A DNA stretch of 64,000 nucleotides from Thioploca ingrica (lineage in GTDB: Bacteria; Pseudomonadota; Gammaproteobacteria; Beggiatoales; Beggiatoaceae), in contig AP014633.1 in the NCBI GenBank assembly GCA_000828835.1, positions 3,286,001 through 3,350,000 on the forward strand, in the 5' to 3' direction. The position numbers were made by a program, and so were the translations under genes. The notes under the pieces were generated by a model. The model made no database searches. It had not been told where the DNA came from and worked only from the letters and a program-made list of their open reading frames with translations. Positions 1 to 64,000 of the stretch are shown piece by piece (position 1 is the first letter of the stretch; every line of letters starts with the position of its first letter).

Positions 1-2190
1 TACATGGATGTGTCTCCCAAACAAATTGTCTCAGTAGCCGCTTCACTGATTCCATTTTTAGAGCATGATGACGCTAACCGAGCACTAATGGGATCCAATA
101 TGCAACGACAAGCGGTCCCAACGCTGCGGACTGAAAAACCGCTCGTGGGAACGGGAATGGAACGCGCTGTCGCCGTGGATTCTGGTGTTACCGTCGTCTC
201 AGAACGCGGCGGGATAGTCGATTCCGTGGATGCCGCGAGAATTGTCGTCCGAGTCAGTGATGAAGAAGTCATTAAAAGTAGCGACTCTGAATCATCGATG
301 CTACAAACCGGTGTCGATATCTATAATCTAACCAAATATGTGCGCTCTAATCAAAATACCTGCATTAATCAACGTCCCTTGGTTAAACCGGGTGATCTGA
401 TTAAAAAAGGGGATGTCCTGGCCGACGGTCCTTCGACTGACCTAGGTGAATTAGCCTTAGGGCAGAATGTATTAGTCGCGTTCATGCCGTGGAATGGTTA
501 CAACTTTGAAGATTCTATTCTCATTTCTGAGCGGATTGTTGAACAAGATCGCTTTACCTCGATTCATATCCTCGAACTCAGTTGTATGGCTCGAGACACC
601 AAATTGGGGCCAGAAGAAATTACGGCGGATATTCCGAATGTGAGTGAATCGACGTTAAAAAATTTAGATGAAGCCGGTATTGTTTATATTGGTGCTCAAG
701 TGAAGCCGGGTGATCTCTTAGTGGGTAAAGTGACCCCGAAGGGAGAAACCCAGTTAACCCCGGAAGAAAAATTACTCCGAGCTATCTTTGGTGAAAAAGC
801 TTCTGATGTCAAAGATACTTCTTTGCGAGTACCGGGCGGCATGTTGGGAACGGTTATCGATGTTCAAGTGTTTACGCGTGATGGCATAGAAAAAGATGGC
901 CGTGCTAAACAAATCGAACACGCTGAATTGAGCAGAGTCAGAAAGGACTTACACGATAAGTTGCGAATTTTAGAAAATGACATTTATTTGCGCCTGGAAA
1001 AATTATTAGTGGGTAAACCCGCTTTGAGTGGGCCACAAGGACTGCATTCGGCCAATATTATTGATAATACTTATTTATCACGACTGACCCGACTGCAATG
1101 GTTTGAAATCAATTTACAAGACCCGGTGGCACAAGCCAAACTAGAATCATTTGCGCAACAACTTAAAAACGAGCGCCGACGCGCCGACGAATTGTTTGAA
1201 GAGAAACGCAAAAAACTCACCACTGGCGATGATTTAGCCCCAGGGGTACTGAAAATGGTTAAGGTTTACTTGGCCGTTAAACGTCGGGTTCAACCGGGCG
1301 ATAAAATGGCTGGACGGCACGGTAATAAAGGGGTCGTTTCGATGATCGTGCCCGTTGAAGATATGCCTTATACCGAAGATGGACGCCCCGTTGATATTGT
1401 GCTTAACCCGCTGGGTGTGCCTTCACGGATGAATATTGGTCAAGTCCTGGAAACGCATTTAGGCTGGGCCGCTAAAGCCTTAGGAGACCAAATTAGCAAG
1501 CGCTTGACTCAGCTCAATTTAAATAAGAGTAGCAATCTGATGGTTGAATTAGCTCAACCGGTTTCGTCGCAATTACAACCCCTCCGCGAATTTCTAGACA
1601 AGATTTATAATCATACCGGGGGAGTAAAGCGCGAAGATCTAGCCACCTTGAGCGATGTAGAAATCATTGAGTTAGCTCGTAATTTACAAGCTGGTGTGCC
1701 GATGGCAACCCCCGTTTTTGATGGGGCTAGCGAAGAAGAGATTAAATCCATGTTAGAATTGGCTGAGTTACCGACTAATGGTCAAACTCTCTTATATGAT
1801 GGTCGAACGGGAGAAGCTTTTGAGCGACCGGTCACGATCGGCTATATGTATATGATGAAATTAAATCATCTGGTTGACGATAAAATGCATGCCCGTTCAA
1901 CCGGGCCATATAGCTTAGTGACTCAACAGCCTTTAGGCGGTAAAGCCCAGTTTGGTGGCCAACGTTTTGGTGAAATGGAAGTATGGGCTTTAGAAGCCTA
2001 TGGTGCTTCTTATACTTTACAAGAAATGCTCACGGTGAAGTCAGACGACGTCAATGGTCGAACTAAAATGTATAAAAATATCGTTGATGGTGATCATCGT
2101 ATGGAAGCGGGTATGCCGGAATCTTTTAATGTGTTAGTAAAAGAAATCCGTTCACTGGGTATTGATATTGAGTTAGAGCAAAATACCTAA
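1..2190 (+). CDS. rpoB: RNA polymerase beta subunit, C-terminal part (5' end outside window)
   Basis: This is the C-terminal 729 residues of the beta subunit, part of the catalytic core of RNA polymerase. The window opens inside the conserved YMDVS segment, so the reading frame continues upstream and the Met at base 4 is internal. The stretch ending in [10 protein letters not shown] closes the rifampicin-pocket region. [13 protein letters not shown] (around residue 437) is the conserved flexible-loop/active-site segment, and [20 protein letters not shown] near the end is the C-terminal clamp anchor. Family length is about 1340 residues, so slightly more than half is present. rpoC follows on the same strand after 238 bases, as in the usual rpoBC operon. 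No interruptions are visible. Confidence 0.98.
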
Positions 2191-2428
2191 CCCCATCAAG
2201 TGTAACCCGATCGTTAAAATTCTGAAAATATAACTCACAGTAATCGTTCACTTTTCCTTTAGCAACGGTGGGAAGCGGGTAATAAAACTAAGTGTTTTGA
2301 TTTTATTTGGTTTGTTACTATTTCACTGCGGGAGAAGGAGAACGGTTACACATAACCTAACTTAGCTATCTCTAGCCAGATAGCACTCATCCAATCCTCA
2401 CTTTTTACACTTAACGAGGAGAACGAAC

Positions 2429-5400
2429 TTGACAGATTTACTTAGTTTCATCAATAGCCAAGGACAGATAGAAGAATTTGATAGAATTTGTATTGGCTTA
2501 GCTTCTCCAGAAAAAATTCGTTCTTGGTCTTACGGTGAGGTGAAAAAGCCTGAAACGATTAACTACCGTACTTTTAAACCAGAACGTGATGGACTTTTTT
2601 GTGCCAAAATTTTCGGCCCAGTTAAGGATTATGAATGCTTATGCGGGAAATATAAACGCCTGAAACATCGAGGGGTGGTTTGTGAAAAATGTGGGGTTGA
2701 AGTCACCCAAGCTAAAGTTCGACGGGAACGGATGGGACATATTGAACTCGCCAGCCCCGTAGCGCACATTTGGTATCTCAAATCACTCCCTTCCCGGATG
2801 GGGTTATTGCTGGATCTGACTTTACGTGACATTGAACGGATTCTCTACTTTGAAGCTTATGTCGTCATCGAGCCAGGCTTAACCTCGCTGGATCGGGGTC
2901 AGTTACTCTCTGAGGAAGCTTATCTGGATGCGCTGGAAGAATATGGCGATGAATTCAATGTCCGCATGGGTGCCGAAGCCATTTTGGATTTATTACGCAC
3001 CATTGATTTACCTGCAGAAGTGAATAAATTACGTGAACAAATTAACGAGACCAATTCTGAAACTAAGATTAAAAAGCTCACTAAACGCCTCAAATTGATG
3101 GAATCATTTCTCCATTCCGGCAATCGTCCCGAATGGATGGTACTTAAAGTGCTGCCGGTATTACCGCCAGAACTGCGACCGCTGGTTCCCTTAGATGGGG
3201 GTCGGTTTGCGACCTCCGATTTAAATGATCTGTATCGGCGAGTGATTAATCGTAACAATCGACTCAAACGTCTACTCGACTTAAACGCCCCAGACATCAT
3301 TGTCAGAAATGAAAAACGCATGTTACAAGAATCCGTCGATGCGTTGTTGGATAATGGTCGTCGTGGACGTGCCATCACCGGGACCAATAAATTACCTTTA
3401 AAATCATTGGCAGACATGATTAAAGGCAAACAAGGGCGGTTTCGGCAAAACTTGCTCGGGAAACGGGTTGACTACTCTGGGCGCTCCGTTATTGTGGTTG
3501 GTCCCACCCTGAAATTACATCAGTGCGGCTTGCCTAAAAAAATGGCGTTGGAGTTATTCAAACCGTTTATCTTTGGTAAATTGGAACTGCGGGGACTGGC
3601 TACCACCATTAAAGCCGCTAAAAAAATGGTTGAGCGAGAAGGACCAGAGGTGTGGGATATCTTAGAAGAAGTTATCCGTGAACATCCGGTATTGTTAAAT
3701 CGCGCCCCAACCTTGCACCGGTTAGGTATTCAAGCTTTTGAACCAGTGTTGATTGAAGGCAAAGCCATTCAACTCCATCCCTTAGTTTGTACGGCTTTTA
3801 ACGCCGACTTTGATGGTGACCAAATGGCTGTGCACGTGCCACTGTCGATTGAAGCGCAATTGGAAGCACGTACCTTGATGATGTCGACCAATAACATTTT
3901 GTCACCCGCCAACGGTGAACCGATTATTGTGCCTTCACAAGACGTGGTACTCGGCTTGTATTATATGACTCGGGAACGGATTGGCGCCAAGGGAGAGGGA
4001 ATGAAATTCTCGGACGTGAAAGAAGTCCATCGCGCCTATGAGAATCGCTTAGTAGAATTACATGCTAAAGTGACGGTACGTATCCAAGAAATTTTATTAG
4101 ATAAATCCGGACAACTCCTCCCACCCAATCGGCAACGATTTGAAACGACTATTGGTCGAGCTTTATTATCGGAAGTATTACCCCCCGGGTTACCCTTTGA
4201 CTTTATTAATCGTGACTTGACTAAAAAAGCCATTTCTAAATTGATTAATATCTGTTACCGTCGGGTTGGACTCAAGGAAACCGTCATTTTTGCTGACAAA
4301 CTGATGTATACCGGTTTTATGTATGCTACTCGCGCCGGTATCTCCATCGGGGTTGAAGACATGGTCGTTCCGGATGAGAAACCGGCTATTATTGCCGAAG
4401 CCGAGAAAGAAGTGAAGGAAATCGAAGAACAATATGCCTCCGGCTTAATTACCAATGGCGAACGTTACAATAAAGTCATTGACATTTGGTCGCATACCAA
4501 CGACAAATTAGCTAAAGCGATGATGGCCAAACTCGGTGTAGAAACCACGGTCGATAGTCAAGGTAACACCGTTACCCAACCGGCGTTTAACTCCATTTAT
4601 ATGATGGCTGATTCCGGCGCCCGTGGCTCAGCGGCTCAAATCCGCCAATTGGCTGGTATGCGTGGTCTCATGGCGAAACCGGATAGTTCTATTATTGAAA
4701 CCCCGATTACCGCAAACTTCCGCGAAGGGTTAGACGTATTACAATACTTCATTTCTACGCATGGTGCCCGCAAAGGTTTAGCAGATACCGCTTTGAAAAC
4801 CGCTAATTCTGGTTATTTGACGCGGCGCTTAGTTGATGTTGCCCAAGATTTAGTGGTATTGGAGACTGATTGTGGTACTCACCGTGGCTTAGATATGACC
4901 CCCTTGATTGAAGGTGGTGATGTGGTCGAACCTTTACGAGAAAGAGTATTAGGTCGTACCGTAGCCGAAGATGTCTTAAAAGCCAGTTTAACTGAACCGG
5001 TGGTCAAAGCCGGTACCTTACTTGATGAAGAATGGGTAGAACGCCTTGAACAGGAAGGCATTGATCGGATTAAAGTTCGTTCCCCCATTACGTGCGAATC
5101 TCGTTATGGAATTTGTGCCAACTGTTATGGACGTGACTTAGGACGTGGCCATTTGGTCAATATTGGCGAAGCGGTTGGCGTCGTTGCTGCACAATCGATT
5201 GGTGAACCGGGAACCCAATTAACCATGCGCACCTTCCACATTGGTGGTGCGGCGTCTGGTGCGGCGGCTGTCAATAATATTGAAGTCAAGTCTAAAGGTA
5301 AAGTTAAATTCGATAATATTAAGGCTTTACAACAACAACATGCAGATAAAGCGATTAGATGGGTCACCGTGTCGCGATCCGGTGAAATGAGTATCTTGGA

Positions 5401-6631
5401 TGAATTTGGTTTAGAGCGCGAGCGCTATAAAGTGCCGTATGGCGCGGTGTTAACTATTCAAGAAGCGGATTTGGTTGAAGCCGGTCAAATTGTGGCCAGT
5501 TGGGATCCTCATACTTACCCGGTCATTACCGAGGTAGCTGGACTAGTCAGTTTTGTCGATGTCGTCGAAGGGGTTACCGTCACGCGGGAAATGGATGAAT
5601 ATACGGGCTTAAGTAATATTGTCGTCACTGACCCGAAATTGCGTCCGTCACAAGCGAAAGATTTACGTCCTATCGTCAGATTAATCGATGAATTAGGTAA
5701 AGATCTTTATTTATCCGGAACTGAAATTCCGGCCACTTATTACCTGCCTCCACGAGCCATTATTAATGTAGAAGATGGTGCCCAAGTTAAGGTAGGAGAC
5801 GTCATTGCTCGCTTACCTCAAGAGTTTTCTAAAACGCGTGACATTACCGGCGGACTACCGCGAGTCGCTGACTTATTTGAAGCACGGTTGCCTAAAGAAC
5901 CCGCTATCCTAGCAGAACGAAGTGGTACAGTCAGTTTCGGTAAAGATACTAAAACCAAACAACGTTTGATTATCACCGGTACTGATAATGAAATAGATGA
6001 AATCAGCATTCCTAAATGGCGACATGTGAATGTCTTTGAAGGACAACATGTCGAACGTGGCGAAGAAATTGTTGATGGTGCACCCAATCCCCATGACATT
6101 TTGCGCTTATTAGGTGTCAATGCGTTAGCCAGTTATATCGTCAACGAAGTACAAGAAGTTTATCGGTTACAAGGTGTCAAAATTAACGACAAACATATTG
6201 AAGTGATTGTGCGTCAAATGTTACGTAAAGTCATGGTAATTGATCCCGGTGAAACGCGGTTATTACCCGGTGAACAACTCGAACGGGCGCGGTTACTAGA
6301 AGAAAACGAACGAGTCAGAGTCGAAGGAAAACGGGATGCCAGTTGGGAACCCATTTTGTTAGGTATCACTAAAGCCTCTTTAGCAACGGAGTCTTTCATC
6401 TCAGCGGCTTCTTTCCAAGAAACCACTCGAGTATTAACGGAAGCGTCTGTTAATGGCAAATGTGATGATTTACGGGGTTTGAAAGAAAATGTTATTGTAG
6501 GACGTTTAATTCCAGCCGGAAGTGGTTTGGCTTATCATGAAGAAAGGCGACAACGTTACCGTTCCCAGAAAGCCATGAAATCTAAATCGTCATTAGCAGA
6601 AATGATTATCGAAAATAGCCCAGGAATTTAA
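2429..6631 (+). CDS. rpoC: RNA polymerase beta-prime subunit
   Basis: This is the complete largest subunit of RNA polymerase (1400 residues, close to the gammaproteobacterial norm). The first zinc site is seen as CLCGKY followed by CEKCGVEV (residues about 70-90). The catalytic Mg-binding loop NADFDGDQM lies near residue 460. The second zinc cluster appears as [16 protein letters not shown] near residue 895, and the trigger-loop/bridge region [20 protein letters not shown] follows it. The start is TTG at 2429, placed 8-12 bases after a strong ACGAGGAGA ribosome site. The encoded start TDLLSF matches the known N-terminus of the family, so the non-ATG start is well supported. It is co-oriented with rpoB and almost certainly co-transcribed. 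Confidence 0.98.
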
Positions 6632-6686
6632 AAACTCATCCTGACTTGCATCGAAGCTAACACGATTAAGAATTAAGGTAGTGTCC

Positions 6687-6726
6687 TACGCACCATTCAA
6701 TTGATTTTAACCGCTTACGGTGCGTA
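6687..6726. repeat. Inverted repeat of the GGTGCGTA family downstream of rpoC
   Basis: Eight-base arms TACGCACC (6687-6694) and GGTGCGTA (6719-6726) enclose a 24-base loop. The same GGTGCGTTA core recurs in hairpin form at 36962-36983 and as single arms near 35095 and 36430. It looks like a dispersed palindromic element rather than a factor-independent terminator, because no T-run follows. Confidence 0.55.
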
Positions 6727-6846
6727 AGACTCACCCTACGTTCTCTGCTAATGCACCCTATATAAAATCAAAAGGTAGGCAAACTGATCTGAGTTTGCCC
6801 ACCAACTTCCCCTCAAATAATCGGTTGGTAAAACAATCTTGGTTAA

Positions 6847-7410
6847 TTAATTGCTAAATAAGTCTGCTAAAGAGAGAACGACTTCAGGTAAAGCTAGCGG
6901 CGATAATTGCGCCTGACTATCTAAGGTTTGTAAGGTGGCATAACCAGAAGCTTGTGGATGACGGTAAACCTCAACCACCGTTCGCTGTAAATCAAATAAC
7001 CAAGTTTCCATGATACCATGACGGGCATACAAGGGAACTTTGATCTGTTTATCATATTGGAACGAAGAATCCGCCACTTCAATCAAAAATAACACATCAC
7101 TGGGGATTGCATAACGGTTGGCATAATCCTTCGGTCGTCCGCGCAAGATGACGAGATCCGGCTGTGGCTCAGAGCGATCGTGTAAGCGAATTGAACCTTG
7201 TACCCGAACAGTGGCTACCGAACGCACCTGTGGTACCAATAAATCAGTTAAATGATCAACATACATCAAATGTCGATTGCCAATGGGTGCCATATCAAGA
7301 ATGTCTCCTGCAATTAATTCAACTTTAGCATCTTCTCCAAAGACCGCTGTCATATTGTGAAATTCTTCAACGGTGAAGCTATGTTTGGGTATGGATAGAG
7401 TATTCATCAT
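6847..7410 (-). CDS. Uma2-family putative restriction-endonuclease-like protein
   Basis: The 187-residue protein belongs to the Uma2 (DUF820) family with a PD-(D/E)XK nuclease fold. Visible family features are the early VELIAGDILDMAPIG segment, the EPQPDLVIL strand carrying the catalytic Asp, and FLIEVADSSFQYDKQIK supplying the Glu and Lys of the active site. The C-terminus KYG-like segment is represented by YARHGIMETWLFDL. Such genes are abundant in cyanobacteria and in large sulfur bacteria, usually as solitary accessory genes of unknown substrate. It stands alone, opposite in strand to rpoC and to the following export operon. The physiological role is unknown; the family call is secure. 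Confidence 0.85.
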   Translation of the reverse strand: MMNTLSIPKHSFTVEEFHNMTAVFGEDAKVELIAGDILDMAPIGNRHLMYVDHLTDLLVPQVRSVATVRVQGSIRLHDRSEPQPDLVILRGRPKDYANRYAIPSDVLFLIEVADSSFQYDKQIKVPLYARHGIMETWLFDLQRTVVEVYRHPQASGYATLQTLDSQAQLSPLALPEVVLSLADLFSN

Positions 7411-7555
7411 CTACTTTACTCCAAGTGTTCTCAGGTCGTGGTTTTATGCCGATAGTATTTTTCCAGTCAGTAAAAAGCATTATAATTCAAAATTATATAA
7501 ATATAGTAAAATTAATTAGAGAACTTATTTTCATTGTTAGGAGAAATAAATAATA

Positions 7556-8539
7556 ATGTTTTTAACGCCTGTAGCTAAAATGTCTGGGACAGTTCTGCTA
7601 CCCTTATTATCCTTACTCGGATGGTTGCAAATTCACCAGACTGAAACTCAAAAAAAGATTATTTTTCAAGGCTATATTGAAGGTGAGTTTCTCTATATTG
7701 CCGCACCGCTGGCTGGAAATCTAACCACTTTAGCGGTACAACGCGGTACCACGGTCAAACAGGGAACCGCCTTATTTACGCTCGATCCTGAACCGGAAGC
7801 AACGGCGGTGCGAGAAGCTCAAGCGCGTTTACACAGTGCGCAAGCGCGGTTAAATGATTTACAAAAAGGACAACGACCTTTGGAAATTCAGGCGATACTC
7901 GCTCGGAACAAGCAAGCAGAAGCCGATCTTGAACTCGCTAAACTGGAACAGACGCGTTATGAAACCTTATTTCGTCAGAAAGTGATACAAAAAGAAATAT
8001 TAGATAACGCGCGTGCGACTACCCAACGTAATCAAGCCCGGTTAGAAGAAGTCACCGCCCAATTACAAATCGCTCAGTTAGCAGCTCGCGAAGATCTTAT
8101 CAGTGCTGCGGAGGCTGAAGTTGCGACTGCCAAAGCGAATTTAGATAAACAGCAATGGTGGTTAACTCAGAAACAGGTGACTGCACCACAAACCGGACAA
8201 ATCGTGGATACCTTTTATTATGAGGGTGAATGGGTACCTGCGGGTAGTCCGGTGTTATCTTTGCTGCCGCCAGCACGGGTTAAAGTGCGCTTTTTTGTGC
8301 CCGAGTTGTTACGCGCAACCATTCAAATGGGTCAACCGGTGAGATTGAATTGCGATGGTTGTGCCCCAAACCTGATCGCTACAATCAATTACCTCGCGGC
8401 TCAAGCTGAATATACACCACCGGTCATTTATAGTCGAGAAAGCCGAGCTAAATTGGTATACCTAGTAGAAGCGACGCTGGCTCCGGAAATAGCTGTTAAG
8501 TTACATCCCGGTCAACCAGTGGAAGTCCAGTTTTTTTAA
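7556..8539 (+). CDS. HlyD-family membrane fusion (periplasmic adaptor) protein
   Basis: The 327-residue protein has an N-terminal membrane anchor (roughly residues 10-27), then a lipoyl-like half (GTTVKQGTALFTLDPEP), a long Ala/Gln/Glu-rich coiled-coil hairpin (about residues 75-205), the second lipoyl half (APQTGQIVDTFYYEGEW) and a beta-barrel domain. This is the order expected of adaptors that link an inner-membrane exporter to an outer-membrane channel. A good ribosome site (TTAGGAG) precedes the ATG. The ATPase gene begins 12 bases after the stop and the permease overlaps that one, so the three form an operon resembling E. coli ybhGFSR or yhiI-yhiH-yhhJ. The cargo cannot be read from sequence. 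Confidence 0.9.
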   Translation: MFLTPVAKMSGTVLLPLLSLLGWLQIHQTETQKKIIFQGYIEGEFLYIAAPLAGNLTTLAVQRGTTVKQGTALFTLDPEPEATAVREAQARLHSAQARLNDLQKGQRPLEIQAILARNKQAEADLELAKLEQTRYETLFRQKVIQKEILDNARATTQRNQARLEEVTAQLQIAQLAAREDLISAAEAEVATAKANLDKQQWWLTQKQVTAPQTGQIVDTFYYEGEWVPAGSPVLSLLPPARVKVRFFVPELLRATIQMGQPVRLNCDGCAPNLIATINYLAAQAEYTPPVIYSRESRAKLVYLVEATLAPEIAVKLHPGQPVEVQFF

Positions 8540-8551
8540 TCCCCACTTGAT

Positions 8552-9478
8552 ATGGAAAAAGAGATTATTATCGAAGTCAAAGGATTAAATAAGTTTTTTG
8601 GTCGCCATCATGTCGTCAATGATTTGGCATTGCAAATAAGACGGGGGGATATTTATGGTTTTTTAGGTCCCAACGGCAGCGGTAAAACCACGACTATCCG
8701 CATGTTGTGTGGCTTGTTGACGCCTGATTCGGGAGAGGGACATTGTTTAGGATATAACATTCTTACGCAATCAACTGAAATTAAAAGTCATGTGGGTTAC
8801 ATGACCCAAAAATTCACTTTGTATGAAGATTTAACCATTCGGGAAAACTTAGATTTCATTGCGCGCGTGTATGCCCTGTCAAAACGTCGCCAACGGGTCG
8901 CAGCGAGCTTGGAACAATTGGGCTTGAGCGAACGAGCTAACCAATTGGCGGGTGCTTTATCTGGCGGTTGGAAGCAACGTTTAGCTTTGGCTGCTTGCTT
9001 ATTGCACGAACCCCAAGTTTTATTGTTAGATGAACCCACTGCCGGCGTTGATCCTAAAGCGCGCCGCGATTTTTGGGATCAAATCCATCATCTCAGTGCC
9101 CAGGGAATCACGACTTTAGTAAGTACGCATTATATGGATGAAGCGGAACGTTGTCATCGGCTGGCTTATATTGCTTATGGTAATTTATTAGCTGATGGCA
9201 CGGTAGCAGAAATTATTCAGCAGTTTGGCTTAATCACTTGGACGGTAAAAGGTCACGATCTGTGGCAGTTACAACAACAGCTTAATAATTTGCCCGGTGT
9301 TGAACAAGTGGTTCGTTTTGGCAATTTGTTACATGTTAATGGCGCCGATTTGCAGCAACTGCAAACTAGTTTACTGCCGTTCATGGCGGATTCAAACTAT
9401 CAGTGGGCACGTGCTGAATCTTCATTAGAAGATATATTTATCAGCTTGATGATGAAATCTCCAGATACCAGTCGATGA
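8552..9478 (+). CDS. ABC transporter ATP-binding protein of the DrrA/YbhF type
   Basis: This 308-residue nucleotide-binding subunit energises the ABC-2 permease encoded next to it. Walker A is GPNGSGKTT (about residues 38-46), the signature is LSGGWKQRLALA, Walker B is VLLLDEPTAG, and the H-loop lies in LVSTHYMDEAERC. A C-terminal extension of about 85 residues follows the ATPase core, as in the multidrug CcmA/DrrA subgroup. Only one ATPase domain is present, whereas E. coli YbhF has two. The stop codon overlaps the start of the permease gene (ATGATGA), indicating translational coupling. Confidence 0.93.
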   Translation: MEKEIIIEVKGLNKFFGRHHVVNDLALQIRRGDIYGFLGPNGSGKTTTIRMLCGLLTPDSGEGHCLGYNILTQSTEIKSHVGYMTQKFTLYEDLTIRENLDFIARVYALSKRRQRVAASLEQLGLSERANQLAGALSGGWKQRLALAACLLHEPQVLLLDEPTAGVDPKARRDFWDQIHHLSAQGITTLVSTHYMDEAERCHRLAYIAYGNLLADGTVAEIIQQFGLITWTVKGHDLWQLQQQLNNLPGVEQVVRFGNLLHVNGADLQQLQTSLLPFMADSNYQWARAESSLEDIFISLMMKSPDTSR

Positions 9479-10611
9479 TGATACGTTTTTCCTTGAGACG
9501 GTGGTGGGCTATTGTTACCAAAGAATTTGTGCAAATGCGCCGCGACCGGCTCACCTTTGCCATGATCATTGGTATCCCGCTAATGCAATTGATATTATTT
9601 GGTTTTGCTATTAATTCGGATCCGAAACATCTCCCTACCGCCGTATTAATCGCTGATCAAAGTGTATTTTCACGGACTATCATTCAGGCGTTAGAAAACA
9701 GTGGTTATTTTCAGATTGTTAAAATTGCTGACAATGAAGCAGAAATAGCGCGTTTATTAGCGTTGGGTGAAGTTCAGTTTGTGTTGACTATTCCAATTAA
9801 TTTTGCACGCCAACTGGTGCGCGGTGAACGTCCGGTCTTATTATTAGAAGCGGATGCCACCGATCCAGCCGCAACCAGCAACGCTCTGGGGGTAATCAAT
9901 ACTTTAGTACAAACTGGTTTAGATAGAGATTTATCCGGGAAACTACAACCGTTACGGGGTCGACCACCACCGGTAGAGTTGCGGGTTCATCGTCGGTACA
10001 ATCCGGAAGGAATCACCCAATATAACATTGTGCCAGGTTTAATGGGGGTAGTGTTAACCATGACTATGGTGATGATTACGGCACTTGCCATCACCCGGGA
10101 ACGTGAACGGGGCACAATGGAAAATTTGCTGGCAACACCAGTCCGTCCGATTGAAGTCATGGTAGGGAAAATTGTTCCCTATATTTTAGTTGGATATATT
10201 CAAGTCTCTTTGATTTTGTCGGTGGCTCATTTTATTTTTGCAGTGCCGCTGTTAGGTAATTTAGCCTTATTATTGGGCGTGACTTTACTTTTTATCGCCG
10301 CTAATTTATCGCTGGGCATTACTTTTTCTACCATTGCTAAAAATCAACTGCAAGCGATGCAAATGTCATTTTTTTTCTTTTTACCCTCAATTTTGTTATC
10401 CGGTTTTATGTTTCCATTCCGTGGTATGCCTACTTGGGCACAACATATTGGGGAAATATTGCCGCTGACCCATTTTTTAAGGATAGTGCGCGGTATTCTA
10501 TTAAAAGGGAATAACTTTGAAGAAATTTGGCCACAATTATGGCCCATTGCGTTATTTATGAGTGTCGTGATTATACTTGGATTACTCCGTTACCGAGAAA
10601 CCTTAGATTGA
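9475..10611 (+). CDS. ABC-2 type permease of the YbhS/YhhJ family
   Basis: The 378-residue permease has an N-terminal helix (about residues 25-45) ending in the conserved QLILFGFAINSDPKHL segment, a large periplasmic domain, and five C-terminal membrane helices. The cytoplasmic loop RERERGTMENLLATPVRP is the diagnostic ABC-2 coupling segment. It overlaps the preceding ATPase gene by four bases and would form a homodimer or pair with an unlinked second permease, because the E. coli systems have two and only one is present here. Together with the HlyD-like adaptor it would make a tripartite exporter through a TolC-like channel; substrate unknown. Confidence 0.92.
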   Translation: MMIRFSLRRWWAIVTKEFVQMRRDRLTFAMIIGIPLMQLILFGFAINSDPKHLPTAVLIADQSVFSRTIIQALENSGYFQIVKIADNEAEIARLLALGEVQFVLTIPINFARQLVRGERPVLLLEADATDPAATSNALGVINTLVQTGLDRDLSGKLQPLRGRPPPVELRVHRRYNPEGITQYNIVPGLMGVVLTMTMVMITALAITRERERGTMENLLATPVRPIEVMVGKIVPYILVGYIQVSLILSVAHFIFAVPLLGNLALLLGVTLLFIAANLSLGITFSTIAKNQLQAMQMSFFFFLPSILLSGFMFPFRGMPTWAQHIGEILPLTHFLRIVRGILLKGNNFEEIWPQLWPIALFMSVVIILGLLRYRETLD

Positions 10612-10881
10612 AGCGAGTGGCATTTTCATTTACTTGTCAAGATAAGCGTCGTAACGCACTGAAAAAATATTTTTTGGTTACGGGTGGGTTAACAATGCAC
10701 TCTACTCTGCTATTGGAAAATTATTCACACCTTTCCTTTCTTGTTGTTTCAGTTAAAATAATTAACAATAATTTAGTTTCCCCAAGCGACTTGAACATCG
10801 AATTTTAGCACTATCAATAAAAGCAATAGGGATACTATTGGCTTATTCCCTTTGTTGTCAGTAGCAGTAAGAGGTTACCGC

Positions 10882-13209
10882 ATGTCAAACTTAGCTAGAA
10901 TGATTATTGGATTAGGATGGTGCTTTATTAGCTTATCGATTTACGCTAAACCGACTTTAGGCACCTGCACTAATTATTTTAAACCACCCCTGTTAAAAGA
11001 AGATGGGCAAATTAGCACGACTTTAGCAGTACGCGTATTACGTCACGATGCCCCCGTTTACTCAGAAGAAACGGCTGATAAAATCAAAGAAAATTTAGCT
11101 TTTGGCGATAGTTTAGAACCGCTCAAACTCGGTCATCGCGAGCAACAACAACGTATTCAAGTCATGAAACCAGACTCTACTCAACCCTCGGGATGGATGG
11201 ATAGCAGTGATTTATTATGTGCATTCAGTCCGTTGGTCAATGACAAAGGGATAGAACAAAAATTATTTATTAAAACCCCACCCAGTACTGAAAAAAATCC
11301 CCAAAGTGTCACCGCCTATCCTTCGCCGAACGATACCCGCTGTGATCCGAAACAAGGCATTATTTGTAAGCAACTCTCTCGGTTTGAGTTATTCTTTATT
11401 TTTGCCGACGATCCCGAAACCCGACGTTATTTATTAGTGGATGAATTTGATATTACCGGTTATAAACCGCTGATTGGCTGGGTAGATTATGACAAAGGTA
11501 TTCATTGGAACACGGTGCTGGGGCTGCGTCCTCAAGAAAACATTACGGCTTATTCAACCCCACCGACTGATAAAGCTGAAGCCAAACCCGCGATTGAAAT
11601 TCAAGGGGGCAAAATTTGGTATGACCGCAGTCGGATTGCGGAACGAATTCCATTATTAGAGATCGACCAACCTCCTGGGTACTATCACATAGCCGCTGCT
11701 GGTATTGGGATGCCCGGTTTTGAAACCTTGGATACTCAAGTGTTAGAAACGATGAAACAAGTCGACGTGTTTTTCTTATTGGATGGAACCACCAGTATGG
11801 GACCCTACATTCAATCTGCCACCAGTGCCGCTAAAAAAATTGTCAATACCTTGCGTAACAATACCAATTTTATTGAAACTTCCTTTCGATTTGGTTTTCG
11901 AGTTTATCGAGATGTTTTTGCGGATGCGATCCGCACCGATTGTCATGGTGGTATTTGCGAAGGCATGCCTTTAGCGGCAACAACTTGTCACTTAGATACG
12001 ACCGCTACTTACGATAATTGGGTCAAGTTTGATGAGCAACTCAGTCAAGTAAAAGAAACGACTGCTGATCAAGATGATTTTCCGGAACAATTGTTTGCTG
12101 GTCTGGAACACGCCTTACAAGACGTAGCGAGTTGTAAAGATCGGACTAAATTACTGTTTGTCATCGGTGACCACGGTGACGCACAACCACAATTACCGCC
12201 ACAACTGCTTCAACAGTTAAAACAATTCCACAAATTAATCATCTTTTTTATTCAAACCCCGCCGGCGACTAGTCAATCCAACAATCCGCAACAATATCTG
12301 CAAGCCTACCATGATTTTCAAAATCAAGCGCAGGCGATAATTAAATTGCTTATTCCGGCCAAATTTAAAGGCCAAAAAATTAATCGGCGCGAGTATTTAT
12401 TATCACTTAACCAAACGCAATTAGTGGATAAGGTACTAGATTTAGTCAAATTTTATTCAGAAAGTGCTATCGTTAACGAAGTAGCGCAACAAATCCGGGG
12501 TGGCGATTCGTTAGAAAATATCATTAACAAATGGCTGGCTAAAGGCGATATGCCGGTGTTGTATTGGCAATTATTAGACAAAGCCGCGTGTCAACAATTA
12601 GGTAAACAATGTCAAAATTCAATTGATCATCGCGTGATTGATGCTTATATTCCAACTCAGGCTAAAGTAGCCGAAGAAATTCGCTTAACGGCTATTCAAC
12701 TCGATGAATGGCGCGCTATTCTCCGCCGACTTAGTGATGTCAAAATTCGGCCAGTGGAAGATCAACGCTTAGAATTTATTAAAATCTTACGCCAAGAAAT
12801 TCAAGATATTTTAGGCAAACCGCCGGTTTATACCGATGAGGAACAAACTTTAACGGAATTAATGAAACGCAAAACCGGATTGCCCATGCGCAACCAAAGC
12901 CCGCTATTACAATATAGCCTCAAAGAGATTGAAGAAATTCCTCGCTGTGAATTACGTCGTCTCATTACTTGGGTGGATTCAATGCATCAAGTGTTAAATA
13001 ATGTTAGAAGTGCGCCGACGTTAAAAGTCTCCTTTACCCTCAAACCTTATCCACCAGAACAATGTCCATTGGCTACTCCAAAAGGCAAAGCGATTCCGGA
13101 ATTAGTCTTTGATCCGCCTCAAAAAATGGGTGAAACGGAAGAATATCGCTATGATCGCTCCTTTCGGGGTCAAGTGATTTATTGGTTACCGATAGAGTTT
13201 TTACCATGA
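10882..13209 (+). CDS. Secreted von Willebrand factor A domain protein
   Basis: The 775-residue protein starts most plausibly at ATG 10882 (AAGAGG ribosome site); an upstream in-frame TTG at 10852 is less likely. Residues 1-25 form a signal peptide ending near IYAKP. A VWA domain begins near residue 293 with VDVFFLLDGTTSM, giving a metal-site motif DxTxS in place of the usual DxSxS, and includes KLLFVIGDHGD. The N-terminal 290 residues contain SH3-like fragments (LRHDAPVYSEET) and the C-terminal 250 residues are helical without a recognised family. Its stop overlaps the ATG of the LolD-like ATPase gene, so the two are coupled, suggesting a periplasmic sensor or chaperone acting with an ABC system. 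Confidence 0.75.
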   Translation: MSNLARMIIGLGWCFISLSIYAKPTLGTCTNYFKPPLLKEDGQISTTLAVRVLRHDAPVYSEETADKIKENLAFGDSLEPLKLGHREQQQRIQVMKPDSTQPSGWMDSSDLLCAFSPLVNDKGIEQKLFIKTPPSTEKNPQSVTAYPSPNDTRCDPKQGIICKQLSRFELFFIFADDPETRRYLLVDEFDITGYKPLIGWVDYDKGIHWNTVLGLRPQENITAYSTPPTDKAEAKPAIEIQGGKIWYDRSRIAERIPLLEIDQPPGYYHIAAAGIGMPGFETLDTQVLETMKQVDVFFLLDGTTSMGPYIQSATSAAKKIVNTLRNNTNFIETSFRFGFRVYRDVFADAIRTDCHGGICEGMPLAATTCHLDTTATYDNWVKFDEQLSQVKETTADQDDFPEQLFAGLEHALQDVASCKDRTKLLFVIGDHGDAQPQLPPQLLQQLKQFHKLIIFFIQTPPATSQSNNPQQYLQAYHDFQNQAQAIIKLLIPAKFKGQKINRREYLLSLNQTQLVDKVLDLVKFYSESAIVNEVAQQIRGGDSLENIINKWLAKGDMPVLYWQLLDKAACQQLGKQCQNSIDHRVIDAYIPTQAKVAEEIRLTAIQLDEWRAILRRLSDVKIRPVEDQRLEFIKILRQEIQDILGKPPVYTDEEQTLTELMKRKTGLPMRNQSPLLQYSLKEIEEIPRCELRRLITWVDSMHQVLNNVRSAPTLKVSFTLKPYPPEQCPLATPKGKAIPELVFDPPQKMGETEEYRYDRSFRGQVIYWLPIEFLP

Positions 13210-14012
13210 TGACTTGGGGCATGACACTGGATAAAGTTACTACCCGGTGGGAACCTGTGGGCAACAACATTTTAGAAAATATCACCCTAAAATTAGCCAT
13301 TCCTACCACAGCCATCATGTTGCCGCTGATGGGACCCAGTGGTCAAGGCAAGAGTACTTTACTGTATTTACTCGCGGCGCTGAAATGGCCTAGCCAAGGC
13401 GAAATTACTTGGACTTTTCCGGATGGGAAAATCTTTGCGTGGGGTGCGGGTGGTCGTGCTATCCAGACCGATTATTCTAACGATGCTGTTACTTTGCGCC
13501 GCCATTATTTTGGTTTTGCTTTCCAAGGCAGTACGTTATCTCCTTACCTCACCGTGATTGAAAACATTGCTTATCCCCTGTTGCTTCAAGGTCAAGACTG
13601 GGAAACAGCCCTACCCATCGCCAAAAATACTTTAAATGAAGTTTTATTACCTAACGAGAAAAACGATATTAACCAATCGGCTAGTTTCTTAAATCGATTT
13701 CCGGCACAATTATCCGGTGGACAGCGACAACGGGTCGCTTTAGCACAAGCAATCGTTCATGATCCGTATGTATTATTTGCGGATGAACCCACTGGACAAC
13801 TCGATCTCCATACCCGCAAACAAGTTATGATGGTACTTAAACGCTGGGTAGAAAAAAATCGGGGACAACGTTGTCTTATCTGGGTAACTCATCATCATTT
13901 AGGTGATTTAGATTTAATGGGCATTGAACAGCTAATTTTTGTGGACAATAAACAGTGTGTAACCCAAAATCGGGCGGATTTAATTCAATGGATAGCTTGC
14001 TCACAGACCTAA
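13206..14012 (+). CDS. LolD/MacB-type ABC ATPase
   Basis: This 268-residue ATPase has Walker A GPSGQGKST, a Q-loop in FAFQGSTLSPYLTV, the signature LSGGQRQRVALAQAI and Walker B YVLFADEPTGQLD, all characteristic of the lipoprotein-release/MacB/FtsE group. The ATG at 13206 overlaps the previous stop (ATGA), so it is chosen over the GTG 24 bases upstream. No FtsX/MacB/LolC-type permease is encoded nearby; the following gene is a many-helix membrane protein of a different type. The ATPase therefore either works with an unlinked permease or forms an unusual unit with the VWA protein and its downstream neighbour. Molecular function is clear, partner is not. Confidence 0.85.
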   Translation: MMTWGMTLDKVTTRWEPVGNNILENITLKLAIPTTAIMLPLMGPSGQGKSTLLYLLAALKWPSQGEITWTFPDGKIFAWGAGGRAIQTDYSNDAVTLRRHYFGFAFQGSTLSPYLTVIENIAYPLLLQGQDWETALPIAKNTLNEVLLPNEKNDINQSASFLNRFPAQLSGGQRQRVALAQAIVHDPYVLFADEPTGQLDLHTRKQVMMVLKRWVEKNRGQRCLIWVTHHHLGDLDLMGIEQLIFVDNKQCVTQNRADLIQWIACSQT

Positions 14013-14021
14013 AGTTACGCA

Positions 14022-14043
14022 TTCCCACGCTCCAGCGTGGGAA
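14022..14043. repeat. Dispersed hairpin repeat, copy 1 (CGTGGGAACGAGGAA type)
   Basis: Perfect ten-base arms TTCCCACGCT and AGCGTGGGAA enclose a two-base loop, followed by CGAGGAAA. A second copy at 16340-16361 keeps the outer bases and tail but has different stem bases that still pair. The GAGGAA tail of this copy lies at ribosome-site distance from the ATG at 14053, so the repeat supplies the ribosome-binding site of the next gene. Confidence 0.75.
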
Positions 14044-14052
14044 CGAGGAAAT

Positions 14053-16011
14053 ATGTCAATAATCAGAACTACTTTAATAAGATCAAACCTGTTTTTCCGA
14101 GAGATGAGTCTATCAAAACCTCGGCGGGGTATGTTATTAGTAATAATAGGGTTCATCATCGCCATTTTGTTCGTAGGATTGTGGTTGCTGTTCCCGGTTG
14201 GCTCTTTTGGAGTTAATCACGATGCTTTCCTAGAAAACCTTAGTAATTATTTATTGTTATCATTGTTGGGCGCATTGCTGATAGTAGAAAAAATGACGCA
14301 AAGTTCTTCCCCGGTCTCTTCCATTCTACTCGGTGCTATATTAGGAATATTGTTTTTTATTAATATCTTGGGTCTAACAATGGTAGATCTGGCTCAAATT
14401 AACTGGCTAATGAGAGGTGACTGGCAATGGCACTTTCTAGGATGGCATATCTTTAGAAATGAGACGTGGCAATTCCCGTTAGGGAAGATAACCGGTTTTT
14501 GGTTCCCTATGGGAACGTCTATTGGTTATACGGATTCAATTCCATTATTAGCATTACTATTGAAGCCAGTTTCTTCATTTCTACCCTCAGACTTCCAATA
14601 TATTGGCTTATGGCTATTGATTTGTTTCATCTTGCAAGGTATTTTTGCTGCATTGTTGCTACGATTATCCACCAAGAATCTACTCCTCCAAGCAGTGGGC
14701 AGTCTCTTTTTCATCCTCACGCCTATTCTAGTACAACGAATTGGTCATCCCGCCTTATGTGCCCACTGGCTGTTATTAGCGGCATTGTGGTTATATTTCA
14801 AAGCTTGGAATCATAGCTCTTCTTATCAAAAATTAGGTAGTTGGTTATTGCTCATTAGCCTTAGTGCTACTATTCATCCTTATTTAACCGTGATGATGTT
14901 AGGTTTAGCGATCGCTTTTTACATACGTGTTGGTTGGGTGGGCACGCAAAATACTTTCATTTCCACTCTCCTCCCACTGATAGCATTGGGGGTAACTGCT
15001 TTATTCATAGGGTGGCAGGTAGGTTATTTTCTAGTCAGCAGTAGTAACTTAGAAGTGTTTGGTTTGGGATATTACTCGATGAATTTGCTTTCTCCATTCA
15101 ATGCAATGGGGGGAGGTTCAGCCTTATTTAGAGATATACCCTCTGCTACAGAGGGTCAATACGAAGGGTTCAATTATTTGGGTGCCGGCATGTTAGTTCT
15201 GGGAATAGTGGCAGTGTATGAACTGAATAAGCATTTTGTTCAACGTGCTACCTTGAGAAATCTGCTTCCCTTGCTGGTGGTCAGTTTCCTCTTCACGATG
15301 TTGGCTGTCAGTAACAAGGTAACAGTTGGCAGTCAGGTGTTAATTGAGTGGCACAGTGAGTGGCTAAAAGTATTGAGCACGTTTAGAAGCACCGGACGTT
15401 TTTTTTGGCCAGTTCATTATTTGTTACTGTTTACTATTCTCAGTGTGTTAATCAAGCGTAATCCTTCCAGGACTGCCTTTATCTATCTCAGTTTTGGTTT
15501 AACTTTTCAAACTATCGATTTATGGCCAATCTATCAAAGTCATCGTCAAGTCCGTTGGAACCCAGCTTTACATTGGAATCCCCAATTATCGGTTTGGAAC
15601 AATCCTCTCAAGTCAGCTATTTGGGAATTAGCTGCCCCGTATTACCGACATATTACCTTGTTTCCACCAAGTGCCTGCGGGGAAGCCGCTGCTCCTTACC
15701 AACCCTTTGCGTATTTGGCGGGACACCACGGTTTGACGATTAATAGTGGTCAAATGGCGCGCTTTGATGACAAACAAACCGGTGAATATTGTCAACAGTT
15801 ATTAAAAGATCTTCAACAAGGTAAAGTTGAGCATGATACTGTTTATATCGTTCACCCTACCTATCTTGCCAATTTGCAAAAAAATGCTTGCTGTCCTCTA
15901 GTGTGTTCTAAGATTGATGACTTTGAGGTTTGTGTGACAGAACAAAGTTATCTAAGATGGAAGGGAAACTACAGCCAGATAGATACTCTGTTCTCTGTCA
16001 AGCAAAATTAG
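14053..16011 (+). CDS. Polytopic membrane protein, DUF6311-like
   Basis: The 652-residue protein has about twelve hydrophobic segments followed by a soluble C-terminal region of roughly 130 residues. The segments FRNETWQFPLGKI, GFWFPMGTSIGYTDSIPLLA and FQYIGLWLLICFILQG resemble a family of uncharacterised membrane proteins (DUF6311) that look like GT-C glycosyltransferases or YfhO-type proteins. Cys pairs occur near the C-terminus (NACCPLVCSK and FEVCV). It lies 40 bases after the LolD-like gene and its ribosome site is provided by a dispersed hairpin repeat. A role in surface polysaccharide or lipid-linked sugar transfer is plausible but inferred from fold type only. An internal Met at 14104 is an alternative start. 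Confidence 0.7.
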   Translation: MSIIRTTLIRSNLFFREMSLSKPRRGMLLVIIGFIIAILFVGLWLLFPVGSFGVNHDAFLENLSNYLLLSLLGALLIVEKMTQSSSPVSSILLGAILGILFFINILGLTMVDLAQINWLMRGDWQWHFLGWHIFRNETWQFPLGKITGFWFPMGTSIGYTDSIPLLALLLKPVSSFLPSDFQYIGLWLLICFILQGIFAALLLRLSTKNLLLQAVGSLFFILTPILVQRIGHPALCAHWLLLAALWLYFKAWNHSSSYQKLGSWLLLISLSATIHPYLTVMMLGLAIAFYIRVGWVGTQNTFISTLLPLIALGVTALFIGWQVGYFLVSSSNLEVFGLGYYSMNLLSPFNAMGGGSALFRDIPSATEGQYEGFNYLGAGMLVLGIVAVYELNKHFVQRATLRNLLPLLVVSFLFTMLAVSNKVTVGSQVLIEWHSEWLKVLSTFRSTGRFFWPVHYLLLFTILSVLIKRNPSRTAFIYLSFGLTFQTIDLWPIYQSHRQVRWNPALHWNPQLSVWNNPLKSAIWELAAPYYRHITLFPPSACGEAAAPYQPFAYLAGHHGLTINSGQMARFDDKQTGEYCQQLLKDLQQGKVEHDTVYIVHPTYLANLQKNACCPLVCSKIDDFEVCVTEQSYLRWKGNYSQIDTLFSVKQN

Positions 16012-16033
16012 CACGAGTAGGCTGGGTTGAGGA

Positions 16034-16300
16034 ATGAAACCCAGCTTATTCAAATTCAAAACCAACCGCCATCACCTTGTTATTAGCGAGTGTAGTCAAC
16101 ACACGCCCGGTTTCAATCTAAAGCAAATCGACTATCAACCAGGACAATTCGATCTCTATTTGGAAATAGATAATTTACAAGCTTTAGAACATTTAAAACA
16201 GCGTCTGAGTCGCCTTGGTTTTACTGCAGAGATACAATCCGCTACCAGTCGTAGTCAAGTGGTGGAAAGTCGTTTGCGGATTACTCGTTCGCCACGTTAA
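16034..16300 (+). CDS. Small protein resembling the C-terminal domain of GspL
   Basis: The 88-residue product resembles the periplasmic ferredoxin-like C-terminal domain of type II secretion protein GspL: DYQPGQFDLYLEIDNLQALEHL, a hydrophilic stretch, then LSRLGFTAEI and a closing SRLRITR strand. The N-terminal actin-like part and the membrane helix of GspL (about 300 residues) are absent, and no gsp genes flank it. It starts 23 bases after the upstream membrane-protein gene, with GAGGA before the ATG. It is probably a detached fragment of gspL, but a genuine small protein cannot be excluded. Confidence 0.5.
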   Translation: MKPSLFKFKTNRHHLVISECSQHTPGFNLKQIDYQPGQFDLYLEIDNLQALEHLKQRLSRLGFTAEIQSATSRSQVVESRLRITRSPR

Positions 16301-16339
16301 ATCTAAAAGTTTGGCAACCGGTTAGATAGATTCTAAGCA

Positions 16340-16361
16340 TTCCCAATGAGGATATTGGGAA
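16340..16361. repeat. Dispersed hairpin repeat, copy 2
   Basis: Arms TTCCCAAT (16340-16347) and ATTGGGAA (16354-16361) surround GAGGAT, followed by CGAGGAAAAA. Compared with copy 1 at 14022-14043 the sequence GCATTCCCA...TGGGAACGAGGAA is kept, while inner stem bases differ on both sides and pairing is preserved. Confidence 0.7.
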
Positions 16362-16422
16362 CGAGGAAAAAATTCTGTTAAAATAATTTTTATTGATTCT
16401 ATAGGCGTTTCTGGAGAAACAG

Positions 16423-16651
16423 ATGGACAACTTACTCAATAGAATTACCCTAGAAGAGGGCAAATGTGGTAGTCAGCCCTGCATCAGAAAAAAACGTCTG
16501 CGTGTGTGTGATATTTTAGAATTGTTCAGTGTTGGAGCTACCTTTGAAGAAATTTTAGCAGATTACCCCGTTCTTAGAACGAGAAGATATTTATGCCAGC
16601 CTTCTTTACGCAGCACGGCAAACTAATCACACTGTGTTAAAAGTGGCATGA
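16423..16651 (+). pseudogene. DUF433 antitoxin-like gene, frameshifted
   Basis: The first 47 codons read as a DUF433 protein (RITLEEGKCGSQPCIRKKRLRVCDIL, broken here as RITLEEGKCG then QPCIRKKRLRV, then GATFEEILADYP). After PVL the frame changes: one extra base near 16575-16577 diverts it to a stop at 16626. In the shifted frame the expected ending ERED.IYASLLYAARQ continues and terminates at the TGA at 16649-16651. DUF433 proteins commonly pair with DUF5615 PIN-like toxins, and the ATG of such a toxin overlaps this stop (ATGA). The shift would remove the C-terminal third. The break and the restored alignment are read directly from the bases; the toxin-antitoxin role is family knowledge. Confidence 0.75.
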
Positions 16652-16713
16652 AGTTTCTTGTTGTTGATAGTCAGCCGCTTCCTTGAAAGCAAAAATTTAC
16701 CTGCACACCACGT
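16648..16713 (+). pseudogene. DUF5615 PIN-like toxin, N-terminal stub
   Basis: The ATG overlaps the restored stop of the DUF433 gene. The twelve-residue reading MKFLVVDSQPLP matches the start of DUF5615 proteins, in which MKFLVDAQLPP is typical and the Asp is a catalytic residue. A stop follows at once. A shifted frame continues SLKAKIYLHTT before the sequence runs into the palindromic element at 16714-16759. The toxin has thus lost nearly all of its length, apparently at the junction with that element. Confidence 0.6.
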
Positions 16714-16759
16714 ATAGGATGGGTTTCGGCGCAACCAGACGCACCTCTACCCATCCTAT
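16714..16759. repeat. Palindromic dispersed element, copy 1 (GGATGGGTTTCGGCGCAA type)
   Basis: Perfect eleven-base arms ATAGGATGGGT (16714-16724) and ACCCATCCTAT (16749-16759) flank a 24-base centre beginning TTCGGCGCAACCAGACG. A second copy with nearly the same centre lies at 20911-20952. It abuts the truncated DUF5615 reading frame. The pattern is that of a small non-coding mobile palindrome. Confidence 0.75.
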
Positions 16760-16809
16760 GGTGTGTATCTACTGCATAAATGGTGGATAACAAAAAAACG
16801 TTACTCACC

Positions 16810-16944
16810 CTAGCCGGCTTTCAATGGAAAACGTTCTGGATGTTTAATTGATTCAAGACTTAAATCAATATCCAAGTCCGGCCAATAAAGATGATCCGGT
16901 GTCACTGCTTCAACATTAAGTATAGATTTCACCGAAGTAGAAAA
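16810..16944 (-). pseudogene. DUF2442 gene, C-terminal remnant
   Basis: Read on the minus strand, the frame VKSILNVEAVTPDHLYWPDL followed by DIDLSLESIKHPERFPL ends at a TAG at 16810-16812. This matches the C-terminal half of DUF2442 proteins, which are often antitoxin-like partners. It has no start codon of its own and begins exactly where the PIN toxin reading frame breaks off, in a different frame. It therefore looks like the tail of a second gene joined to a truncated PIN gene by recombination. Confidence 0.6.
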
Positions 16945-17213
16945 GATAATTTTATGAGTTGTGAAACTGAGGATTCTTCCAAAGATAAACTTTCAATATG
17001 ATGTAATTGACGTTGTATTTCTATAAAACTCATTGGATCATCTGGTAAAGGCAATTTACCCAATCCATGTTTTATCATCATTTCCCATGCTGATATGACA
17101 CTCAGATAAACAGCATTATCTACATTTTTGAATACTTCTCGTGCAAAGATAGTTAACTGAGGTGAATCGGTTACAAGCCATAGAAAACTACAAGTATCTA
17201 AAAGAATTTTCAC
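16929..17213 (-). CDS. PIN-domain toxin (VapC-like), C-terminally truncated
   Basis: The 94-residue product begins with KILLDTCSFLWLVTD, carrying the first acidic residue of the PIN ribonuclease site, and continues SVISAWEMMIKHGLGKL with the conserved Glu region. Family members run to about 125-130 residues and end in DPFDRMLVAQA-type segments holding the last acidic residues; this ending is missing and replaced by a short tail ending in LSFLLR. The start is GTG overlapping the antitoxin stop by four bases, typical of vapBC. Loss of the C-terminal acidic residues would be expected to disable the nuclease. Confidence 0.75.
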   Translation of the reverse strand: MKILLDTCSFLWLVTDSPQLTIFAREVFKNVDNAVYLSVISAWEMMIKHGLGKLPLPDDPMSFIEIQRQLHHIESLSLEESSVSQLIKLSFLLR

Positions 17214-17452
17214 GATGATTTACCTTCAAAAGCATCAAGCAATTCTTCGGGTAAGGGTTCAAAAAAAGAATCTGGAATAGATAATTTTCCTTTTGCCAGT
17301 CCAATCGGACGAAAGGAGGGTTTGGTATTTTGAGAAACATAGTCCTCTAAATAATCACAAATTAATTCTTCCACGGAAAGACCTTGCACTGAGGTTTTTT
17401 GAATGGCTTTTTCTAGTAAAACGTCACTGATAGTGATAGTTAAATGGGTCAT
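17210..17452 (-). CDS. VapB-like antitoxin
   Basis: The 80-residue protein lies directly upstream of, and overlaps by four bases, the PIN-toxin gene. It begins MTHLTITISDVLLEKA, resembling a ribbon-helix-helix style DNA-binding start, and ends with an acidic tail rich in Pro and Glu (SFFEPLPEELLDAF) like the toxin-wrapping tails of VapB/DUF2281 antitoxins. The segment FRPIGLAKGKL is also frequent in this group. The antitoxin appears intact while its toxin is truncated, a state that can arise once the toxin is lost. It would bind the truncated toxin and autoregulate its own promoter, by family analogy. Confidence 0.75.
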   Translation of the reverse strand: MTHLTITISDVLLEKAIQKTSVQGLSVEELICDYLEDYVSQNTKPSFRPIGLAKGKLSIPDSFFEPLPEELLDAFEGKSS

Positions 17453-17482
17453 CGGTTATTCCTCGCTAAAATGAAAAAACCT

Positions 17483-20400
17483 TCACGGCCACCAACGCAC
17501 CACATCCATTACGGCTCTGGCGATTTCGTTGGCCTCTTGGGGATTGCCGGTGAGTTGTATAGCGGCGGCACAGAGCTTCTCAGTAACTTCAAATAGTTCT
17601 GAGCGTTTGAGTGGAGCACGTCCGAGCCAGTCTGCCCAAAGAGAATAAGTGAGCAAATCTGGATGGTTTTGAATTAATACAGCACTGCTGATAGTAGGTT
17701 CTTCTCTATCTAAAAGAGCTACTAAAGTAATTTCAAGAAAAATTTTCGCGTCCAAAGCCTTGGCACAAGACTCTTCCTCCGGAATGTTCCTCACGGCAAT
17801 TAAGGCTTGTTGTAAGACCTGTTGACGCAGTTTACCGAACAACCGAGAAGCCAATTTGGTCAAAACCTGGGCACGCTCCCATTCATCCTGAATCTTTCTG
17901 GAGACGCTTAAGGCTTGTTCCAACAGAACTGTTTCACCAGCCAACTGGGGAGCCAGTATAGCCAAAACATTGGCACGATCCCGTTTATCCTGAACCCGTT
18001 TATACCGAATATTTTCCACAGCGGTCAGGGCCTGTTGCAAGACTTGTTGACGTGGTTCACCAGCCAACTGAGGAACCAACGCAGCCAAAGCCTCAGCACG
18101 AGATCTTTCATCTTGAACATTCTCCGCAGCAATCAAGGTTTGTTTCAAGATTCGTTGACGTGGTTTACCAGCCAACTGAGGAACCAACGCAGCCAAAGTC
18201 TCAGCACGAGATCTTTCATCTTGAACGTTCTCCGCAGCAATCAAGGCTTGTTTCAAGACTCGTCGAGGTGGTTTACCGGCAAACTGAGAAACCAACACGG
18301 TCAAAATTTTGGCCCGAGACCTTTCATCCTGAACGTTCCCCACGGCAATCAAGGCTTGTCGCAAAGCTTGCCGACGTGGTTTGCCAACTAACTGAGAAAC
18401 CAATAGGATTAAAGCTTGAGCACGATCTTGAGCACGATCTCGAGCACGATACTTTTTATGCTGAATGTTTCCCGTGATAGTCAAGGTAGTTAAGGCTTGT
18501 TGCAAGATTTGTTGACGTGGTTTGCCAACTAACTGAGAAGCTAGTGCGATCAAAACCTGGGCACGATCCTCATCATCCTGAATGCCCCCCGCAGCAGTCA
18601 AGGCTTGTTGCAAGAGGTGTGGTTCAACAGCCAATTGAGGAGCCAGCGCGGTCAAAGCTCGGACACGAATCCCTTCATACTGAATATTCTCTGCAATGGT
18701 CAAGGCTTGTTGCAGCAGATGGGGTTTGCCAGCCAACAGAGAAGACAACGTGATCAAAACTTTAGCACGATACCCTTCACTATGAATGTTCCCTGCGGCC
18801 GTCTGAATATTCTCCGTAATGGTCAAGGTCTGTTGCAGTAGATGGGGTTTGCCAGCCAACAGAGAAGACAACGTGATCAAAATTTTAGTACGACACTCTT
18901 CATCCTGAATGTTCCCCGCAGCCGTTATAGCTTGTTGTAGTAATCGATTTTTGTCTTCCGGTAAAACAATTTTAGCTAACTCCACCAAATAATCTACCTG
19001 TTCTCTATCTTCAAACTGTGCGATGACTCGTTCTGCTCTGGGTAATGACCATATCTTGGCTTCAACTAACTGGACTAGCAAGGTGGTTGGAAGATATTGA
19101 ATCAATGTATGGATACTCGCCCGAATCAAAGCACAACGCACTTCCGCAGCTAACTTCATGGCTGTGCGTTCCCCATGCTCGTCACAGGCTTGGTGATATT
19201 GACGAAGTACTTGAATCACCTGTTGCAAATCACTTAAGAAACCACTTAAAGTATCTTCATAGGCTTCCCAGGCTTGATGCCAACCACTGCCTTCTATCAA
19301 AGGTAGCCAATGTTTTTCCAAAGCCAAGCGAGGTTCAAGATGAGCCACAACAAGATGTTCGGTATAATGATGCAATAAATAATGGGGACACCGCTCTGGT
19401 ATTAATCTTCCCTGGTTAAGATCAGCGACCACCTGCGCACCCCAATTGAGATAGGCTTCGTGTACTTGCCGCTGCTGAGCGGGATTTTGGGCTAATTCGG
19501 CTTGGAAATAATCGTTCAAGCGGGGATGAATTAGGCTAAAACCCTGGTTTTCGCCATCTCTTACGACTAACCGATTTGCGGTGGTGAGGATTTTGCGTAA
19601 CGTGACTTCTTCCCAGACGATTAGTGATGGCATTTGCTTGAGTAAAGCAATTAATTCAGGTTCTAATAAAGGGCCATAAGCCGATGCAAGTACCGCCATC
19701 AGAAGATTAAAATAAGGGGGAGAAATCTCAATCGCTTGTGCTTTCCAGAGTTGTTGTTGTTCTTCTAACCAGATTTTGTAAAAACCGGCAAAGCTAGGCT
19801 TTAATTGTTGCAGTTTATCAACCGTGAGATTGGGTGCGGTCTCGCGATTTTGCCAAATTTGCCCAATCCACAAAGTGAGCAACAGCGGATCTCCTTGATC
19901 AGTTAAGCGGTAAAGTTCTTTAACAACGGTTTCCTGTTCAGCAAGTTCATTTAAAGGACGACCTAATTGAATAATCGCTTCGGCTATCGCTGATTGGGTG
20001 AGCAACGGTAGTTCTAAAAATTCACCACTTACTCTCAATTTTTGAAACCAGCTTTTTCCATTTATTCTCAATTTTTGAAACCAGCTTTTTCCATCGGTTT
20101 CTTCAGGTGGATGGCGTGCACTGAGTAAGAGATGTAAATTGGCGGGAAGATCCGTTGGTAAGACTTTCTTGAGGGACCCGTGGTGAGTAGATTCGTCAAT
20201 GCCGTCAATGACTAATAAATAGCGTTGGTTTGACTCATTGGCCATGTCTTTCCAGCGACTAAATAATTCATTGCGGTAGTCATGCGTGTTGAGTTTATGG
20301 TATGAAAAACGCAACCCGTAGGAGGAAAAATAATCGCACACTGCTGCAAGGAGTAAGCGTAACCCCTCCAATTCATTGCTAGTTTCAAACCGAATGCTGA

Positions 20401-20824
20401 TAGGAAGAAAGAGAATCGCGAGATCGGGTTGCTGAGGGATAATTCGCGCTAACCAATGCAGCAATAAAGCTGATTTACCCCGTCCGGCGCTACCGCTCAG
20501 TAATAAGAACCGCGATTGATCTTGGGCTAACCACTGATCAAGTCGTTGCAACCATTCAGTTCGCCCAGCAAAAGGCATCGGTTCCGCTTGGGTACCCGCA
20601 TAGTAAGCCACGAAAGCTTCAATGCGTTGACGTTCCCGAAAACGCAGTTTATAGTGGCTTTTAAGCCAAATTTTTAGGGGTTCTAGGGCTTCACCGGCGT
20701 TCGGAATTTTCACTTCTTCTCTACCTTTACTTACCTCGCCAGCACCGCGTTTGAGTTCGGGTAGCGTTTCAATCTCAGCTCCGCTGGGGAGGGTGTCGGT
20801 GTGAGTGGTTTTTGGCTCTGCCAT
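17483..20824 (-). CDS. STAND-type NTPase with about eleven 36-residue helical repeats
   Basis: The 1113-residue protein has a charged N-terminal tail (1-50) and a P-loop NTPase of the STAND/NACHT kind: Walker A GSAGRGKS at 111-118 and Walker B YLLVIDGIDE at 201-210. A winged-helix-like middle region follows. From about residue 625 to 1030 there is an array of 36-residue units of the form LQQALTAxxNIQDExxRAxxL then LASQLAGKP. Several units are nearly identical at DNA level with an exact 108-base period, and two carry short in-frame expansions (RARDRAQDRAQ; KRVQDKRDRA). A 33-base direct duplication (20033-20098) repeats KSWFQKLR. STAND proteins act as signalling switches, including phage-defence sensors; which applies here is not known. 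Confidence 0.85.
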   Translation of the reverse strand: MAEPKTTHTDTLPSGAEIETLPELKRGAGEVSKGREEVKIPNAGEALEPLKIWLKSHYKLRFRERQRIEAFVAYYAGTQAEPMPFAGRTEWLQRLDQWLAQDQSRFLLLSGSAGRGKSALLLHWLARIIPQQPDLAILFLPISIRFETSNELEGLRLLLAAVCDYFSSYGLRFSYHKLNTHDYRNELFSRWKDMANESNQRYLLVIDGIDESTHHGSLKKVLPTDLPANLHLLLSARHPPEETDGKSWFQKLRINGKSWFQKLRVSGEFLELPLLTQSAIAEAIIQLGRPLNELAEQETVVKELYRLTDQGDPLLLTLWIGQIWQNRETAPNLTVDKLQQLKPSFAGFYKIWLEEQQQLWKAQAIEISPPYFNLLMAVLASAYGPLLEPELIALLKQMPSLIVWEEVTLRKILTTANRLVVRDGENQGFSLIHPRLNDYFQAELAQNPAQQRQVHEAYLNWGAQVVADLNQGRLIPERCPHYLLHHYTEHLVVAHLEPRLALEKHWLPLIEGSGWHQAWEAYEDTLSGFLSDLQQVIQVLRQYHQACDEHGERTAMKLAAEVRCALIRASIHTLIQYLPTTLLVQLVEAKIWSLPRAERVIAQFEDREQVDYLVELAKIVLPEDKNRLLQQAITAAGNIQDEECRTKILITLSSLLAGKPHLLQQTLTITENIQTAAGNIHSEGYRAKVLITLSSLLAGKPHLLQQALTIAENIQYEGIRVRALTALAPQLAVEPHLLQQALTAAGGIQDDEDRAQVLIALASQLVGKPRQQILQQALTTLTITGNIQHKKYRARDRAQDRAQALILLVSQLVGKPRRQALRQALIAVGNVQDERSRAKILTVLVSQFAGKPPRRVLKQALIAAENVQDERSRAETLAALVPQLAGKPRQRILKQTLIAAENVQDERSRAEALAALVPQLAGEPRQQVLQQALTAVENIRYKRVQDKRDRANVLAILAPQLAGETVLLEQALSVSRKIQDEWERAQVLTKLASRLFGKLRQQVLQQALIAVRNIPEEESCAKALDAKIFLEITLVALLDREEPTISSAVLIQNHPDLLTYSLWADWLGRAPLKRSELFEVTEKLCAAAIQLTGNPQEANEIARAVMDVVRWWP
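17740..18950 (-). repeat. 108-base tandem repeat array within the STAND gene
   Basis: Matching positions such as GTTGACGTGG at 18046 and 18154 and its variant at 18262 are spaced exactly 108 bases apart, encoding 36 residues. Neighbouring units around 18046-18290 differ at only a few positions, whereas outer units are more diverged. This indicates recent unequal exchange in the centre of the array. The repetition also creates long spurious open frames on the plus strand. Confidence 0.85.
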
Positions 20825-20910
20825 CAGTTATGGCTCCTCATTAATTTATTGTTACCATCAACTGAAATGTCGTCCAATCCGCATAAGAGCGCGGAAGCAA
20901 GCGTAGCATC

Positions 20911-20952
20911 AGGATGGGTTTCGGCGCAAACAGACGTGCCTCTACCCATCCT
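20911..20952. repeat. Palindromic dispersed element, copy 2
   Basis: Arms AGGATGGGT (20911-20919) and ACCCATCCT (20944-20952) enclose a centre almost identical to the copy at 16714-16759 (TTCGGCGCAAACAGACG). It is followed by CACTGCCATTAAGTTAAG, a second dispersed motif also found near 28725 and, inverted, near 53622. Confidence 0.75.
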
Positions 20953-20988
20953 ACGCTTCACTGCCATTAAGTTAAGGATCAAGTTGAC

Positions 20989-21035
20989 AACCACCCCTCA
21001 CTCCCCTCCTTGCTAAGGAGGGGAAGGGGGTGGTT
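20989..21035. repeat. G/C-rich nested hairpin
   Basis: Outer arms AACCACCCC and GGGGTGGTT and inner arms CCCCTCCTT and AAGGAGGGG form a nested palindrome. It lies 20 bases beyond the stop of the minus-strand lipoprotein gene and might end its transcript, but no T-run follows on that strand, so a dispersed repeat is the safer description. Confidence 0.6.
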
Positions 21036-21055
21036 TAAAAAAGACCGTTGTTTAG

Positions 21056-21250
21056 TTATTTATCAGTTTCTTCCTTGGTTTTTTTACTATCTTTTGCGGC
21101 TTTGTTATCCACTATTCCTTGGACTTTCTCGGCTTTTTCCAGTTCTCCCTTGTGGCTTATGTCTTTCGCAGCTTGTTGTTGTTCTTCCTTAGAACAAGCC
21201 GATATGGCTATTATCCCTACTAAAAAAACTGCATAAATAGCTTTTTTCAT
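21056..21250 (-). CDS. Small lipoprotein
   Basis: The 64-residue product starts MKKAIYAVFLVGIIAISAC, a classic lipoprotein signal with lipobox AISAC and predicted lipidated Cys at residue 19. The mature part is 45 residues, almost entirely Lys, Glu, Gln, Ala and Asp, and probably helical. A GAGG ribosome site precedes the ATG. It lies between the STAND gene and mfd, all on the minus strand. Its role is unknown; small charged lipoproteins of this kind are common in gammaproteobacterial envelopes. The lipoprotein assignment is direct from the sequence; function is not assigned. Confidence 0.75.
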   Translation of the reverse strand: MKKAIYAVFLVGIIAISACSKEEQQQAAKDISHKGELEKAEKVQGIVDNKAAKDSKKTKEETDK

Positions 21251-21320
21251 ATTGTAATCCTCAATTAGTGTTGAAATTAATATTTAACCTGAAATCACCC
21301 GACAAAACTGAGTACAGCCC

Positions 21321-24300
21321 TTATCGCAACTGTTGTAAAAATTTTTCCACCGCTTGATAGCGTTCTGCAAATGTAGGCAATTCAAGCGTAAATTGCAATT
21401 TATTTTGTTTATTTATCTGATAATGCGCTGGATTTTCTTTAATGAGATGAACGAGGGTAATTGGCTCAACCGGGGTTTTATCATCAAATAAAATATAACC
21501 GCCTTTGCTGCCCACGTCGATTTTGCGAATCCCCAAAGTAATGGCTTTAAATTTAAGTTCGGTTATTTTAATAAGTGCTTTAGCGGGTTCGGGTAACAAA
21601 CCAAACCGATCGATCATTTCCACTTGAATATCATCTAAGGCAAGTAAGTCGGGGGCGTTAGCAATGCGTTTGTACATAATCAAGCGAGTGTGGACATCCG
21701 GTAAATAATCACTCGGTAATAATGCCGGGCTATGTAAATTGATTTCCAGTGGCTGAGATAAAGGACGTTCTAAATCGGGTTGTTGTCCGGATTTCAGAGC
21801 CGCTACCGCACGTTCTAATAACTCAGTGTACAAATGATAACCAATTTCCTGCATGTGTCCGCTTTGTTCGCTGCCCAACAATTCACCGGCACCACGAATT
21901 TCTAAATCATGGGTCGCTAAAGTAAAACCCACCCCGAGTTCTTCCAGAGCACCAATCGCATCGATACGTTTGATCGCATCCGGCGTCATCAGTTTTCGGG
22001 GTGGTACGATTAAATAAGCATAAGCACGGTGATGAGAACGACCCACTCGCCCACGTAATTGATATAATTGCGCTAATCCTAACTTATCCGCTCGATTAAT
22101 AATCATGGTGTTAGCACTGGGTACATCAATCCCGGTTTCAATAATGGTGGTACACACTAACACATTGCAACGACGATGATAAAAATCCTGCATCACCCGT
22201 TCAAGTTCGCGTTCTCGCATTTTACCATGTGCGATTTTTACCCGGGCTTCTGGAACTAATTTTTCGATATCTTGAGCCATGGTTTCAATGGTTTCAATAT
22301 CATTATGCAGAAAATAAACCTGACCACCGCGCCTTAATTCTCGTAAAATCGCTTCGAGGATCGAAGGGGCATGCCATTCTCTCACAAACGTTTTAATCGC
22401 TAACCGACGTGAAGGCGGAGTAGCGATAATGGATAAATCGCGCAAATTAGACAAAGCCATATTTAACGACCGCGGAATCGGGGTCGCGGTTAAAGTCAAG
22501 ATGTCCATTTCTGCCCGCAATGATTTAAACCGTTCTTTTTGTTTTACGCCAAAACGATGTTCTTCATCAATAATCACTAAACCCAATTGTTTAAATTGAA
22601 TATTCTCTTGTAACAATTTATGCGTACCTATCACGATATCAACTTGCCCAGCCGCTACCGCTGTTAAAGTTTCATCTTGTTGTTTTTTAGAGCGAAAGCG
22701 CGATAATTGTTCGACGCGAATCGCCCAATCAGCAAATCGATCTTGAAAAGTTTGGTGATGTTGTTGGGCAAGCAAAGTAGTGGGTACCAGTATGGCGACT
22801 TGTTGTCCATCATGAACAGCTACAAAAGCCGCTCGCATGGCTACTTCCGTTTTCCCAAAGCCCACATCACCGCAAATGAGCCGATCCATCGGTTGAGGTG
22901 AAGACATATCCGCTAGTACTGTGGTAATGGCTTCCTGCTGATCGGGGGTTTCTTCAAAGGGAAAGGCTTGGGCAAACGCCTGATATTCAGTTGAATAGAC
23001 TTTAAAGATATGTCCGGGTCGAGCGGCACGTCGGGCATACAGATCCAGTAATTCAGCGGCGACATCCGTTACCTGTTGTGCTGCTTTACGCTTAGCCTTT
23101 TCCCATTGCCCAGAACCGAGGCGATGTAAAGGTGCGTGAGCGGGATCCATCCCGGTAAATCGGCTGATCAAATGCAGTGAGGACACTGGGACATATAATT
23201 TATCTTGGTTAGCATATTCTAGTTGCAAAAACTCCGCCGCCATCTCATCGATTTCTAAGGTGATCAATCCCTGATAACGACCCACACCGTGTTCTTCATG
23301 AACTACCGGTGCACCAATACTCAATTCCGTCAGATCACGAACAATGACTTCGGTATCACGTTGAATACTCTTTTTGCGTCGGCGGCGTTGAGCCACGCGT
23401 TCGCCAAACAGTTGTGTTTCCGTGATAACCGCTAAGGACGAAATGCCTTTCTCTACTAAAGCGGCTGGCAATTTTTCGAGGACTAAACCTTGCTCAAGCG
23501 GTGCAACCGTTAAGCATAAATTGGCATCAGCGGCTAAAAATGCCAACCAGTTATCGACTAAAGTAGGGATGATGCCATGATTTTTCAGTAATTCTAACAA
23601 ACTTTCCCGTCTGCCGGTCGTTTCAGCCGCGATGAGTACCCGTCCAGAAAAGGTTTGTAAAAAATTTTTAAACGCGGCTAGTGGTTGGGGTGCACGGGCT
23701 TCTACTGGCAATCGAGGTGGAGCAAGGGTAGCAAAATGGATATCATGGCTTGGCTCCGTTTGGTCTGCAGACAAGGTGATATGTGGATAAGCTTTAAATT
23801 CAGCAAAAACTTGATTAGCTTGTAAAAATAATTTATTAGGTGCGAGGATTGGGCGTTCTATGTCATGGCGCAATTGTTCGTAACGGGCATTGACTTCTTG
23901 CCAAAACTGCTCGGCTGCGGTTAACACGCCCGGTAAAGTAACAATAACACTGTGTTGCGGTAAATAGTCAAACAGAGTCTGCGTGGTTGCAAAAAATAGC
24001 GGTAAATAATATTCAATTCCAGCCGATGCTAAACCGTTACTCATCTCACGGTAAACTGAACAACGCGTTGGATCGCCCCCAAATTCAATCCGCCATTGGC
24101 TACGAAAATGGTTAATAGCCAGTTCGGTAAGTGGAAATTCGCGGGCTGGTAGCAATCGAACTTCATGGATAACGTTTTGAGAACGTTGGGTTTCCGGATC
24201 AAATTGGCGAATACTATCGACTTCATCATCCAATAAATCAATCCGATAAGGAAAATGGCTCCCCATCGGAAATAAATCTAATAAACTCCCGCGGATGGCA

Positions 24301-24803
24301 AATTCACCGTGTTCAATCACTTGTGAGACACACCGATAACCACTCAATTCCAGTTGTTGCCGAAAATTTTCTAAATGGAAAGATTGCTTGGTGGTAATTA
24401 GCAAACTATTGGCCCTCACGTAATCAGTGGGAGCAAGTCGGTGCATTAAGGTGGTTACCGGTAAAACCAAAACCCCGGTGACCATTTCCGGAAAATGATA
24501 CAGCGTCGTTAATCTGGCCGAAATGATATCTTGATGAGGCGAAAAATGATCATAAGGTAAAGTTTCCCAATCTGGAAAACTGAGTAGAGATAAAGTGGGC
24601 TCAGCATAAAATTGAATATCCTCAACGAGATGTTGTGCTGAAAGTGAATCCGGCGTTATCACCATTAAAGGGGCTTGTTGTGCAATTTGGCTAATGACTA
24701 AGCCGATACTACTGCCTTGTAAATTTCCCCAATTTTGGCGTTGCTGCGGTTTATAAGTAAAAATAGGATTTAACGCACTTAAGTAATTATGCTGGGTCAT
24801 CAT
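21321..24803 (-). CDS. mfd: Transcription-repair coupling factor
   Basis: This 1160-residue helicase releases RNA polymerase stalled at DNA lesions and recruits UvrA. The N-terminus has the UvrB-like segment LLSFPDWETLPYDHFSPHQD, followed by the RNA-polymerase-interacting domain (VVHEEHGVGRYQGL near residue 505). The superfamily 2 motor shows Walker A GDVGFGKTE, motif II IDEEHRFG, LTATPIPRSLNMAL and the RecG-like TRG motif region LYQLRGRVGRS. A C-terminal TRCF domain closes the protein. Length and domain order match the E. coli protein (1148 residues). It is transcribed away from glyQ. Confidence 0.97.
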   Translation of the reverse strand: MMTQHNYLSALNPIFTYKPQQRQNWGNLQGSSIGLVISQIAQQAPLMVITPDSLSAQHLVEDIQFYAEPTLSLLSFPDWETLPYDHFSPHQDIISARLTTLYHFPEMVTGVLVLPVTTLMHRLAPTDYVRANSLLITTKQSFHLENFRQQLELSGYRCVSQVIEHGEFAIRGSLLDLFPMGSHFPYRIDLLDDEVDSIRQFDPETQRSQNVIHEVRLLPAREFPLTELAINHFRSQWRIEFGGDPTRCSVYREMSNGLASAGIEYYLPLFFATTQTLFDYLPQHSVIVTLPGVLTAAEQFWQEVNARYEQLRHDIERPILAPNKLFLQANQVFAEFKAYPHITLSADQTEPSHDIHFATLAPPRLPVEARAPQPLAAFKNFLQTFSGRVLIAAETTGRRESLLELLKNHGIIPTLVDNWLAFLAADANLCLTVAPLEQGLVLEKLPAALVEKGISSLAVITETQLFGERVAQRRRRKKSIQRDTEVIVRDLTELSIGAPVVHEEHGVGRYQGLITLEIDEMAAEFLQLEYANQDKLYVPVSSLHLISRFTGMDPAHAPLHRLGSGQWEKAKRKAAQQVTDVAAELLDLYARRAARPGHIFKVYSTEYQAFAQAFPFEETPDQQEAITTVLADMSSPQPMDRLICGDVGFGKTEVAMRAAFVAVHDGQQVAILVPTTLLAQQHHQTFQDRFADWAIRVEQLSRFRSKKQQDETLTAVAAGQVDIVIGTHKLLQENIQFKQLGLVIIDEEHRFGVKQKERFKSLRAEMDILTLTATPIPRSLNMALSNLRDLSIIATPPSRRLAIKTFVREWHAPSILEAILRELRRGGQVYFLHNDIETIETMAQDIEKLVPEARVKIAHGKMRERELERVMQDFYHRRCNVLVCTTIIETGIDVPSANTMIINRADKLGLAQLYQLRGRVGRSHHRAYAYLIVPPRKLMTPDAIKRIDAIGALEELGVGFTLATHDLEIRGAGELLGSEQSGHMQEIGYHLYTELLERAVAALKSGQQPDLERPLSQPLEINLHSPALLPSDYLPDVHTRLIMYKRIANAPDLLALDDIQVEMIDRFGLLPEPAKALIKITELKFKAITLGIRKIDVGSKGGYILFDDKTPVEPITLVHLIKENPAHYQINKQNKLQFTLELPTFAERYQAVEKFLQQLR

Positions 24804-25099
24804 AGATTAATTTTTAACTGACTGTTTAGAAGAATAAATTACTTCCTCCTCTGCTTTCAGAGAGAGAGTAACTGCGGCGCAAAAAAAAGCTAAACTAATT
24901 ATGACAAATAAAAGTAAGAACTGTTAACAGCGGCGATAAGTACCTCAGCAAAATCAAGAAGGCGTTGCCAACCGACCTGGCTGAAGTGGTTTATAAATCG
25001 ATCGGCTTCACACATACCCAAGCTGCTCCTGAATCGTTATACTTATTCACCCATTTTTTTCTGGAAAGCTTTAAAATTATTGTACACTCAGGAGCAATT

Positions 25100-26002
25100 G
25101 TGTCATCACCCACTACATTTCAAACACTTATTCTGGCCCTCCAAGAATATTGGGCAAATCAAGGTTGTGTCCTACAACAACCGTATGATATGGAAGTTGG
25201 GGCGGGAACTTTTCACCCCGCTACCTTTTTACGCGCGATCGGTCCAGAACCGTGGAGCGCGGCTTATGTCCAACCCTCCCGTCGCCCGACGGATGGACGC
25301 TATGGAGAAAATCCGAATCGATTACAACATTATTATCAATATCAAGTCGTTATAAAACCATCGCCGCTCAATTTGCAAGATTTATATTTGGGTTCTTTAA
25401 AAATGTTGGGGATCGATCCGTTAGTACACGATATCCGCTTTGTCGAAGACAATTGGGAATCACCGACTCTCGGTGCCTGGGGACTGGGTTGGGAGATTTG
25501 GCTCAATGGGATGGAAATTACTCAATTTACCTATTTTCAACAAGTGGGCGGATTAGAATGCCGACCCGTCACCGGTGAGATTACTTATGGTTTAGAACGT
25601 ATTGCCATGTACTTACAAGGGGTAGCCAGCGTTTTTGACTTAGTTTGGACCGATGGTCCGTTGGGACGGATCACCTATGGCGATGTATTTCATCAAAATG
25701 AAGTCGAAATGTCCACTTACAATTTTGAACAGGCTCCCATTAAAGAATTATTTAATTTATTTGATCATTACGAACGTGAAAGTCAATCCTTAATTGACAA
25801 AGGCTTACCTTTACCCGCTTACGAAATGATGCTTAAAACTTCTCATACTTTCAATTTACTCGATGCTCGCCATGCTATCTCCGTAACTGAGCGACAACGT
25901 TACATTTTACGCGTGCGTACTTTAGCGCGTGCAGTAGCACAAGCTTACTATGATCGACGTGAAGCTTTGAATTTCCCCATGTGTGCGGCTAAGGAGGCCT
26001 AA
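25100..26002 (+). CDS. glyQ: Glycyl-tRNA synthetase alpha subunit
   Basis: This is the 300-residue catalytic subunit of the tetrameric glycyl-tRNA synthetase. The core reads [20 protein letters not shown] and [30 protein letters not shown], here cited as adjoining pieces of the class II active site. The start is GTG at 25100, seven bases after AGGAG, matching the family N-terminus ([16 protein letters not shown]). The frame is open further upstream to 24905, but that extension has no family match and no good start. glyS follows after one base beyond the stop. Confidence 0.97.
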
Positions 26003-26003
26003 A

Positions 26004-28085
26004 ATGTCAACAACGCAAGATTTACTGATTGAAATCGGTACTGAAGAATTACCTCCCAAAGCCTTACTCGGATTATCCGAAGCGTTTGCCTCTGGCATTT
26101 GTGCGGGGCTAGAACAACAACAATTAAATTATAGCGTGGCGATTCCTTTTGCTACCCCGCGGCGGTTAGCCGTTTTAGTCAAAGGGGTAGCCACTATGCA
26201 AGCGGACCGACCCACTGAAAAACGTGGTCCAGCATTAAAAGCCGCTGTTGATAAAACCGGCCAACCGACTCCAGCCGCTCTTGGCTTTGCACGTTCTTGT
26301 GGGGTTGAATTTGCAGCGCTGGAACAATTGGAAACGGATAAGGGCGCTTGGTTAATTCATCGCAGTATCCAACCCGGTAAAGCCACCGCGACTTTAGTTC
26401 CAGAAATCATTGAAACCGCTTTAGCGGCGTTACCCATTCCTAAACGGATGCGGTGGAGTAATTTACCTTTTGAATTTGTGCGCCCGGTTCATTGGATCGT
26501 GATTTTATTTGGGCAAGAAGTTATCGAAGCCAATATTTTTGGTATACCCAGTGGCCGAGAAACTCGAGGCCACCGCTTTCACTATCCGCAGCCCATTACC
26601 TTAACTCACGCTGACGAATACGCTAAAAAACTAGAAGAACCAGGCTATGTTATGGCGACTTTTGCCAATCGCCGTGAACAAATCCGCATCTTAGTGGAAG
26701 AAGCCGCCGAAGAAATTAGCGGAAAGGCAGTGATTGAGGAAGCATTACTTAACGAAGTGACTAGTTTGGTCGAATGGCCGGTGGCTATTATTGGTAGCTT
26801 TGATGAAAAATTTCTTGAAATTCCTCCAGAGGCATTAATTGCGACCATGAAAGGACATCAAAAATATTTTCATGTGGTCAATCAAGACGGTCAACTATTA
26901 CCCTGTTTCATTGCTATCAGTAATATTGAAAGCCGCTGCCCAGAATTAGTCCGCGCCGGTAATGAACGCGTCATTCGCCCCCGTTTGAGTGATGCCGCCT
27001 TCTTTTGGAAACAAGATCGGGCAAAATCACTAGAAAGTCGCTTAGAACAACTCAAAACGGTTATCTTCCAAAACAAATTAGGTAACTTATACGATAAATC
27101 CAAGCGCGTTGCTAAATTAGCCGGTCGAATTGCCCAGCAATTAGGCGCCGAGGAATTACAAGGGATCCGCGCCGCGCTATTAGCTAAGTGCGATTTGTTA
27201 ACCGAAATGGTCAACGAATTCCCCGAATTACAAGGCATTATGGGTAGCTACTATGCTCGCCATGATCAAGAAACTGAAAATGTTGCTATAGCCCTACGTG
27301 AACAATATATGCCCCGTTTTTGGGGTGATGAACTTCCCAAAACGGTATTGGGACAAGCTTTAGCCATTGCCGATAAATTGGATACCTTAATCGGTATCTT
27401 TGGAATTGGTCAACCGCCGACTGGCGATAAAGATCCCTTTGGCTTACGCCGAGCAACCATTGGCATCGTGCGGATGATGATTGAATGTCAACTGCCTTTA
27501 GACGTTAACCAATTATTAACAGAAGCGCAAGCCACTTATCCACCCAATAGCTTGCAAGCCGATGCCAGCGAACAAGTATTTGAATTCTTACTCGAACGAT
27601 TACGCGGTTACTATCAAGATAAAGGCATCAATTACGATAGCATTGATGCAGTGTTAGCCACTCGTCCCACTTCGCCGTTAGATGCTAATCGCCGGATTCT
27701 GAGTGTAGAAACCTTCCGCCAATTACCCGAAGCGATTAGCTTAGCCAGTGCCAATAAACGGATTCACAACATCTTGAAAAAAGCCGAAGAATCCTTTGAT
27801 GCACCACTGGATCCGACCTATTTCAATCATTTAGCGGAAGGCCAACTTTATGAGCAAATGGAAACGGTCAGCCAAACCATTACCCCGTTGCTACAAAGCG
27901 GTGATTACCAAGCTGCATTACAACAGTTAGCTGGTTTACGAGTAGCCGTGGATAATTTTTTTGATAATGTGTTAGTGATGGACGACGATCCCAAAGTACG
28001 GATTAACCGCTTATCTTTCTTGCAACGAATTCGGCAATTGTTTTTACAAATCGCGGATATTTCCCGCTTACAAATTGAATTATAA
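26004..28085 (+). CDS. glyS: Glycyl-tRNA synthetase beta subunit
   Basis: The 693-residue beta subunit binds tRNA-Gly and partners with GlyQ. The N-terminus LLIEIGTEELPPKAL and the central KRMRWSNLPFEFVRPVHWIV and GHRFHYPQPI segments are diagnostic. The C-terminal half contains the anticodon-binding DALR-like region (FFDNVLVMDDDPKVRINRL). The start ATG 26004 follows AAGGAGG; a GTG 21 bases upstream overlaps glyQ and is less likely. The one-base gap to glyQ implies a coupled operon. Confidence 0.97.
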   Translation: MSTTQDLLIEIGTEELPPKALLGLSEAFASGICAGLEQQQLNYSVAIPFATPRRLAVLVKGVATMQADRPTEKRGPALKAAVDKTGQPTPAALGFARSCGVEFAALEQLETDKGAWLIHRSIQPGKATATLVPEIIETALAALPIPKRMRWSNLPFEFVRPVHWIVILFGQEVIEANIFGIPSGRETRGHRFHYPQPITLTHADEYAKKLEEPGYVMATFANRREQIRILVEEAAEEISGKAVIEEALLNEVTSLVEWPVAIIGSFDEKFLEIPPEALIATMKGHQKYFHVVNQDGQLLPCFIAISNIESRCPELVRAGNERVIRPRLSDAAFFWKQDRAKSLESRLEQLKTVIFQNKLGNLYDKSKRVAKLAGRIAQQLGAEELQGIRAALLAKCDLLTEMVNEFPELQGIMGSYYARHDQETENVAIALREQYMPRFWGDELPKTVLGQALAIADKLDTLIGIFGIGQPPTGDKDPFGLRRATIGIVRMMIECQLPLDVNQLLTEAQATYPPNSLQADASEQVFEFLLERLRGYYQDKGINYDSIDAVLATRPTSPLDANRRILSVETFRQLPEAISLASANKRIHNILKKAEESFDAPLDPTYFNHLAEGQLYEQMETVSQTITPLLQSGDYQAALQQLAGLRVAVDNFFDNVLVMDDDPKVRINRLSFLQRIRQLFLQIADISRLQIEL

Positions 28086-28110
28086 AAAATTTTAGTAAAT
28101 TAAAGCGAGT

Positions 28111-28188
28111 GTAGCCTGGATGAAGCATAGCGGAATCCAGGGAAACCATAATCCTCTCCTGGATTTCACTTCGTTTCATCCAGGCTAC
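28111..28188. repeat. Long palindromic element downstream of glyS
   Basis: Perfect fourteen-base arms GTAGCCTGGATGAA (28111-28124) and TTCATCCAGGCTAC (28175-28188) enclose an inner pair (ATCCAGG and CCTGGAT) separated by about 15 bases. This two-level palindrome resembles other short non-coding dispersed palindromes in the window. It sits 25 bases after glyS and may fold in the transcript end. Confidence 0.75.
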
Positions 28189-28210
28189 TTGCTGCGTATT
28201 AGGAATTTTT

Positions 28211-28681
28211 ATGAGTAACTTAGTCGCTGAATATGAACAAGATTTTGATGCTTGGATACAACAACATATCAACTTACTTAAACAAGGTAGGGTAGAAGAA
28301 ATTGATGTTGACCACTTAATTGAGGAACTTGAAGACATGGGCAAAAGCAATCGGCGGGAATTAGTCAATCGTTTTATCCCATTAATCGCTCATTTATTGA
28401 AATGGCAATATCAGTATAAACAACTACAAGACCAATGGGTAACTTTTACGGGTGGTAGCTGGCGTGGCACGATTACTGAGCAACGTACCAAAATGACTAA
28501 ACTCTTAAAACAGAGTCCGAGTTTAAACGGTAAATTGCCAGAGGCAATACTTGACGCTTACCCTGATGCTCTAAAAGTTGCAGTGAGTGAAACCGGTTTA
28601 CCTAAGTCAACTTTTCCTAATTCTTGCCCCTATACCATTAAGCAATTGCTTGATGAGGATTTCTATCCTGAAATTTTATAA
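28211..28681 (+). CDS. DUF29 family protein
   Basis: The 156-residue protein matches the DUF29 family: YEQDFDAWIQQHINLLKQGR, then DVDHLIEELEDMGKSNRREL, WQYQYKQ and the closing FPNSCPYTIKQLLDEDFYP. DUF29 proteins are solitary, all-helical and of unknown function. They are multiplied in cyanobacteria and some large proteobacteria. It lies 22 bases after a palindromic element and has no functional neighbour. Nothing in the sequence indicates a catalytic site. Confidence 0.85.
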   Translation: MSNLVAEYEQDFDAWIQQHINLLKQGRVEEIDVDHLIEELEDMGKSNRRELVNRFIPLIAHLLKWQYQYKQLQDQWVTFTGGSWRGTITEQRTKMTKLLKQSPSLNGKLPEAILDAYPDALKVAVSETGLPKSTFPNSCPYTIKQLLDEDFYPEIL

Positions 28682-28724
28682 CTGATGATGGGGACTTTGT
28701 TTACGCTTAACGCCCCCTACGCTC

Positions 28725-28785
28725 CACTGCCATTAAGTTAAGTGGTTGGATGTTAGGACGAACACATCGGTTCGCCCTTAACTTA
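28725..28785. repeat. Dispersed repeat with ACTGCCATTAAGTTAAG motif
   Basis: The motif CACTGCCATTAAGTTAAG (about 28726-28742) is followed by the inverted CTTAACTTAAT (about 28774-28784), making eleven-base arms around a 31-base loop. The motif recurs after the palindrome at 20911-20952 and, inverted, as CCTTAACTTAATGGC near 53622. Confidence 0.6.
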
Positions 28786-28896
28786 ATAAAAACTGTACCG
28801 CTCACTTGGCTATCCGGTTGCATCAGCATAAAATGTCGTGTTACGCTACTGCTAACCCGACCTGCTTGGCTTCTTTTAGGTGATGAGGAATCTAGT

Positions 28897-29346
28897 TTAA
28901 GAAACCCCGGTAGAACCAAAACCATCCCTACCATTGGCTTCTAATTGCGCTACCCATTGAAAATTAACTTGAACAATGGGAACAAATACCATTTGACAAA
29001 TTCGTTCACCGGGATTGATAGTGAAATCAGTACTACTACGATTCCAAATCGCTATTTTAATTTCTTGGTGATAATCTGAATCAATTAAACCGACTAAATT
29101 GGCTAACACAATCCCTTGATTAACACCTAAACCAGAACGTGGCAATAACACCGCAGCCAGATTAGAATCGTGAATATCGATAGCAATACCACTCCCAATA
29201 ATTCGAGTTTCACCGGCGGGTACGGTGAGTGGTGCGGTGATACAAGCACGTAAATCAATACCGGCTGAACCAGTAGTAGAATAGGTGGGTAAAGGGATTT
29301 CTTTACCGATAAGGGAGTTAATAATCGTTGCGGTGATAGTTTTCAT
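28897..29346 (-). CDS. dut: dUTP diphosphatase
   Basis: The 149-residue enzyme hydrolyses dUTP to dUMP, keeping uracil out of DNA. Motifs of the trimeric family are visible in order: AGIDLRAC (motif 1), LPRSGLG (motif 2), GLIDSDYHQEIKIAIWN (motif 3), GERICQMVFVPI (motif 4) and the flexible C-terminal RDGFGSTG (motif 5). Motif 5 lacks one of the usual Gly residues (RGxGGFGSTG). Length is normal. It follows pilR on the same strand after 24 bases and may be its last operon member. Confidence 0.96.
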   Translation of the reverse strand: MKTITATIINSLIGKEIPLPTYSTTGSAGIDLRACITAPLTVPAGETRIIGSGIAIDIHDSNLAAVLLPRSGLGVNQGIVLANLVGLIDSDYHQEIKIAIWNRSSTDFTINPGERICQMVFVPIVQVNFQWVAQLEANGRDGFGSTGVS

Positions 29347-29370
29347 GGTTGGAATGAAGTGATTAAACGT

Positions 29371-30867
29371 TTATTTGCGGCGACCTTTTTTTTCACTTAG
29401 TCTTTTTAACCGATAGCGTAATGCACTGAAACTGATACCTAATAACTCAGCCGCTCGCGTTTTATTACCCTTCGTTTGTCTTAATGCTTTTTTAATAGTC
29501 CGTTCCTCTACATTTTTAAGCAACAACAACTTAGTGACAGAAGCATGAGATAAAGCGGGAGAAGAAACCGGTTCATCTTTTAGAACTTTCGATGCTGGAA
29601 TTTCTGATTTTAGAATTTCTGGTGCTGGAGTTTCTAGTTCTAGAATTTCTGGTGCTGAAATTTTGGGTTCTGGATCGGCTTGAAGATTTTTGGGCAACTG
29701 TAAATCGGTAGAATCAAGCTTATTGCTTTCACACAAAATCATCGCCCGTTCAATTATATTTTCTAATTCGCGTACATTCCCTGGAAAATGATATTCTTCT
29801 AATTTATGGATAAAGCCGTCAGTATAACCACCTGGGTTAATACCAGCCATTGATGAATTAAAACGCGTTAAAATATGGTCGACTAAATCCGAAATATCTT
29901 CTTTACGTTCACGCAAGGAGGGAATAGAGACTTCAATGACATTGATTCGATAAAATAAATCTTGTCTAAATTGCCCAGATTTAACTAAATTAGCTAAATC
30001 ACGATGGGTCGCACTTAAAATACGAACATTAACTGGAATCTCGGTAGTTGCACCAATCGGTCGAATTAGTTTTTCTTGAATAGCCCGTAACAATTTGACT
30101 TGCATTAACAAAGGTAATTCGGCAATTTCATCTAAAAATAAGGTGCCACCATTGGCTACTTGAAATAACCCGGGTTTGTTGGTTACCGCGCCGGTAAAGC
30201 TCCCTTTTCTATGACCAAAAAACTCTCTTTCCATTAATTCTGTCGGAATAGCACCACAGTTGACTGGTATAAAAGGCATATCGGCTCGAGGACCTAAATC
30301 ATGAATTAAACGCGCCACAACTTCTTTACCACTACCCGATTCCCCTTTGATACAAACCGGCGCTTGGCTACGAGCCAGTTTTTCAACTTGACTCCGTAGT
30401 TTTTGCATGGCAGTTGAACGACCCACTAGATTAGACAATAGATTTTGATCGGGTTTGGCCGAATCTTGTTCTGATTGAACTAACTTATTTCTCTGATAAA
30501 TTTTTGATAGCTGTAAAGCGGTCTCAGCTAAACTACGCAACTGCGGAACATCGACTGGCTTACTAATAAAATCAAATGCCCCGGTTTTAAGGGCTTGAAC
30601 AGCCGCTTCAACATTTCCATAGGCGGTGATCATCGCTACCGGGGTATCCGGATAATGTTGGACAATATGAGCTACTAACTCAATACCATTACCATCTGGT
30701 AATTGCATATCAGTCAAGCAGAAATCAAAAGTACTCTTTTGAAGCCATTTTTTAGCTTGCTTTAAATCACTCGCCGTTTGACAATCCATGTTAGGCTCTA
30801 AAGTTCTTACTGACAGTTCAAGCAAATCGGGTTCATCATCGACAACTAAGCAAAGTGGTTTTAACAT
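29371..30867 (-). CDS. pilR: NtrC-family sigma-54 response regulator, PilR-like
   Basis: The 498-residue regulator has a receiver domain with the phospho-acceptor Asp in FCLTDMQLPDG (about residue 53), an AAA+ sigma-54 activation domain (Walker A GESGSGKE, HRKGSFTGAV as the GAFTGA loop with Ser for Ala, Walker B GGTLFLDEIAELP) and a C-terminal Fis-type helix-turn-helix (GNKTRAAELLGISFSALRYR). A linker of roughly 50 residues before the helix-turn-helix contains short repeats of the form APEILxxExPA. Adjacent pilS-like kinase and PP0621-type genes support PilR, the activator of type IV pilin genes. Prepilin-like genes lie 11 kb away. Confidence 0.9.
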   Translation of the reverse strand: MLKPLCLVVDDEPDLLELSVRTLEPNMDCQTASDLKQAKKWLQKSTFDFCLTDMQLPDGNGIELVAHIVQHYPDTPVAMITAYGNVEAAVQALKTGAFDFISKPVDVPQLRSLAETALQLSKIYQRNKLVQSEQDSAKPDQNLLSNLVGRSTAMQKLRSQVEKLARSQAPVCIKGESGSGKEVVARLIHDLGPRADMPFIPVNCGAIPTELMEREFFGHRKGSFTGAVTNKPGLFQVANGGTLFLDEIAELPLLMQVKLLRAIQEKLIRPIGATTEIPVNVRILSATHRDLANLVKSGQFRQDLFYRINVIEVSIPSLRERKEDISDLVDHILTRFNSSMAGINPGGYTDGFIHKLEEYHFPGNVRELENIIERAMILCESNKLDSTDLQLPKNLQADPEPKISAPEILELETPAPEILKSEIPASKVLKDEPVSSPALSHASVTKLLLLKNVEERTIKKALRQTKGNKTRAAELLGISFSALRYRLKRLSEKKGRRK

Positions 30868-30912
30868 ATTTCATTACCCATTCAGTTTTGGTGAATAGTG
30901 CCGGATTAATAA

Positions 30913-32526
30913 CTAATCACTGATAGTTGGAAAAGTAATACGAAAACAACAACCGGTTGGCGAATGGGCGAGCAGGTGTAAAGCCGCCTGATTAGCTTCA
31001 CAAATTTCTCTAGCGAGGTATAAGCCTAAACCAGCCCCAGTGGAATTGGTTGTAAAAAAAGGTTCAAACACTTGTGCCTTAACTTCTTCGGTCATACCGG
31101 GACCATGATCACATACATCCAGGTAAGGACGCTCCGATTCTTCGCTATAACCCATTGTTAATTCAAATAATGGACTACCTTGACTATAACGTAACCCATT
31201 TTCACATAAATTGGCTAGTACCTGATAAAGATGAATCGGATCAAAACTAATCTCAAATCCAGTGTCCTTTACGTGTAAAAGAATATCGGTTGATGCCAAA
31301 CCCTGTTGACTAATTAAATCCGCTATGAAAGTTTGTAACCAAGCGGCTAGAGAAAACTGTTGACTATTGGGTGGATCACGCCGACTTAACTGCAAAACAT
31401 TTTCAATAATGGAATTGACCCGTCGGGAATTGTTCACAATAATCTGTGTCAGACGAAGATCAGCCGGAGAAATAAGCGAGGATTCCGCTAATAATTGACC
31501 AGCATGGCTAATAGCGCTTAATGGATTACGAATTTCGTGCGCAATACTAGCCGTTAGACGACCTAATGAGGCTAATTTTAATTGTTGAGCACGTTGAGTC
31601 GTCAGAGTTGCGTCTTCTAACATGATTAATAGGTTAGCACTTTTTCCCCGAGTCAATTTGATAAAACTAGCTAATAAATCAACTTCGCCAGTATCAGGGC
31701 GAAATAAAGATGACGTTGTTTGACTACTTTTTTGCCAATTTCTGACTTGTTCAGCTAATTGCGGCGCAATCGATTTCAAAAGATGTCCAGTGGGTGATTT
31801 ACTGATATGGAGTAACCGTTGTGCTGCACTATTAAATAAATGAATTTTTCCTATTCTATCAATAACAACAATGCCAGATTGAATATTTTGGACAATTTGA
31901 GCATTTAATTGTGCTAAATACTGTAGGTGAAGACCACGTTGTTTAGCGAGTGCTTCACTTATTCTAGCTCGCTTGGCTAGGATATGGGCTAAAAAAGCGG
32001 TGGTAAAAAAGCTGATTCCTAACATCCCCGCATGGGTGTACACCGTGTAAGATATCCCATAATAAATCAGTCCAACGAGAGTGACTTGAACTAACACACT
32101 TAAACTCGCCACAGCAGCAAAAAAGAAAGCGGTTCGCCCTTCAGTTAATAAACTTCCACCCGCAATCGACACAATCAACAGCATCCCTAAGCCACTATAA
32201 ACACCACCACTGGCGTGCATCAGTAGGGTAATCGCTAAAATATCTAATAAACCTTGTGCCAATACTTGAATGTGGAAAGAAGGCCAGCGGCGCTGAATAG
32301 TAAAAAAGTTCGCAAAAGCGAAACCAGAATAAAACCAACCGGTTACTAAAAATAGTCGCTCATCAAATTGTCCTAGAAAACTGGGCGAAAAATCCGCTAT
32401 GAAGGAAATAACCAGCAGAGTTGCAATCGTAAGACGATAAATATTGAATAAATAAAGTGGCTTCCAAGCCGGTACCGGGGTTTCGTCTTGAACCAGCGGT
32501 GCAGTCAGGTCAGTGTGTTCCAACAT
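30913..32526 (-). CDS. pilS: Membrane sensor histidine kinase, PilS-like
   Basis: The kinase has an N-terminal block of about six membrane helices, a PAS-like segment (QNIQSGIVVIDRIGKIHLFN), a HisKA domain with the phosphorylated His in LTASIAHEIRNPLSAI, and a HATPase domain with NLCENGLRYS, DHGPGMT and GAGLGLYLAREI. This is the PilS layout. I choose ATG 32526, giving 537 residues, which overlaps the stop of the upstream zinc-ribbon gene; a longer start at 32580 would lie deep in that gene. PilR follows 45 bases downstream. It would sense membrane pilin levels by analogy with Pseudomonas. Confidence 0.9.
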   Translation of the reverse strand: MLEHTDLTAPLVQDETPVPAWKPLYLFNIYRLTIATLLVISFIADFSPSFLGQFDERLFLVTGWFYSGFAFANFFTIQRRWPSFHIQVLAQGLLDILAITLLMHASGGVYSGLGMLLIVSIAGGSLLTEGRTAFFFAAVASLSVLVQVTLVGLIYYGISYTVYTHAGMLGISFFTTAFLAHILAKRARISEALAKQRGLHLQYLAQLNAQIVQNIQSGIVVIDRIGKIHLFNSAAQRLLHISKSPTGHLLKSIAPQLAEQVRNWQKSSQTTSSLFRPDTGEVDLLASFIKLTRGKSANLLIMLEDATLTTQRAQQLKLASLGRLTASIAHEIRNPLSAISHAGQLLAESSLISPADLRLTQIIVNNSRRVNSIIENVLQLSRRDPPNSQQFSLAAWLQTFIADLISQQGLASTDILLHVKDTGFEISFDPIHLYQVLANLCENGLRYSQGSPLFELTMGYSEESERPYLDVCDHGPGMTEEVKAQVFEPFFTTNSTGAGLGLYLAREICEANQAALHLLAHSPTGCCFRITFPTISD

Positions 32527-32779
32527 AGCCTTTTTGTTGGGCAGCACGTTGATGAGCTTCACAACAAAAATAAGCTTCACCGAACTGAAGCGCTTCTTCT
32601 TTGGGAAGGTATAAATGACAATGATGACAACGCACCATCATCGTCGTTTTCTGTGGAGTCAGCGGCGGTGAAGCCTGGTTATTTTGCTGATTGGCTAACA
32701 CTCGATGATGCCAGCTTTGAGCTAATCGCCATATAATCCACAAGAGCACTAACAGTAGAATAGAACGTATCGATATCAT
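32510..32779 (-). CDS. PP0621-family small zinc-ribbon membrane protein
   Basis: The 89-residue protein has one N-terminal membrane helix (SILLLVLLWIIWRLA) and a C-terminal knuckle with CHHCHLYLPKEEAL followed by FCCEAHQ, giving four Cys/His ligands for zinc. PP0621-type proteins are typically encoded just before pilS in gammaproteobacteria, which fits this position and supports the PilSR call. It overlaps the pilS start by 17 bases and follows nusB by 9 bases. Function is not established. Confidence 0.8.
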   Translation of the reverse strand: MISIRSILLLVLLWIIWRLAQSWHHRVLANQQNNQASPPLTPQKTTMMVRCHHCHLYLPKEEALQFGEAYFCCEAHQRAAQQKGYVGTH

Positions 32780-32788
32780 AAGTGTAGG

Positions 32789-33250
32789 CTAACTATGAGC
32801 AACCAATTGATTAGTTTTTAATTGGTGATGAGCTAATTTATCTAGAATACCATTGATATATTTGTGACTTTGTTCAGCGCCAAAGCGTTTAGCTAATTCC
32901 ACGGCTTCATTAATGACTACCTTAAAAGGAACATCTTGACAATAGGTTAATTCATAGCATCCTATTCGTAATATTGCAAGCTCAATGGGATCCAATTGTG
33001 CAATGTGACGATCCAGGAAGGGAGTAAAAGCGGCATCTAACTGGTTAACGTACTTAGGAATATTATGTAATAATTTTTGAAAATAAGGGATATCCACTTT
33101 ACCCATCTCTTGTTCTTCAAAAAACTGCGTTTCAATGACTTGAGTAGATTGTCCAGTAAATTGCCATTGGTATAAGGCTTGTAAAGTTCGTTGGCGTGCT
33201 GCACTACGCGCATAAGGAGAAAATTTTTCTCTTTCTATCGAATTATTCAT
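32789..33250 (-). CDS. nusB: Transcription antitermination factor NusB
   Basis: The 153-residue all-helical protein shows ARSAARQRTLQALYQWQ at the N-terminus and IAQLDPIELAILRIGCYEL and PFKVVINEAVELAKRFG in the second half, all diagnostic of NusB. NusB binds boxA RNA with NusE to support rRNA antitermination. It follows ribH after 91 bases on the same strand, the standard ribBA-ribH-nusB arrangement. Length is slightly above the E. coli protein (139) because of an N-terminal extension. Confidence 0.96.
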   Translation of the reverse strand: MNNSIEREKFSPYARSAARQRTLQALYQWQFTGQSTQVIETQFFEEQEMGKVDIPYFQKLLHNIPKYVNQLDAAFTPFLDRHIAQLDPIELAILRIGCYELTYCQDVPFKVVINEAVELAKRFGAEQSHKYINGILDKLAHHQLKTNQLVAHS

Positions 33251-33341
33251 ACTGTTTATTTTTCTCGAAAAAGTGAACTAAGATTATTGAGGCTGGTATT
33301 GTTTTAAGAAAAAATTTTCCTCAAACCAACAACGGGATTTT

Positions 33342-33818
33342 TTAGGAAAGGGATTCTAACTGCCGTAATAGGCTGACCATTTCAAGTGCTGATAGGGCTG
33401 CGTCGGCGCCTTTATTCCCCGCTTTAGTACCGGCACGTTCAATGGCTTGTTCAATCGTATCGACGGTGAGTACTCCAAAAGTAACCGGGACATTATATTG
33501 CAAAGCAATCTGAGCCAGACCCTTAGAACACGCGCCAGCCACATAATCAAAATGGGGTGTACCACCTCGAATAATAGCGCCAATGGCAATAATAGCAACA
33601 TACTTGTTGCTTGCGGCTAAACGTTGAGTGGCTAAGGGTAATTCAATGGCACCCGGCACTTTCACCACCGTAATCTGATGGTCTGCTACACCATGCTGCT
33701 TTAAAGTTCCTAACGCACCACTCAGTAAACTCTCGACAATAAAACTGTTAAAACGACTGGCCACAATAGCATAGGGGCCATCACCCTGAGTTAAATGACC
33801 TTCAATAAAGGTTATCAT
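33342..33818 (-). CDS. ribH: 6,7-dimethyl-8-ribityllumazine synthase
   Basis: The 158-residue enzyme condenses the pyrimidine and butanone-phosphate precursors to lumazine, the penultimate step of riboflavin synthesis. Visible motifs are [50 protein letters not shown] with the catalytic His, and [17 protein letters not shown]. The ATG overlaps the ribBX stop by four bases, implying coupling, and nusB follows. Confidence 0.97.
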
Positions 33819-34939
33819 GGATTGGGTTTCTCATTATAAATGTAATCAATCACTTCCAGTCCAAAGCCGGAAATGGCATGCATCTTTTTAGGTGCACTCA
33901 GGACTCGCATTTTACGTATCCCTAAATCTGACAGAATTTGTGCGCCTAGACCGTGAGTACGTAATTCATTGGTGGGTGGTTGTGCGGGTAAATCTTCTCC
34001 TTGATCTTGGCGACAGTAATGCAAGATACGATTAACCAACAGCTTAGATTCCTCTTGTTGCTCAAGGATTACCACGACTCCACAGGCCTCTTGTGCAATT
34101 CTTCGTAACGCTTCACGTAATGGCCAACCACATTCTTCGCGGACACTGGCGGTTAAATCACACAACGCATTGCGAATATGCACGCGGACTAAAATCGGTT
34201 CATTCGATTGAATTTCACCTTTGACCAAGGCAAAATGTAACACATCATCAATCGTATCTTGGTAAGCAACCAGTTTAAAGTCGCCAAATTCAGTTGGCCA
34301 TCGACAACTGGTTACCCGTTCGATGGTTTTTTCATGTTCAACTCGAAAGCGAATCAAATCAGCAATGGTTCCGATTTTCAAGTTATGTTGTTGAGCAAAA
34401 ACTTCCAAATCGGGACGCCGAGCCATGTTACCATCTTCATTTAAAATTTCCACAATAGCCGCCGCCGGTTCTAATCCGGCTAAGCGAGCTAAATCGCAAC
34501 CGGCTTCGGTATGTCCGGCACGCCGCAGGACCCCACCGGGTTGTGCCATGATAGGAAATATATGTCCCGGTTGTACGAGATCAGAAGGTTTAGCATTGGG
34601 TGCAACTGCCGTGCGAATCGTTACAGTTCTGTCTGCTGCCGAAATACCGGTAGTGACACCTTTCGCTGCTTCAATTGATACGGTAAAATTGGTTCCATTC
34701 GGCGCGCGACTATCATTAACCATCAGGGGGAGTTGTAATTGTCGACACCGTTCTCGAGTCAAGGTTAAGCAAATTAATCCTCGCCCATAACGGGCCATAA
34801 AGTTAATATCTTCGGCCCGGACTTGGGTGGCCGCCATAATTAAATCACCTTCATTTTCACGGTCTTCATCATCCATGAGGATGACCATTTTACCTTGCCG
34901 AATATCAGTAATAATTTCTTCTATTGTGTTAAAGGACAT
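33815..34939 (-). CDS. ribB: RibBX: DHBP synthase fused to a degenerate GTP cyclohydrolase II-like domain
   Basis: The N-terminal half is 3,4-dihydroxy-2-butanone-4-phosphate synthase ([12 protein letters not shown] acidic loop; [16 protein letters not shown]). The C-terminal half has the GTP cyclohydrolase II fold, but two of three zinc Cys are replaced. Aligning [20 protein letters not shown] with the E. coli RibA segment puts Asn and Glu at two positions, and only the last Cys remains. This matches the RibBX form known in gammaproteobacteria, where the second domain lacks cyclohydrolase activity, so a separate ribA is expected elsewhere. It overlaps ribH by four bases. No FMN riboswitch is recognisable upstream. 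Confidence 0.92.
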
Positions 34940-35168
34940 AGTCAGCTAACTTAATTTACAGAATTAGCAAAACTTAAAATTTTATCACAAGGTTATCCCG
35001 TTTTTAACTATTAAAAGATAATTATTTTCTATACCGGTCAAAATGGGCTTGACTAAGCACTAGAAGCCCTTTTGTTTACTTGTCAACCCAGATAGGGTGC
35101 GTTATGCTACATTAATGCACTAAAAATTCATTGTAATTTGATTAACTTATTTTTTTACCGGCTTACCA

Positions 35169-36386
35169 ATGACCTCACTATGGCGAATAGTTTCAGCGGC
35201 TCCCCATCGGCTCATGTTCTTTGGGGGAATATTACAACTCCTCTTAACTATCGGTTGGTGGTTAAACGAATTACTGGGACGTTCTGGGATTGGGATTACG
35301 ATACCCACTGCAATTGCGAGTACCTGGGGTCATGTGATTCTCATGGTATATGGATTTCCCACCTTTTTTATTTTCGGCTTCTTAATGACCACTTATCCAC
35401 GCTGGATGAATGGGCAACCTATCTCTTATCACCGCTATGTGCTTGCTTTTGGATTATTAATTACCGCTGTCCTGTTGATTTATATCGGGTTATTAACAAA
35501 TAAAGCGATTTTGATTACCGGGATCATTCTCTTGTTAATGGGTTGGGGAGTAGCGTTTTATGCGTTATTACAAGTCTATTGGCAGGCACCGGCGAGAGAC
35601 AAGCATTACGAAAGTGTTCTTAATTTCGCTTTATTAGCGGGTTGGTTAGGTGTATTAGCCTATTTTTGGTGGTTAGTAACGGAACAGCATTTTTTCTTAG
35701 ATCTCGCTCGCCATGCAGGGGTGTGGCTGTACTTACTGCCGATTTTAATAACGGTGTGCCATCGGATGATTCCCTACTTTAGTAGTTGTGTACTCCCGCA
35801 TTATCAAGTAGTACAACCATCTTGGAGTTTACCTCTCATGGGAATCAGTGTGATTGGACATCTAATTTTAGAAATGCAAGGACTATTCGCTTGGCGACTT
35901 ATCTTTGATATTCCTTTGATGTTATTAGCTTTCCATCATAGTTTCTTTTGGGATTTAAAGCGCAGTTTAACGATACGATTGTTAGCGATGCTACATATTG
36001 CTTTTTTATGGCTCGGTATTGCCCTATTACTTTACAATATTCAGAGCCTAGTTCTATTATGGTCTGGTCAATTTTTGCTGGGCAGAGCGCCTCTACATGC
36101 GTTAACCATTGGATTTATTACTTCTCTTATTATCGGTATGTCCTCGCGAGTCATTTTAGGACATTCGGGGCGTGTTTTAGTTGCTGATAACTTAACTTGG
36201 TTTTGCTTCTTAAGTGTTTCCGTAATCGCCTGGTTACGTATAGCGGCAGAACTACCTGGGCTAGATAAAATGAATTTAATGATTAATATAGTCACTGCTG
36301 GCAGTTGGTTAATTTGTTTATTACCCTGGTTTTTACGCTATATGCCAATGATTTTACGAGCAAGAGTAGATGGAAGAGCGGGTTAG
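35169..36386 (+). CDS. nnrS: NnrS family haem/copper membrane protein
   Basis: The 405-residue protein has about twelve membrane helices and matches NnrS. Typical pieces are APHRLMFFGGILQLLL, YGFPTFFIFGFLMTTYPRWMN, HRMIPYFSS and HALTIGFITSLIIGMSSRVILGHSG, all rich in His in or near membrane edges. NnrS proteins are linked to nitric-oxide stress and denitrification. No nor or nir gene is nearby. The ATG at 35169 has a weak ribosome site. It is transcribed divergently from ribBX. Confidence 0.9.
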   Translation: MTSLWRIVSAAPHRLMFFGGILQLLLTIGWWLNELLGRSGIGITIPTAIASTWGHVILMVYGFPTFFIFGFLMTTYPRWMNGQPISYHRYVLAFGLLITAVLLIYIGLLTNKAILITGIILLLMGWGVAFYALLQVYWQAPARDKHYESVLNFALLAGWLGVLAYFWWLVTEQHFFLDLARHAGVWLYLLPILITVCHRMIPYFSSCVLPHYQVVQPSWSLPLMGISVIGHLILEMQGLFAWRLIFDIPLMLLAFHHSFFWDLKRSLTIRLLAMLHIAFLWLGIALLLYNIQSLVLLWSGQFLLGRAPLHALTIGFITSLIIGMSSRVILGHSGRVLVADNLTWFCFLSVSVIAWLRIAAELPGLDKMNLMINIVTAGSWLICLLPWFLRYMPMILRARVDGRAG

Positions 36387-36574
36387 AATTTTATGCTGGT
36401 TATTTTTTAGTTATTTAATTTACTTACATTACGCACCCAACGATTTTTCCCAGTTCTTTCTTTGAAAAAAGGGGAAATAAAGCAGCCGTACGTAACATCA
36501 GTTAACTAATAACGACTTCACTTTTAGTATTTCACTTAACGCTTAACTTTTAATCTAAAATTGAGGATGACATC

Positions 36575-36949
36575 ATGAATTGTCCCAAATGTAATGCTAT
36601 TATGGAAAAAGTGACTTATCAAGAAATTACTGTTGATCGCTGCACCGATTGTAAAGGTATTTGGTTTGATATGCTGGAGCGGGAAGCACTCGAAAAACTC
36701 AAAGGTTCCGAAATAATTGATAATGGCGATGCCAAGGTAGGTAAAAAATTCAATGAGATGGGCAAAATTGCTTGCCCAAAGTGCCATGTTGGAATGCTAC
36801 GAATGGTAGACAACCGCCAACCACATATTTGGTTTGAAGGCTGTCCCACTTGTTATGGTGTTTTCCTAGATGCCGGTGAATTTAGAGATTTGAAAAGTAA
36901 TAATTTATTGGATTTCTTTAAAGATTTATTCGCCCCAGAACGCCAATAA
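36575..36949 (+). CDS. TFIIB-type zinc-ribbon protein (double knuckle)
   Basis: The 124-residue protein has two copies of a zf-TFIIB-like ribbon. The first is MNCPKCNAIMEK then VDRCTDCKGIWFD; the second is IACPKCHVGMLR then EGCPTCYGVFLDAGEFRDL. All eight Cys ligands are present. Proteins of this family are small, soluble and of unknown role; some may assist metal handling or regulation. It follows the nnrS gene on the same strand, with a GAGGA ribosome site. No functional link with neighbours is evident. Confidence 0.85.
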   Translation: MNCPKCNAIMEKVTYQEITVDRCTDCKGIWFDMLEREALEKLKGSEIIDNGDAKVGKKFNEMGKIACPKCHVGMLRMVDNRQPHIWFEGCPTCYGVFLDAGEFRDLKSNNLLDFFKDLFAPERQ

Positions 36950-37317
36950 ATTTTTTTGAATGGTGCGTTACCGCTAACGCACCCGATGATAACTGCTGGC
37001 ACCCAATTCACAGCGGTGGTTGATTTCCATCGATAATTAGAAAATCAGCACAGCTAATGAGCATCTGCTGCAACGTTTTTCTTCCTGCTTCGGTTTGGAC
37101 TTCACTTCAATAAAAAACACTCCCGACATTTAAAAAACTCTGTAGCTACCGAACTATCATAGCGTAAAACGGTCCAAACGATTGATACCTAGAATCAGCT
37201 AAAATAGCTTACCCATTGCTGCTTTGCCAACACCATTATATGATGAACAACTTCACTGTGTTAAAGTAAAGAATCTTTAATTTTGGTTGAAACCTCATTT
37301 TGAAAAGGAATAGCAGC
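36950..37317. other. Non-coding gap between the zinc-ribbon gene and pntA
   Basis: No supportable gene is seen in these 368 bases. A perfect hairpin lies at 36962-36983: GGTGCGTTA, loop CCGC, TAACGCACC. It belongs to the same dispersed family as 6687-6726. The remainder is A/T-rich, and a loose TTGCTG...TATATG pair near 37216-37242 could be the pnt promoter, but its 15-base spacing is poor. Confidence 0.6.
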
Positions 37318-38451
37318 ATGCCAATATGTGTGGCGGTACCCAAAGAACAGACGCCAGCAGAGCGGCGAGTCGCTTTAGTACCCGAAATTGCGACTCGTTT
37401 AGTTAAACTTGGCGTCAAGGTTGTTATAGAAAAAGATATGGGTAAAAGCGCGTATTTTATGGATACGGCGTATCAAAATGCCCAATTGGTTGACACTGCC
37501 GAGCAGGTCTATCAGCAGGCGGAGGTGATCTTGAAAGTACAGCCGCCGACGCTAGCCGAAATCGAGCAGATGAAAGCCGGAACGGTATTAATCGGATTTA
37601 TGGCACCGCACCATTATCCCGAACGAGTCGCTAAACTGCGCGATAAAAAAATTACCAGTCTAGCTATGGAACTCGTACCTCGTATTTCTCGTGCCCAATC
37701 CATGGACGCCTTATCTTCTCAAGCTTCGGTAGCCGGTTATAAAGCGGTTATCATGGCGGCTGATTTAGCGAGTGTTTTTTTTCCCATGTTAACCACCGCC
37801 GCTGGTACCATTCGCCCAGCGAAGGTATTGATCATTGGCGTTGGTGTAGCAGGGTTACAAGCCATTGCGACAGCCCGACGCTTAGGTGCAATGGTAGAAG
37901 CTTATGATGTCAGGGCGGCTACTAAAGAACAAGTGCAGTCTTTGGGCGCGAAGTTTATTGATATGCCCATTAAAGCGGAAGGGCAAGGCGGCTATGCCCG
38001 TGAGTTGACTGAGGAAGAAAAGCAACAGCAACAAGCCATTTTAGCAAAACATGTGGCTGCAGCCCAAGTGGTGATTACCACGGCGGCTATACCAGGACGT
38101 CCGTCACCTAAAATTATTACTCAAGCAATGGTGGCGGGCATGACTCCGGGTGCCGTGATTATTGATATTGCTTCCGAGGGCGGAGGCAACTGTGAATTAA
38201 CGCAACCGGGTAAAACGGTAGAATATCAGGGCGTGATCATTCATGGTCCGTTAAATGTACCGAGTCAAACTCCCCTTCATGCCAGTGAAATGTATTCCAA
38301 AAATTTATTTAATTTACTGTCACTTATGATTAAGAACGGTGAATTACAAATTGATTGGGAAGACGAAGTGATTGTGGGTAGCACTTTAACCCATGCTGGA
38401 GAAATTAAACACGTACCAACCCGTCAGTTAGTAGAAGGAGCTAAGCTATGA
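37318..38451 (+). CDS. pntAA: NAD(P) transhydrogenase alpha subunit, part 1 (domain I)
   Basis: The 377-residue protein is the NAD(H)-binding domain I of proton-translocating transhydrogenase, which links the proton gradient to NADPH formation. The family start CVAVPKEQTPAERRVALVPE, the RISRAQSMDALSSQASVAGY segment and the Rossmann motif IIGVGVAGLQAIATARRLGA are clear. ATG 37318 is preferred over the upstream TTG at 37300. The alpha chain is split, with the membrane part encoded separately just downstream, as in many alphaproteobacteria and some gammaproteobacteria. It overlaps that gene by four bases. Confidence 0.95.
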   Translation: MPICVAVPKEQTPAERRVALVPEIATRLVKLGVKVVIEKDMGKSAYFMDTAYQNAQLVDTAEQVYQQAEVILKVQPPTLAEIEQMKAGTVLIGFMAPHHYPERVAKLRDKKITSLAMELVPRISRAQSMDALSSQASVAGYKAVIMAADLASVFFPMLTTAAGTIRPAKVLIIGVGVAGLQAIATARRLGAMVEAYDVRAATKEQVQSLGAKFIDMPIKAEGQGGYARELTEEEKQQQQAILAKHVAAAQVVITTAAIPGRPSPKIITQAMVAGMTPGAVIIDIASEGGGNCELTQPGKTVEYQGVIIHGPLNVPSQTPLHASEMYSKNLFNLLSLMIKNGELQIDWEDEVIVGSTLTHAGEIKHVPTRQLVEGAKL

Positions 38452-38741
38452 TCGAAGGATTTACTGCACTTTATATTTTCATGCTCGCCGCTTTTACCGG
38501 TTATGAGGTCATTTCTCGCGTTCCGGTTATTTTGCATACGCCGCTAATGTCAGGTTCTAATTTTGTGCATGGTATTGTGTTAGTCGGTGCTATGGTTGCT
38601 TTAGGACATGCTGATACGACTTTGGAACAGACGATTGGTTTTATTGGTGTTATTTTAGCAACGGGTAATGCCGTAGGCGGTTATGTGGTCACTGAACGGA
38701 TGTTAGAAATGTTTAAAAGCAGTAAAGGAGGGGCGAAGTGA
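38448..38741 (+). CDS. pntAB: NAD(P) transhydrogenase alpha subunit, part 2 (membrane)
   Basis: The 97-residue protein has three membrane helices and matches the C-terminal membrane piece of PntA: FMLAAFTGYEVISRVPVILHTPLMSG, shown here in part, followed by the GFIGVILATGNAVGGYVVTERML helix pair. The ATG overlaps the preceding stop (ATGA) and the GTG of the next gene overlaps its own stop, so all three genes are translationally coupled. Confidence 0.95.
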   Translation: MIEGFTALYIFMLAAFTGYEVISRVPVILHTPLMSGSNFVHGIVLVGAMVALGHADTTLEQTIGFIGVILATGNAVGGYVVTERMLEMFKSSKGGAK

Positions 38742-40255
38742 ATCATCCTAATGACGTGTCGTTATACCTGGCTGAAACCACAACAACAGCGGGGTTAGCA
38801 GTTCCTCCCGTACCCACCCCGGTCACGGTTTCTGAATCTCCACCCTTCGCAGTTCAAGAACCCTCAGCAACTCATTGGCAAAATGTTTTGATTGAAGGCT
38901 TTTATTTTTTAGCAGCGGTCTTATTCATTTTAGGCTTAAAACGGATGAGTTCGCCAGTCACGGCGCGAGGCGGTATCATTTGGGCAGGTATGGGCATGGT
39001 ACTCGCCACCTTAGTTACTTTCTTATATCCCAATTTGGGTAACCTCGGCTTAATTGTCATGGCGATTATGGTCGGTGCCTTGCCGGCGTGGTGGTTGGCT
39101 AAACATGTCGCGATGACCGATATGCCGCAAATGATCGCGCTTTATAATGGTATGGGTGGTGGTGCTGCGGCGACAATTGCTGCGGTCGAATTAATTAAAG
39201 GAACTCAACATAGTTTAATTGCGCAAACTTTAGCGGTATTAGGTGCTATCATCGGTAGCATTTCTTTTTCCGGTTCTATTATCGCTTTTGCCAAATTGCA
39301 AAGCATAATGAAAAAATCTTTGCTTTTTGCAAATCAGCAACTGATCAATTTAGTTTTATTTATTATTACCTTAGCGTTAGGGGTATTTATCATTATTCAA
39401 GGTCCAGCTACCGCTACGGTTATCATCATTTTGTTTTTTAGTTTCGCTTTATTATTTGGTATTCTGATGACCTTACCTATTGGCGGAGCCGATATGCCGG
39501 TCGTGATTTCACTGTACAATGCTTTAACTGGACTGGCGGTGGGTTTTGAAGGCTTTGTGCTGGGTAATGCAGCGATGATTATCGCCGGTACAGTCGTAGG
39601 TGCGGCGGGTACCCTGCTAACCCAATTGATGGCTAGGGCGATGAATCGTTCTTTAGGCAATGTGTTGTTTAGTGGTTTTGGTGCCACCGGCGGTCAGGAA
39701 ATGACTGAAGCCGATGTGCAGGGTAGCCTCAAGCCCATTGATGCTAATGATGCCGCTATTATGATGGCTTATGCGCAACAAATTCTTATCATCCCCGGTT
39801 ATGGAATGGCGGTAGCACAAGCGCAACATAAAATTTGGGAATTGACTAAAGCCCTAGTAGAACGTGAAGTACGAGTAAAATTTGCGATTCATCCGGTCGC
39901 GGGACGAATGCCTGGTCATATGAATGTTTTACTGGCAGAAGCCGGTGTTCCTTATGATATGATTTATGATCTGGATGAGATCAACGCCGAATTTGAACAA
40001 ACCGATGTGGCTTTAGTCATCGGCGCCAATGACGTGGTCAATCCCATCGCACGCACTGATCCTAGCAGTCCCATTTATGGGATGCCCATTCTGAATGCCG
40101 ATAAAGCCAAAAATGTTATTGTGATTAAACGCGGGCGGGGCACGGGCTTTTCGGGAATTGAAAACTTATTGTTTTATGCCGATAATACCCGTATGTTATA
40201 TGGTGATGGGCAAAAGATGGCCGCCGAATTGTTGCAAAGTATAAAAGCACTTTAA
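38738..40255 (+). CDS. pntB: NAD(P) transhydrogenase beta subunit
   Basis: The 505-residue subunit holds the remaining membrane helices and the NADP-binding domain III. Domain III motifs are visible: IIPGYGMAVAQAQ, AGRMPGHMNVLLAEAGVPYD, ALVIGANDVVNP and KRGRGTGFSGIENLLF. The start is GTG at 38738 within the previous gene's end. An N-terminal extension of about 45 residues rich in Pro, Thr and Val precedes the first helix and is longer than in E. coli PntB (462 residues). It completes the three-gene operon. Confidence 0.95.
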   Translation: MNHPNDVSLYLAETTTTAGLAVPPVPTPVTVSESPPFAVQEPSATHWQNVLIEGFYFLAAVLFILGLKRMSSPVTARGGIIWAGMGMVLATLVTFLYPNLGNLGLIVMAIMVGALPAWWLAKHVAMTDMPQMIALYNGMGGGAAATIAAVELIKGTQHSLIAQTLAVLGAIIGSISFSGSIIAFAKLQSIMKKSLLFANQQLINLVLFIITLALGVFIIIQGPATATVIIILFFSFALLFGILMTLPIGGADMPVVISLYNALTGLAVGFEGFVLGNAAMIIAGTVVGAAGTLLTQLMARAMNRSLGNVLFSGFGATGGQEMTEADVQGSLKPIDANDAAIMMAYAQQILIIPGYGMAVAQAQHKIWELTKALVEREVRVKFAIHPVAGRMPGHMNVLLAEAGVPYDMIYDLDEINAEFEQTDVALVIGANDVVNPIARTDPSSPIYGMPILNADKAKNVIVIKRGRGTGFSGIENLLFYADNTRMLYGDGQKMAAELLQSIKAL

Positions 40256-40685
40256 CCGCAATTATTTTATAAATCCCCCTTTTTTTATTGCTAAAGGGGG
40301 AAAGTAACCCATGAAAAAATTGGGATTAAGAAGAATATCCGCTTGGTATTCTATTAGGAATGAATTTTTTATCTTACGACAACGTCGCTGAACTTTTGAT
40401 TCTGGGTTAAAAGAGAAAAATTTCTATTGAAAAATAAATCGAATAGCAATTTAATTAGAATAAAAATGTTTAAATGCTTGTAGGGAATTAAAAAATATAC
40501 TACACTTGCCTGTGTAGTGTTTAGTCGTCCGAATGAGATGCTTTCTCGAATTAACGCCACACTGCATTCGTTGAAATAAAGGCCTTATAGAAACATCTGG
40601 TTTTATTAAAGTCTTATTTCAGCATTTTTTGAAGTATCCTACCCAGCCGGGTAGATTTTAAGTTGTAAAAATGAGGTTAATAGGT
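40256..40685. other. Non-coding gap between pntB and the cold-shock gene
   Basis: No gene is supportable here. Arms CCCCCTTT (40275-40282) and AAAGGGGG (40293-40300) form a hairpin 20 bases after pntB; it lacks a trailing T-run. Another small inverted repeat, CTACAC...GTGTAG, lies near 40500-40520. The cold-shock promoter is at the right edge. Confidence 0.6.
40629..40657 (+). promoter_or_regulatory. Putative sigma-70 promoter with palindrome upstream of the cold-shock gene
   Basis: TTGAAG (40629-40634) and TAGATT (40652-40657) are separated by exactly 17 bases. The palindrome CTACCC-AGCC-GGGTAG (40639-40654) fills the spacer and runs into the -10 box, as an operator or a structure-forming element might. 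The inferred leader before the ATG is only about 20 bases. Confidence 0.5.
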
Positions 40686-40889
40686 ATGATGCAAGGTACC
40701 GTAAAGTGGTTTAATGAAACCAGAGGTTTTGGTTTTATTTCGCCGGCAGATGGCAGCAAAGATGTGTTTGTTCATTTTTCCAGTATTCAAAAAGAAGGTT
40801 TTAAGACCTTAACTGAAGGACAATCGGTAGTATTTGAATCAACAGAAGGACCTAAAGGTCCGCAAGCGACTAAATGCTTTCCGATATAA
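40686..40889 (+). CDS. Cold-shock domain protein (CspA family)
   Basis: The 67-residue protein is a single OB-fold nucleic-acid chaperone. [19 protein letters not shown] holds RNP1 (GFGFIS), and [16 protein letters not shown] holds RNP2 (VFVHF). I take ATG 40686, eight bases after GAGGT; the ATG at 40671 would put that ribosome site inside the gene, and 40689 is also possible. It is followed by a hairpin-forming stretch (ACCCGTA...TACGGGT, near 40934-40965) in the space before convergent glcD. It is close to standard length, ending FPI instead of the usual V+P-type tail. Confidence 0.93.
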
Positions 40890-40973
40890 ACGAATAGACA
40901 GATCTCATTTGGTAAATTTTTAGAAATTAACGACCCGTAGCTCCTAACCACAAGGGGTTACGGGTAACGCAGT

Positions 40974-42413
40974 TTAGAAACGTTCTAATTGTGGCAAACG
41001 TAATTGCCCATGATGTACATGCATAGCACCGAATTCAGCGCAATGATGTAAAGTTGGAATGGCTTTACTGGGATTAAGTAAACCCCTGGGATCAAAAGCC
41101 GATTTAATCCCATGAAATTGATTGAGTTCTGCTGTATTAAATTGGATACACATCTGATTCAGCTTTTCGATACCTACCCCATGCTCACCCGTGATAGTGC
41201 CTCCCACTTCAACACAAAGTTCTAAAATTTTTCCGCCAAATTCCTCAGCACGTTGTAATTCACCGGCTCGATTAGCATCAAATAAGATAAGTGGATGAAG
41301 GTTACCGTCACCCGCATGAAAGACATTCGCAACCGCTAACTGATATTGTTGGCTTAACTCGCTAATACGTTGTAATACTTTAGATAGATGTTTACGTGGA
41401 ATAGTCCCATCCATGCAATAATAATCCGGAGAAATTCGCCCTACCGCTGGAAATGCTGATTTACGTCCGGCCCAGAATTGGAGACGTTGCTGCTCGTTTT
41501 GGGCTAAACGAATTTCATCCGCACCAGCACGTTCTAACAAAGAAGATACTTGCTTAAGTTGTTGGTCAACCTCGTCATTATTGCCATCTAGTTCGCATAA
41601 TAAAATAGCCGCTGCTTTTACTGGATAGCCTACTTTAACAAAATCTTCTGCTGCTTGGATAGCGGCATTATCCATCATTTCTAGTCCGGCGGGAATGATA
41701 CCGGCTGCAATGATATCGGCTACCGCTACACTGGCATGAGTGACTTCATGGAAAGCGGCTAAGAGTACACCCGTTTGTTTGGGTTTAGACCTTAACCGAA
41801 CGGTAACTTCCATAATAACGCCTAATAAACCTTCTGAGCCAGTCATTAAAGCTAATAAATCATAACCCGGTGTATCCCATGCTTGACTACCTATCGTGAG
41901 CCAATCACCTTCAATCGTCAGCACTTTAAGTTCTAAAATGTTATGAACAGTCAAACCATATTTAAGGCAATGAACACCACCGGCATTTTCGGCAACATTA
42001 CCTCCAATGGTACAGGCGATTTGAGAAGAGGGATCCGGAGCGTAATATAAGCCATATTGAGCAACTGCTTGTGAAATCGCTAAATTACGTACGCCTGGCT
42101 CCAGCTTTGCCATTCGGCTAACCGGATCAATTTTGAGAATACGGTTAAATTTAGCTAGACTGAGTAATACGCCATTTTTACGTGGTAAGGCACCACCCGA
42201 CAAACTGGTTCCCGCACCTCTAGTAACCAGGGGAATTTGATGAGTATGGCAAAATTGGAGAACGGCTTTAACTTCTTCAAGAGTATTGGGGATAACAACT
42301 ACCCCAGGACGCTCGGTATAGACAGATAAACCATCACATTCATAGGGACGAACTTCTTCATCTGAAAGGAGGATAACCGCTTGGGGAATAAGCTGATAAA
42401 GTTGTTGGAACAC
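40974..42413 (-). CDS. glcD: FAD-linked oxidase, glycolate oxidase subunit GlcD type
   Basis: The 479-residue flavoprotein oxidises a 2-hydroxy acid such as glycolate or D-lactate. The FAD-binding PCMH segment VIPNTLEEVKAVLQFCHTH then PLVTRGAGTSLSGGALP is followed by PSSQIACTIGGNVAENAGG. The C-terminal cap ends in NVFHAGDGNLHPLILFD and TGEHGVGIEKL, with His residues used for substrate and metal binding. The usual partners glcE and glcF are not adjacent, so D-lactate dehydrogenase activity is also possible. It follows the pilin-like genes by 8 bases and could be read from their transcript. Confidence 0.9.
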   Translation of the reverse strand: MFQQLYQLIPQAVILLSDEEVRPYECDGLSVYTERPGVVVIPNTLEEVKAVLQFCHTHQIPLVTRGAGTSLSGGALPRKNGVLLSLAKFNRILKIDPVSRMAKLEPGVRNLAISQAVAQYGLYYAPDPSSQIACTIGGNVAENAGGVHCLKYGLTVHNILELKVLTIEGDWLTIGSQAWDTPGYDLLALMTGSEGLLGVIMEVTVRLRSKPKQTGVLLAAFHEVTHASVAVADIIAAGIIPAGLEMMDNAAIQAAEDFVKVGYPVKAAAILLCELDGNNDEVDQQLKQVSSLLERAGADEIRLAQNEQQRLQFWAGRKSAFPAVGRISPDYYCMDGTIPRKHLSKVLQRISELSQQYQLAVANVFHAGDGNLHPLILFDANRAGELQRAEEFGGKILELCVEVGGTITGEHGVGIEKLNQMCIQFNTAELNQFHGIKSAFDPRGLLNPSKAIPTLHHCAEFGAMHVHHGQLRLPQLERF

Positions 42414-42421
42414 GTTGGTTA

Positions 42422-43051
42422 TTATAAATAAAAATAGACTTTATAGACTAAAGTTTTATCTTGATAATTAGCCTCATTACTACGAACACGACCACTATCT
42501 GCTAAACCATCATCTTGTGTTAAATCTAAAATCTCCGCAATATCACCTGGAATATTGGTAAATCCAACGAATATTCCGGGCATCCTTTCACCAATTTTAA
42601 GTCGAGCGCCATTGATATTTAAATCGTTTGAGACACCAATTATCCCATTAAATATATTCCGAGGTTGTTCTTGTAATTGAGAATTGCTTTGTTGTGGATT
42701 ATCAATAAAAGTTTTGGGAATCAAGCCGGCATAGCGTAAATGTAACCATGCTAAACGAGATTCTTCATTTTCTATAGTTGAATCAAATAAACCATCAATT
42801 TTACCGTTTTGAGTGCTAGGAATGATAATGTTGGGGTCAAACCGAGTGGCTTCTTTATCATCCCCAGGTAAAGCATGATAACGTTCCTGATAGGTATAAA
42901 GTGCTTTGGCTACGCTTTCAAAAGTACTTTCAATATTTTTTATTTTGGCTTGCGTAATCAACTCTTTGCCTTTAAAAAAGCCACCGACTAGCAAACCAAT
43001 AATGACTATCACTAGGGCTACTTCTACTAATGTAAATCCAGGTTGCTTCAT
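42422..43051 (-). CDS. Prepilin-like protein 3 of a tandem set
   Basis: The 209-residue protein starts with a class III prepilin signal: MKQPG then FTLVEVALVIVIIGLLVGG, with Glu at position 5 of the mature chain. The next block (GKELITQAKIKNIESTF) and a shared middle (YHALPGDDKEATRFD, then SRLAWLHLRYAGLI) align with the two genes upstream. The C-terminal parts also share GIFVGFTNIPGDIAEILD. These are pseudopilin/minor-pilin-like proteins exported through a type IV pilus or type II secretion machine, after cleavage by PilD. None has the conserved Cys pair of major pilins. Confidence 0.88.
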   Translation of the reverse strand: MKQPGFTLVEVALVIVIIGLLVGGFFKGKELITQAKIKNIESTFESVAKALYTYQERYHALPGDDKEATRFDPNIIIPSTQNGKIDGLFDSTIENEESRLAWLHLRYAGLIPKTFIDNPQQSNSQLQEQPRNIFNGIIGVSNDLNINGARLKIGERMPGIFVGFTNIPGDIAEILDLTQDDGLADSGRVRSNEANYQDKTLVYKVYFYL

Positions 43052-43093
43052 AATTCATTTTACACTAAATTTATTTCACACTAATTTCGATAT

Positions 43094-43735
43094 TTAAAAC
43101 GCAAAATAGATTTTATGTTCTATGGTATTATCAGTATAATCAAATTCTTCCGTTTGAATATCACCGCTATGAGGCTCATTATCGTCACTTCGAGATTCTA
43201 AGATGATAGCAATAGGATTAGGTATATTGGTAAATCCAACAAACAAACCGGGAATCGTGATAGGAATTCTGTCATCATATGAAATAGTATTATAAGAAAC
43301 ACCGGCTACGCCATCAAAGGGATTGGAAGGAAGTATTGTTGAGCCTGGTTCACCTTGTACTAACTCAGCTAAGCGTAAGTGTGCCCATAAATGACGACTT
43401 TCTTTAGTTTTATCAGGTTGTTCAGAAGCATCATCAAAATCGCCACTGATTTTCCCATTGCCATTTCCATTCGTAATGGTCGTTATTTCTGGAGTGATAC
43501 TGGACAATTTAAACCTTTTAGTCGCGGATTTATCATCTCCTGGTAAGGCATGATAACGATATTGATAACTGTAAATTGCGGCGGTAATTTCTTTATACTC
43601 ACTCTCAAGTTTTTTAACTTTAGCATTAATAATAATTTCTCGTCCTTTAAGAATGCCACCTAAGAGTAAGCCAATAATAACCATTATGAGGGCAATTTCT
43701 ACTAACGTAAACCCCACCTGCCTTTTCATGGTCAT
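43094..43735 (-). CDS. Prepilin-like protein 2 of a tandem set
   Basis: The 213-residue protein has the leader MKRQVG and helix FTLVEIALIMVIIGLLLGG, then GREIIINAKVKKLESEY, YRYHALPGDDKSATKRF, SRHLWAHLRLAELV and GLFVGFTNIPNPIAIILESR. It is clearly a paralogue of its neighbours. The Met at 43729 has a slightly better-placed GGA ribosome site than 43735. Gaps of 42 and 106 bases to its neighbours suggest co-transcription. By sequence it is exported and assembled as a pseudopilin; the filament is not identified. Confidence 0.88.
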   Translation of the reverse strand: MTMKRQVGFTLVEIALIMVIIGLLLGGILKGREIIINAKVKKLESEYKEITAAIYSYQYRYHALPGDDKSATKRFKLSSITPEITTITNGNGNGKISGDFDDASEQPDKTKESRHLWAHLRLAELVQGEPGSTILPSNPFDGVAGVSYNTISYDDRIPITIPGLFVGFTNIPNPIAIILESRSDDNEPHSGDIQTEEFDYTDNTIEHKIYFAF

Positions 43736-43841
43736 GTTTTCCTATTGGTGTATGTGAACTAGGGTCTGTCACTCACTCATTCGTCATTATTATTACACCA
43801 TGAAAACAATTTCACCATGTATTTATTTAGCTATCTATAGA

Positions 43842-44480
43842 TTATAAAGTGAAATACATATTAATTTCAGGTTTTGTTATACTCGTATAGTCAGTAGCGG
43901 TATCATCTGTTTGAATACTTCCTCTACCAGGAATATTATCATCTGAACGGGATTCAATAATTATAGCAACATTCAAGGGAATTTGGGAAAATCCCACATA
44001 GATTCCTGACATATTAACTGGTTTAGTAGCAGCATTGGGATCAGATGACACCCCAATTACTCCATTAAAAGCATTAGTAGGTAATAAAATTTCACTTGTA
44101 CTACTTTCGCCTTTGATAAGTGAAGCACTACGTAAATGTAGCCAAAATAGGCGACTTTCCCCTGTAGGTTGGCCATTATCGATTCCATCAGTCACACCGG
44201 CATTAAAGGCACCTTCTATTTTACCATTACCATTTCCTATTTGGGTGGTGGTTAATCCGACAAAACGTTTATTGGCGCGTTTATCATCACCTGGTAAAGC
44301 GCGATATCGATCTTGATAGCTGTAGATGGCAGCGGTGATGCCATTAAAATCATTTTCTAAATTCTTAATTTTAGCATTAGTGATAATTTCTTGTCCTTTC
44401 AGAACACCGCCGAGAAGTAATCCAATAATAACTAACACAATAGCAATTTCTACTAGCGTAATTCCCGCTTGCTTTTTCAT
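43842..44480 (-). CDS. Prepilin-like protein 1 of a tandem set
   Basis: The 212-residue protein begins MKKQAG and ITLVEIAIVLVIIGLLLGG; Ile replaces the usual Phe after the cleavage site, which is unusual. ATG 44480 lies eight bases after GGAGG and is preferred to the ATG at 44495 that overlaps this ribosome site. The body shares YRALPGDDKRANKRF, SRLFWLHLRSASLI and YVGFSQIPLNVAIIIESRSDD with its two downstream paralogues. It heads the three-gene run, with a candidate promoter about 180 bases upstream. Confidence 0.88.
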   Translation of the reverse strand: MKKQAGITLVEIAIVLVIIGLLLGGVLKGQEIITNAKIKNLENDFNGITAAIYSYQDRYRALPGDDKRANKRFVGLTTTQIGNGNGKIEGAFNAGVTDGIDNGQPTGESRLFWLHLRSASLIKGESSTSEILLPTNAFNGVIGVSSDPNAATKPVNMSGIYVGFSQIPLNVAIIIESRSDDNIPGRGSIQTDDTATDYTSITKPEINMYFTL

Positions 44481-44658
44481 GTTGTTGACCTCCATAAATG
44501 AGTGAGCACGGTTATTTAAGTCGGTATTTTTAACTTGATTAACATCATTATAACAATCTTCTCTCTCTCAATACTTATCTCTACTTAACTTCTGTATTTT
44601 TAATTTTATAAACTTACTATACTATAGTATCATTTTCTTTTTTTACTGCCTATATACA

Positions 44659-44686
44659 ACTATAGCGTACCTTAGGGTTTTTTCAA
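44659..44686 (-). promoter_or_regulatory. Putative sigma-70 promoter for the prepilin-like genes
   Basis: On the minus strand TTGAAA (44686-44681) and TATAGT (44664-44659) are spaced by 16 bases, about 180 bases before the first prepilin start. The stretch between is very A/T-rich and includes the palindrome ATACTATAGTAT. I see no sigma-54 GG-GC pair here, so direct PilR control is not supported. Confidence 0.4.
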
Positions 44687-44721
44687 CTTACTGAAAGGTG
44701 GACTTTTTTATTACACCTTTA

Positions 44722-45465
44722 TTATTGGGATTGTTTTAATTCACTATGATTCGTATATTCTTTTGATTTTTCTTCTAAATGACGTAATTTATCGTTAAGA
44801 AATCTAATTTCATTTAAGTCAGTCACTTTACCACTGGCTAACATTCCTCCTATAACTAAACGAGCTTGTTCTAGTTCTCCCATGTCCTCTAAAATAAATA
44901 TCTGCATTTCTTGTGCCCACCCGGGCATATCATCTGTTGTATGAGTGGCAATGGCTTGAGCATATTTTAGTGCTAAAGGCAGATCGCGTAGACGGTGCTT
45001 AGCAACGATAATCGCATGGGCTAACCATGGCCACCGGTGACTCGGATCAACAAAGAACTGATTATAAACAAATTCAAGCATTTGCTTTTGCTTCTGCGGT
45101 TCTTTCACAGTGGAGTAAAGATGACTTGCTGCTAATAAAGGATATTGGCTTTGAGGATCAAGTAGCAAAATTTGTTCCATCCATTGTTGCAGAGCAGTAT
45201 AATTAAGTTGTTTATAGGAAAGAAATTGTCCAGATTGATTATCAAATGCTTGTAACCATAGCATAAGTATTTTGGCGCCCATAATGGGATCACCTAAACT
45301 AAATACGCGTAGCAATTCTATTCTAGGAGGTGGGGTCAGTTTTTGAACTTGCAAACGGGGTGGTGGTAACTGATAATGCAACGCAATTTGCAAACCCAAA
45401 AGAGTAACTAATAATACGATTAATGATTTTGGAATGCAATGAAGAGAACGTTGTTGCTCATTCAT
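44722..45465 (-). CDS. Membrane-anchored TPR-like protein of unknown function
   Basis: The 247-residue protein has one N-terminal helix (LIVLLVTLLGLQIALHY) and an extracytoplasmic helical-repeat region with TPR-like spacing (LDPQSQYPLLAASHLY; LRDLPLALKYAQAIA; MGELEQARLVIGGML). It overlaps by four bases the end of the upstream permease-like gene, so the two are coupled. The pairing of an ABC-2 type permease with such a protein recurs in proteobacteria, but I do not recognise a characterised system. No function is assigned. Confidence 0.7.
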   Translation of the reverse strand: MNEQQRSLHCIPKSLIVLLVTLLGLQIALHYQLPPPRLQVQKLTPPPRIELLRVFSLGDPIMGAKILMLWLQAFDNQSGQFLSYKQLNYTALQQWMEQILLLDPQSQYPLLAASHLYSTVKEPQKQKQMLEFVYNQFFVDPSHRWPWLAHAIIVAKHRLRDLPLALKYAQAIATHTTDDMPGWAQEMQIFILEDMGELEQARLVIGGMLASGKVTDLNEIRFLNDKLRHLEEKSKEYTNHSELKQSQ

Positions 45466-46232
45466 AAATTTTTCCGATAAAGATCAAATAAACTCATAGT
45501 CACTAATAAAATAACATAAATAACCGTTTGTAAAACGATTTCAATTAAATTACTTAAATTTCCAGTATGATAAACTAACCACTCAGATTGAGTAAAACGT
45601 TCCAAATTAGGTAATAACATCGCTAACAACTTAATTAAAGTATTAACGAATTGATCAAGTGAAGATTGTGAATTATTTAAGGGACCTTGTGCCATCAGTT
45701 GTATGGCATCAATACTCCGAGCTAAAATATAAAATCCTAATACAACACTAGAGGCCTGAATAGCGTGATGGAAAGTGAGAACACACCATAAACTTAAGGC
45801 AGTAACGATAAGTAATTCACAAAGTAAAGATAATGTCCATAATCCCACTTGTTGATAAGGAACATAGATCAGTAATGCCGCCCCAAATAAAGTAGCTGTA
45901 ATGAAAGCAACCAGCGCAAATCCGCTAAATTTGCCCACAAAATAGGTACTACGCTGGATAGGCAAAGACAATAACAGGTATATAGAATGATCATGAAATT
46001 CATGTACCATACTCGTGATCACAAATAAGCTAATCACATAGACCGCACCCAGTCGCAAGAAAGCGGCTAATAAGCTACTTTGTATGGCTTGAGTTTCAAT
46101 AATAGCGACTTGACCTAAAAAAGCAGCTAATCCAAAACTAATGAAAAGTAGTATCACAATAACTGCAAAAAAACGAGTACGTAAAGCTTCTAAAGCAACG
46201 TAAGCAGCTAGTGTTAAGATTTGTCGAATCAC
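45462..46232 (-). CDS. ABC-2 type permease subunit
   Basis: The 256-residue protein has six membrane helices with the arrangement of ABC-2 permeases (ILTLAAYVALEALRTRFFAV start; SMVHEFHDHSIYLLLSLPI as the coupling loop; GKFSGFALVAF). Homologues with this loop belong to the NosY/GldA-associated permease group. No ATPase gene adjoins it, unlike typical two-gene loci, so the energising subunit must be elsewhere or lost, possibly through the insertion-sequence events that lie 230 bases upstream. It is coupled to the TPR-like gene. Confidence 0.75.
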   Translation of the reverse strand: MIRQILTLAAYVALEALRTRFFAVIVILLFISFGLAAFLGQVAIIETQAIQSSLLAAFLRLGAVYVISLFVITSMVHEFHDHSIYLLLSLPIQRSTYFVGKFSGFALVAFITATLFGAALLIYVPYQQVGLWTLSLLCELLIVTALSLWCVLTFHHAIQASSVVLGFYILARSIDAIQLMAQGPLNNSQSSLDQFVNTLIKLLAMLLPNLERFTQSEWLVYHTGNLSNLIEIVLQTVIYVILLVTMSLFDLYRKNL

Positions 46233-46466
46233 GATAAACAGTTAACTCCTGAGTTAAGGGGTATAATAAAATGAATTATCTCCAGCCAGTTTCATCTTAA
46301 TCGTCAAATAATTATTTCTTTAGGTAGAATGGTAAAGACATTAATGAATTAACTTATAAAGTTAAAACAATATGTTGAACTATTTAAAACAGTATAAGAC
46401 TAACACCACGATTATAAAATAGGAATGGATGAGTCTTGTGTGAGTTATTATTTAGTTTTTTTTAGT

Positions 46467-47182
46467 TAAACCCCGTCTAAGTTGAAAACCGTCGTTTTTC
46501 CGCTGCTGGGTCAAAATGAAGGTGTCCCTCGTCGAGGTAACCATGCTCACCGTGGGAAGCCTTCTCGAGAAAATTTTTGAGCTTGGCCCACCGAACTCCA
46601 TGCGCTTTTTGGGGTTGGCCTTGTTCAACAGCTTACACGCTTTCTTTCACGAAAATCCAAGACTCTTAAGCACCTTGCGCACGCTTTCTCGGTAGCATTC
46701 GAGGTCAAACCGTTCTTTCAACCAGGCTAACAGACGCTTCAATGTCCAGCGGGGCTTGGGGGGGAACTGGCGCTCCGGTGGTACGACCGCGAGTTTCAAG
46801 GCATCCCGAATCACTCCATCCAAGGCACCCTTTATTTCTGGGCAAACCGGGGGGAGGTCCGCCACTGCGTCGGTAAAATAATGCCGCTACTCCTTTGCGG
46901 TTGTAACGGTAAACCCACTCCATCACGGTTGGCGGTGCTCGGTGGGTCTCTCAGGCAACGCGGCTGACATTCTTGCCTTCGCTGATTTCGTAAAGCGCCA
47001 TGAACCGCTCACGAGTATGCGGGTGTTCCGCATTCAATCCCAGCTTTCTCAAGCTATCCCGCTGTTGTCCTCAATGGCTATAATCTACCTTTAACCTCGT
47101 TCTTCACCCCCGCCATTTTCCAGCTAAACCAAGGTGCAATTCTCACCCTAACAACTTTAGATTTCAAGGTGGACGGGGTTTA
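46467..47182 (-). mobile_element. IS630-family element, internally decayed, with both terminal repeats
   Basis: Left end TAAACCCCGTCTAAGTTGAAA (given here as 46467-46486) and the inverted right end TAAACCCCGTCCACCTTGAA (complement of 47182-47163) are matching terminal repeats beginning with TA, the IS630 target. Between them a minus-strand transposase reads NAEHPHTRERFMALYEISEG, then TVMEWVYRYNRKGVAALF, then RWTLKRLLAWLKERF and ESVRKVLKSLGFS. It carries stops at 46951-46953 and 46647-46649 and a frame change near 46870. A YLDEGHLHFDP segment carrying catalytic acids survives in another frame. At 716 bases it is about 400 bases short of a full element, so it is dead but could be moved by an active relative. 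Confidence 0.85.
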
Positions 47183-47204
47183 GAAACAAAAAATTTAATA
47201 TATT

Positions 47205-47704
47205 TGGTCGAGTTTAGCCGGTTTTCTGAATTCAGCCGCTGGCGTGATATCATGCCGTTGACCCGCCCTCAAACTAAAGCGTAGCGGATTGCCCAGGCCA
47301 TCAACACTAAATATGAATTTGGGTACTAAAGCCACCTTTACTGCGTCCTAATACTTGCTCAGCTTGACTTTCGTTTTTTTTAAGACACCAGAGGCACCAG
47401 GATGAGCACGCACAATGGTGCTATCGAGAATCAGATGTTCCATGTCCGGGTTATCGGCAAAATGTTGATGCCGTTGGTGCCAAATCCCCTTATCGCTCCA
47501 ACGGGCAAAGCGTTTGTAGACACTATTCCAATGGCCGTACGGTTCCGGCAACCGCCGCCATTGGGCAACGCTGCGGACGATCCAGAGCACGCCTTCCATA
47601 AAACAGCGGCACGGCTCCTCCTGACCCACCTAAACTTTGCGAGTAGAGCGCAAGAACTTCAGTAGTTTGGCCCATGGTTCATTCTTGAAGCTTATTGTTG
47701 ACAT
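47205..47704 (-). pseudogene. IS5-family transposase remnant
   Basis: Starting at ATG 47704 the minus strand reads MSTISFKNEPWAKLLKFLRS and hits a TAG after RKV, where a Tyr codon is expected. It then continues [40 protein letters not shown] and [18 protein letters not shown] with the first DDE-type Asp. After a stop near 47348 a shifted frame resumes [13 protein letters not shown] and VDGLGNPLRFSLRAGQRHDI. The C-terminal third is missing, ending beside the IS630 element. This is an inactive remnant with at least one stop, one frameshift and a truncation. Confidence 0.85.
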
Positions 47705-48015
47705 ACGGCTATTATACACCTTTATCAAAGGTCAACAGAACCTAGCAAATAGCCCCCTGATTTCAACGTTTCTTTCCAAACACGACTGAGTATCTTTATT
47801 CACCAGTTGGCCTGACTCTGGTCTAGTCCAAATAAAATAAGCAAGTTATTTATTGACAATTTCTTAGCTTCAATACTTCTTCTCTGGAAACCCACTCACC
47901 ACTATCTCTGTGTGAGTGAAGCTGCGGCGAATACCGGTCAGGCAATAAATCATACCAATACGGTAACCCATGAAAATCGGCGACTTTATTTCATTACTTC
48001 CACTCTCCTTTTTAA
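47705..48015. other. Non-coding gap between IS remnant and exporter gene
   Basis: I see no supportable gene, repeat or RNA in these 311 bases. The left edge probably includes the outer end of the IS5-type element. Confidence 0.5.
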
Positions 48016-49647
48016 TCATGAATCGTTAGCAGGCGTTGAAATTTGCACTTCGCCGTTATGGATTTCCCAAACCCGGTCAGCCAGATGAAAAAATAGCTTG
48101 TTTTGAGTGACTACGACTACCGTTTTTCCTTCATTGCGTAAATCTTCTAAGATTTCTTCATAAAACAATTGGGTAAATTCATCATCTCTGCCTCCACTAC
48201 AGTCGTCAAAGAGATAGATTGGACGTTTTTGCAATAACATGGAAACTACCATCAGCCGCCATTGCTGAGTGTGAGACAGGGGCGCATAGTTGAACTGGCC
48301 ATCCGCGTATTCCACCGTTTCCTTCAAGCCAATTCTTTCCAACAAGGCCTGAACCCAGGCTGGGTCAGGTGGGGTTTGGGAGGTAGGTATTGTGCTGGGT
48401 GGTGGCGTATCCCGGAAAGCGCTCACAAATAAATGACGATAATAGGGGTAATCGAGGTCTGTTACTTTACGCTTGTCTACGTACATGGAGCCGGTATCCG
48501 GAGCATATAAACCACACAGCAACTTCAACAAGGTGGTCTTGCCGCTACCACCGGGGCCATAGACAAAAATAACTTCCCCCTGGTGGACGATTAAATTGAT
48601 TTCCTTAAATAATCCTTTTTCGCTGGAATAGGCAAAACTCGCGCTGGCTAGGCGGAGTTCCTGGAAGTCTGAAGCAAACCCTTTATTTTCTGCCTCTGCC
48701 CCGCCGTAATTCGGTTTTGCTGTATCTAGACGTGCTTCAAACGCATAAACTGAAGACAAGGCGACATCCAGGCGTAATAACAACGGCAGGGCATAAACCA
48801 GTTGCGTAATAGGACCCATGATAAAAAATATGACCACGGTGATTTTGAAAAGCAGTTCCACCTCATCTGGATCATAAATCGGTACAATGAACAAGAAAAT
48901 CGCAAGTAAGATAAACAAGACGATTCTGGTAGACATGATGGAACTGATGGTCTGTTTGTCCACGGTTAGTTTCAGTTCTTCACTTTGTGTTGAAATAGTT
49001 TGCGCAGACGCGAGAAAATCTTTCCTTTTCGCGTGATTAAGTCTAAGTTCTCCAGCATCGCGTGAGAGGATTTCTAAAAGTTGGGAAAACTCCAGTTCTT
49101 TAGCAGTGATACTACAGAATTCATGAGGTACCGGCTTTTCCACAAACAGGTGCCATAACACGGCTACCGCGAGGGTAAGCGAAATAATTAAGAAACTGGC
49201 TACAGACAACCACGCCAGGTAAATTAAACAAAACCCTAAAATCACCGTGGCTTGCGCTGAATACGTGATCCACGGTAACAGTTGGGCGGCTAAATTGATT
49301 TCGTGGGAAAGTTGATGGTAAAGTTCGCTGTTAGAAATGGTCTCGAATTCGCGCAAGTCACATGACCCGGCTTTGGCAACGAGGCGCAGGCGCAGTTTAT
49401 AGAGGGCGTTATCAAGTGGGTAAATCGTGTTCGCCAGGGAATATTTCTGGGTGTAGATGTAGAGCAGGAAAACCACTAAATACAGAAACAGTATCCTTCC
49501 TTCCACCGTTTGCGTGAGCACAGTATCCGCCGCATGATTAATCACGGAGACCAAAAGACCAGTAGCCAAGCCGGAAAAAATCAGCATGAACACAATACGA
49601 TTGCTGACAATCTCGGATTCCTGTTTGATGAAATGATATAAACTCAT
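48016..49647 (-). CDS. SyrD/YojI-type cyclic-peptide ABC exporter with altered ATPase motifs
   Basis: The 543-residue half-transporter has six N-terminal membrane helices and a C-terminal ATPase domain. The ending FYEEILEDLRNEGKTVVVVT then FFHLADRVWEI is typical of the SyrD/YojI/PvdE group that exports siderophores and cyclic peptides. Walker A is intact (GPGGSGKTT, from residue 364). The signature is LSHTQQ (457) instead of LSGGQR, Walker B ends in FDD (480-482) where FDE is expected, and the H-loop His is Gln (TQNK, residue 515). The reading frame is nevertheless uninterrupted. It is divergent from the 71-residue protein gene. ATP hydrolysis may be slow or absent. Confidence 0.8.
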   Translation of the reverse strand: MSLYHFIKQESEIVSNRIVFMLIFSGLATGLLVSVINHAADTVLTQTVEGRILFLYLVVFLLYIYTQKYSLANTIYPLDNALYKLRLRLVAKAGSCDLREFETISNSELYHQLSHEINLAAQLLPWITYSAQATVILGFCLIYLAWLSVASFLIISLTLAVAVLWHLFVEKPVPHEFCSITAKELEFSQLLEILSRDAGELRLNHAKRKDFLASAQTISTQSEELKLTVDKQTISSIMSTRIVLFILLAIFLFIVPIYDPDEVELLFKITVVIFFIMGPITQLVYALPLLLRLDVALSSVYAFEARLDTAKPNYGGAEAENKGFASDFQELRLASASFAYSSEKGLFKEINLIVHQGEVIFVYGPGGSGKTTLLKLLCGLYAPDTGSMYVDKRKVTDLDYPYYRHLFVSAFRDTPPPSTIPTSQTPPDPAWVQALLERIGLKETVEYADGQFNYAPLSHTQQWRLMVVSMLLQKRPIYLFDDCSGGRDDEFTQLFYEEILEDLRNEGKTVVVVTQNKLFFHLADRVWEIHNGEVQISTPANDS

Positions 49648-49759
49648 ACTAAAACTTTATCTTTGATAGTCATACAGAAAAATATCATTTATAATTACTT
49701 TGCTTTCCCTAAAGGCTATTCCGTTCATCGTTTAGCAAATTACTTAAAGGAGTTTACCC

Positions 49760-49975
49760 ATGGGTGAAACGCAAATTGTACCCGCCACCGCCAGCACTAA
49801 AGTTACCGGTGGCTCTACCATGGCTTATCTGTCCGCTCATCCGCTGGGTGTCGTCGTTGTGGGCAGTCTGCTGTTAGGTATTGGCGCTTATTACTTTGGC
49901 AAAGCCATGGCTAATCGCGCCAACCGTAAGAAAGCAGAGCAAGTCGAAAAAGCAGTTGCTCCCGTAGCCGCTTAG
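49760..49975 (+). CDS. Small one-helix membrane protein, unknown function
   Basis: The 71-residue protein has a polar Thr/Ala-rich start of about 28 residues. One membrane helix with a glycine-zipper look follows (HPLGVVVVGSLLLGIGAYYF), and the tail is basic then charged and alanine-rich (GKAMANRANRKKAEQVEK). An excellent ribosome site (AAAGGAG) precedes the ATG, which supports a real gene. It is divergent from the exporter and convergent with the DUF697 gene. There is no Cys, no double-Gly leader and no core-peptide-like motif. I do not recognise the family. Confidence 0.7.
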   Translation: MGETQIVPATASTKVTGGSTMAYLSAHPLGVVVVGSLLLGIGAYYFGKAMANRANRKKAEQVEKAVAPVAA

Positions 49976-50019
49976 TTTTTGTACCGACTCCTCCGCTAAC
50001 CCGACTGGTTATTCAACAG

Positions 50020-50568
50020 CTAAGAAAGTGGGGGAGATTTTTGCGGAGGATGAAGCCCTTTTTGTGCTTGTTGTTTCAGTTCCGCCGCAATTTGTTTACC
50101 TTTCTCGAATTCTTCCTCGAAGTACGCTTTCGCTGTTTGCGCATCGAAATTGGAAAAATCGCCTCTGTCCTCGAAATGCCGCACCAACACCATGCCCAGT
50201 GCGTGCGTAGAAGCCACCCCCAGAATCAACATACTCGCCACCCCGGAAACTTGGCCTACTCCAGGAATAAATTTCACTAAACTCGCTAACAGCGGGGTAA
50301 CGGCCACCGGCAACACGCTGGCCACCAGGGATGCGATGGTGGCTTTACCTAATTCCGCAGAAAATTCTACACCGTAGACTTTGCTTAAGCTATGCAACAT
50401 TTTTAACTGGATGCCGGTCAATGCCGCCAAATCTAATAATGGGAACGGAAACACTGCTGGGGCTAAGGACGCTATGGTGTAGTTTTTGATTAGAATAACA
50501 CTTTCATCGCGATGAGATTGGCCCGTTTCGGGTGCATTGGGTTCTTGCACAGTTAGTGTGTCTGTCAT
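50020..50568 (-). CDS. DUF697-like membrane-associated protein
   Basis: The 182-residue protein has a polar N-terminus and a hydrophobic core (YTIASLAPAVFPFPLLDLAAL then TGIQLKMLHSLSKVYGVEFS, cited as two pieces). A Gly/Val-rich hairpin follows (SLVASVLPVAVTPLLASLVKF; FIPGVGQVSGVASMLILG). The C-terminal 50 residues are charged and probably coiled (AYFEEEFEKGKQIAAELKQQ). This resembles DUF697 domains, often attached to GTPases, but here the domain stands alone. Two hydrophobic hairpins suggest membrane insertion. It faces the 71-residue protein gene with a 44-base gap. Function unknown. Confidence 0.7.
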   Translation of the reverse strand: MTDTLTVQEPNAPETGQSHRDESVILIKNYTIASLAPAVFPFPLLDLAALTGIQLKMLHSLSKVYGVEFSAELGKATIASLVASVLPVAVTPLLASLVKFIPGVGQVSGVASMLILGVASTHALGMVLVRHFEDRGDFSNFDAQTAKAYFEEEFEKGKQIAAELKQQAQKGLHPPQKSPPLS

Positions 50569-50935
50569 AAGTTAACTCCTTAGTTAAATGCAATGATATT
50601 TTGTTATTATTCAGCCTAATGTCAATGCCGGCATCCAAGGTTATCCCTCAAAGAACCTGCGTATTACCTGCGTATTACCTGCGTATTACCTGCGTATTAC
50701 CACTTGGTTAAACGGTATGGATTAAAAATATGAATAATTTTTTCAAATTTAAGATTGCTGGTAATTTAATGATTATCCTGACACAATTTTCGGTTCATAG
50801 CTAGTAAGGGTAAATAGTTACATAAAATTTTATAACAAGGACTCTTCTTTATTTACCGGACACCAGAACTAACCGCTGGCCAATTACCAAGGACAACACC
50901 GGCGACGCGAATTACCTCCATTTTAATCATACCAG
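50569..50935. other. Non-coding gap with an 11-base tandem repeat
   Basis: No gene is supportable in these 367 bases, which lie upstream of the DUF697 gene and downstream of the binding-protein gene. It holds four perfect copies of an 11-base unit at 50656-50699. The rest is A/T-rich. Confidence 0.6.
50656..50701. repeat. Four perfect 11-base tandem repeats (CCTGCGTATTA)
   Basis: The unit CCTGCGTATTA occurs four times without mismatch from 50656 to 50699, followed by CC that starts a fifth. The period is close to one DNA turn, so repeated protein-binding sites on one face are possible. It lies about 90 bases upstream of the DUF697 start. Confidence 0.9.
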
Positions 50936-52540
50936 TTAAAATGCGCTTATGGCCTCCATAGATTCGCTGGGTTTTTCTGGACGCAGGATAATTCTATCAT
51001 CCACGATTTCAATCTGTTGGGTCTGTTGGATTTGCTCTTCTTCTTGTTTGGTATTTTTAAACAAGATAAATTCTTCGTGTTGCAGTTCTTTGAAATAAAT
51101 TGGCTTCTCCACCAACTCCCCGCTGTTCTCATAGGCATACATGCCGGTGGCCCCAATTTGGGGTCGCATGTAGCGCAGGCCCATAGTGATATTCACCGGT
51201 ATGGTGGAGTGCACTTCCTTGCTCATCGTGTAAGCCAACAACCTGACCGCGTCGTATCCTTGCGCGGCCCAGGTGTCCGGCGGGTGGCCATAGCGATTTT
51301 TATATGCTTTGACAAAACGGATATTTTCAGGATGTTTAGAAAACGGATTGTAGATAGAAGGCACCACTAAGCCGTTGCCTTCTTCGCCTACGGCCTGGGC
51401 GAAGGTATCTGAATCCAATGCGTCGGAACCGATTAGAGGTGCGGTTATCCCCATACCACGCAAATCTTCTACCACCCGCACCGCAGTCGAAGATTGGGTC
51501 GCTAAAAAAATGGCATCTAGCTTTAATTCTTTCATGTTTGCGGCGATGTCCATAAAATTTTCCTGCTCCTGGAAAAACGATTTTTCAAACACGATTTTCA
51601 AGTTATGTTCAATGGCATAATCTCGGAAGGCATAAGACAATTCTTCACTATAACTGTCGCGGCTGTACAGCAAAGATAAGTTCTGATAGTTTTTCAGCAC
51701 ACAAAAATTGACCAGTGCTTTGGCGAAATCGTCGTTATTGGGAAGTTGGCGGAAAATAAAACGCATTCCGTGGCGGATGACGTTGTTATTGGTGGCGGAC
51801 ACGGCAAGATATACAATGTTACTTTTCTCGTATGCGTAACTGAAGGGAATGGTTAAGGAAGAAGTTTGACGCCCAATAACCGCGCGGATTTTTTCATTAT
51901 CACGCATGCGCTTGGCAATTTCACGGGACTTATCCAAATCCATACTACTCGTCTCTATGTGAATGGCAAGTTTTCTGCCGAGTACGCCGTCCTGGTCATT
52001 GATTTCTTCCACCGCCAGTTTCAAGCCATTGAGAAAACTGATATCTCTATCATAACCGGACCAGATTACGCCAAGATGAATTTCCGAGACAAATGCCCGT
52101 ATCCTCTCAATCCAAGATTTTTTCTTCCAGTCCAGCCCAACCAATTTGGCTGCATTATAGAACCAGGAAGGAATCTCTGTGAACCAGGAAGAAATTTCGG
52201 TCTCCACCAGTTTGGCGCAGTTCCCCTCTTGATGACGAAGTTTCTGACAGTCCATTTTTCGCGCGTTGTAATTTGAGGCACCGATTAATTGAATGCAGCC
52301 CTCTTTTTGCTCAGGAAAAGATACACATTCTTTGTCTTTGTTTAGAAAAGCCTTGCAATCCTCACTATTTTGTTTGAATTGGTCCTGAAGCACTAACAAT
52401 CGGCATTCCGCCAAGGCATCCTCAATTTTTGCGAGGTTGGTTCTTTCTCTAGTATGCTCTTCCGGGGAAGAAGAGCACGCAGACAAAAGTAACAGCCCCA
52501 CAACGATCCACAACAGACCTGAATAAACGCAGGTGGTCAT
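50936..52540 (-). CDS. Periplasmic-binding (Leu/Ile/Val-type) lipoprotein
   Basis: The 534-residue protein has a lipoprotein signal ending in LLLLSACSSSPEE. A Cys-rich helical stretch follows (about residues 45-110, with CRLLVL, DCKAF, KECVSF, GCIQL, DCQKL and NCAKL). A type 1 periplasmic-binding fold runs from about residue 150 (IHLGVIWSGYDRDISFLNGL) through GVLGRKLAIHIE, AVIGRQTSSLTIPF and PDTWAAQGYDAVRLLA. Branched-chain-amino-acid receptors have this fold, but no transporter genes accompany it. Lipid anchoring and the paired SPFH gene 14 bases upstream suggest an envelope sensor. The C-terminus is Gln/Glu-rich. Confidence 0.8.
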   Translation of the reverse strand: MTTCVYSGLLWIVVGLLLLSACSSSPEEHTRERTNLAKIEDALAECRLLVLQDQFKQNSEDCKAFLNKDKECVSFPEQKEGCIQLIGASNYNARKMDCQKLRHQEGNCAKLVETEISSWFTEIPSWFYNAAKLVGLDWKKKSWIERIRAFVSEIHLGVIWSGYDRDISFLNGLKLAVEEINDQDGVLGRKLAIHIETSSMDLDKSREIAKRMRDNEKIRAVIGRQTSSLTIPFSYAYEKSNIVYLAVSATNNNVIRHGMRFIFRQLPNNDDFAKALVNFCVLKNYQNLSLLYSRDSYSEELSYAFRDYAIEHNLKIVFEKSFFQEQENFMDIAANMKELKLDAIFLATQSSTAVRVVEDLRGMGITAPLIGSDALDSDTFAQAVGEEGNGLVVPSIYNPFSKHPENIRFVKAYKNRYGHPPDTWAAQGYDAVRLLAYTMSKEVHSTIPVNITMGLRYMRPQIGATGMYAYENSGELVEKPIYFKELQHEEFILFKNTKQEEEQIQQTQQIEIVDDRIILRPEKPSESMEAISAF

Positions 52541-52554
52541 TATGGTGGGATTAG

Positions 52555-53511
52555 CTAGTTAACCGGGGGTTGTTTAGCTGAGGGGGATTTAGCTGAGGGG
52601 GGAGAGGCCGGGGAATCGGCGGGTGGCGGAGTAGTGGGTGCATTCCATTGATTTCCCAAAATAACGGGCAAACCTTGCTCGCCCGCGCCGATAATCACCA
52701 CTTTGGCGTTATTGGATTCGATAAGCCCCTGAGTCGCCTGGACAGCCTGCCATTTAATCAGCGGTTCGGAAATAGTTTCGGAGATGATAGCCTGATAGTT
52801 TTTAATCCCTTTAGCTTCGATTTCTCTGCGTTTAGCTTCTTGTTCCGCAACTTTCAACTTGTAGGTATATCGTTGCAAGACTTGTTCTTCCACCAACTTT
52901 TCTTCGATAGCTTGTTGCACCAATGGTGGTAGTTCCACCGAACGGATGATGATGTCATCCACAGTGACGTATTTGCGGCTGGTTTCCTCGGTTGCCAACC
53001 GCATGATCTTATTGAGGATGCCTTCTTTATTGTTATACACGTCTTCCGGCCGTAATTGGCCGATGTTTCTAAGCAATACAGAATCTATCTGAGGGATGAT
53101 GATTTTGTCCACATAATCTGGCCCCACGTTTTTGTGCAGCAGGGCTACCATGTCGGATTCAGGGCGGAAGCGAATTGCCAGTTTCAGGGTAATCGGCAGA
53201 CCTTGGTTAGTCAATACAGTCAGTTCGTGCAGTACCGTTTGCACCCGCATATTGTAAATGTACATAATGTCCCAGGGCCAGATGAGATGAAAGCCCTCGG
53301 AATAAATATAGTTGATTTCGGTACCGGTAGTCAGGAGCCGGTATAAAACCCCAGCTTCCCCGGAGTGGACGATAATGAATATCCGCCAGAAGAAAAAGAT
53401 GACGATGAAGAGAAGGGTCAGAAAAATGACCACAAAATAGGGAATTTTGTCTTTTAGCCAATACCTAAAACCTTTTTTCAGATGAGATGATAGTGACTGT
53501 TGAGTATTCAT
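52555..53511 (-). CDS. SPFH/band 7 (prohibitin-like) membrane protein
   Basis: The 318-residue protein has one membrane helix (about residues 27-50) followed by an SPFH domain (VHSGEAGVLYRLL; GFHLIWPWDIMYIYNMRVQT; LKLAIRFRP) and a charged coiled coil (RYTYKLKVAEQEAKRREIEA). The tail after residue 285 is a low-complexity Pro/Ser/Ala run (TPPPADSPASPPSAKSPSAK). Prohibitin-like proteins form large membrane rings that organise lipid domains and protect or retain partner proteins. The 14-base spacing to the binding lipoprotein implies one operon, suggesting that this ring may scaffold that receptor. Confidence 0.85.
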   Translation of the reverse strand: MNTQQSLSSHLKKGFRYWLKDKIPYFVVIFLTLLFIVIFFFWRIFIIVHSGEAGVLYRLLTTGTEINYIYSEGFHLIWPWDIMYIYNMRVQTVLHELTVLTNQGLPITLKLAIRFRPESDMVALLHKNVGPDYVDKIIIPQIDSVLLRNIGQLRPEDVYNNKEGILNKIMRLATEETSRKYVTVDDIIIRSVELPPLVQQAIEEKLVEEQVLQRYTYKLKVAEQEAKRREIEAKGIKNYQAIISETISEPLIKWQAVQATQGLIESNNAKVVIIGAGEQGLPVILGNQWNAPTTPPPADSPASPPSAKSPSAKQPPVN

Positions 53512-53709
53512 GCCATCCCAACGGGTAAAGAATTGAGGTCAATGTCTAAGTAATTGAATGATAAGTAAACGCTAATTGAACGTTTATTACTAACTTTTTG
53601 ATTTATAATAACTCTATTCCTTAACTTAATGGCGGTGGGTGCCTACCGGTGCAGTTTCCTTTTCTAAGGAATTAATTATACTATAGGATATTGATAACGG
53701 GGAAGTCTT

Positions 53710-54844
53710 ATGAGTACTTTACACAGTATTATTATTAAACCTATCGGGTCTTTTTGCAATCTGAACTGCCAATACTGCTTTTATCTGGACAAACAACATT
53801 TGTACACAGGCTCGCCGTCTACCCATAAAATGGATGAAACCACTCTGGATAAACTCATCCGGCAACTGTTCGAATGCTCCAATTATCCGACTTTTGTGTG
53901 GCAAGGTGGCGAACCCACGGTGATGGGTTTAGATTTTTTCCGTCACGCGGTGGAATTGCAAAAACACTACGCAAAAGGCCGGACTTTTTTCAATGCCTTG
54001 CAAACCCATGCCATGTTATTGAACGAAGATTGGGCCAAATTTCTCAAGCGGGAAAATTTCTTGGTCGGAGTTTCTCTAGATGGCCCGCAACCTATACATG
54101 ACCATTATCGCCTGGACCGCCAGGGCTGCGGCACCTTTCACCCCGTTTTCAACAACGCTAAAATGCTGATGCAGCAAGAGGTGCCGGTGAATGTGCTGGC
54201 GACTGTCACCGATTACTCGGCACAGTACCCCGAATAAATTTATCGGTTTTTCAAGGACAACGGGTTCATTTTCATGCAATTCAGCCCGGTGGTGGAGCTA
54301 GATCCCAAACATCCCAATCGGGCCGCACCGTTTTCCGTCACCGCGAAACAATACGGGCGTTTTTTGGTCAAAGTGTTCAAGTGTTGGTACAAAGACTTTG
54401 ATTATCGCCACCTCAAGCAAAAAACCTCGGTTCGGTTTTTCGATTCCCTGATGCACCGTTATGTTGGTATGGTACCGGAATCACTGCGCTTTGCAGGAAA
54501 AATGCAATGTATATCTCGTGGTGGAGCACAATGGCGATTTGTTTTCCTGCGATTTTCTGGTGTCGGAAGAGACTCGCCTGGGAAATCTGCATGAAATCTC
54601 TTTGCAACAGGCCTTCAACTCACCCGCTCATATCGCCTTTGGCCTACGTAAAGCAAATTATGGCGAAAAATGCCGGCGTTGCCAATGGGTAAAGTTGTGC
54701 TATGGCGGTTGCATCAAAGACCGACTTCATGATCCGCGCGACCACGGGCATAACCATTTTTGCGAATCCTACAAATATTTTTTCGAGCGGGTGGACGGCC
54801 AATTCAAAGAACTAGCCGATTTGTATCTACGCCATTATCGTTGA
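53710..54844 (+). pseudogene. Anaerobic sulfatase-maturase-like radical SAM/SPASM gene, disrupted
   Basis: The N-terminal part contains KPIGSFCNLNCQYCFYLDK, with the CxxxCxxC iron-sulfur motif of radical SAM maturases, and FVWQGGEPTVMGLDFF. A TAA at 54235-54237 stops it after residue 175. The same frame resumes IYRFFKDNGFIFMQFSPVVE. An extra base at 54484 then shifts the frame, after which CALQEKCNVYLVVEHNGDLF, SCDFLVSEE and CRRCQWVKLCYGGC of the SPASM domain continue to 54844. Such enzymes convert a Cys or Ser of sulfatases to formylglycine. Two lesions make a functional protein unlikely unless they are sequence errors. Confidence 0.85.
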
Positions 54845-54940
54845 ATGCCACGGAAACGCAAAGTACGTTAGGAATGCAAAAATTTTTTAATAAACAGCCC
54901 CTCCGAAATTCTCGGCGTTGAATTTTTAAAACTCACCGTC

Positions 54941-57900
54941 CTACTTCGGTGCTTGCCGAGCCGGTTCGGATTTCGCACTCCCATCCGCTTCGTCTTCCAT
55001 CATGGAGGTGGCCTTCGATGGCGGTGATTTCACTACCGTCCCAACTACAAAATCTACCATCGTTTCCGGTACCGCCAACACTGGAGTCTGCTTGCCTTCA
55101 GTTAATTCGCTGACCCGACTAGAAACGTAGTTTCCCATTTCCAGTAACTTCAATTGTCCGTCCCCATCGTGGTCGGCTTTACCGTTCAGAGCCTCCAGCA
55201 AAGCGGTGATGAATAGGCTATGATGGCCCCCCTCTTCCGTTTGTGAGGACTGTGTCCCTACCGCAGAGGAAAACACGATGATGCCGTTTTCTGGACTGCT
55301 CAATTCATTAGCAAAACCGTCAACATCGGCGGGACTGAGTTCTGTGGATTTCACTCCGAGGGTATTGAAATAAGCCGTGTCCATGAATAGCAATACTTTA
55401 CTTTGCATGCCGCTAAATGCTTCTCTGAGCACGGTAGTGGAAATCGTGTTGCTAGTGGGCGTGGCATTGGCAGGCAGAAAGAAATAAGAGTTTTTACGGG
55501 TGTCCTCGTGTTGCAGGGAGTGCCCGGCAAAAAATACCATCACCACGTCTTCCGGCTTGGCCTCCTGGCGTAACCAAGCCAAGTCGTCCATAATTTCAGT
55601 ATGACTGCTGTCAGCTAGATGTTTCACTTTGATCTCACGATAATACTTGGTTTGCTGTGCCCACATCGCGGCGAACCTCGCGGCATCCTCGCGTGCAAAT
55701 GGTAAATCGCCAAGGATTTTGTCGGTGTAATCACTGATTCCAATGCTCAACACATACAACACGGGTTGCACTGAGGGGGACGGTTTGCCTTTCCAATTCA
55801 GTAGAGCCAGTTCGGGAGGAGAAACGCCATGCACGTTTTTCGCTATCAGCGCAATTTCTACGGTACGTTGGGGTAGGATCACAGGGATTCGTCCTTTGGC
55901 TGGATCGGCTTGTTCCGTAGCCTTGATGGTGTGCCACGGACGCCCATCCACCATGAGATACAACTCTGCCGGAGATGCTTCACCGTGAAAACGGAACTGG
56001 TATTTCACTTCTATTTCTGGGCTTGAAAACTCCTCGCCATCTTTAGGTGCTTGCAGCAGTACCCGTGGGGGAAATACTTTGGGTGTGTCCGGTATGGGAA
56101 CAGTCTTATCTTCAGAGAGTGTAGCCGCAATCTCGGCACCGGTTGTTTTGATTGGTGACAGAGAGTTCTCGGTTAAGGCTTGAATTAGAGTTTGCGGTTG
56201 GTAATAACGCCCCCGTAGGCTGCGTACTGGGAAAAAATCTGCAGCCTGTTCTGGTTTGTTATTGACATGCCAACCAAGCAGGGTATCTGCACCTACCGAA
56301 GCGGCATATATGCCCACCGGGGTCCATGCTACCCAGCGGCGACGGTCAGCGTGGGGATACAAGGCCAGGAGTTCGCTACCATCCTCCAACTTAAACCAGC
56401 GTAAGGTGCTGTCGCTGAACGCAGCCACTAAAATTTTTCCATTGGCGGCAATGTTTACTGCCCACACAATACCCGGCGACTCTTTCTGCCAAAGCATTTG
56501 GCCTTTCTGGTTGTAATGATACAAGCGAAAGCGAGTACCTAATACCAGCGAGTCCCCAACCGGAGAAACCGCATAACTGATGGCAGTATCGTTCTTTTTC
56601 AGAGACAAAGGGTTGCCGTTTAGTTGTGGGTACGCAGAGTTTTTCCAGGATTTAATCTTTAGAGCCGGGGTGTCCAGAGTGGGAGGAAAGACTTCAGTTT
56701 GTTTTTTAACAAGCGTCTCTTCCGCTAGCAACGCTATAATTGTGGGCGGGTCCAACTTGCCGTTGGGGGGCAAACTCATGGCTTGCTGAAATTTTTTGAT
56801 GGCGGTGCGGGTCAACGATCCCATGAGATTGTCCACCGGCCCTGGGAAGAATTTTTTCTTTATTAGATAGCGTTGAGCCTCACCGACTTCTAAATGTTCC
56901 GCTGCGGGGTTTACTGCAGTGGGTACGGGCGTAGCGGGTGCTTCCGACGCTTCACGATGTACTTCGAATAAACGCCTTTCTGGTAGGGAAAAACGCATCC
57001 GGGTTTGTTGATCCAGGGTATCATATTCAAACTGGACCACTTGAGCATCCTCAGAGACTAACAAGCCGTCCGGAAAAATTTTATTGAAATACACGGTTTC
57101 CCGGCGACGAGTTAGAATTTCCTTGCCGTTGGCGTCGAATATACCCCAGCTTGGGGTGCTATCAACATAAAGAACGCGCTGATTTGCCAGGGTACTTAAA
57201 CTCATTATCGTATTCCAGGCTGTCGGCCATTCAGCCGGTGTAGTATTCTTTCCGGCTTTGGGCCACTGTAAGACATTTAACATACTATCTCGTTTATAAC
57301 CGCCACCACCATATAGAAACTCGCCGTCTCGCGACCAAGCGGTGATGAACAGATCGCCATTCCCACCATCCCCGGGAGTTGCCCAATACAATAAGGACAA
57401 ATCCTTGGTAGCCACTACTGCCACGCGTGCATGGTCGATGAAACCTACCGCAATTTTCTCACCATCTGGGGAAAAACGCACCGCAAACGGTAACTTCTGT
57501 TCAGCGATTTTGGCTTTATGCCTCAATTGCAGGTTTCCTTTCTGACTATCATGCGCATACAACCGGATATATCCGTCATAACTGCTGCTCACTAGTTGTT
57601 TACCATCCGGGCTGAATTCAACCCAATAGCTGTCCCCTGTATAATCCACATCGCGGAGAACCTCGGTTAAATTCGAGCGACGCCACACACGGATACCATT
57701 GTTACCGGAGAGCACCCCAGCTAGATATTCGCCATCCGGGGAAAAATCTAGGTGTAGTACAACATTTTCAAGGCCAATCAGACGGTTGACGATCTCCCCG
57801 TTAGAAGTATCGAATAAATATATATTATGATTGCCGAAGCCCCGGTAGCCACCCTTAGTCCAACCCCCGGTGGCGAGCAGGAAACTGTCTGGGGATATGG

Positions 57901-58189
57901 CCACAGCAAATAGCTTGCCTTCGTTACCGATGCCGATAGGTGGACGCAGTACCCGATATAGACGACCGCCGGCGAGCAGGTCCCACAGGCGCACAGTCTT
58001 GTCATCCGAAGCAGTCGCTAATATGGTTTCAGCGGCATCCAGGTCGATACGGTTGATTATCTCGGTGTGCATAACCGGATTAAGACGTAGAAAAGCTGCA
58101 CTTTCCGCCGCGGTGCATGGAAAAATAAACAGTGCTAAAAGGACCAGCATAATTTGAGGAGTGTACGACCAATAAGTGAGATATTCCAT
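54941..58189 (-). CDS. WD40/peptidoglycan-binding/caspase-fold protein with catalytic Cys replaced by Ala
   Basis: The 1082-residue protein has an N-terminal signal (LVLLALFIFPCTAAESA), so it is extracytoplasmic. WD40-type repeats occupy about 45-390 (ILATASDDKTVRLWDLLAGG; VEFSPDGKQLVSSSYDGYIR), a peptidoglycan-binding domain about 433-492 (TRTAIKKFQQAMSLPPNGKL), further WD-like blades about 520-650, an Ig-like region about 715-800 and a caspase p20-like domain from about 811 (YVLSIGISDYTD). His890 (FFAGHS) is kept. The catalytic position in LLFMDTAYFN is Ala939 where DxCHSG-type proteins have Cys. The enzyme site is therefore dead while the fold and frame are intact. It lies 75 bases after the TolC-like gene. 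Confidence 0.88.
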   Translation of the reverse strand: MEYLTYWSYTPQIMLVLLALFIFPCTAAESAAFLRLNPVMHTEIINRIDLDAAETILATASDDKTVRLWDLLAGGRLYRVLRPPIGIGNEGKLFAVAISPDSFLLATGGWTKGGYRGFGNHNIYLFDTSNGEIVNRLIGLENVVLHLDFSPDGEYLAGVLSGNNGIRVWRRSNLTEVLRDVDYTGDSYWVEFSPDGKQLVSSSYDGYIRLYAHDSQKGNLQLRHKAKIAEQKLPFAVRFSPDGEKIAVGFIDHARVAVVATKDLSLLYWATPGDGGNGDLFITAWSRDGEFLYGGGGYKRDSMLNVLQWPKAGKNTTPAEWPTAWNTIMSLSTLANQRVLYVDSTPSWGIFDANGKEILTRRRETVYFNKIFPDGLLVSEDAQVVQFEYDTLDQQTRMRFSLPERRLFEVHREASEAPATPVPTAVNPAAEHLEVGEAQRYLIKKKFFPGPVDNLMGSLTRTAIKKFQQAMSLPPNGKLDPPTIIALLAEETLVKKQTEVFPPTLDTPALKIKSWKNSAYPQLNGNPLSLKKNDTAISYAVSPVGDSLVLGTRFRLYHYNQKGQMLWQKESPGIVWAVNIAANGKILVAAFSDSTLRWFKLEDGSELLALYPHADRRRWVAWTPVGIYAASVGADTLLGWHVNNKPEQAADFFPVRSLRGRYYQPQTLIQALTENSLSPIKTTGAEIAATLSEDKTVPIPDTPKVFPPRVLLQAPKDGEEFSSPEIEVKYQFRFHGEASPAELYLMVDGRPWHTIKATEQADPAKGRIPVILPQRTVEIALIAKNVHGVSPPELALLNWKGKPSPSVQPVLYVLSIGISDYTDKILGDLPFAREDAARFAAMWAQQTKYYREIKVKHLADSSHTEIMDDLAWLRQEAKPEDVVMVFFAGHSLQHEDTRKNSYFFLPANATPTSNTISTTVLREAFSGMQSKVLLFMDTAYFNTLGVKSTELSPADVDGFANELSSPENGIIVFSSAVGTQSSQTEEGGHHSLFITALLEALNGKADHDGDGQLKLLEMGNYVSSRVSELTEGKQTPVLAVPETMVDFVVGTVVKSPPSKATSMMEDEADGSAKSEPARQAPK

Positions 58190-58264
58190 CCTAGGGACTC
58201 CAACGTAAAGTTATTGGGCAAGATCCAATCTAACTGCTCTAAGAAAATCGGTCCGGTTAAAATT

Positions 58265-59851
58265 TTACCAACCGGGTAAGGTGCTCAGATTCGCCAGATC
58301 CGCTTCCCCACTGGTTTCATTGGTAACAATCAGGGTCCCCGTGTTAAAACGGGCCTTAGTGATGGCGCTTGCCAAATCAGCTAAAGCACGTGCACCGTCC
58401 CCTCTGGCTTCGAGGTATTTGTTTTCGAGTTCCATGATGGTGAGCAATTTCGTTTCGTCTTGCAAAACGGCACTGTCACTCAGCAAATCTTCCAAGGCCT
58501 GCCGGTACGCCAGGATGGTTTCTCTCACCTGCACGGCTTTTTGCATGCGTCCGTACACATTGCTCAGATCGTTCTGCATGTCTAACCGGATGGAGCGAAT
58601 TTTTTCGTCAGTATCAAGGGCTTTTTGTTGATAGTCTGCTTGGTTGAGTTCTAGGGTTCCACCGGCGATATCATTGCCGAAAGGATAGCTCAGCGTTAGA
58701 CCCGCTGAGTAGTCCATGCCGTTTACGTTTTTATAATAAGATTCGGTAAAGCGATCAAAATCGTTGTACTGAGAAAAACCGTTGTACCCCGTGCCCAGAC
58801 TCAAATTCAACTGTGGCAGCACATCTTTGCGGGCTTTGTCCAGATTGACCTTGGCAATCTTCTGACGCAGACGCGTGGCTTTTAAATCCAAACGTTTGTC
58901 CTCCGCTTCGCGTAACCAAATGTCTTGAAGCTTCTGGTGATCGAAGCGGTTGACAGCCTCTTTCCATTCCAGCGGAAAATCAGCAACCGGCTTGCCCAAG
59001 GAGTCAAGTTGTTGGGCTGGAATACCTATCACGGTTGCTAGCGCAATTTTCGCTTCGTCCAGGGCTTGTTGCGTGTCGATAAGTTTGCCTTTTTTATCTT
59101 CTAGATATCCGTGCAGATTGTGGCCCGAGGCACTGGCACGTTCAATCCAGTTTTGGACACGTTGTTTAGATTCTTGTACCCGTTCTAGGTACCAACGTGT
59201 ACTAACGTAGTTCCAGAAGTTGGTAACGGTATCCAATACCGTGGCGGATATCTTGTATTGAAAATCCGCTAGCGTTGCTTCGTAATTCAAGCCAGCGGCC
59301 AATTCCGCTGCTGCCGCTGAAACCCGCCCACTACCTTTGAGTAGAGGCACAGTGACCGTAAACTTGACACTGGTTTTATTGGTAGTCAGGCCCAAGCGAC
59401 TTAGCATATCCGGGTCGGCTTGCAGAGTTGTTACCGACAAATCAGTGGCAACCCCCGTTCGGAAGGATTTCACTAGACCGGTGGACAAGCTGCTGTTCGT
59501 GCTCTGGATTTCTATATCCGTTGCGCTGGGGGGCAGTAAGGCCCTGTCGGTGGGATGCAGACTCTCTACGTCCAAGATTTTAGTAGTGGAGTGACTGCTG
59601 TTAATAGCGATCCGGCCATTGACGTTAAACGCCCCTGAAGCGATGCGTGTACCGGCCTTGGCTTTTTCCACCCCGAGTTGTTGCAAGCTGATATTGGGAG
59701 AATTTTGTAAAGCGATTTTTACTACTTCGGGTAACGTAAATTCACCGCTATCTCCACCGGCGGGAGTATCTGAGGAGAAAACCGGCACTGATAAATTTAG
59801 CCAAATTAAACAGCAACTGGCCGGAACCACTACCAAACTATTTTTTTTCAT
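58265..59851 (-). CDS. TolC-family outer membrane efflux protein
   Basis: The protein starts at ATG 59851 behind AGAGG (528 residues). An upstream Met at 59884 adds eleven unneeded residues. A signal peptide (MKKNSLVVVPASCCLIWLNL) is followed by FTLPEVVKIALQNSPNISLQ, the typical opening of the outer membrane efflux fold, and by coiled-coil helices (ATRLRQKIAKVNLDKARKDV; LDTDEKIRSIRLDMQNDL) with short beta-barrel segments (LSLGTGYNGFSQYNDFDRF). It forms trimeric outer-membrane channels. It is divergent from the sulfatase gene and directly upstream of the caspase-like gene, making it the probable outlet for the exporter at 48-49.6 kb. Confidence 0.88.
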   Translation of the reverse strand: MKKNSLVVVPASCCLIWLNLSVPVFSSDTPAGGDSGEFTLPEVVKIALQNSPNISLQQLGVEKAKAGTRIASGAFNVNGRIAINSSHSTTKILDVESLHPTDRALLPPSATDIEIQSTNSSLSTGLVKSFRTGVATDLSVTTLQADPDMLSRLGLTTNKTSVKFTVTVPLLKGSGRVSAAAAELAAGLNYEATLADFQYKISATVLDTVTNFWNYVSTRWYLERVQESKQRVQNWIERASASGHNLHGYLEDKKGKLIDTQQALDEAKIALATVIGIPAQQLDSLGKPVADFPLEWKEAVNRFDHQKLQDIWLREAEDKRLDLKATRLRQKIAKVNLDKARKDVLPQLNLSLGTGYNGFSQYNDFDRFTESYYKNVNGMDYSAGLTLSYPFGNDIAGGTLELNQADYQQKALDTDEKIRSIRLDMQNDLSNVYGRMQKAVQVRETILAYRQALEDLLSDSAVLQDETKLLTIMELENKYLEARGDGARALADLASAITKARFNTGTLIVTNETSGEADLANLSTLPGW

Positions 59852-60077
59852 TATTAACCTCTTTAGGAAGTTTCTTGAATTCATTTGTTAAATTTAATAT
59901 CTTAACAAAGTTTAGCAATAAGTTAAAGACGCTTGTAGGCTTCACCACGCCAAAGATCTCTTGAGCAAACCAAAAGGTTCCACGCGTAAAATGAAAAATA
60001 CTGAAATTTTAGAATAAGTTAGGATTTCATTAAAATCTAAACTCTTGTGAAGGTAAAATTAATAGGATAAATCTTTC

Positions 60078-62077
60078 ATGCTAAGAAAAACTGCCGTTCT
60101 TTCCCTCTGCGCCGCTGCGGCGATTTTCAGTGTAACTCCTTTGTCTCAGGCTATTGCTAAAGAGTTAAAAAGGCCCCATTTTGTGACTATCGTCATCGAC
60201 GACATGGGCTTTTCCGATCTAAGCTATTTCGGCGGCGAAGTGCCTACCCCAAACCTAGACCAATTAGTGGAAGGCGGCATTGCCTTGACTAACTTTTATT
60301 CGGCCCCAACTTCGAAGTCTTACAGCAAAACGGCTATCAAACGATGATGACCGGCAAATGGGACATGGGCGAAAAACCGGATCAGGATGCACAGGTTCGG
60401 GGGTTTGAAATGACCAAAGGCTTGTTGTTGCCAGGTGGAGATACCCACTATATCTCCGATAAAAATGGTAAGGTGAACACTACTCTTCCACCTTCATACT
60501 ACCAAGATCTTAACCGCACTTCGCCTTATAGTGAAAGCGGTCAGGAAGTCACTCAGTTTCCCCCTAATGCTTACTCTACCGAATATTACACAGACAGTGC
60601 TATCGCCCTGTTGCAAAACCGGGACATCAGCAGACCGTTTGCCTTGAATGTCGCGCATATTGCCCCCCACACCCCCTGGCAAGCACCTCCGGAAGTGAGC
60701 GCCAAATATATCGAGACGTATTCGAAAGGTTGGGATGTGCTGCGCCAGGAACGTTTCGAGCGCTTGAAAGCCAGTGGCATCTTGCCCGTAGATGCGAAAT
60801 TGCCGTCCCGCCCCGAGGGATTGCGTGCTTGGGACAGCCTAACTCCCACCGAACAAAGTGTAGAAGCAAAACGCATGGTTGTGTACGCAGCTATGATTGA
60901 AATGTTGGATAACAGCGTAGGTAGGCTTTTGAATTACCTAAAGACTAGCGGTGAATATGAGAACACCGTAATCTTGGTTTATTCTGACAATGGCGCAGAA
61001 AGTGTTGCTGCCGCTTTGGCCTATGAGCCTTCCCGTTCTGCTACCATAAAAAACTTCAACACTTTGGAAGCCGGTGATTTTGATCCCAACAAGCTAGCTA
61101 ATATCGGGGATGCCAGTTGGTATTTTGGTCCGAATAAAGAGTGGGCAATGCTTTCTAATACACCCTTCAATAAGCATAAAGTCACCCTGTTTGATGGTGG
61201 TTTTCATGTGCCGGCTTTTATCCATTATCCACAAGCTAAAGTTTCTGGGATAAAATACGATTGTATGCATTCCATTTTGGATTTTATGCCCACGATCCTG
61301 GACATGGCAGATACTTCCTACCCCACCACCTGGAACGACAAGCCTTTGTCACCTCTGCCAGGGGTTTCTATGGCGGGATTGTTTCAAGGGAATTTTTCCT
61401 GTAATGCCGACCGTTGGCTGACTTTGGAGTTCGAAGGGATGAAAGCGGTTCGCCATGCTGGTTGGGCACTGTCTCAAGCTCGTTTTGACAATACCTTGCA
61501 TCTGTTCAATCTGGAGCAAGATCCCTATGAGCGTAACGATCTTGCCGCGCAAAGGCCAGACAAGCTAGCTGAACTGTTTGATCATTACCAACAGTATGCG
61601 GAAGAAAATCAGGTGGTTGAGGTCAGCGGCAGATGGTATCCGCCCTTAAATACAGTAAGTACCGCTACCGCAAACACCGATGCCGGGGTTTATGGCGGAG
61701 TTGCCTCTAACGGTATCCCCTTGTGGTTGAAAGCAGTCAACGCTAAGCAAAGCGATATACTTGATGTCGGCGGCTTTGTACACATAGCTAAGGAACATGT
61801 AGGAAACCCGGGGGAATTCTTCGTCCACATTAAATATACCCAGTCAGATGATATGCCACCCGTTTATTTTGCCCTAACTGACCAAGGGCTTCATAAGCAA
61901 TCTACGGCAGAAGGCTTGCCTACTTTTCAAGCCGGTACTCTGCCACGCAGTCTACCCATTCCTATTTACCAGGGAACACTTGTAGACATTCCCGGTACGT
62001 TTGAAATACTCATAGGCTATCGCGTGGATGACACGGAAGTGCTAGGTAGTGACCCGATTATTCTCACTGTTGAGTAA
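60078..62077 (+). pseudogene. Secreted formylglycine-type sulfatase gene with deletion of the catalytic Cys region
   Basis: The 5' part has a signal peptide (LCAAAAIFSVTPLSQAIA) and the sulfatase opening HFVTIVIDDMGFSDLSYFGG, ending NFYSAPT. At 60306-60313 the frame breaks and sulfatase sequence resumes in another frame as FEVLQQNGYQTMMTGKWDMG, skipping the stretch that should hold the C-x-P-S/T-R formylglycine motif and about 65-75 residues. Later motifs are present (VILVYSDNGAE metal site; FNKHKVTLFDGGFHVPAFI). GKWDMG carries Asp where GKWHLG is usual. The rest, 577 residues, is open. The catalytic core is lost, so it cannot act as a sulfatase. Confidence 0.88.
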
Positions 62078-62111
62078 GTCCACGTAATTCATTTAGCAAC
62101 CAGGTATAGTC

Positions 62112-63305
62112 ATGTTAAATATCGATTTTTATCAGGAAGCGTTATTGGAACCGGATTTCCAATTTCGGGCGTTTTCACCACTTACCTCAAAACCAGAGGC
62201 TGTATTTCTAACCGGCGCCACCGGATTTCTGGGAGCGCATTTATTGTCTGAACTCCTTGAGCAAACGAACGCCAAAATTTATTGCTTGGTTCGTAACAAC
62301 GCGCATCTAACGGAAAGGCAACAACGCCTCAAAAGTACGCTGCAGTTTTATACACTCTGGGAAGATGAATTTGAAACCCGTATTATTCCGGTGGCCGGCG
62401 ATTTATCCAAACCCTGGATGGGTATTCCTCAACTAGAATTCAAGGCGCTTGCAGAGCAGATTGAAGTAATTTACCACAGTGCCGCTTTTGTCAATTTCAA
62501 TCGTCCCTACTCGGTACTGAAAGCGGTCAATGTTCAAGGCGTTCGCGAGATACTTCGATTGGCTATGGAGATCACGACTAAACCACTCCATTTTGTTTCC
62601 ACCACCGCGATTTTTTCAAGCCAAACTAGCTCCCTAAACAATAGGGTGATGGAAACGGATTTTCCGCCTCCCAACGAACTTCGGAATGGATATAACCAAA
62701 GCAAATGGGTTGTGGAAAAACTGCTTGCCAATGCTCGTGAACGAGGCTTTCCCGTATCGATTTACCGCCCCCCTGGCATTATGGGGCATAGCCAAACGGG
62801 AATTATAGGGAATTTGGATGACGATCCGTGGTGCACACTCATTAAAGGTTGTATTCAGTTAGGATCCTTTCCGAATTTAGATATAACGGTAGCTTTTGTT
62901 CCCGTGGACTATGTTAGTCGGGCCATGATCTATTTGTCCTTACAGAACACTTCTACGGGTAAAGTTTTTCACCTGGTCAATCCGCATCCACCCGTGGCCT
63001 GGAAAGATTTGTTCGACCTGATTCAGGCCATCGGCTATCACCTGGTCGAAACGCCTTATGATGAATGGCGTGCGCAAATTAAACAACACGCTATGAATAA
63101 TCCTCAAAATAAACTGGATGCGCATTTGTTTTTACTGGCGCAGTCTCAAATTTTTGCCGCTAAACCTCATTTTGATGCGAGGCATACCCTCCAAGGGTTA
63201 GCGGGGAGCAGTATTGAATGCCCTCAAGTAGATACCCGATTGATTTCAAAATATTTCTCCTATTTTCACCGAAGTAACTTTATATCTATCCCTTGTCGTA
63301 CCTAA
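62112..63305 (+). CDS. Stand-alone thioester reductase domain (NRPS-type R domain)
   Basis: The 397-residue protein is a short-chain-dehydrogenase-like reductase of the male-sterility/thioester-reductase type: Rossmann GATGFLGAHLLSELL, DLSKPWMGIP, VIYHSAAFVNFNRPY, FVSTTAIFS and the catalytic Tyr/Lys pair in GYNQSKWVVEKLL, followed by YRPPGIMGH. Such domains release a carrier-bound acyl chain as aldehyde or alcohol. The N-terminal segment (DFYQEALLEPDFQF) resembles the linker after a carrier domain. No carrier or adenylation domain precedes it in this gene, so it acts in trans or is a fragment of a split synthetase. It begins 35 bases after the sulfatase stop. Confidence 0.85.
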   Translation: MLNIDFYQEALLEPDFQFRAFSPLTSKPEAVFLTGATGFLGAHLLSELLEQTNAKIYCLVRNNAHLTERQQRLKSTLQFYTLWEDEFETRIIPVAGDLSKPWMGIPQLEFKALAEQIEVIYHSAAFVNFNRPYSVLKAVNVQGVREILRLAMEITTKPLHFVSTTAIFSSQTSSLNNRVMETDFPPPNELRNGYNQSKWVVEKLLANARERGFPVSIYRPPGIMGHSQTGIIGNLDDDPWCTLIKGCIQLGSFPNLDITVAFVPVDYVSRAMIYLSLQNTSTGKVFHLVNPHPPVAWKDLFDLIQAIGYHLVETPYDEWRAQIKQHAMNNPQNKLDAHLFLLAQSQIFAAKPHFDARHTLQGLAGSSIECPQVDTRLISKYFSYFHRSNFISIPCRT

Positions 63306-63306
63306 A

Positions 63307-63499
63307 ATGAAAACCAAACTAATTGTTGATTGTGACAAGGGCTTCAATCCGGTTATTTCGCAACCGTTGGAACAACTTTTAACCGGCATGGTGGCAGTCC
63401 TTGGCAAGCCTGGCACAGTGATTTGAGTGGATAGGGGTAAATACTCGTGGAGAGAAAGTGGTTATTGTTCATGAAGATAAAGTGCTTTTTAAAGGGTGA
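63307..63499 (+). pseudogene. Small gene with one-base frameshift, unknown family
   Basis: An ATG two bases after the reductase stop opens a frame of 39 residues (MKTKLIVDCDKGFNPVISQ then LLTGMVAVLGKPGTVI) and ends at TGA 63424-63426. Skipping one base at 63424 continues smoothly as EWIGVNTRGEKVVIVHEDKV to a stop at 63497-63499. The composition on both sides is similar and protein-like, suggesting a single protein of about 63 residues with an inserted base. I do not recognise it. It could be a small partner of the reductase. Confidence 0.45.
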
Positions 63500-63592
63500 G
63501 TACAAGGTCGATTTCTAAACGGATACTAAGTGGTCTCCAAGAAGATCTTCATTCAGTAGGGCGAGAATCCTTTCTCGCCTAAATAGCTGATG

Positions 63593-64000
63593 CTACAGAT
63601 TGGACGCTGCTTCCAATAAAGTCTGTAAACGCTTGACTAGGGACTGAGCATCTTCGTTTTCGAACCAGGATTTTCTGTAGAAACAGTTACCTTTGAGCGC
63701 AATGCCTTCGGGCGTTTTTTGTTCCTGGATAACTAAACTGAGGTTGGGTCTCATGACCAGTTCGTCAGTAACCATGGTGAGCGATTCCGTTACGTCGAAT
63801 TTCACTTTCTTGGCCGGCAAGTTCGTTCCGGCGACGGATAGGGATAGGGGTATATAACTGAGCAGGAAGTGGAATAAGATCTCGCCCGGTTTAGCTTGGA
63901 TGCCCAACTTTTGTATTCCTTCCAGGATAGTCATAAATTGCCGGGATTGTGCTTCCAAAAATACCCGGCGTGTCAGGTAGAGCAATTCCCTAAACCCGGA
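63593..64000 (-). CDS. C-terminal fragment of a condensation-domain-like protein (start outside window)
   Basis: The frame is open to the window edge on the minus strand (Ser-Gly-Phe-Arg-Glu-Leu before the first listed Met-type codon), so this is the 3' end of a longer gene, with 135 or more residues shown. The segments LFHFLLSYIPLSL, VKFDVTESLTMV, MRPNLSLVIQEQ and ALKGNCFYRKSWFENEDAQ resemble the end of an NRPS condensation domain, where FDL and YxxxLF are typical. It is convergent with the reductase gene. The call is tentative because the HHxxxDG site lies outside. Confidence 0.5.
   Translation of the reverse strand, partial: SGFRELLYLTRRVFLEAQSRQFMTILEGIQKLGIQAKPGEILFHFLLSYIPLSLSVAGTNLPAKKVKFDVTESLTMVTDELVMRPNLSLVIQEQKTPEGIALKGNCFYRKSWFENEDAQSLVKRLQTLLEAASNL

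Follow-up and report, generated by a model that had tools for sequence, protein, structure and literature searches.

It is an open question how bacteria link giant peptide synthetases with the membrane and with export. SyrD/PvdE-type exporters occur with NRPS clusters, such as those for syringomycin and pyoverdine. To our knowledge, none of the SyrD or PvdE systems described so far includes SPFH proteins, DUF697, one-helix proteins and binding lipoproteins. Anchoring in microdomains was put forward for one producer on the basis of proximity labelling, in which the balhimycin exporter Tba labelled an SPFH paraslipin (PMC11960670). For P. aeruginosa, the accessible part of an SPFH survey reports no binding-lipoprotein context (PMC13086221). 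Bbp, the 'big bacteria protein', is a MamK-like actin reported from Thioploca among others (PMC10580974).

Here we analysed a locus of Thioploca ingrica in a window of 64,000 nucleotides, the whole stretch of DNA studied, together with its extension. As in SyrD/PvdE NRPS clusters and the cluster of Tistrella mobilis pTM3, an NRPS is combined with a TIGR01194-type exporter and, in relatives, with TEII, PPTase and DABA aminotransferase genes; unlike SyrD/PvdE systems, the Thioploca module adds an SPFH protein, DUF697, a one-helix protein and a binding lipoprotein. An SPFH protein near the ABC exporter of an NRPS product recalls SPFH microdomains and the Tba case, where it is a proposed enzyme anchor; whereas that case comes from proximity labelling (PMC11960670), conserved gene neighbourhood here ties the SPFH gene to those of exporter, DUF697 and lipoprotein. 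A putative inner-membrane SPFH ring protein is shared with flotillin/NfeD and HflKC operons (PMC13086221), but is partnered here by a binding lipoprotein of the Leu/Ile/Val type. Unlike Bbp as described (PMC10580974), the actin of this cluster sits inside an NRPS/P-ATPase cluster. Literature searches combining SPFH with DUF697 or NRPS turned up no account of the gene set, and the five-gene membrane set apparently has no earlier description.

Gene content of the locus

As shown in Table 1, the locus contains a conserved five-part module of SPFH protein, binding lipoprotein, DUF697, one-helix protein and SyrD-type exporter. All genes named in a sequence-only reading of the window were recovered at or near where it had placed them.

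Table 1. Features of the locus, in window coordinates unless marked L007.
Feature	Coordinates	Strand	Evidence
SyrD/PvdE-type ABC exporter	48016..49647	-	fused TM + ATPase, 543 aa; TIGR01194 (under cut-off), PF00005
One-helix protein, family f8	49760..49975	+	71 aa; AHPxG-VVVG motif; f8 profile E 1e-12
DUF697 protein	50020..50568	-	PF05128 39.3 bits; 182 aa, all-helical
Binding lipoprotein	50936..52540	-	Peripla_BP_6 114 bits, Leu/Ile/Val-type ligand-binding domain; lipobox LLSA/C
SPFH/prohibitin-family protein	52555..53511	-	Band_7 96.8 bits (cut-off 23.6); one N-terminal TM helix
Anaerobic sulfatase maturase, broken	53710..54844	+	TIGR03942 209 + 113 bits, two pieces
WD40 - PG_binding_1 - pseudo-caspase	54941..58189	-	Pfam; 1082 aa
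TolC-type outer membrane channel	58265..59884	-	OEP 74 bits
Ser-type sulfatase pseudogene	60078..62077	+	PF00884; active-site segment deleted, frame change ~60312
Stand-alone thioester reductase	62112..63305	+	TIGR01746 332 bits, above cut-off
NRPS, 3' end	63593..64000	-	continues to 69370 in extended coordinates (L007:1593-7370); 1925 aa, C-A-MT-T-C
MamK-like actin	L007:12947-13954		NF040964 364 bits (cut-off 400)

The exporter, with Walker A motif GPGGSGKT, matched TIGR01194 with 232.8 bits over 516 residues, under the curated cut-off of 286.2; it resembles a cyclic peptide export ABC transporter by its domain layout and was not filed as a member of that family. The one-helix protein matched no Pfam family, and a profile search placed its homologues beside SyrD, DUF697 or SPFH in at least nine other loci. 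The AF2 model of the DUF697 protein had a pLDDT of 84, a fold search with it against the PDB gave no match with E <1, and in relatives DUF697 occurs in fusions with sensor domains, either Peripla_BP or dCache. The closest PDB entries to the lipoprotein were 4mlc/4q6b (E 9e-54), and several of its relatives carry an OmpA-like C-terminus. Its gene is separated by a 14-bp gap from that of the SPFH protein, which belongs to the SPFH/prohibitin superfamily by its Band_7 score and has the prohibitins 9urz/8rrh as nearest structures. No NfeD was found among the Pfam-annotated neighbours.

The 'condensation-like domain' of the sequence-only reading proved to be the C-terminal end of the NRPS, whose C, A and T domains were recognised by Pfam and whose core motifs (HHLIVDG, TSGSTG, NGKIDR, GGHSL and the MT motif) are intact. 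Extension past 64 kb, suggested there as a way to find adenylation and carrier domains, revealed both the intact NRPS and a carrier protein. The cluster runs 21 kb beyond the window, to about 85.6 kb, and the genes beyond the NRPS encode an AMP-ligase, the carrier protein (an ACP with intact GLDSV) and 4-hydroxybenzoate synthase-like, sulfotransferase, carbamoyltransferase and radical-SAM proteins. The thioester reductase, whose gene adjoins a P-ATPase gene in G020 and G008, also retains its motifs (TGATGFLG and YNQSK). The locus is an NRPS cluster both by its domains and by its release enzyme with stand-alone carrier and ligase partners. The earlier terms 'synthetase remnants' and 'decayed lipopeptide pathway' were wrong for the synthetase. 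On the best explanation, a single cluster for biosynthesis and export spans ~48.0-85.6 kb in extended window coordinates, and the region is its left half.

Decay is restricted to the sulfatase and its maturase. The maturase gene has an in-frame stop at ~54235 and a frameshift near 54480, and the sulfatase pseudogene is 43% identical to intact sulfatases (S-T-P-S-R motif) of the cluster in G029, a closed Beggiatoa-like genome. Both remnants had been overlooked in the sequence-only reading.

GC content was 44-50% in the 48-64 kb region vs 35-37% in the pilin region at 42-46 kb, which bears out the difference first judged by eye, and was 39-46% over 1-42 kb. The codon usage comparison proposed with it gave a GC3 of 0.44-0.54 in genes of the region vs 0.28-0.42 in those of 1-42 kb. 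Transposase-like fragments were seen by eye at 46.4-47.7 kb.

Two P-ATPases of the cluster match general models and carry CSN and NSHP instead of CPC in TM6, with other variants in relatives; by the CPC-type metal motif they fall outside the P1B heavy-metal ATPases. The actin scored below the MamK cut-off and fits the Bbp description instead. Both were considered as core module parts: the actin was dropped, with 14 Bbp loci having no SPFH gene in reach, and the P-ATPase was rejected, being present in 16/79 SPFH loci but multicopy in the family.

Conservation of the membrane module

Among Beggiatoaceae genomes with the SPFH gene, SPFH and lipoprotein genes were adjacent in 24 of 27. Orthologues of the SyrD-type exporter were found in 24 further Beggiatoaceae genomes, with a DUF697 neighbour in eight genomes. 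In G029 the pathway genes adjoin those for SPFH, lipoprotein and DUF697 without interruption, and a single run holds P-ATPase, lipoprotein, DUF697, SPFH, AMP-ligase, ACP, rSAM, sulfotransferase, chorismate-lyase-like, NRPS and two sulfatase genes. The TolC-type gene adjoins carrier, AMP-ligase, sulfotransferase or chorismate-lyase genes in G014 and G031, and NRPS genes in G017 and G024. In G001, of the same genus, SPFH, lipoprotein and DUF697 are intact, SyrD and caspase are both broken up, with two ORFs apiece, and searches gave no match for TolC or the thioester reductase.

We then compared 79 loci across phyla, picked by SPFH similarity alone, with 14 control loci. Adjacency of SPFH and lipoprotein was seen in 64/79 loci; by profiles, DUF697 was present in 46, a small f9 protein in 36 and a SyrD-type exporter in 36, and six other loci had a C39-type ABC pair. 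Biosynthetic genes were scored within 10 kb or the fetched flank, some loci being cut by contig ends. NRPS/PKS/TEII/PPTase genes occurred in 24/79 SPFH loci vs 0/14 controls (Fisher p 0.010), and a strictly scored exporter in 29/79 vs 0/14 (Fisher p 0.003). In the remaining 55 of the 79, none of the scored biosynthetic genes lay in the flank that was fetched; outside contig-end cases, the SPFH-lipoprotein pair may work without NRPS in some loci. Enrichment within the survey was weak, with biosynthetic genes in 19/54 loci with DUF697 or SyrD vs 5/25 others (p 0.20).

Genes for TEII, PPTase, DABA aminotransferase or MbtH were repeatedly seen next to the module, and the set directly adjoins NRPS genes in Azospirillum, Skermanella and Tistrella. 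Annotated NRPS clusters of Skermanella and Azospirillum include a prohibitin-family protein, DUF697 and a cyclic peptide exporter. On T. mobilis pTM3, DUF697, f9, SyrD, SPFH and TEII genes adjoin a 54-kb NRPS/PKS cluster, which is probably the didemnin cluster; the pTM3 record is unannotated. These results indicated that the unusual combination of genes is genuine and no accident, and that the five membrane genes form a core set conserved across many bacterial groups, often beside compound-making genes.

Proposed mechanism and alternative explanations

From its sequence, the locus holds an intact pathway and a five-gene membrane module, and we infer a mechanism in which SPFH protein, DUF697, one-helix protein and a sensor lipoprotein would be a membrane platform organising the exporter of the NRPS product. 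The enzymes would make a small aryl / N-methyl-aminoacyl compound, sulfated intracellularly; the sulfatase and maturase, putative product trimmers elsewhere, would have been lost here. The product would cross the inner membrane by way of SyrD and leave through the TolC-type channel. The SPFH protein may form a prohibitin-like ring gathering exporter, DUF697 and one-helix protein, while the lipoprotein would face the periplasm, bind the product or an amino-acid-like small ligand, and tune the platform through DUF697. We hold this full explanation with moderate confidence. It draws on the SPFH-lipoprotein adjacency in both surveys and the enrichment over controls, on the Skermanella and Azospirillum clusters, the pTM3 neighbours and the single run in G029, on DUF697-sensor fusions and intact NRPS motifs, and on the precedent of a paraslipin near Tba (PMC11960670). 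The opposite strand of the one-helix gene, the pattern in G001, the 55 surveyed loci lacking scored biosynthetic genes and the weak enrichment within the survey were counted against it.

Instead, a lipoprotein sensor, an SPFH ring, DUF697 and small helices could make up a general envelope-sensing complex, monitoring the membrane or a ligand outside the cell, with exporter and synthetase as guests and the NRPS link frequent rather than functional. Such a role would suit the SPFH-lipoprotein loci, most of which have no NRPS genes in reach, the fusions of DUF697 to dCache and Peripla_BP sensors, the cache-domain protein and chemoreceptor gene that follow the Azospirillum prohibitin gene, and the retention of the module in G001 without TolC or thioester reductase. 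We consider it rather unlikely: about half of the loci (36/79 + 6) have a cyclic-peptide exporter or a C39-type ABC pair, and accessory genes such as TEII and MbtH recur nearby. A working envelope-sensing complex had also been one of the two earlier readings; conserved pairs across phyla support its view that the genes belong together with a role in sensing or export, but not its inclusion of the caspase, which accompanies SPFH only in the closest relatives. Neither outcome named beforehand as contrary, homologues scattered without conserved pairs or no synthetase beyond 64 kb, occurred. The other reading, a partly decayed lipopeptide pathway into which unrelated envelope genes were inserted by chance, could appeal to the broken sulfatase and maturase, the nearby transposase-like fragments and a GC3 unlike that of the 1-42 kb genes. 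Conserved gene order and intact synthetase motifs largely refute it: NRPS, ACP and reductase motifs are intact, and the envelope genes keep their neighbourhood across phyla and directly join the same pathway genes in G029. We regard it as very improbable.

An organelle-type system, in which P1B-like ATPases without the metal motif, the MamK-like actin Bbp, SPFH and small helix proteins together form a membrane compartment inside the cell that anchors NRPS enzymes, is suggested by two P-ATPases and a MamK-family actin within one cluster, by Bbp-like genes <10 kb from SPFH in Mariprofundaceae, Thiothrix and two gammaproteobacterial MAGs, and by the P-ATPase genes among the surveyed SPFH loci. 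It nevertheless seems improbable. Only two of the 14 Beggiatoaceae Bbp loci have a P-ATPase in reach and none has SPFH, P-ATPases are multicopy in this family so that proximity is partly chance, and Bbp has already been tied to large cell size, not NRPS (PMC10580974). For an analogy with ferrosomes, a literature search returned no matching gene set and the P-ATPases lack canonical motifs; it was kept as a weak rival only.

Returning to the platform organising the exporter, we consider a wider version less likely than not, in which the module would be a dedicated, horizontally spread membrane machine of many bacterial classes that docks NRPS/PKS lines to the exporter and senses the released product, joined in large sulfur bacteria by metal-motif-less P-ATPases and actin. 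With a conserved SPFH-DUF697-lipoprotein-exporter set by NRPS clusters in many groups, the anchoring idea can be tied to specific genes and to organisms that can be grown (Azospirillum, Tistrella, Beggiatoa). DUF697 and the prohibitin-like SPFH subgroup would gain a first role, and the gene set would be a handle for finding hidden biosynthetic clusters.

The pseudo-caspase

The caspase had been called dead, and its catalytic His is indeed present while the catalytic Cys is replaced by Ala (D-T-A-Y), a replacement kept in four genomes. By catalytic His and Cys it falls outside the Caspase (Peptidase_C14) proteases and is a predicted conserved pseudo-enzyme. Its gene lies next to SPFH in G001 and G012, and the pairing is confined to the closest relatives. 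The WD40-peptidoglycan-binding pseudo-caspase may be a lineage-specific scaffold. Five paralogue loci of the caspase family retain D-x-C.

Gene content of the locus

All the genes named in the sequence-only reading were found in the window, and two further, broken genes had been overlooked there. The T. ingrica genome is closed (4.81 Mb), with the window at 3286001-3350000. In the 20 kb that follow, the NRPS proves intact (1925 aa; C, A carrying an MT insert, T, C), and beyond it lie genes for a methyltransferase, an LPG-synthase-like protein, and a pair of P1B-like ATPases on either side of a MamK-family actin. The same extension carries genes for an acyl carrier protein, another methyltransferase, an AMP-ligase, and an Rv2949c-like chorismate lyase, together with sulfotransferase, carbamoyltransferase, and HemN-like radical-SAM genes, and judged by eye the cluster ends at about 85.6 kb, where ordinary-metabolism genes start. 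Core motifs were intact in the NRPS, the carrier protein, and the thioester reductase. Because the NRPS is complete past 64 kb and these motifs are intact, the earlier description of synthetase remnants was incorrect.

Features of the locus (window positions; numbering carried past 64000 in the extension)
Feature	Position	Strand	Remark
Type IV pilin-like genes	42422-44495		3 in tandem
Transposase-like fragments	46452-47675		left border
SyrD-type exporter	48016-49647	minus	372 bp gap from DUF697
One-helix gene, 71 aa	between DUF697 and SyrD	plus	
DUF697	50020-50568	minus	367 bp gap from lipoprotein gene
Lipoprotein	50936-52540	minus	14 bp gap from SPFH
SPFH	52555-53511	minus	first in minus-strand order
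Anaerobic sulfatase maturase	53710-54844		broken; overlooked earlier
WD40/PG-binding/caspase gene	upstream of SPFH	minus	same strand as SPFH
TolC-type gene		minus	75 bp from WD40/PG-binding/caspase gene, same strand
Sulfatase pseudogene	60078-62077		overlooked earlier
Dispersed repeat, ~57 bases	63523-63579		between thioester reductase and NRPS genes
NRPS, 3' end	63593-64000		
P1B-like ATPases and actin	72883-78312 (L007:10883-16312)		

In the sulfatase pseudogene, the N-terminal frame ends at 'YSAPT' and the following open frame restarts at 'EVLQQNGYQTMMTGKWD'. Intact sulfatases of the Beggiatoa-like genome G029 carry the active-site segment S-T-P-S-R between the matching positions, indicating that this segment was deleted in T. 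ingrica.

The two P1B-like ATPases, which flank a 122-aa TM/coiled-coil protein as well as the actin, each begin with a lone hydrophobic helix and have CSN and NSHP in TM6 instead of the CPC motif. Beggiatoaceae carry multiple copies of their relatives, and in the related genomes G020 and G008 one of these lies beside a thioester reductase gene. The dispersed repeat contains an inverted repeat (GGCGAGAATCCTTTCTCGCC) and has 5 more copies elsewhere in the genome (79-88% identity). At the left border, where GC rises from 35% to 45%, the transposase-like fragments represent by eye at least two insertion-sequence types. The pilin-like genes (GC 35-37%, GC3 0.23-0.27) are unlike either flank, and a fourth relative lies at L008:6265-6846.

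Properties of the encoded proteins

The nearest solved structures to the SPFH protein are prohibitins. The ligand domain of the lipoprotein matches Leu/Ile/Val-type receptors (4mlc/4q6b); Ser at the lipoprotein's +2 position points, under the usual sorting rule, to the outer membrane, and some of its relatives have OmpA-like C-termini. The predicted structure of DUF697 is all-helical and had no match in the PDB. One relative has DUF697 joined to a Peripla_BP domain and two have it joined to dCache domains, suggesting that it partners a periplasmic sensor from the inner side. A 957-aa protein of G004 (L021:1831-4704) comprises DUF697, a TM helix, a Peripla_BP domain, and a C-terminal part that has several predicted TM helices and by eye resembles a ligand-gated channel.

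The caspase domain had been called dead, and it does carry Ala for Cys in four genomes, with the His kept except in one relative that has lost it as well. Since four genomes share this replacement and D-x-C is retained by paralogues elsewhere in the family, the gene encodes a preserved pseudo-enzyme and is not in decay.

Conservation of the SPFH neighbourhood

Among 58 relatives searched, an SPFH gene of strong similarity was present in 27 genomes, and the lipoprotein gene neighbours it in 24 of them; of the three exceptions, one involved a contig end, one a contig break, and one had the genes on different contigs. In 8 genomes SyrD directly adjoins DUF697. Another pairing, DUF697-TolC, is seen in G017, G026, and G036, and the caspase adjoins SPFH only in T. 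ingrica, its congener G001, and G012. In G001 (contig 70), the exporter and pseudo-caspase are each in two ORFs, either from loss in progress or from assembly error, and SPFH, lipoprotein, and DUF697 are intact.

The closed G029 genome has a compact run of P-ATPase, lipoprotein, DUF697, SPFH, AMP-ligase, carrier protein, radical SAM, sulfotransferase, DUF481, chorismate-lyase-like, condensation, methyltransferase, A-MT-T NRPS, and two sulfatase genes. It shares 9 gene families with the T. ingrica cluster, and its sulfatase is the intact relative of the pseudogene. In G014 and G031, TolC closes a run of these same AMP-ligase, carrier-protein, sulfotransferase, and chorismate-lyase-like genes.

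We then scanned 84,980 species genomes using only an SPFH protein alignment, so that the neighbours were not pre-chosen, and scored these by profiles made from Beggiatoaceae loci. The scan gave 79 loci, many of them Beggiatoaceae already met in the family search, from Thioploca, Thiomargarita, Parabeggiatoa, Methylococcales, Thiothrix, Thalassomonas, Pseudoalteromonas, Delftia, Roseiarcus, Roseospira, Mariprofundaceae, Magnetococcales, Electrothrix, Desulfatitalea, Verrucomicrobia, and others. The lipoprotein gene was found in 70/79 (same-strand adjacent to SPFH in 64), DUF697 in 46, the small f9 protein and the SyrD-type exporter in 36 each, and the AHPxG one-helix protein in 9. In 6 loci the exporter is replaced by a C39-peptidase/ABC pair. 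An AAT-like (6-APA acyltransferase-type) protein of ~450 aa also recurs in 11 loci (L129, L124, L131, L123, L138, L086, L078, and others), with a weak PF03417 match in one copy.

Association with peptide biosynthesis

NRPS, PKS, TEII, or PPTase genes flanked 24/79 SPFH loci; among 14 control loci of the same family, centred on the Bbp actin gene, none had them (p 0.010). For exporters the figures were 29/79 versus 0/14 (p 0.003). The control set is small and, being drawn from one family with loci that are shorter on average, not ideal. Annotated plasmids show the link directly: Skermanella pSM-2 carries DUF697, a hypothetical protein, TEII, a cyclic peptide exporter, a prohibitin-family protein, and MbtH, with three NRPS genes and diaminobutyrate aminotransferase nearby, and a Rhodobacteraceae plasmid carries PPTase, an ABC protein, a prohibitin-family protein, and DUF697. 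The link is also plain in annotated Azospirillum brasilense, where genes for NRPS, a dioxygenase, two ABC exporters, and TEII occur with those for DUF697, a 65-aa protein, and a prohibitin-family protein. In the unannotated record of Tistrella mobilis pTM3, DUF697, f9, SyrD, SPFH, and TEII run ahead of a 54-kb NRPS/PKS cluster, presumably that of didemnin, an identification that serves as a lead.

Beyond the gene content, intactness, conserved neighbourhoods, and domain fusions observed, we propose that SPFH would assemble a platform at which the lipoprotein acts as sensor and the NRPS product is exported by SyrD and TolC; this product may be sulfated and contain a 4-hydroxybenzoyl group and an N-methylated amino acid. 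There is precedent in the balhimycin exporter, near which an SPFH paraslipin was detected (PMC11960670). The strongest alternative is a general envelope sensor merely often co-located with NRPS clusters, because over half of these loci have no biosynthetic gene in reach and G001 retains the module without TolC or reductase. The locus in the window is itself an NRPS cluster, but it reveals a conserved module that is widespread and open to direct testing.

SPFH microdomain proteins and NRPS exporters are already known kinds. In a literature search covering few subscription papers, no description of the conserved gene set was found and SPFH and DUF697 were never mentioned together; the combination appears undescribed. 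The SPFH-module context of Bbp was likewise absent from the part of its description (PMC10580974) that we consulted. A Bbp-like actin gene (~60% identity to the T. ingrica copy) lies <10 kb from the SPFH module at L104, L123, L131, and L138, which come from Mariprofundaceae, two gammaproteobacterial MAGs, and Thiothrix singaporensis.
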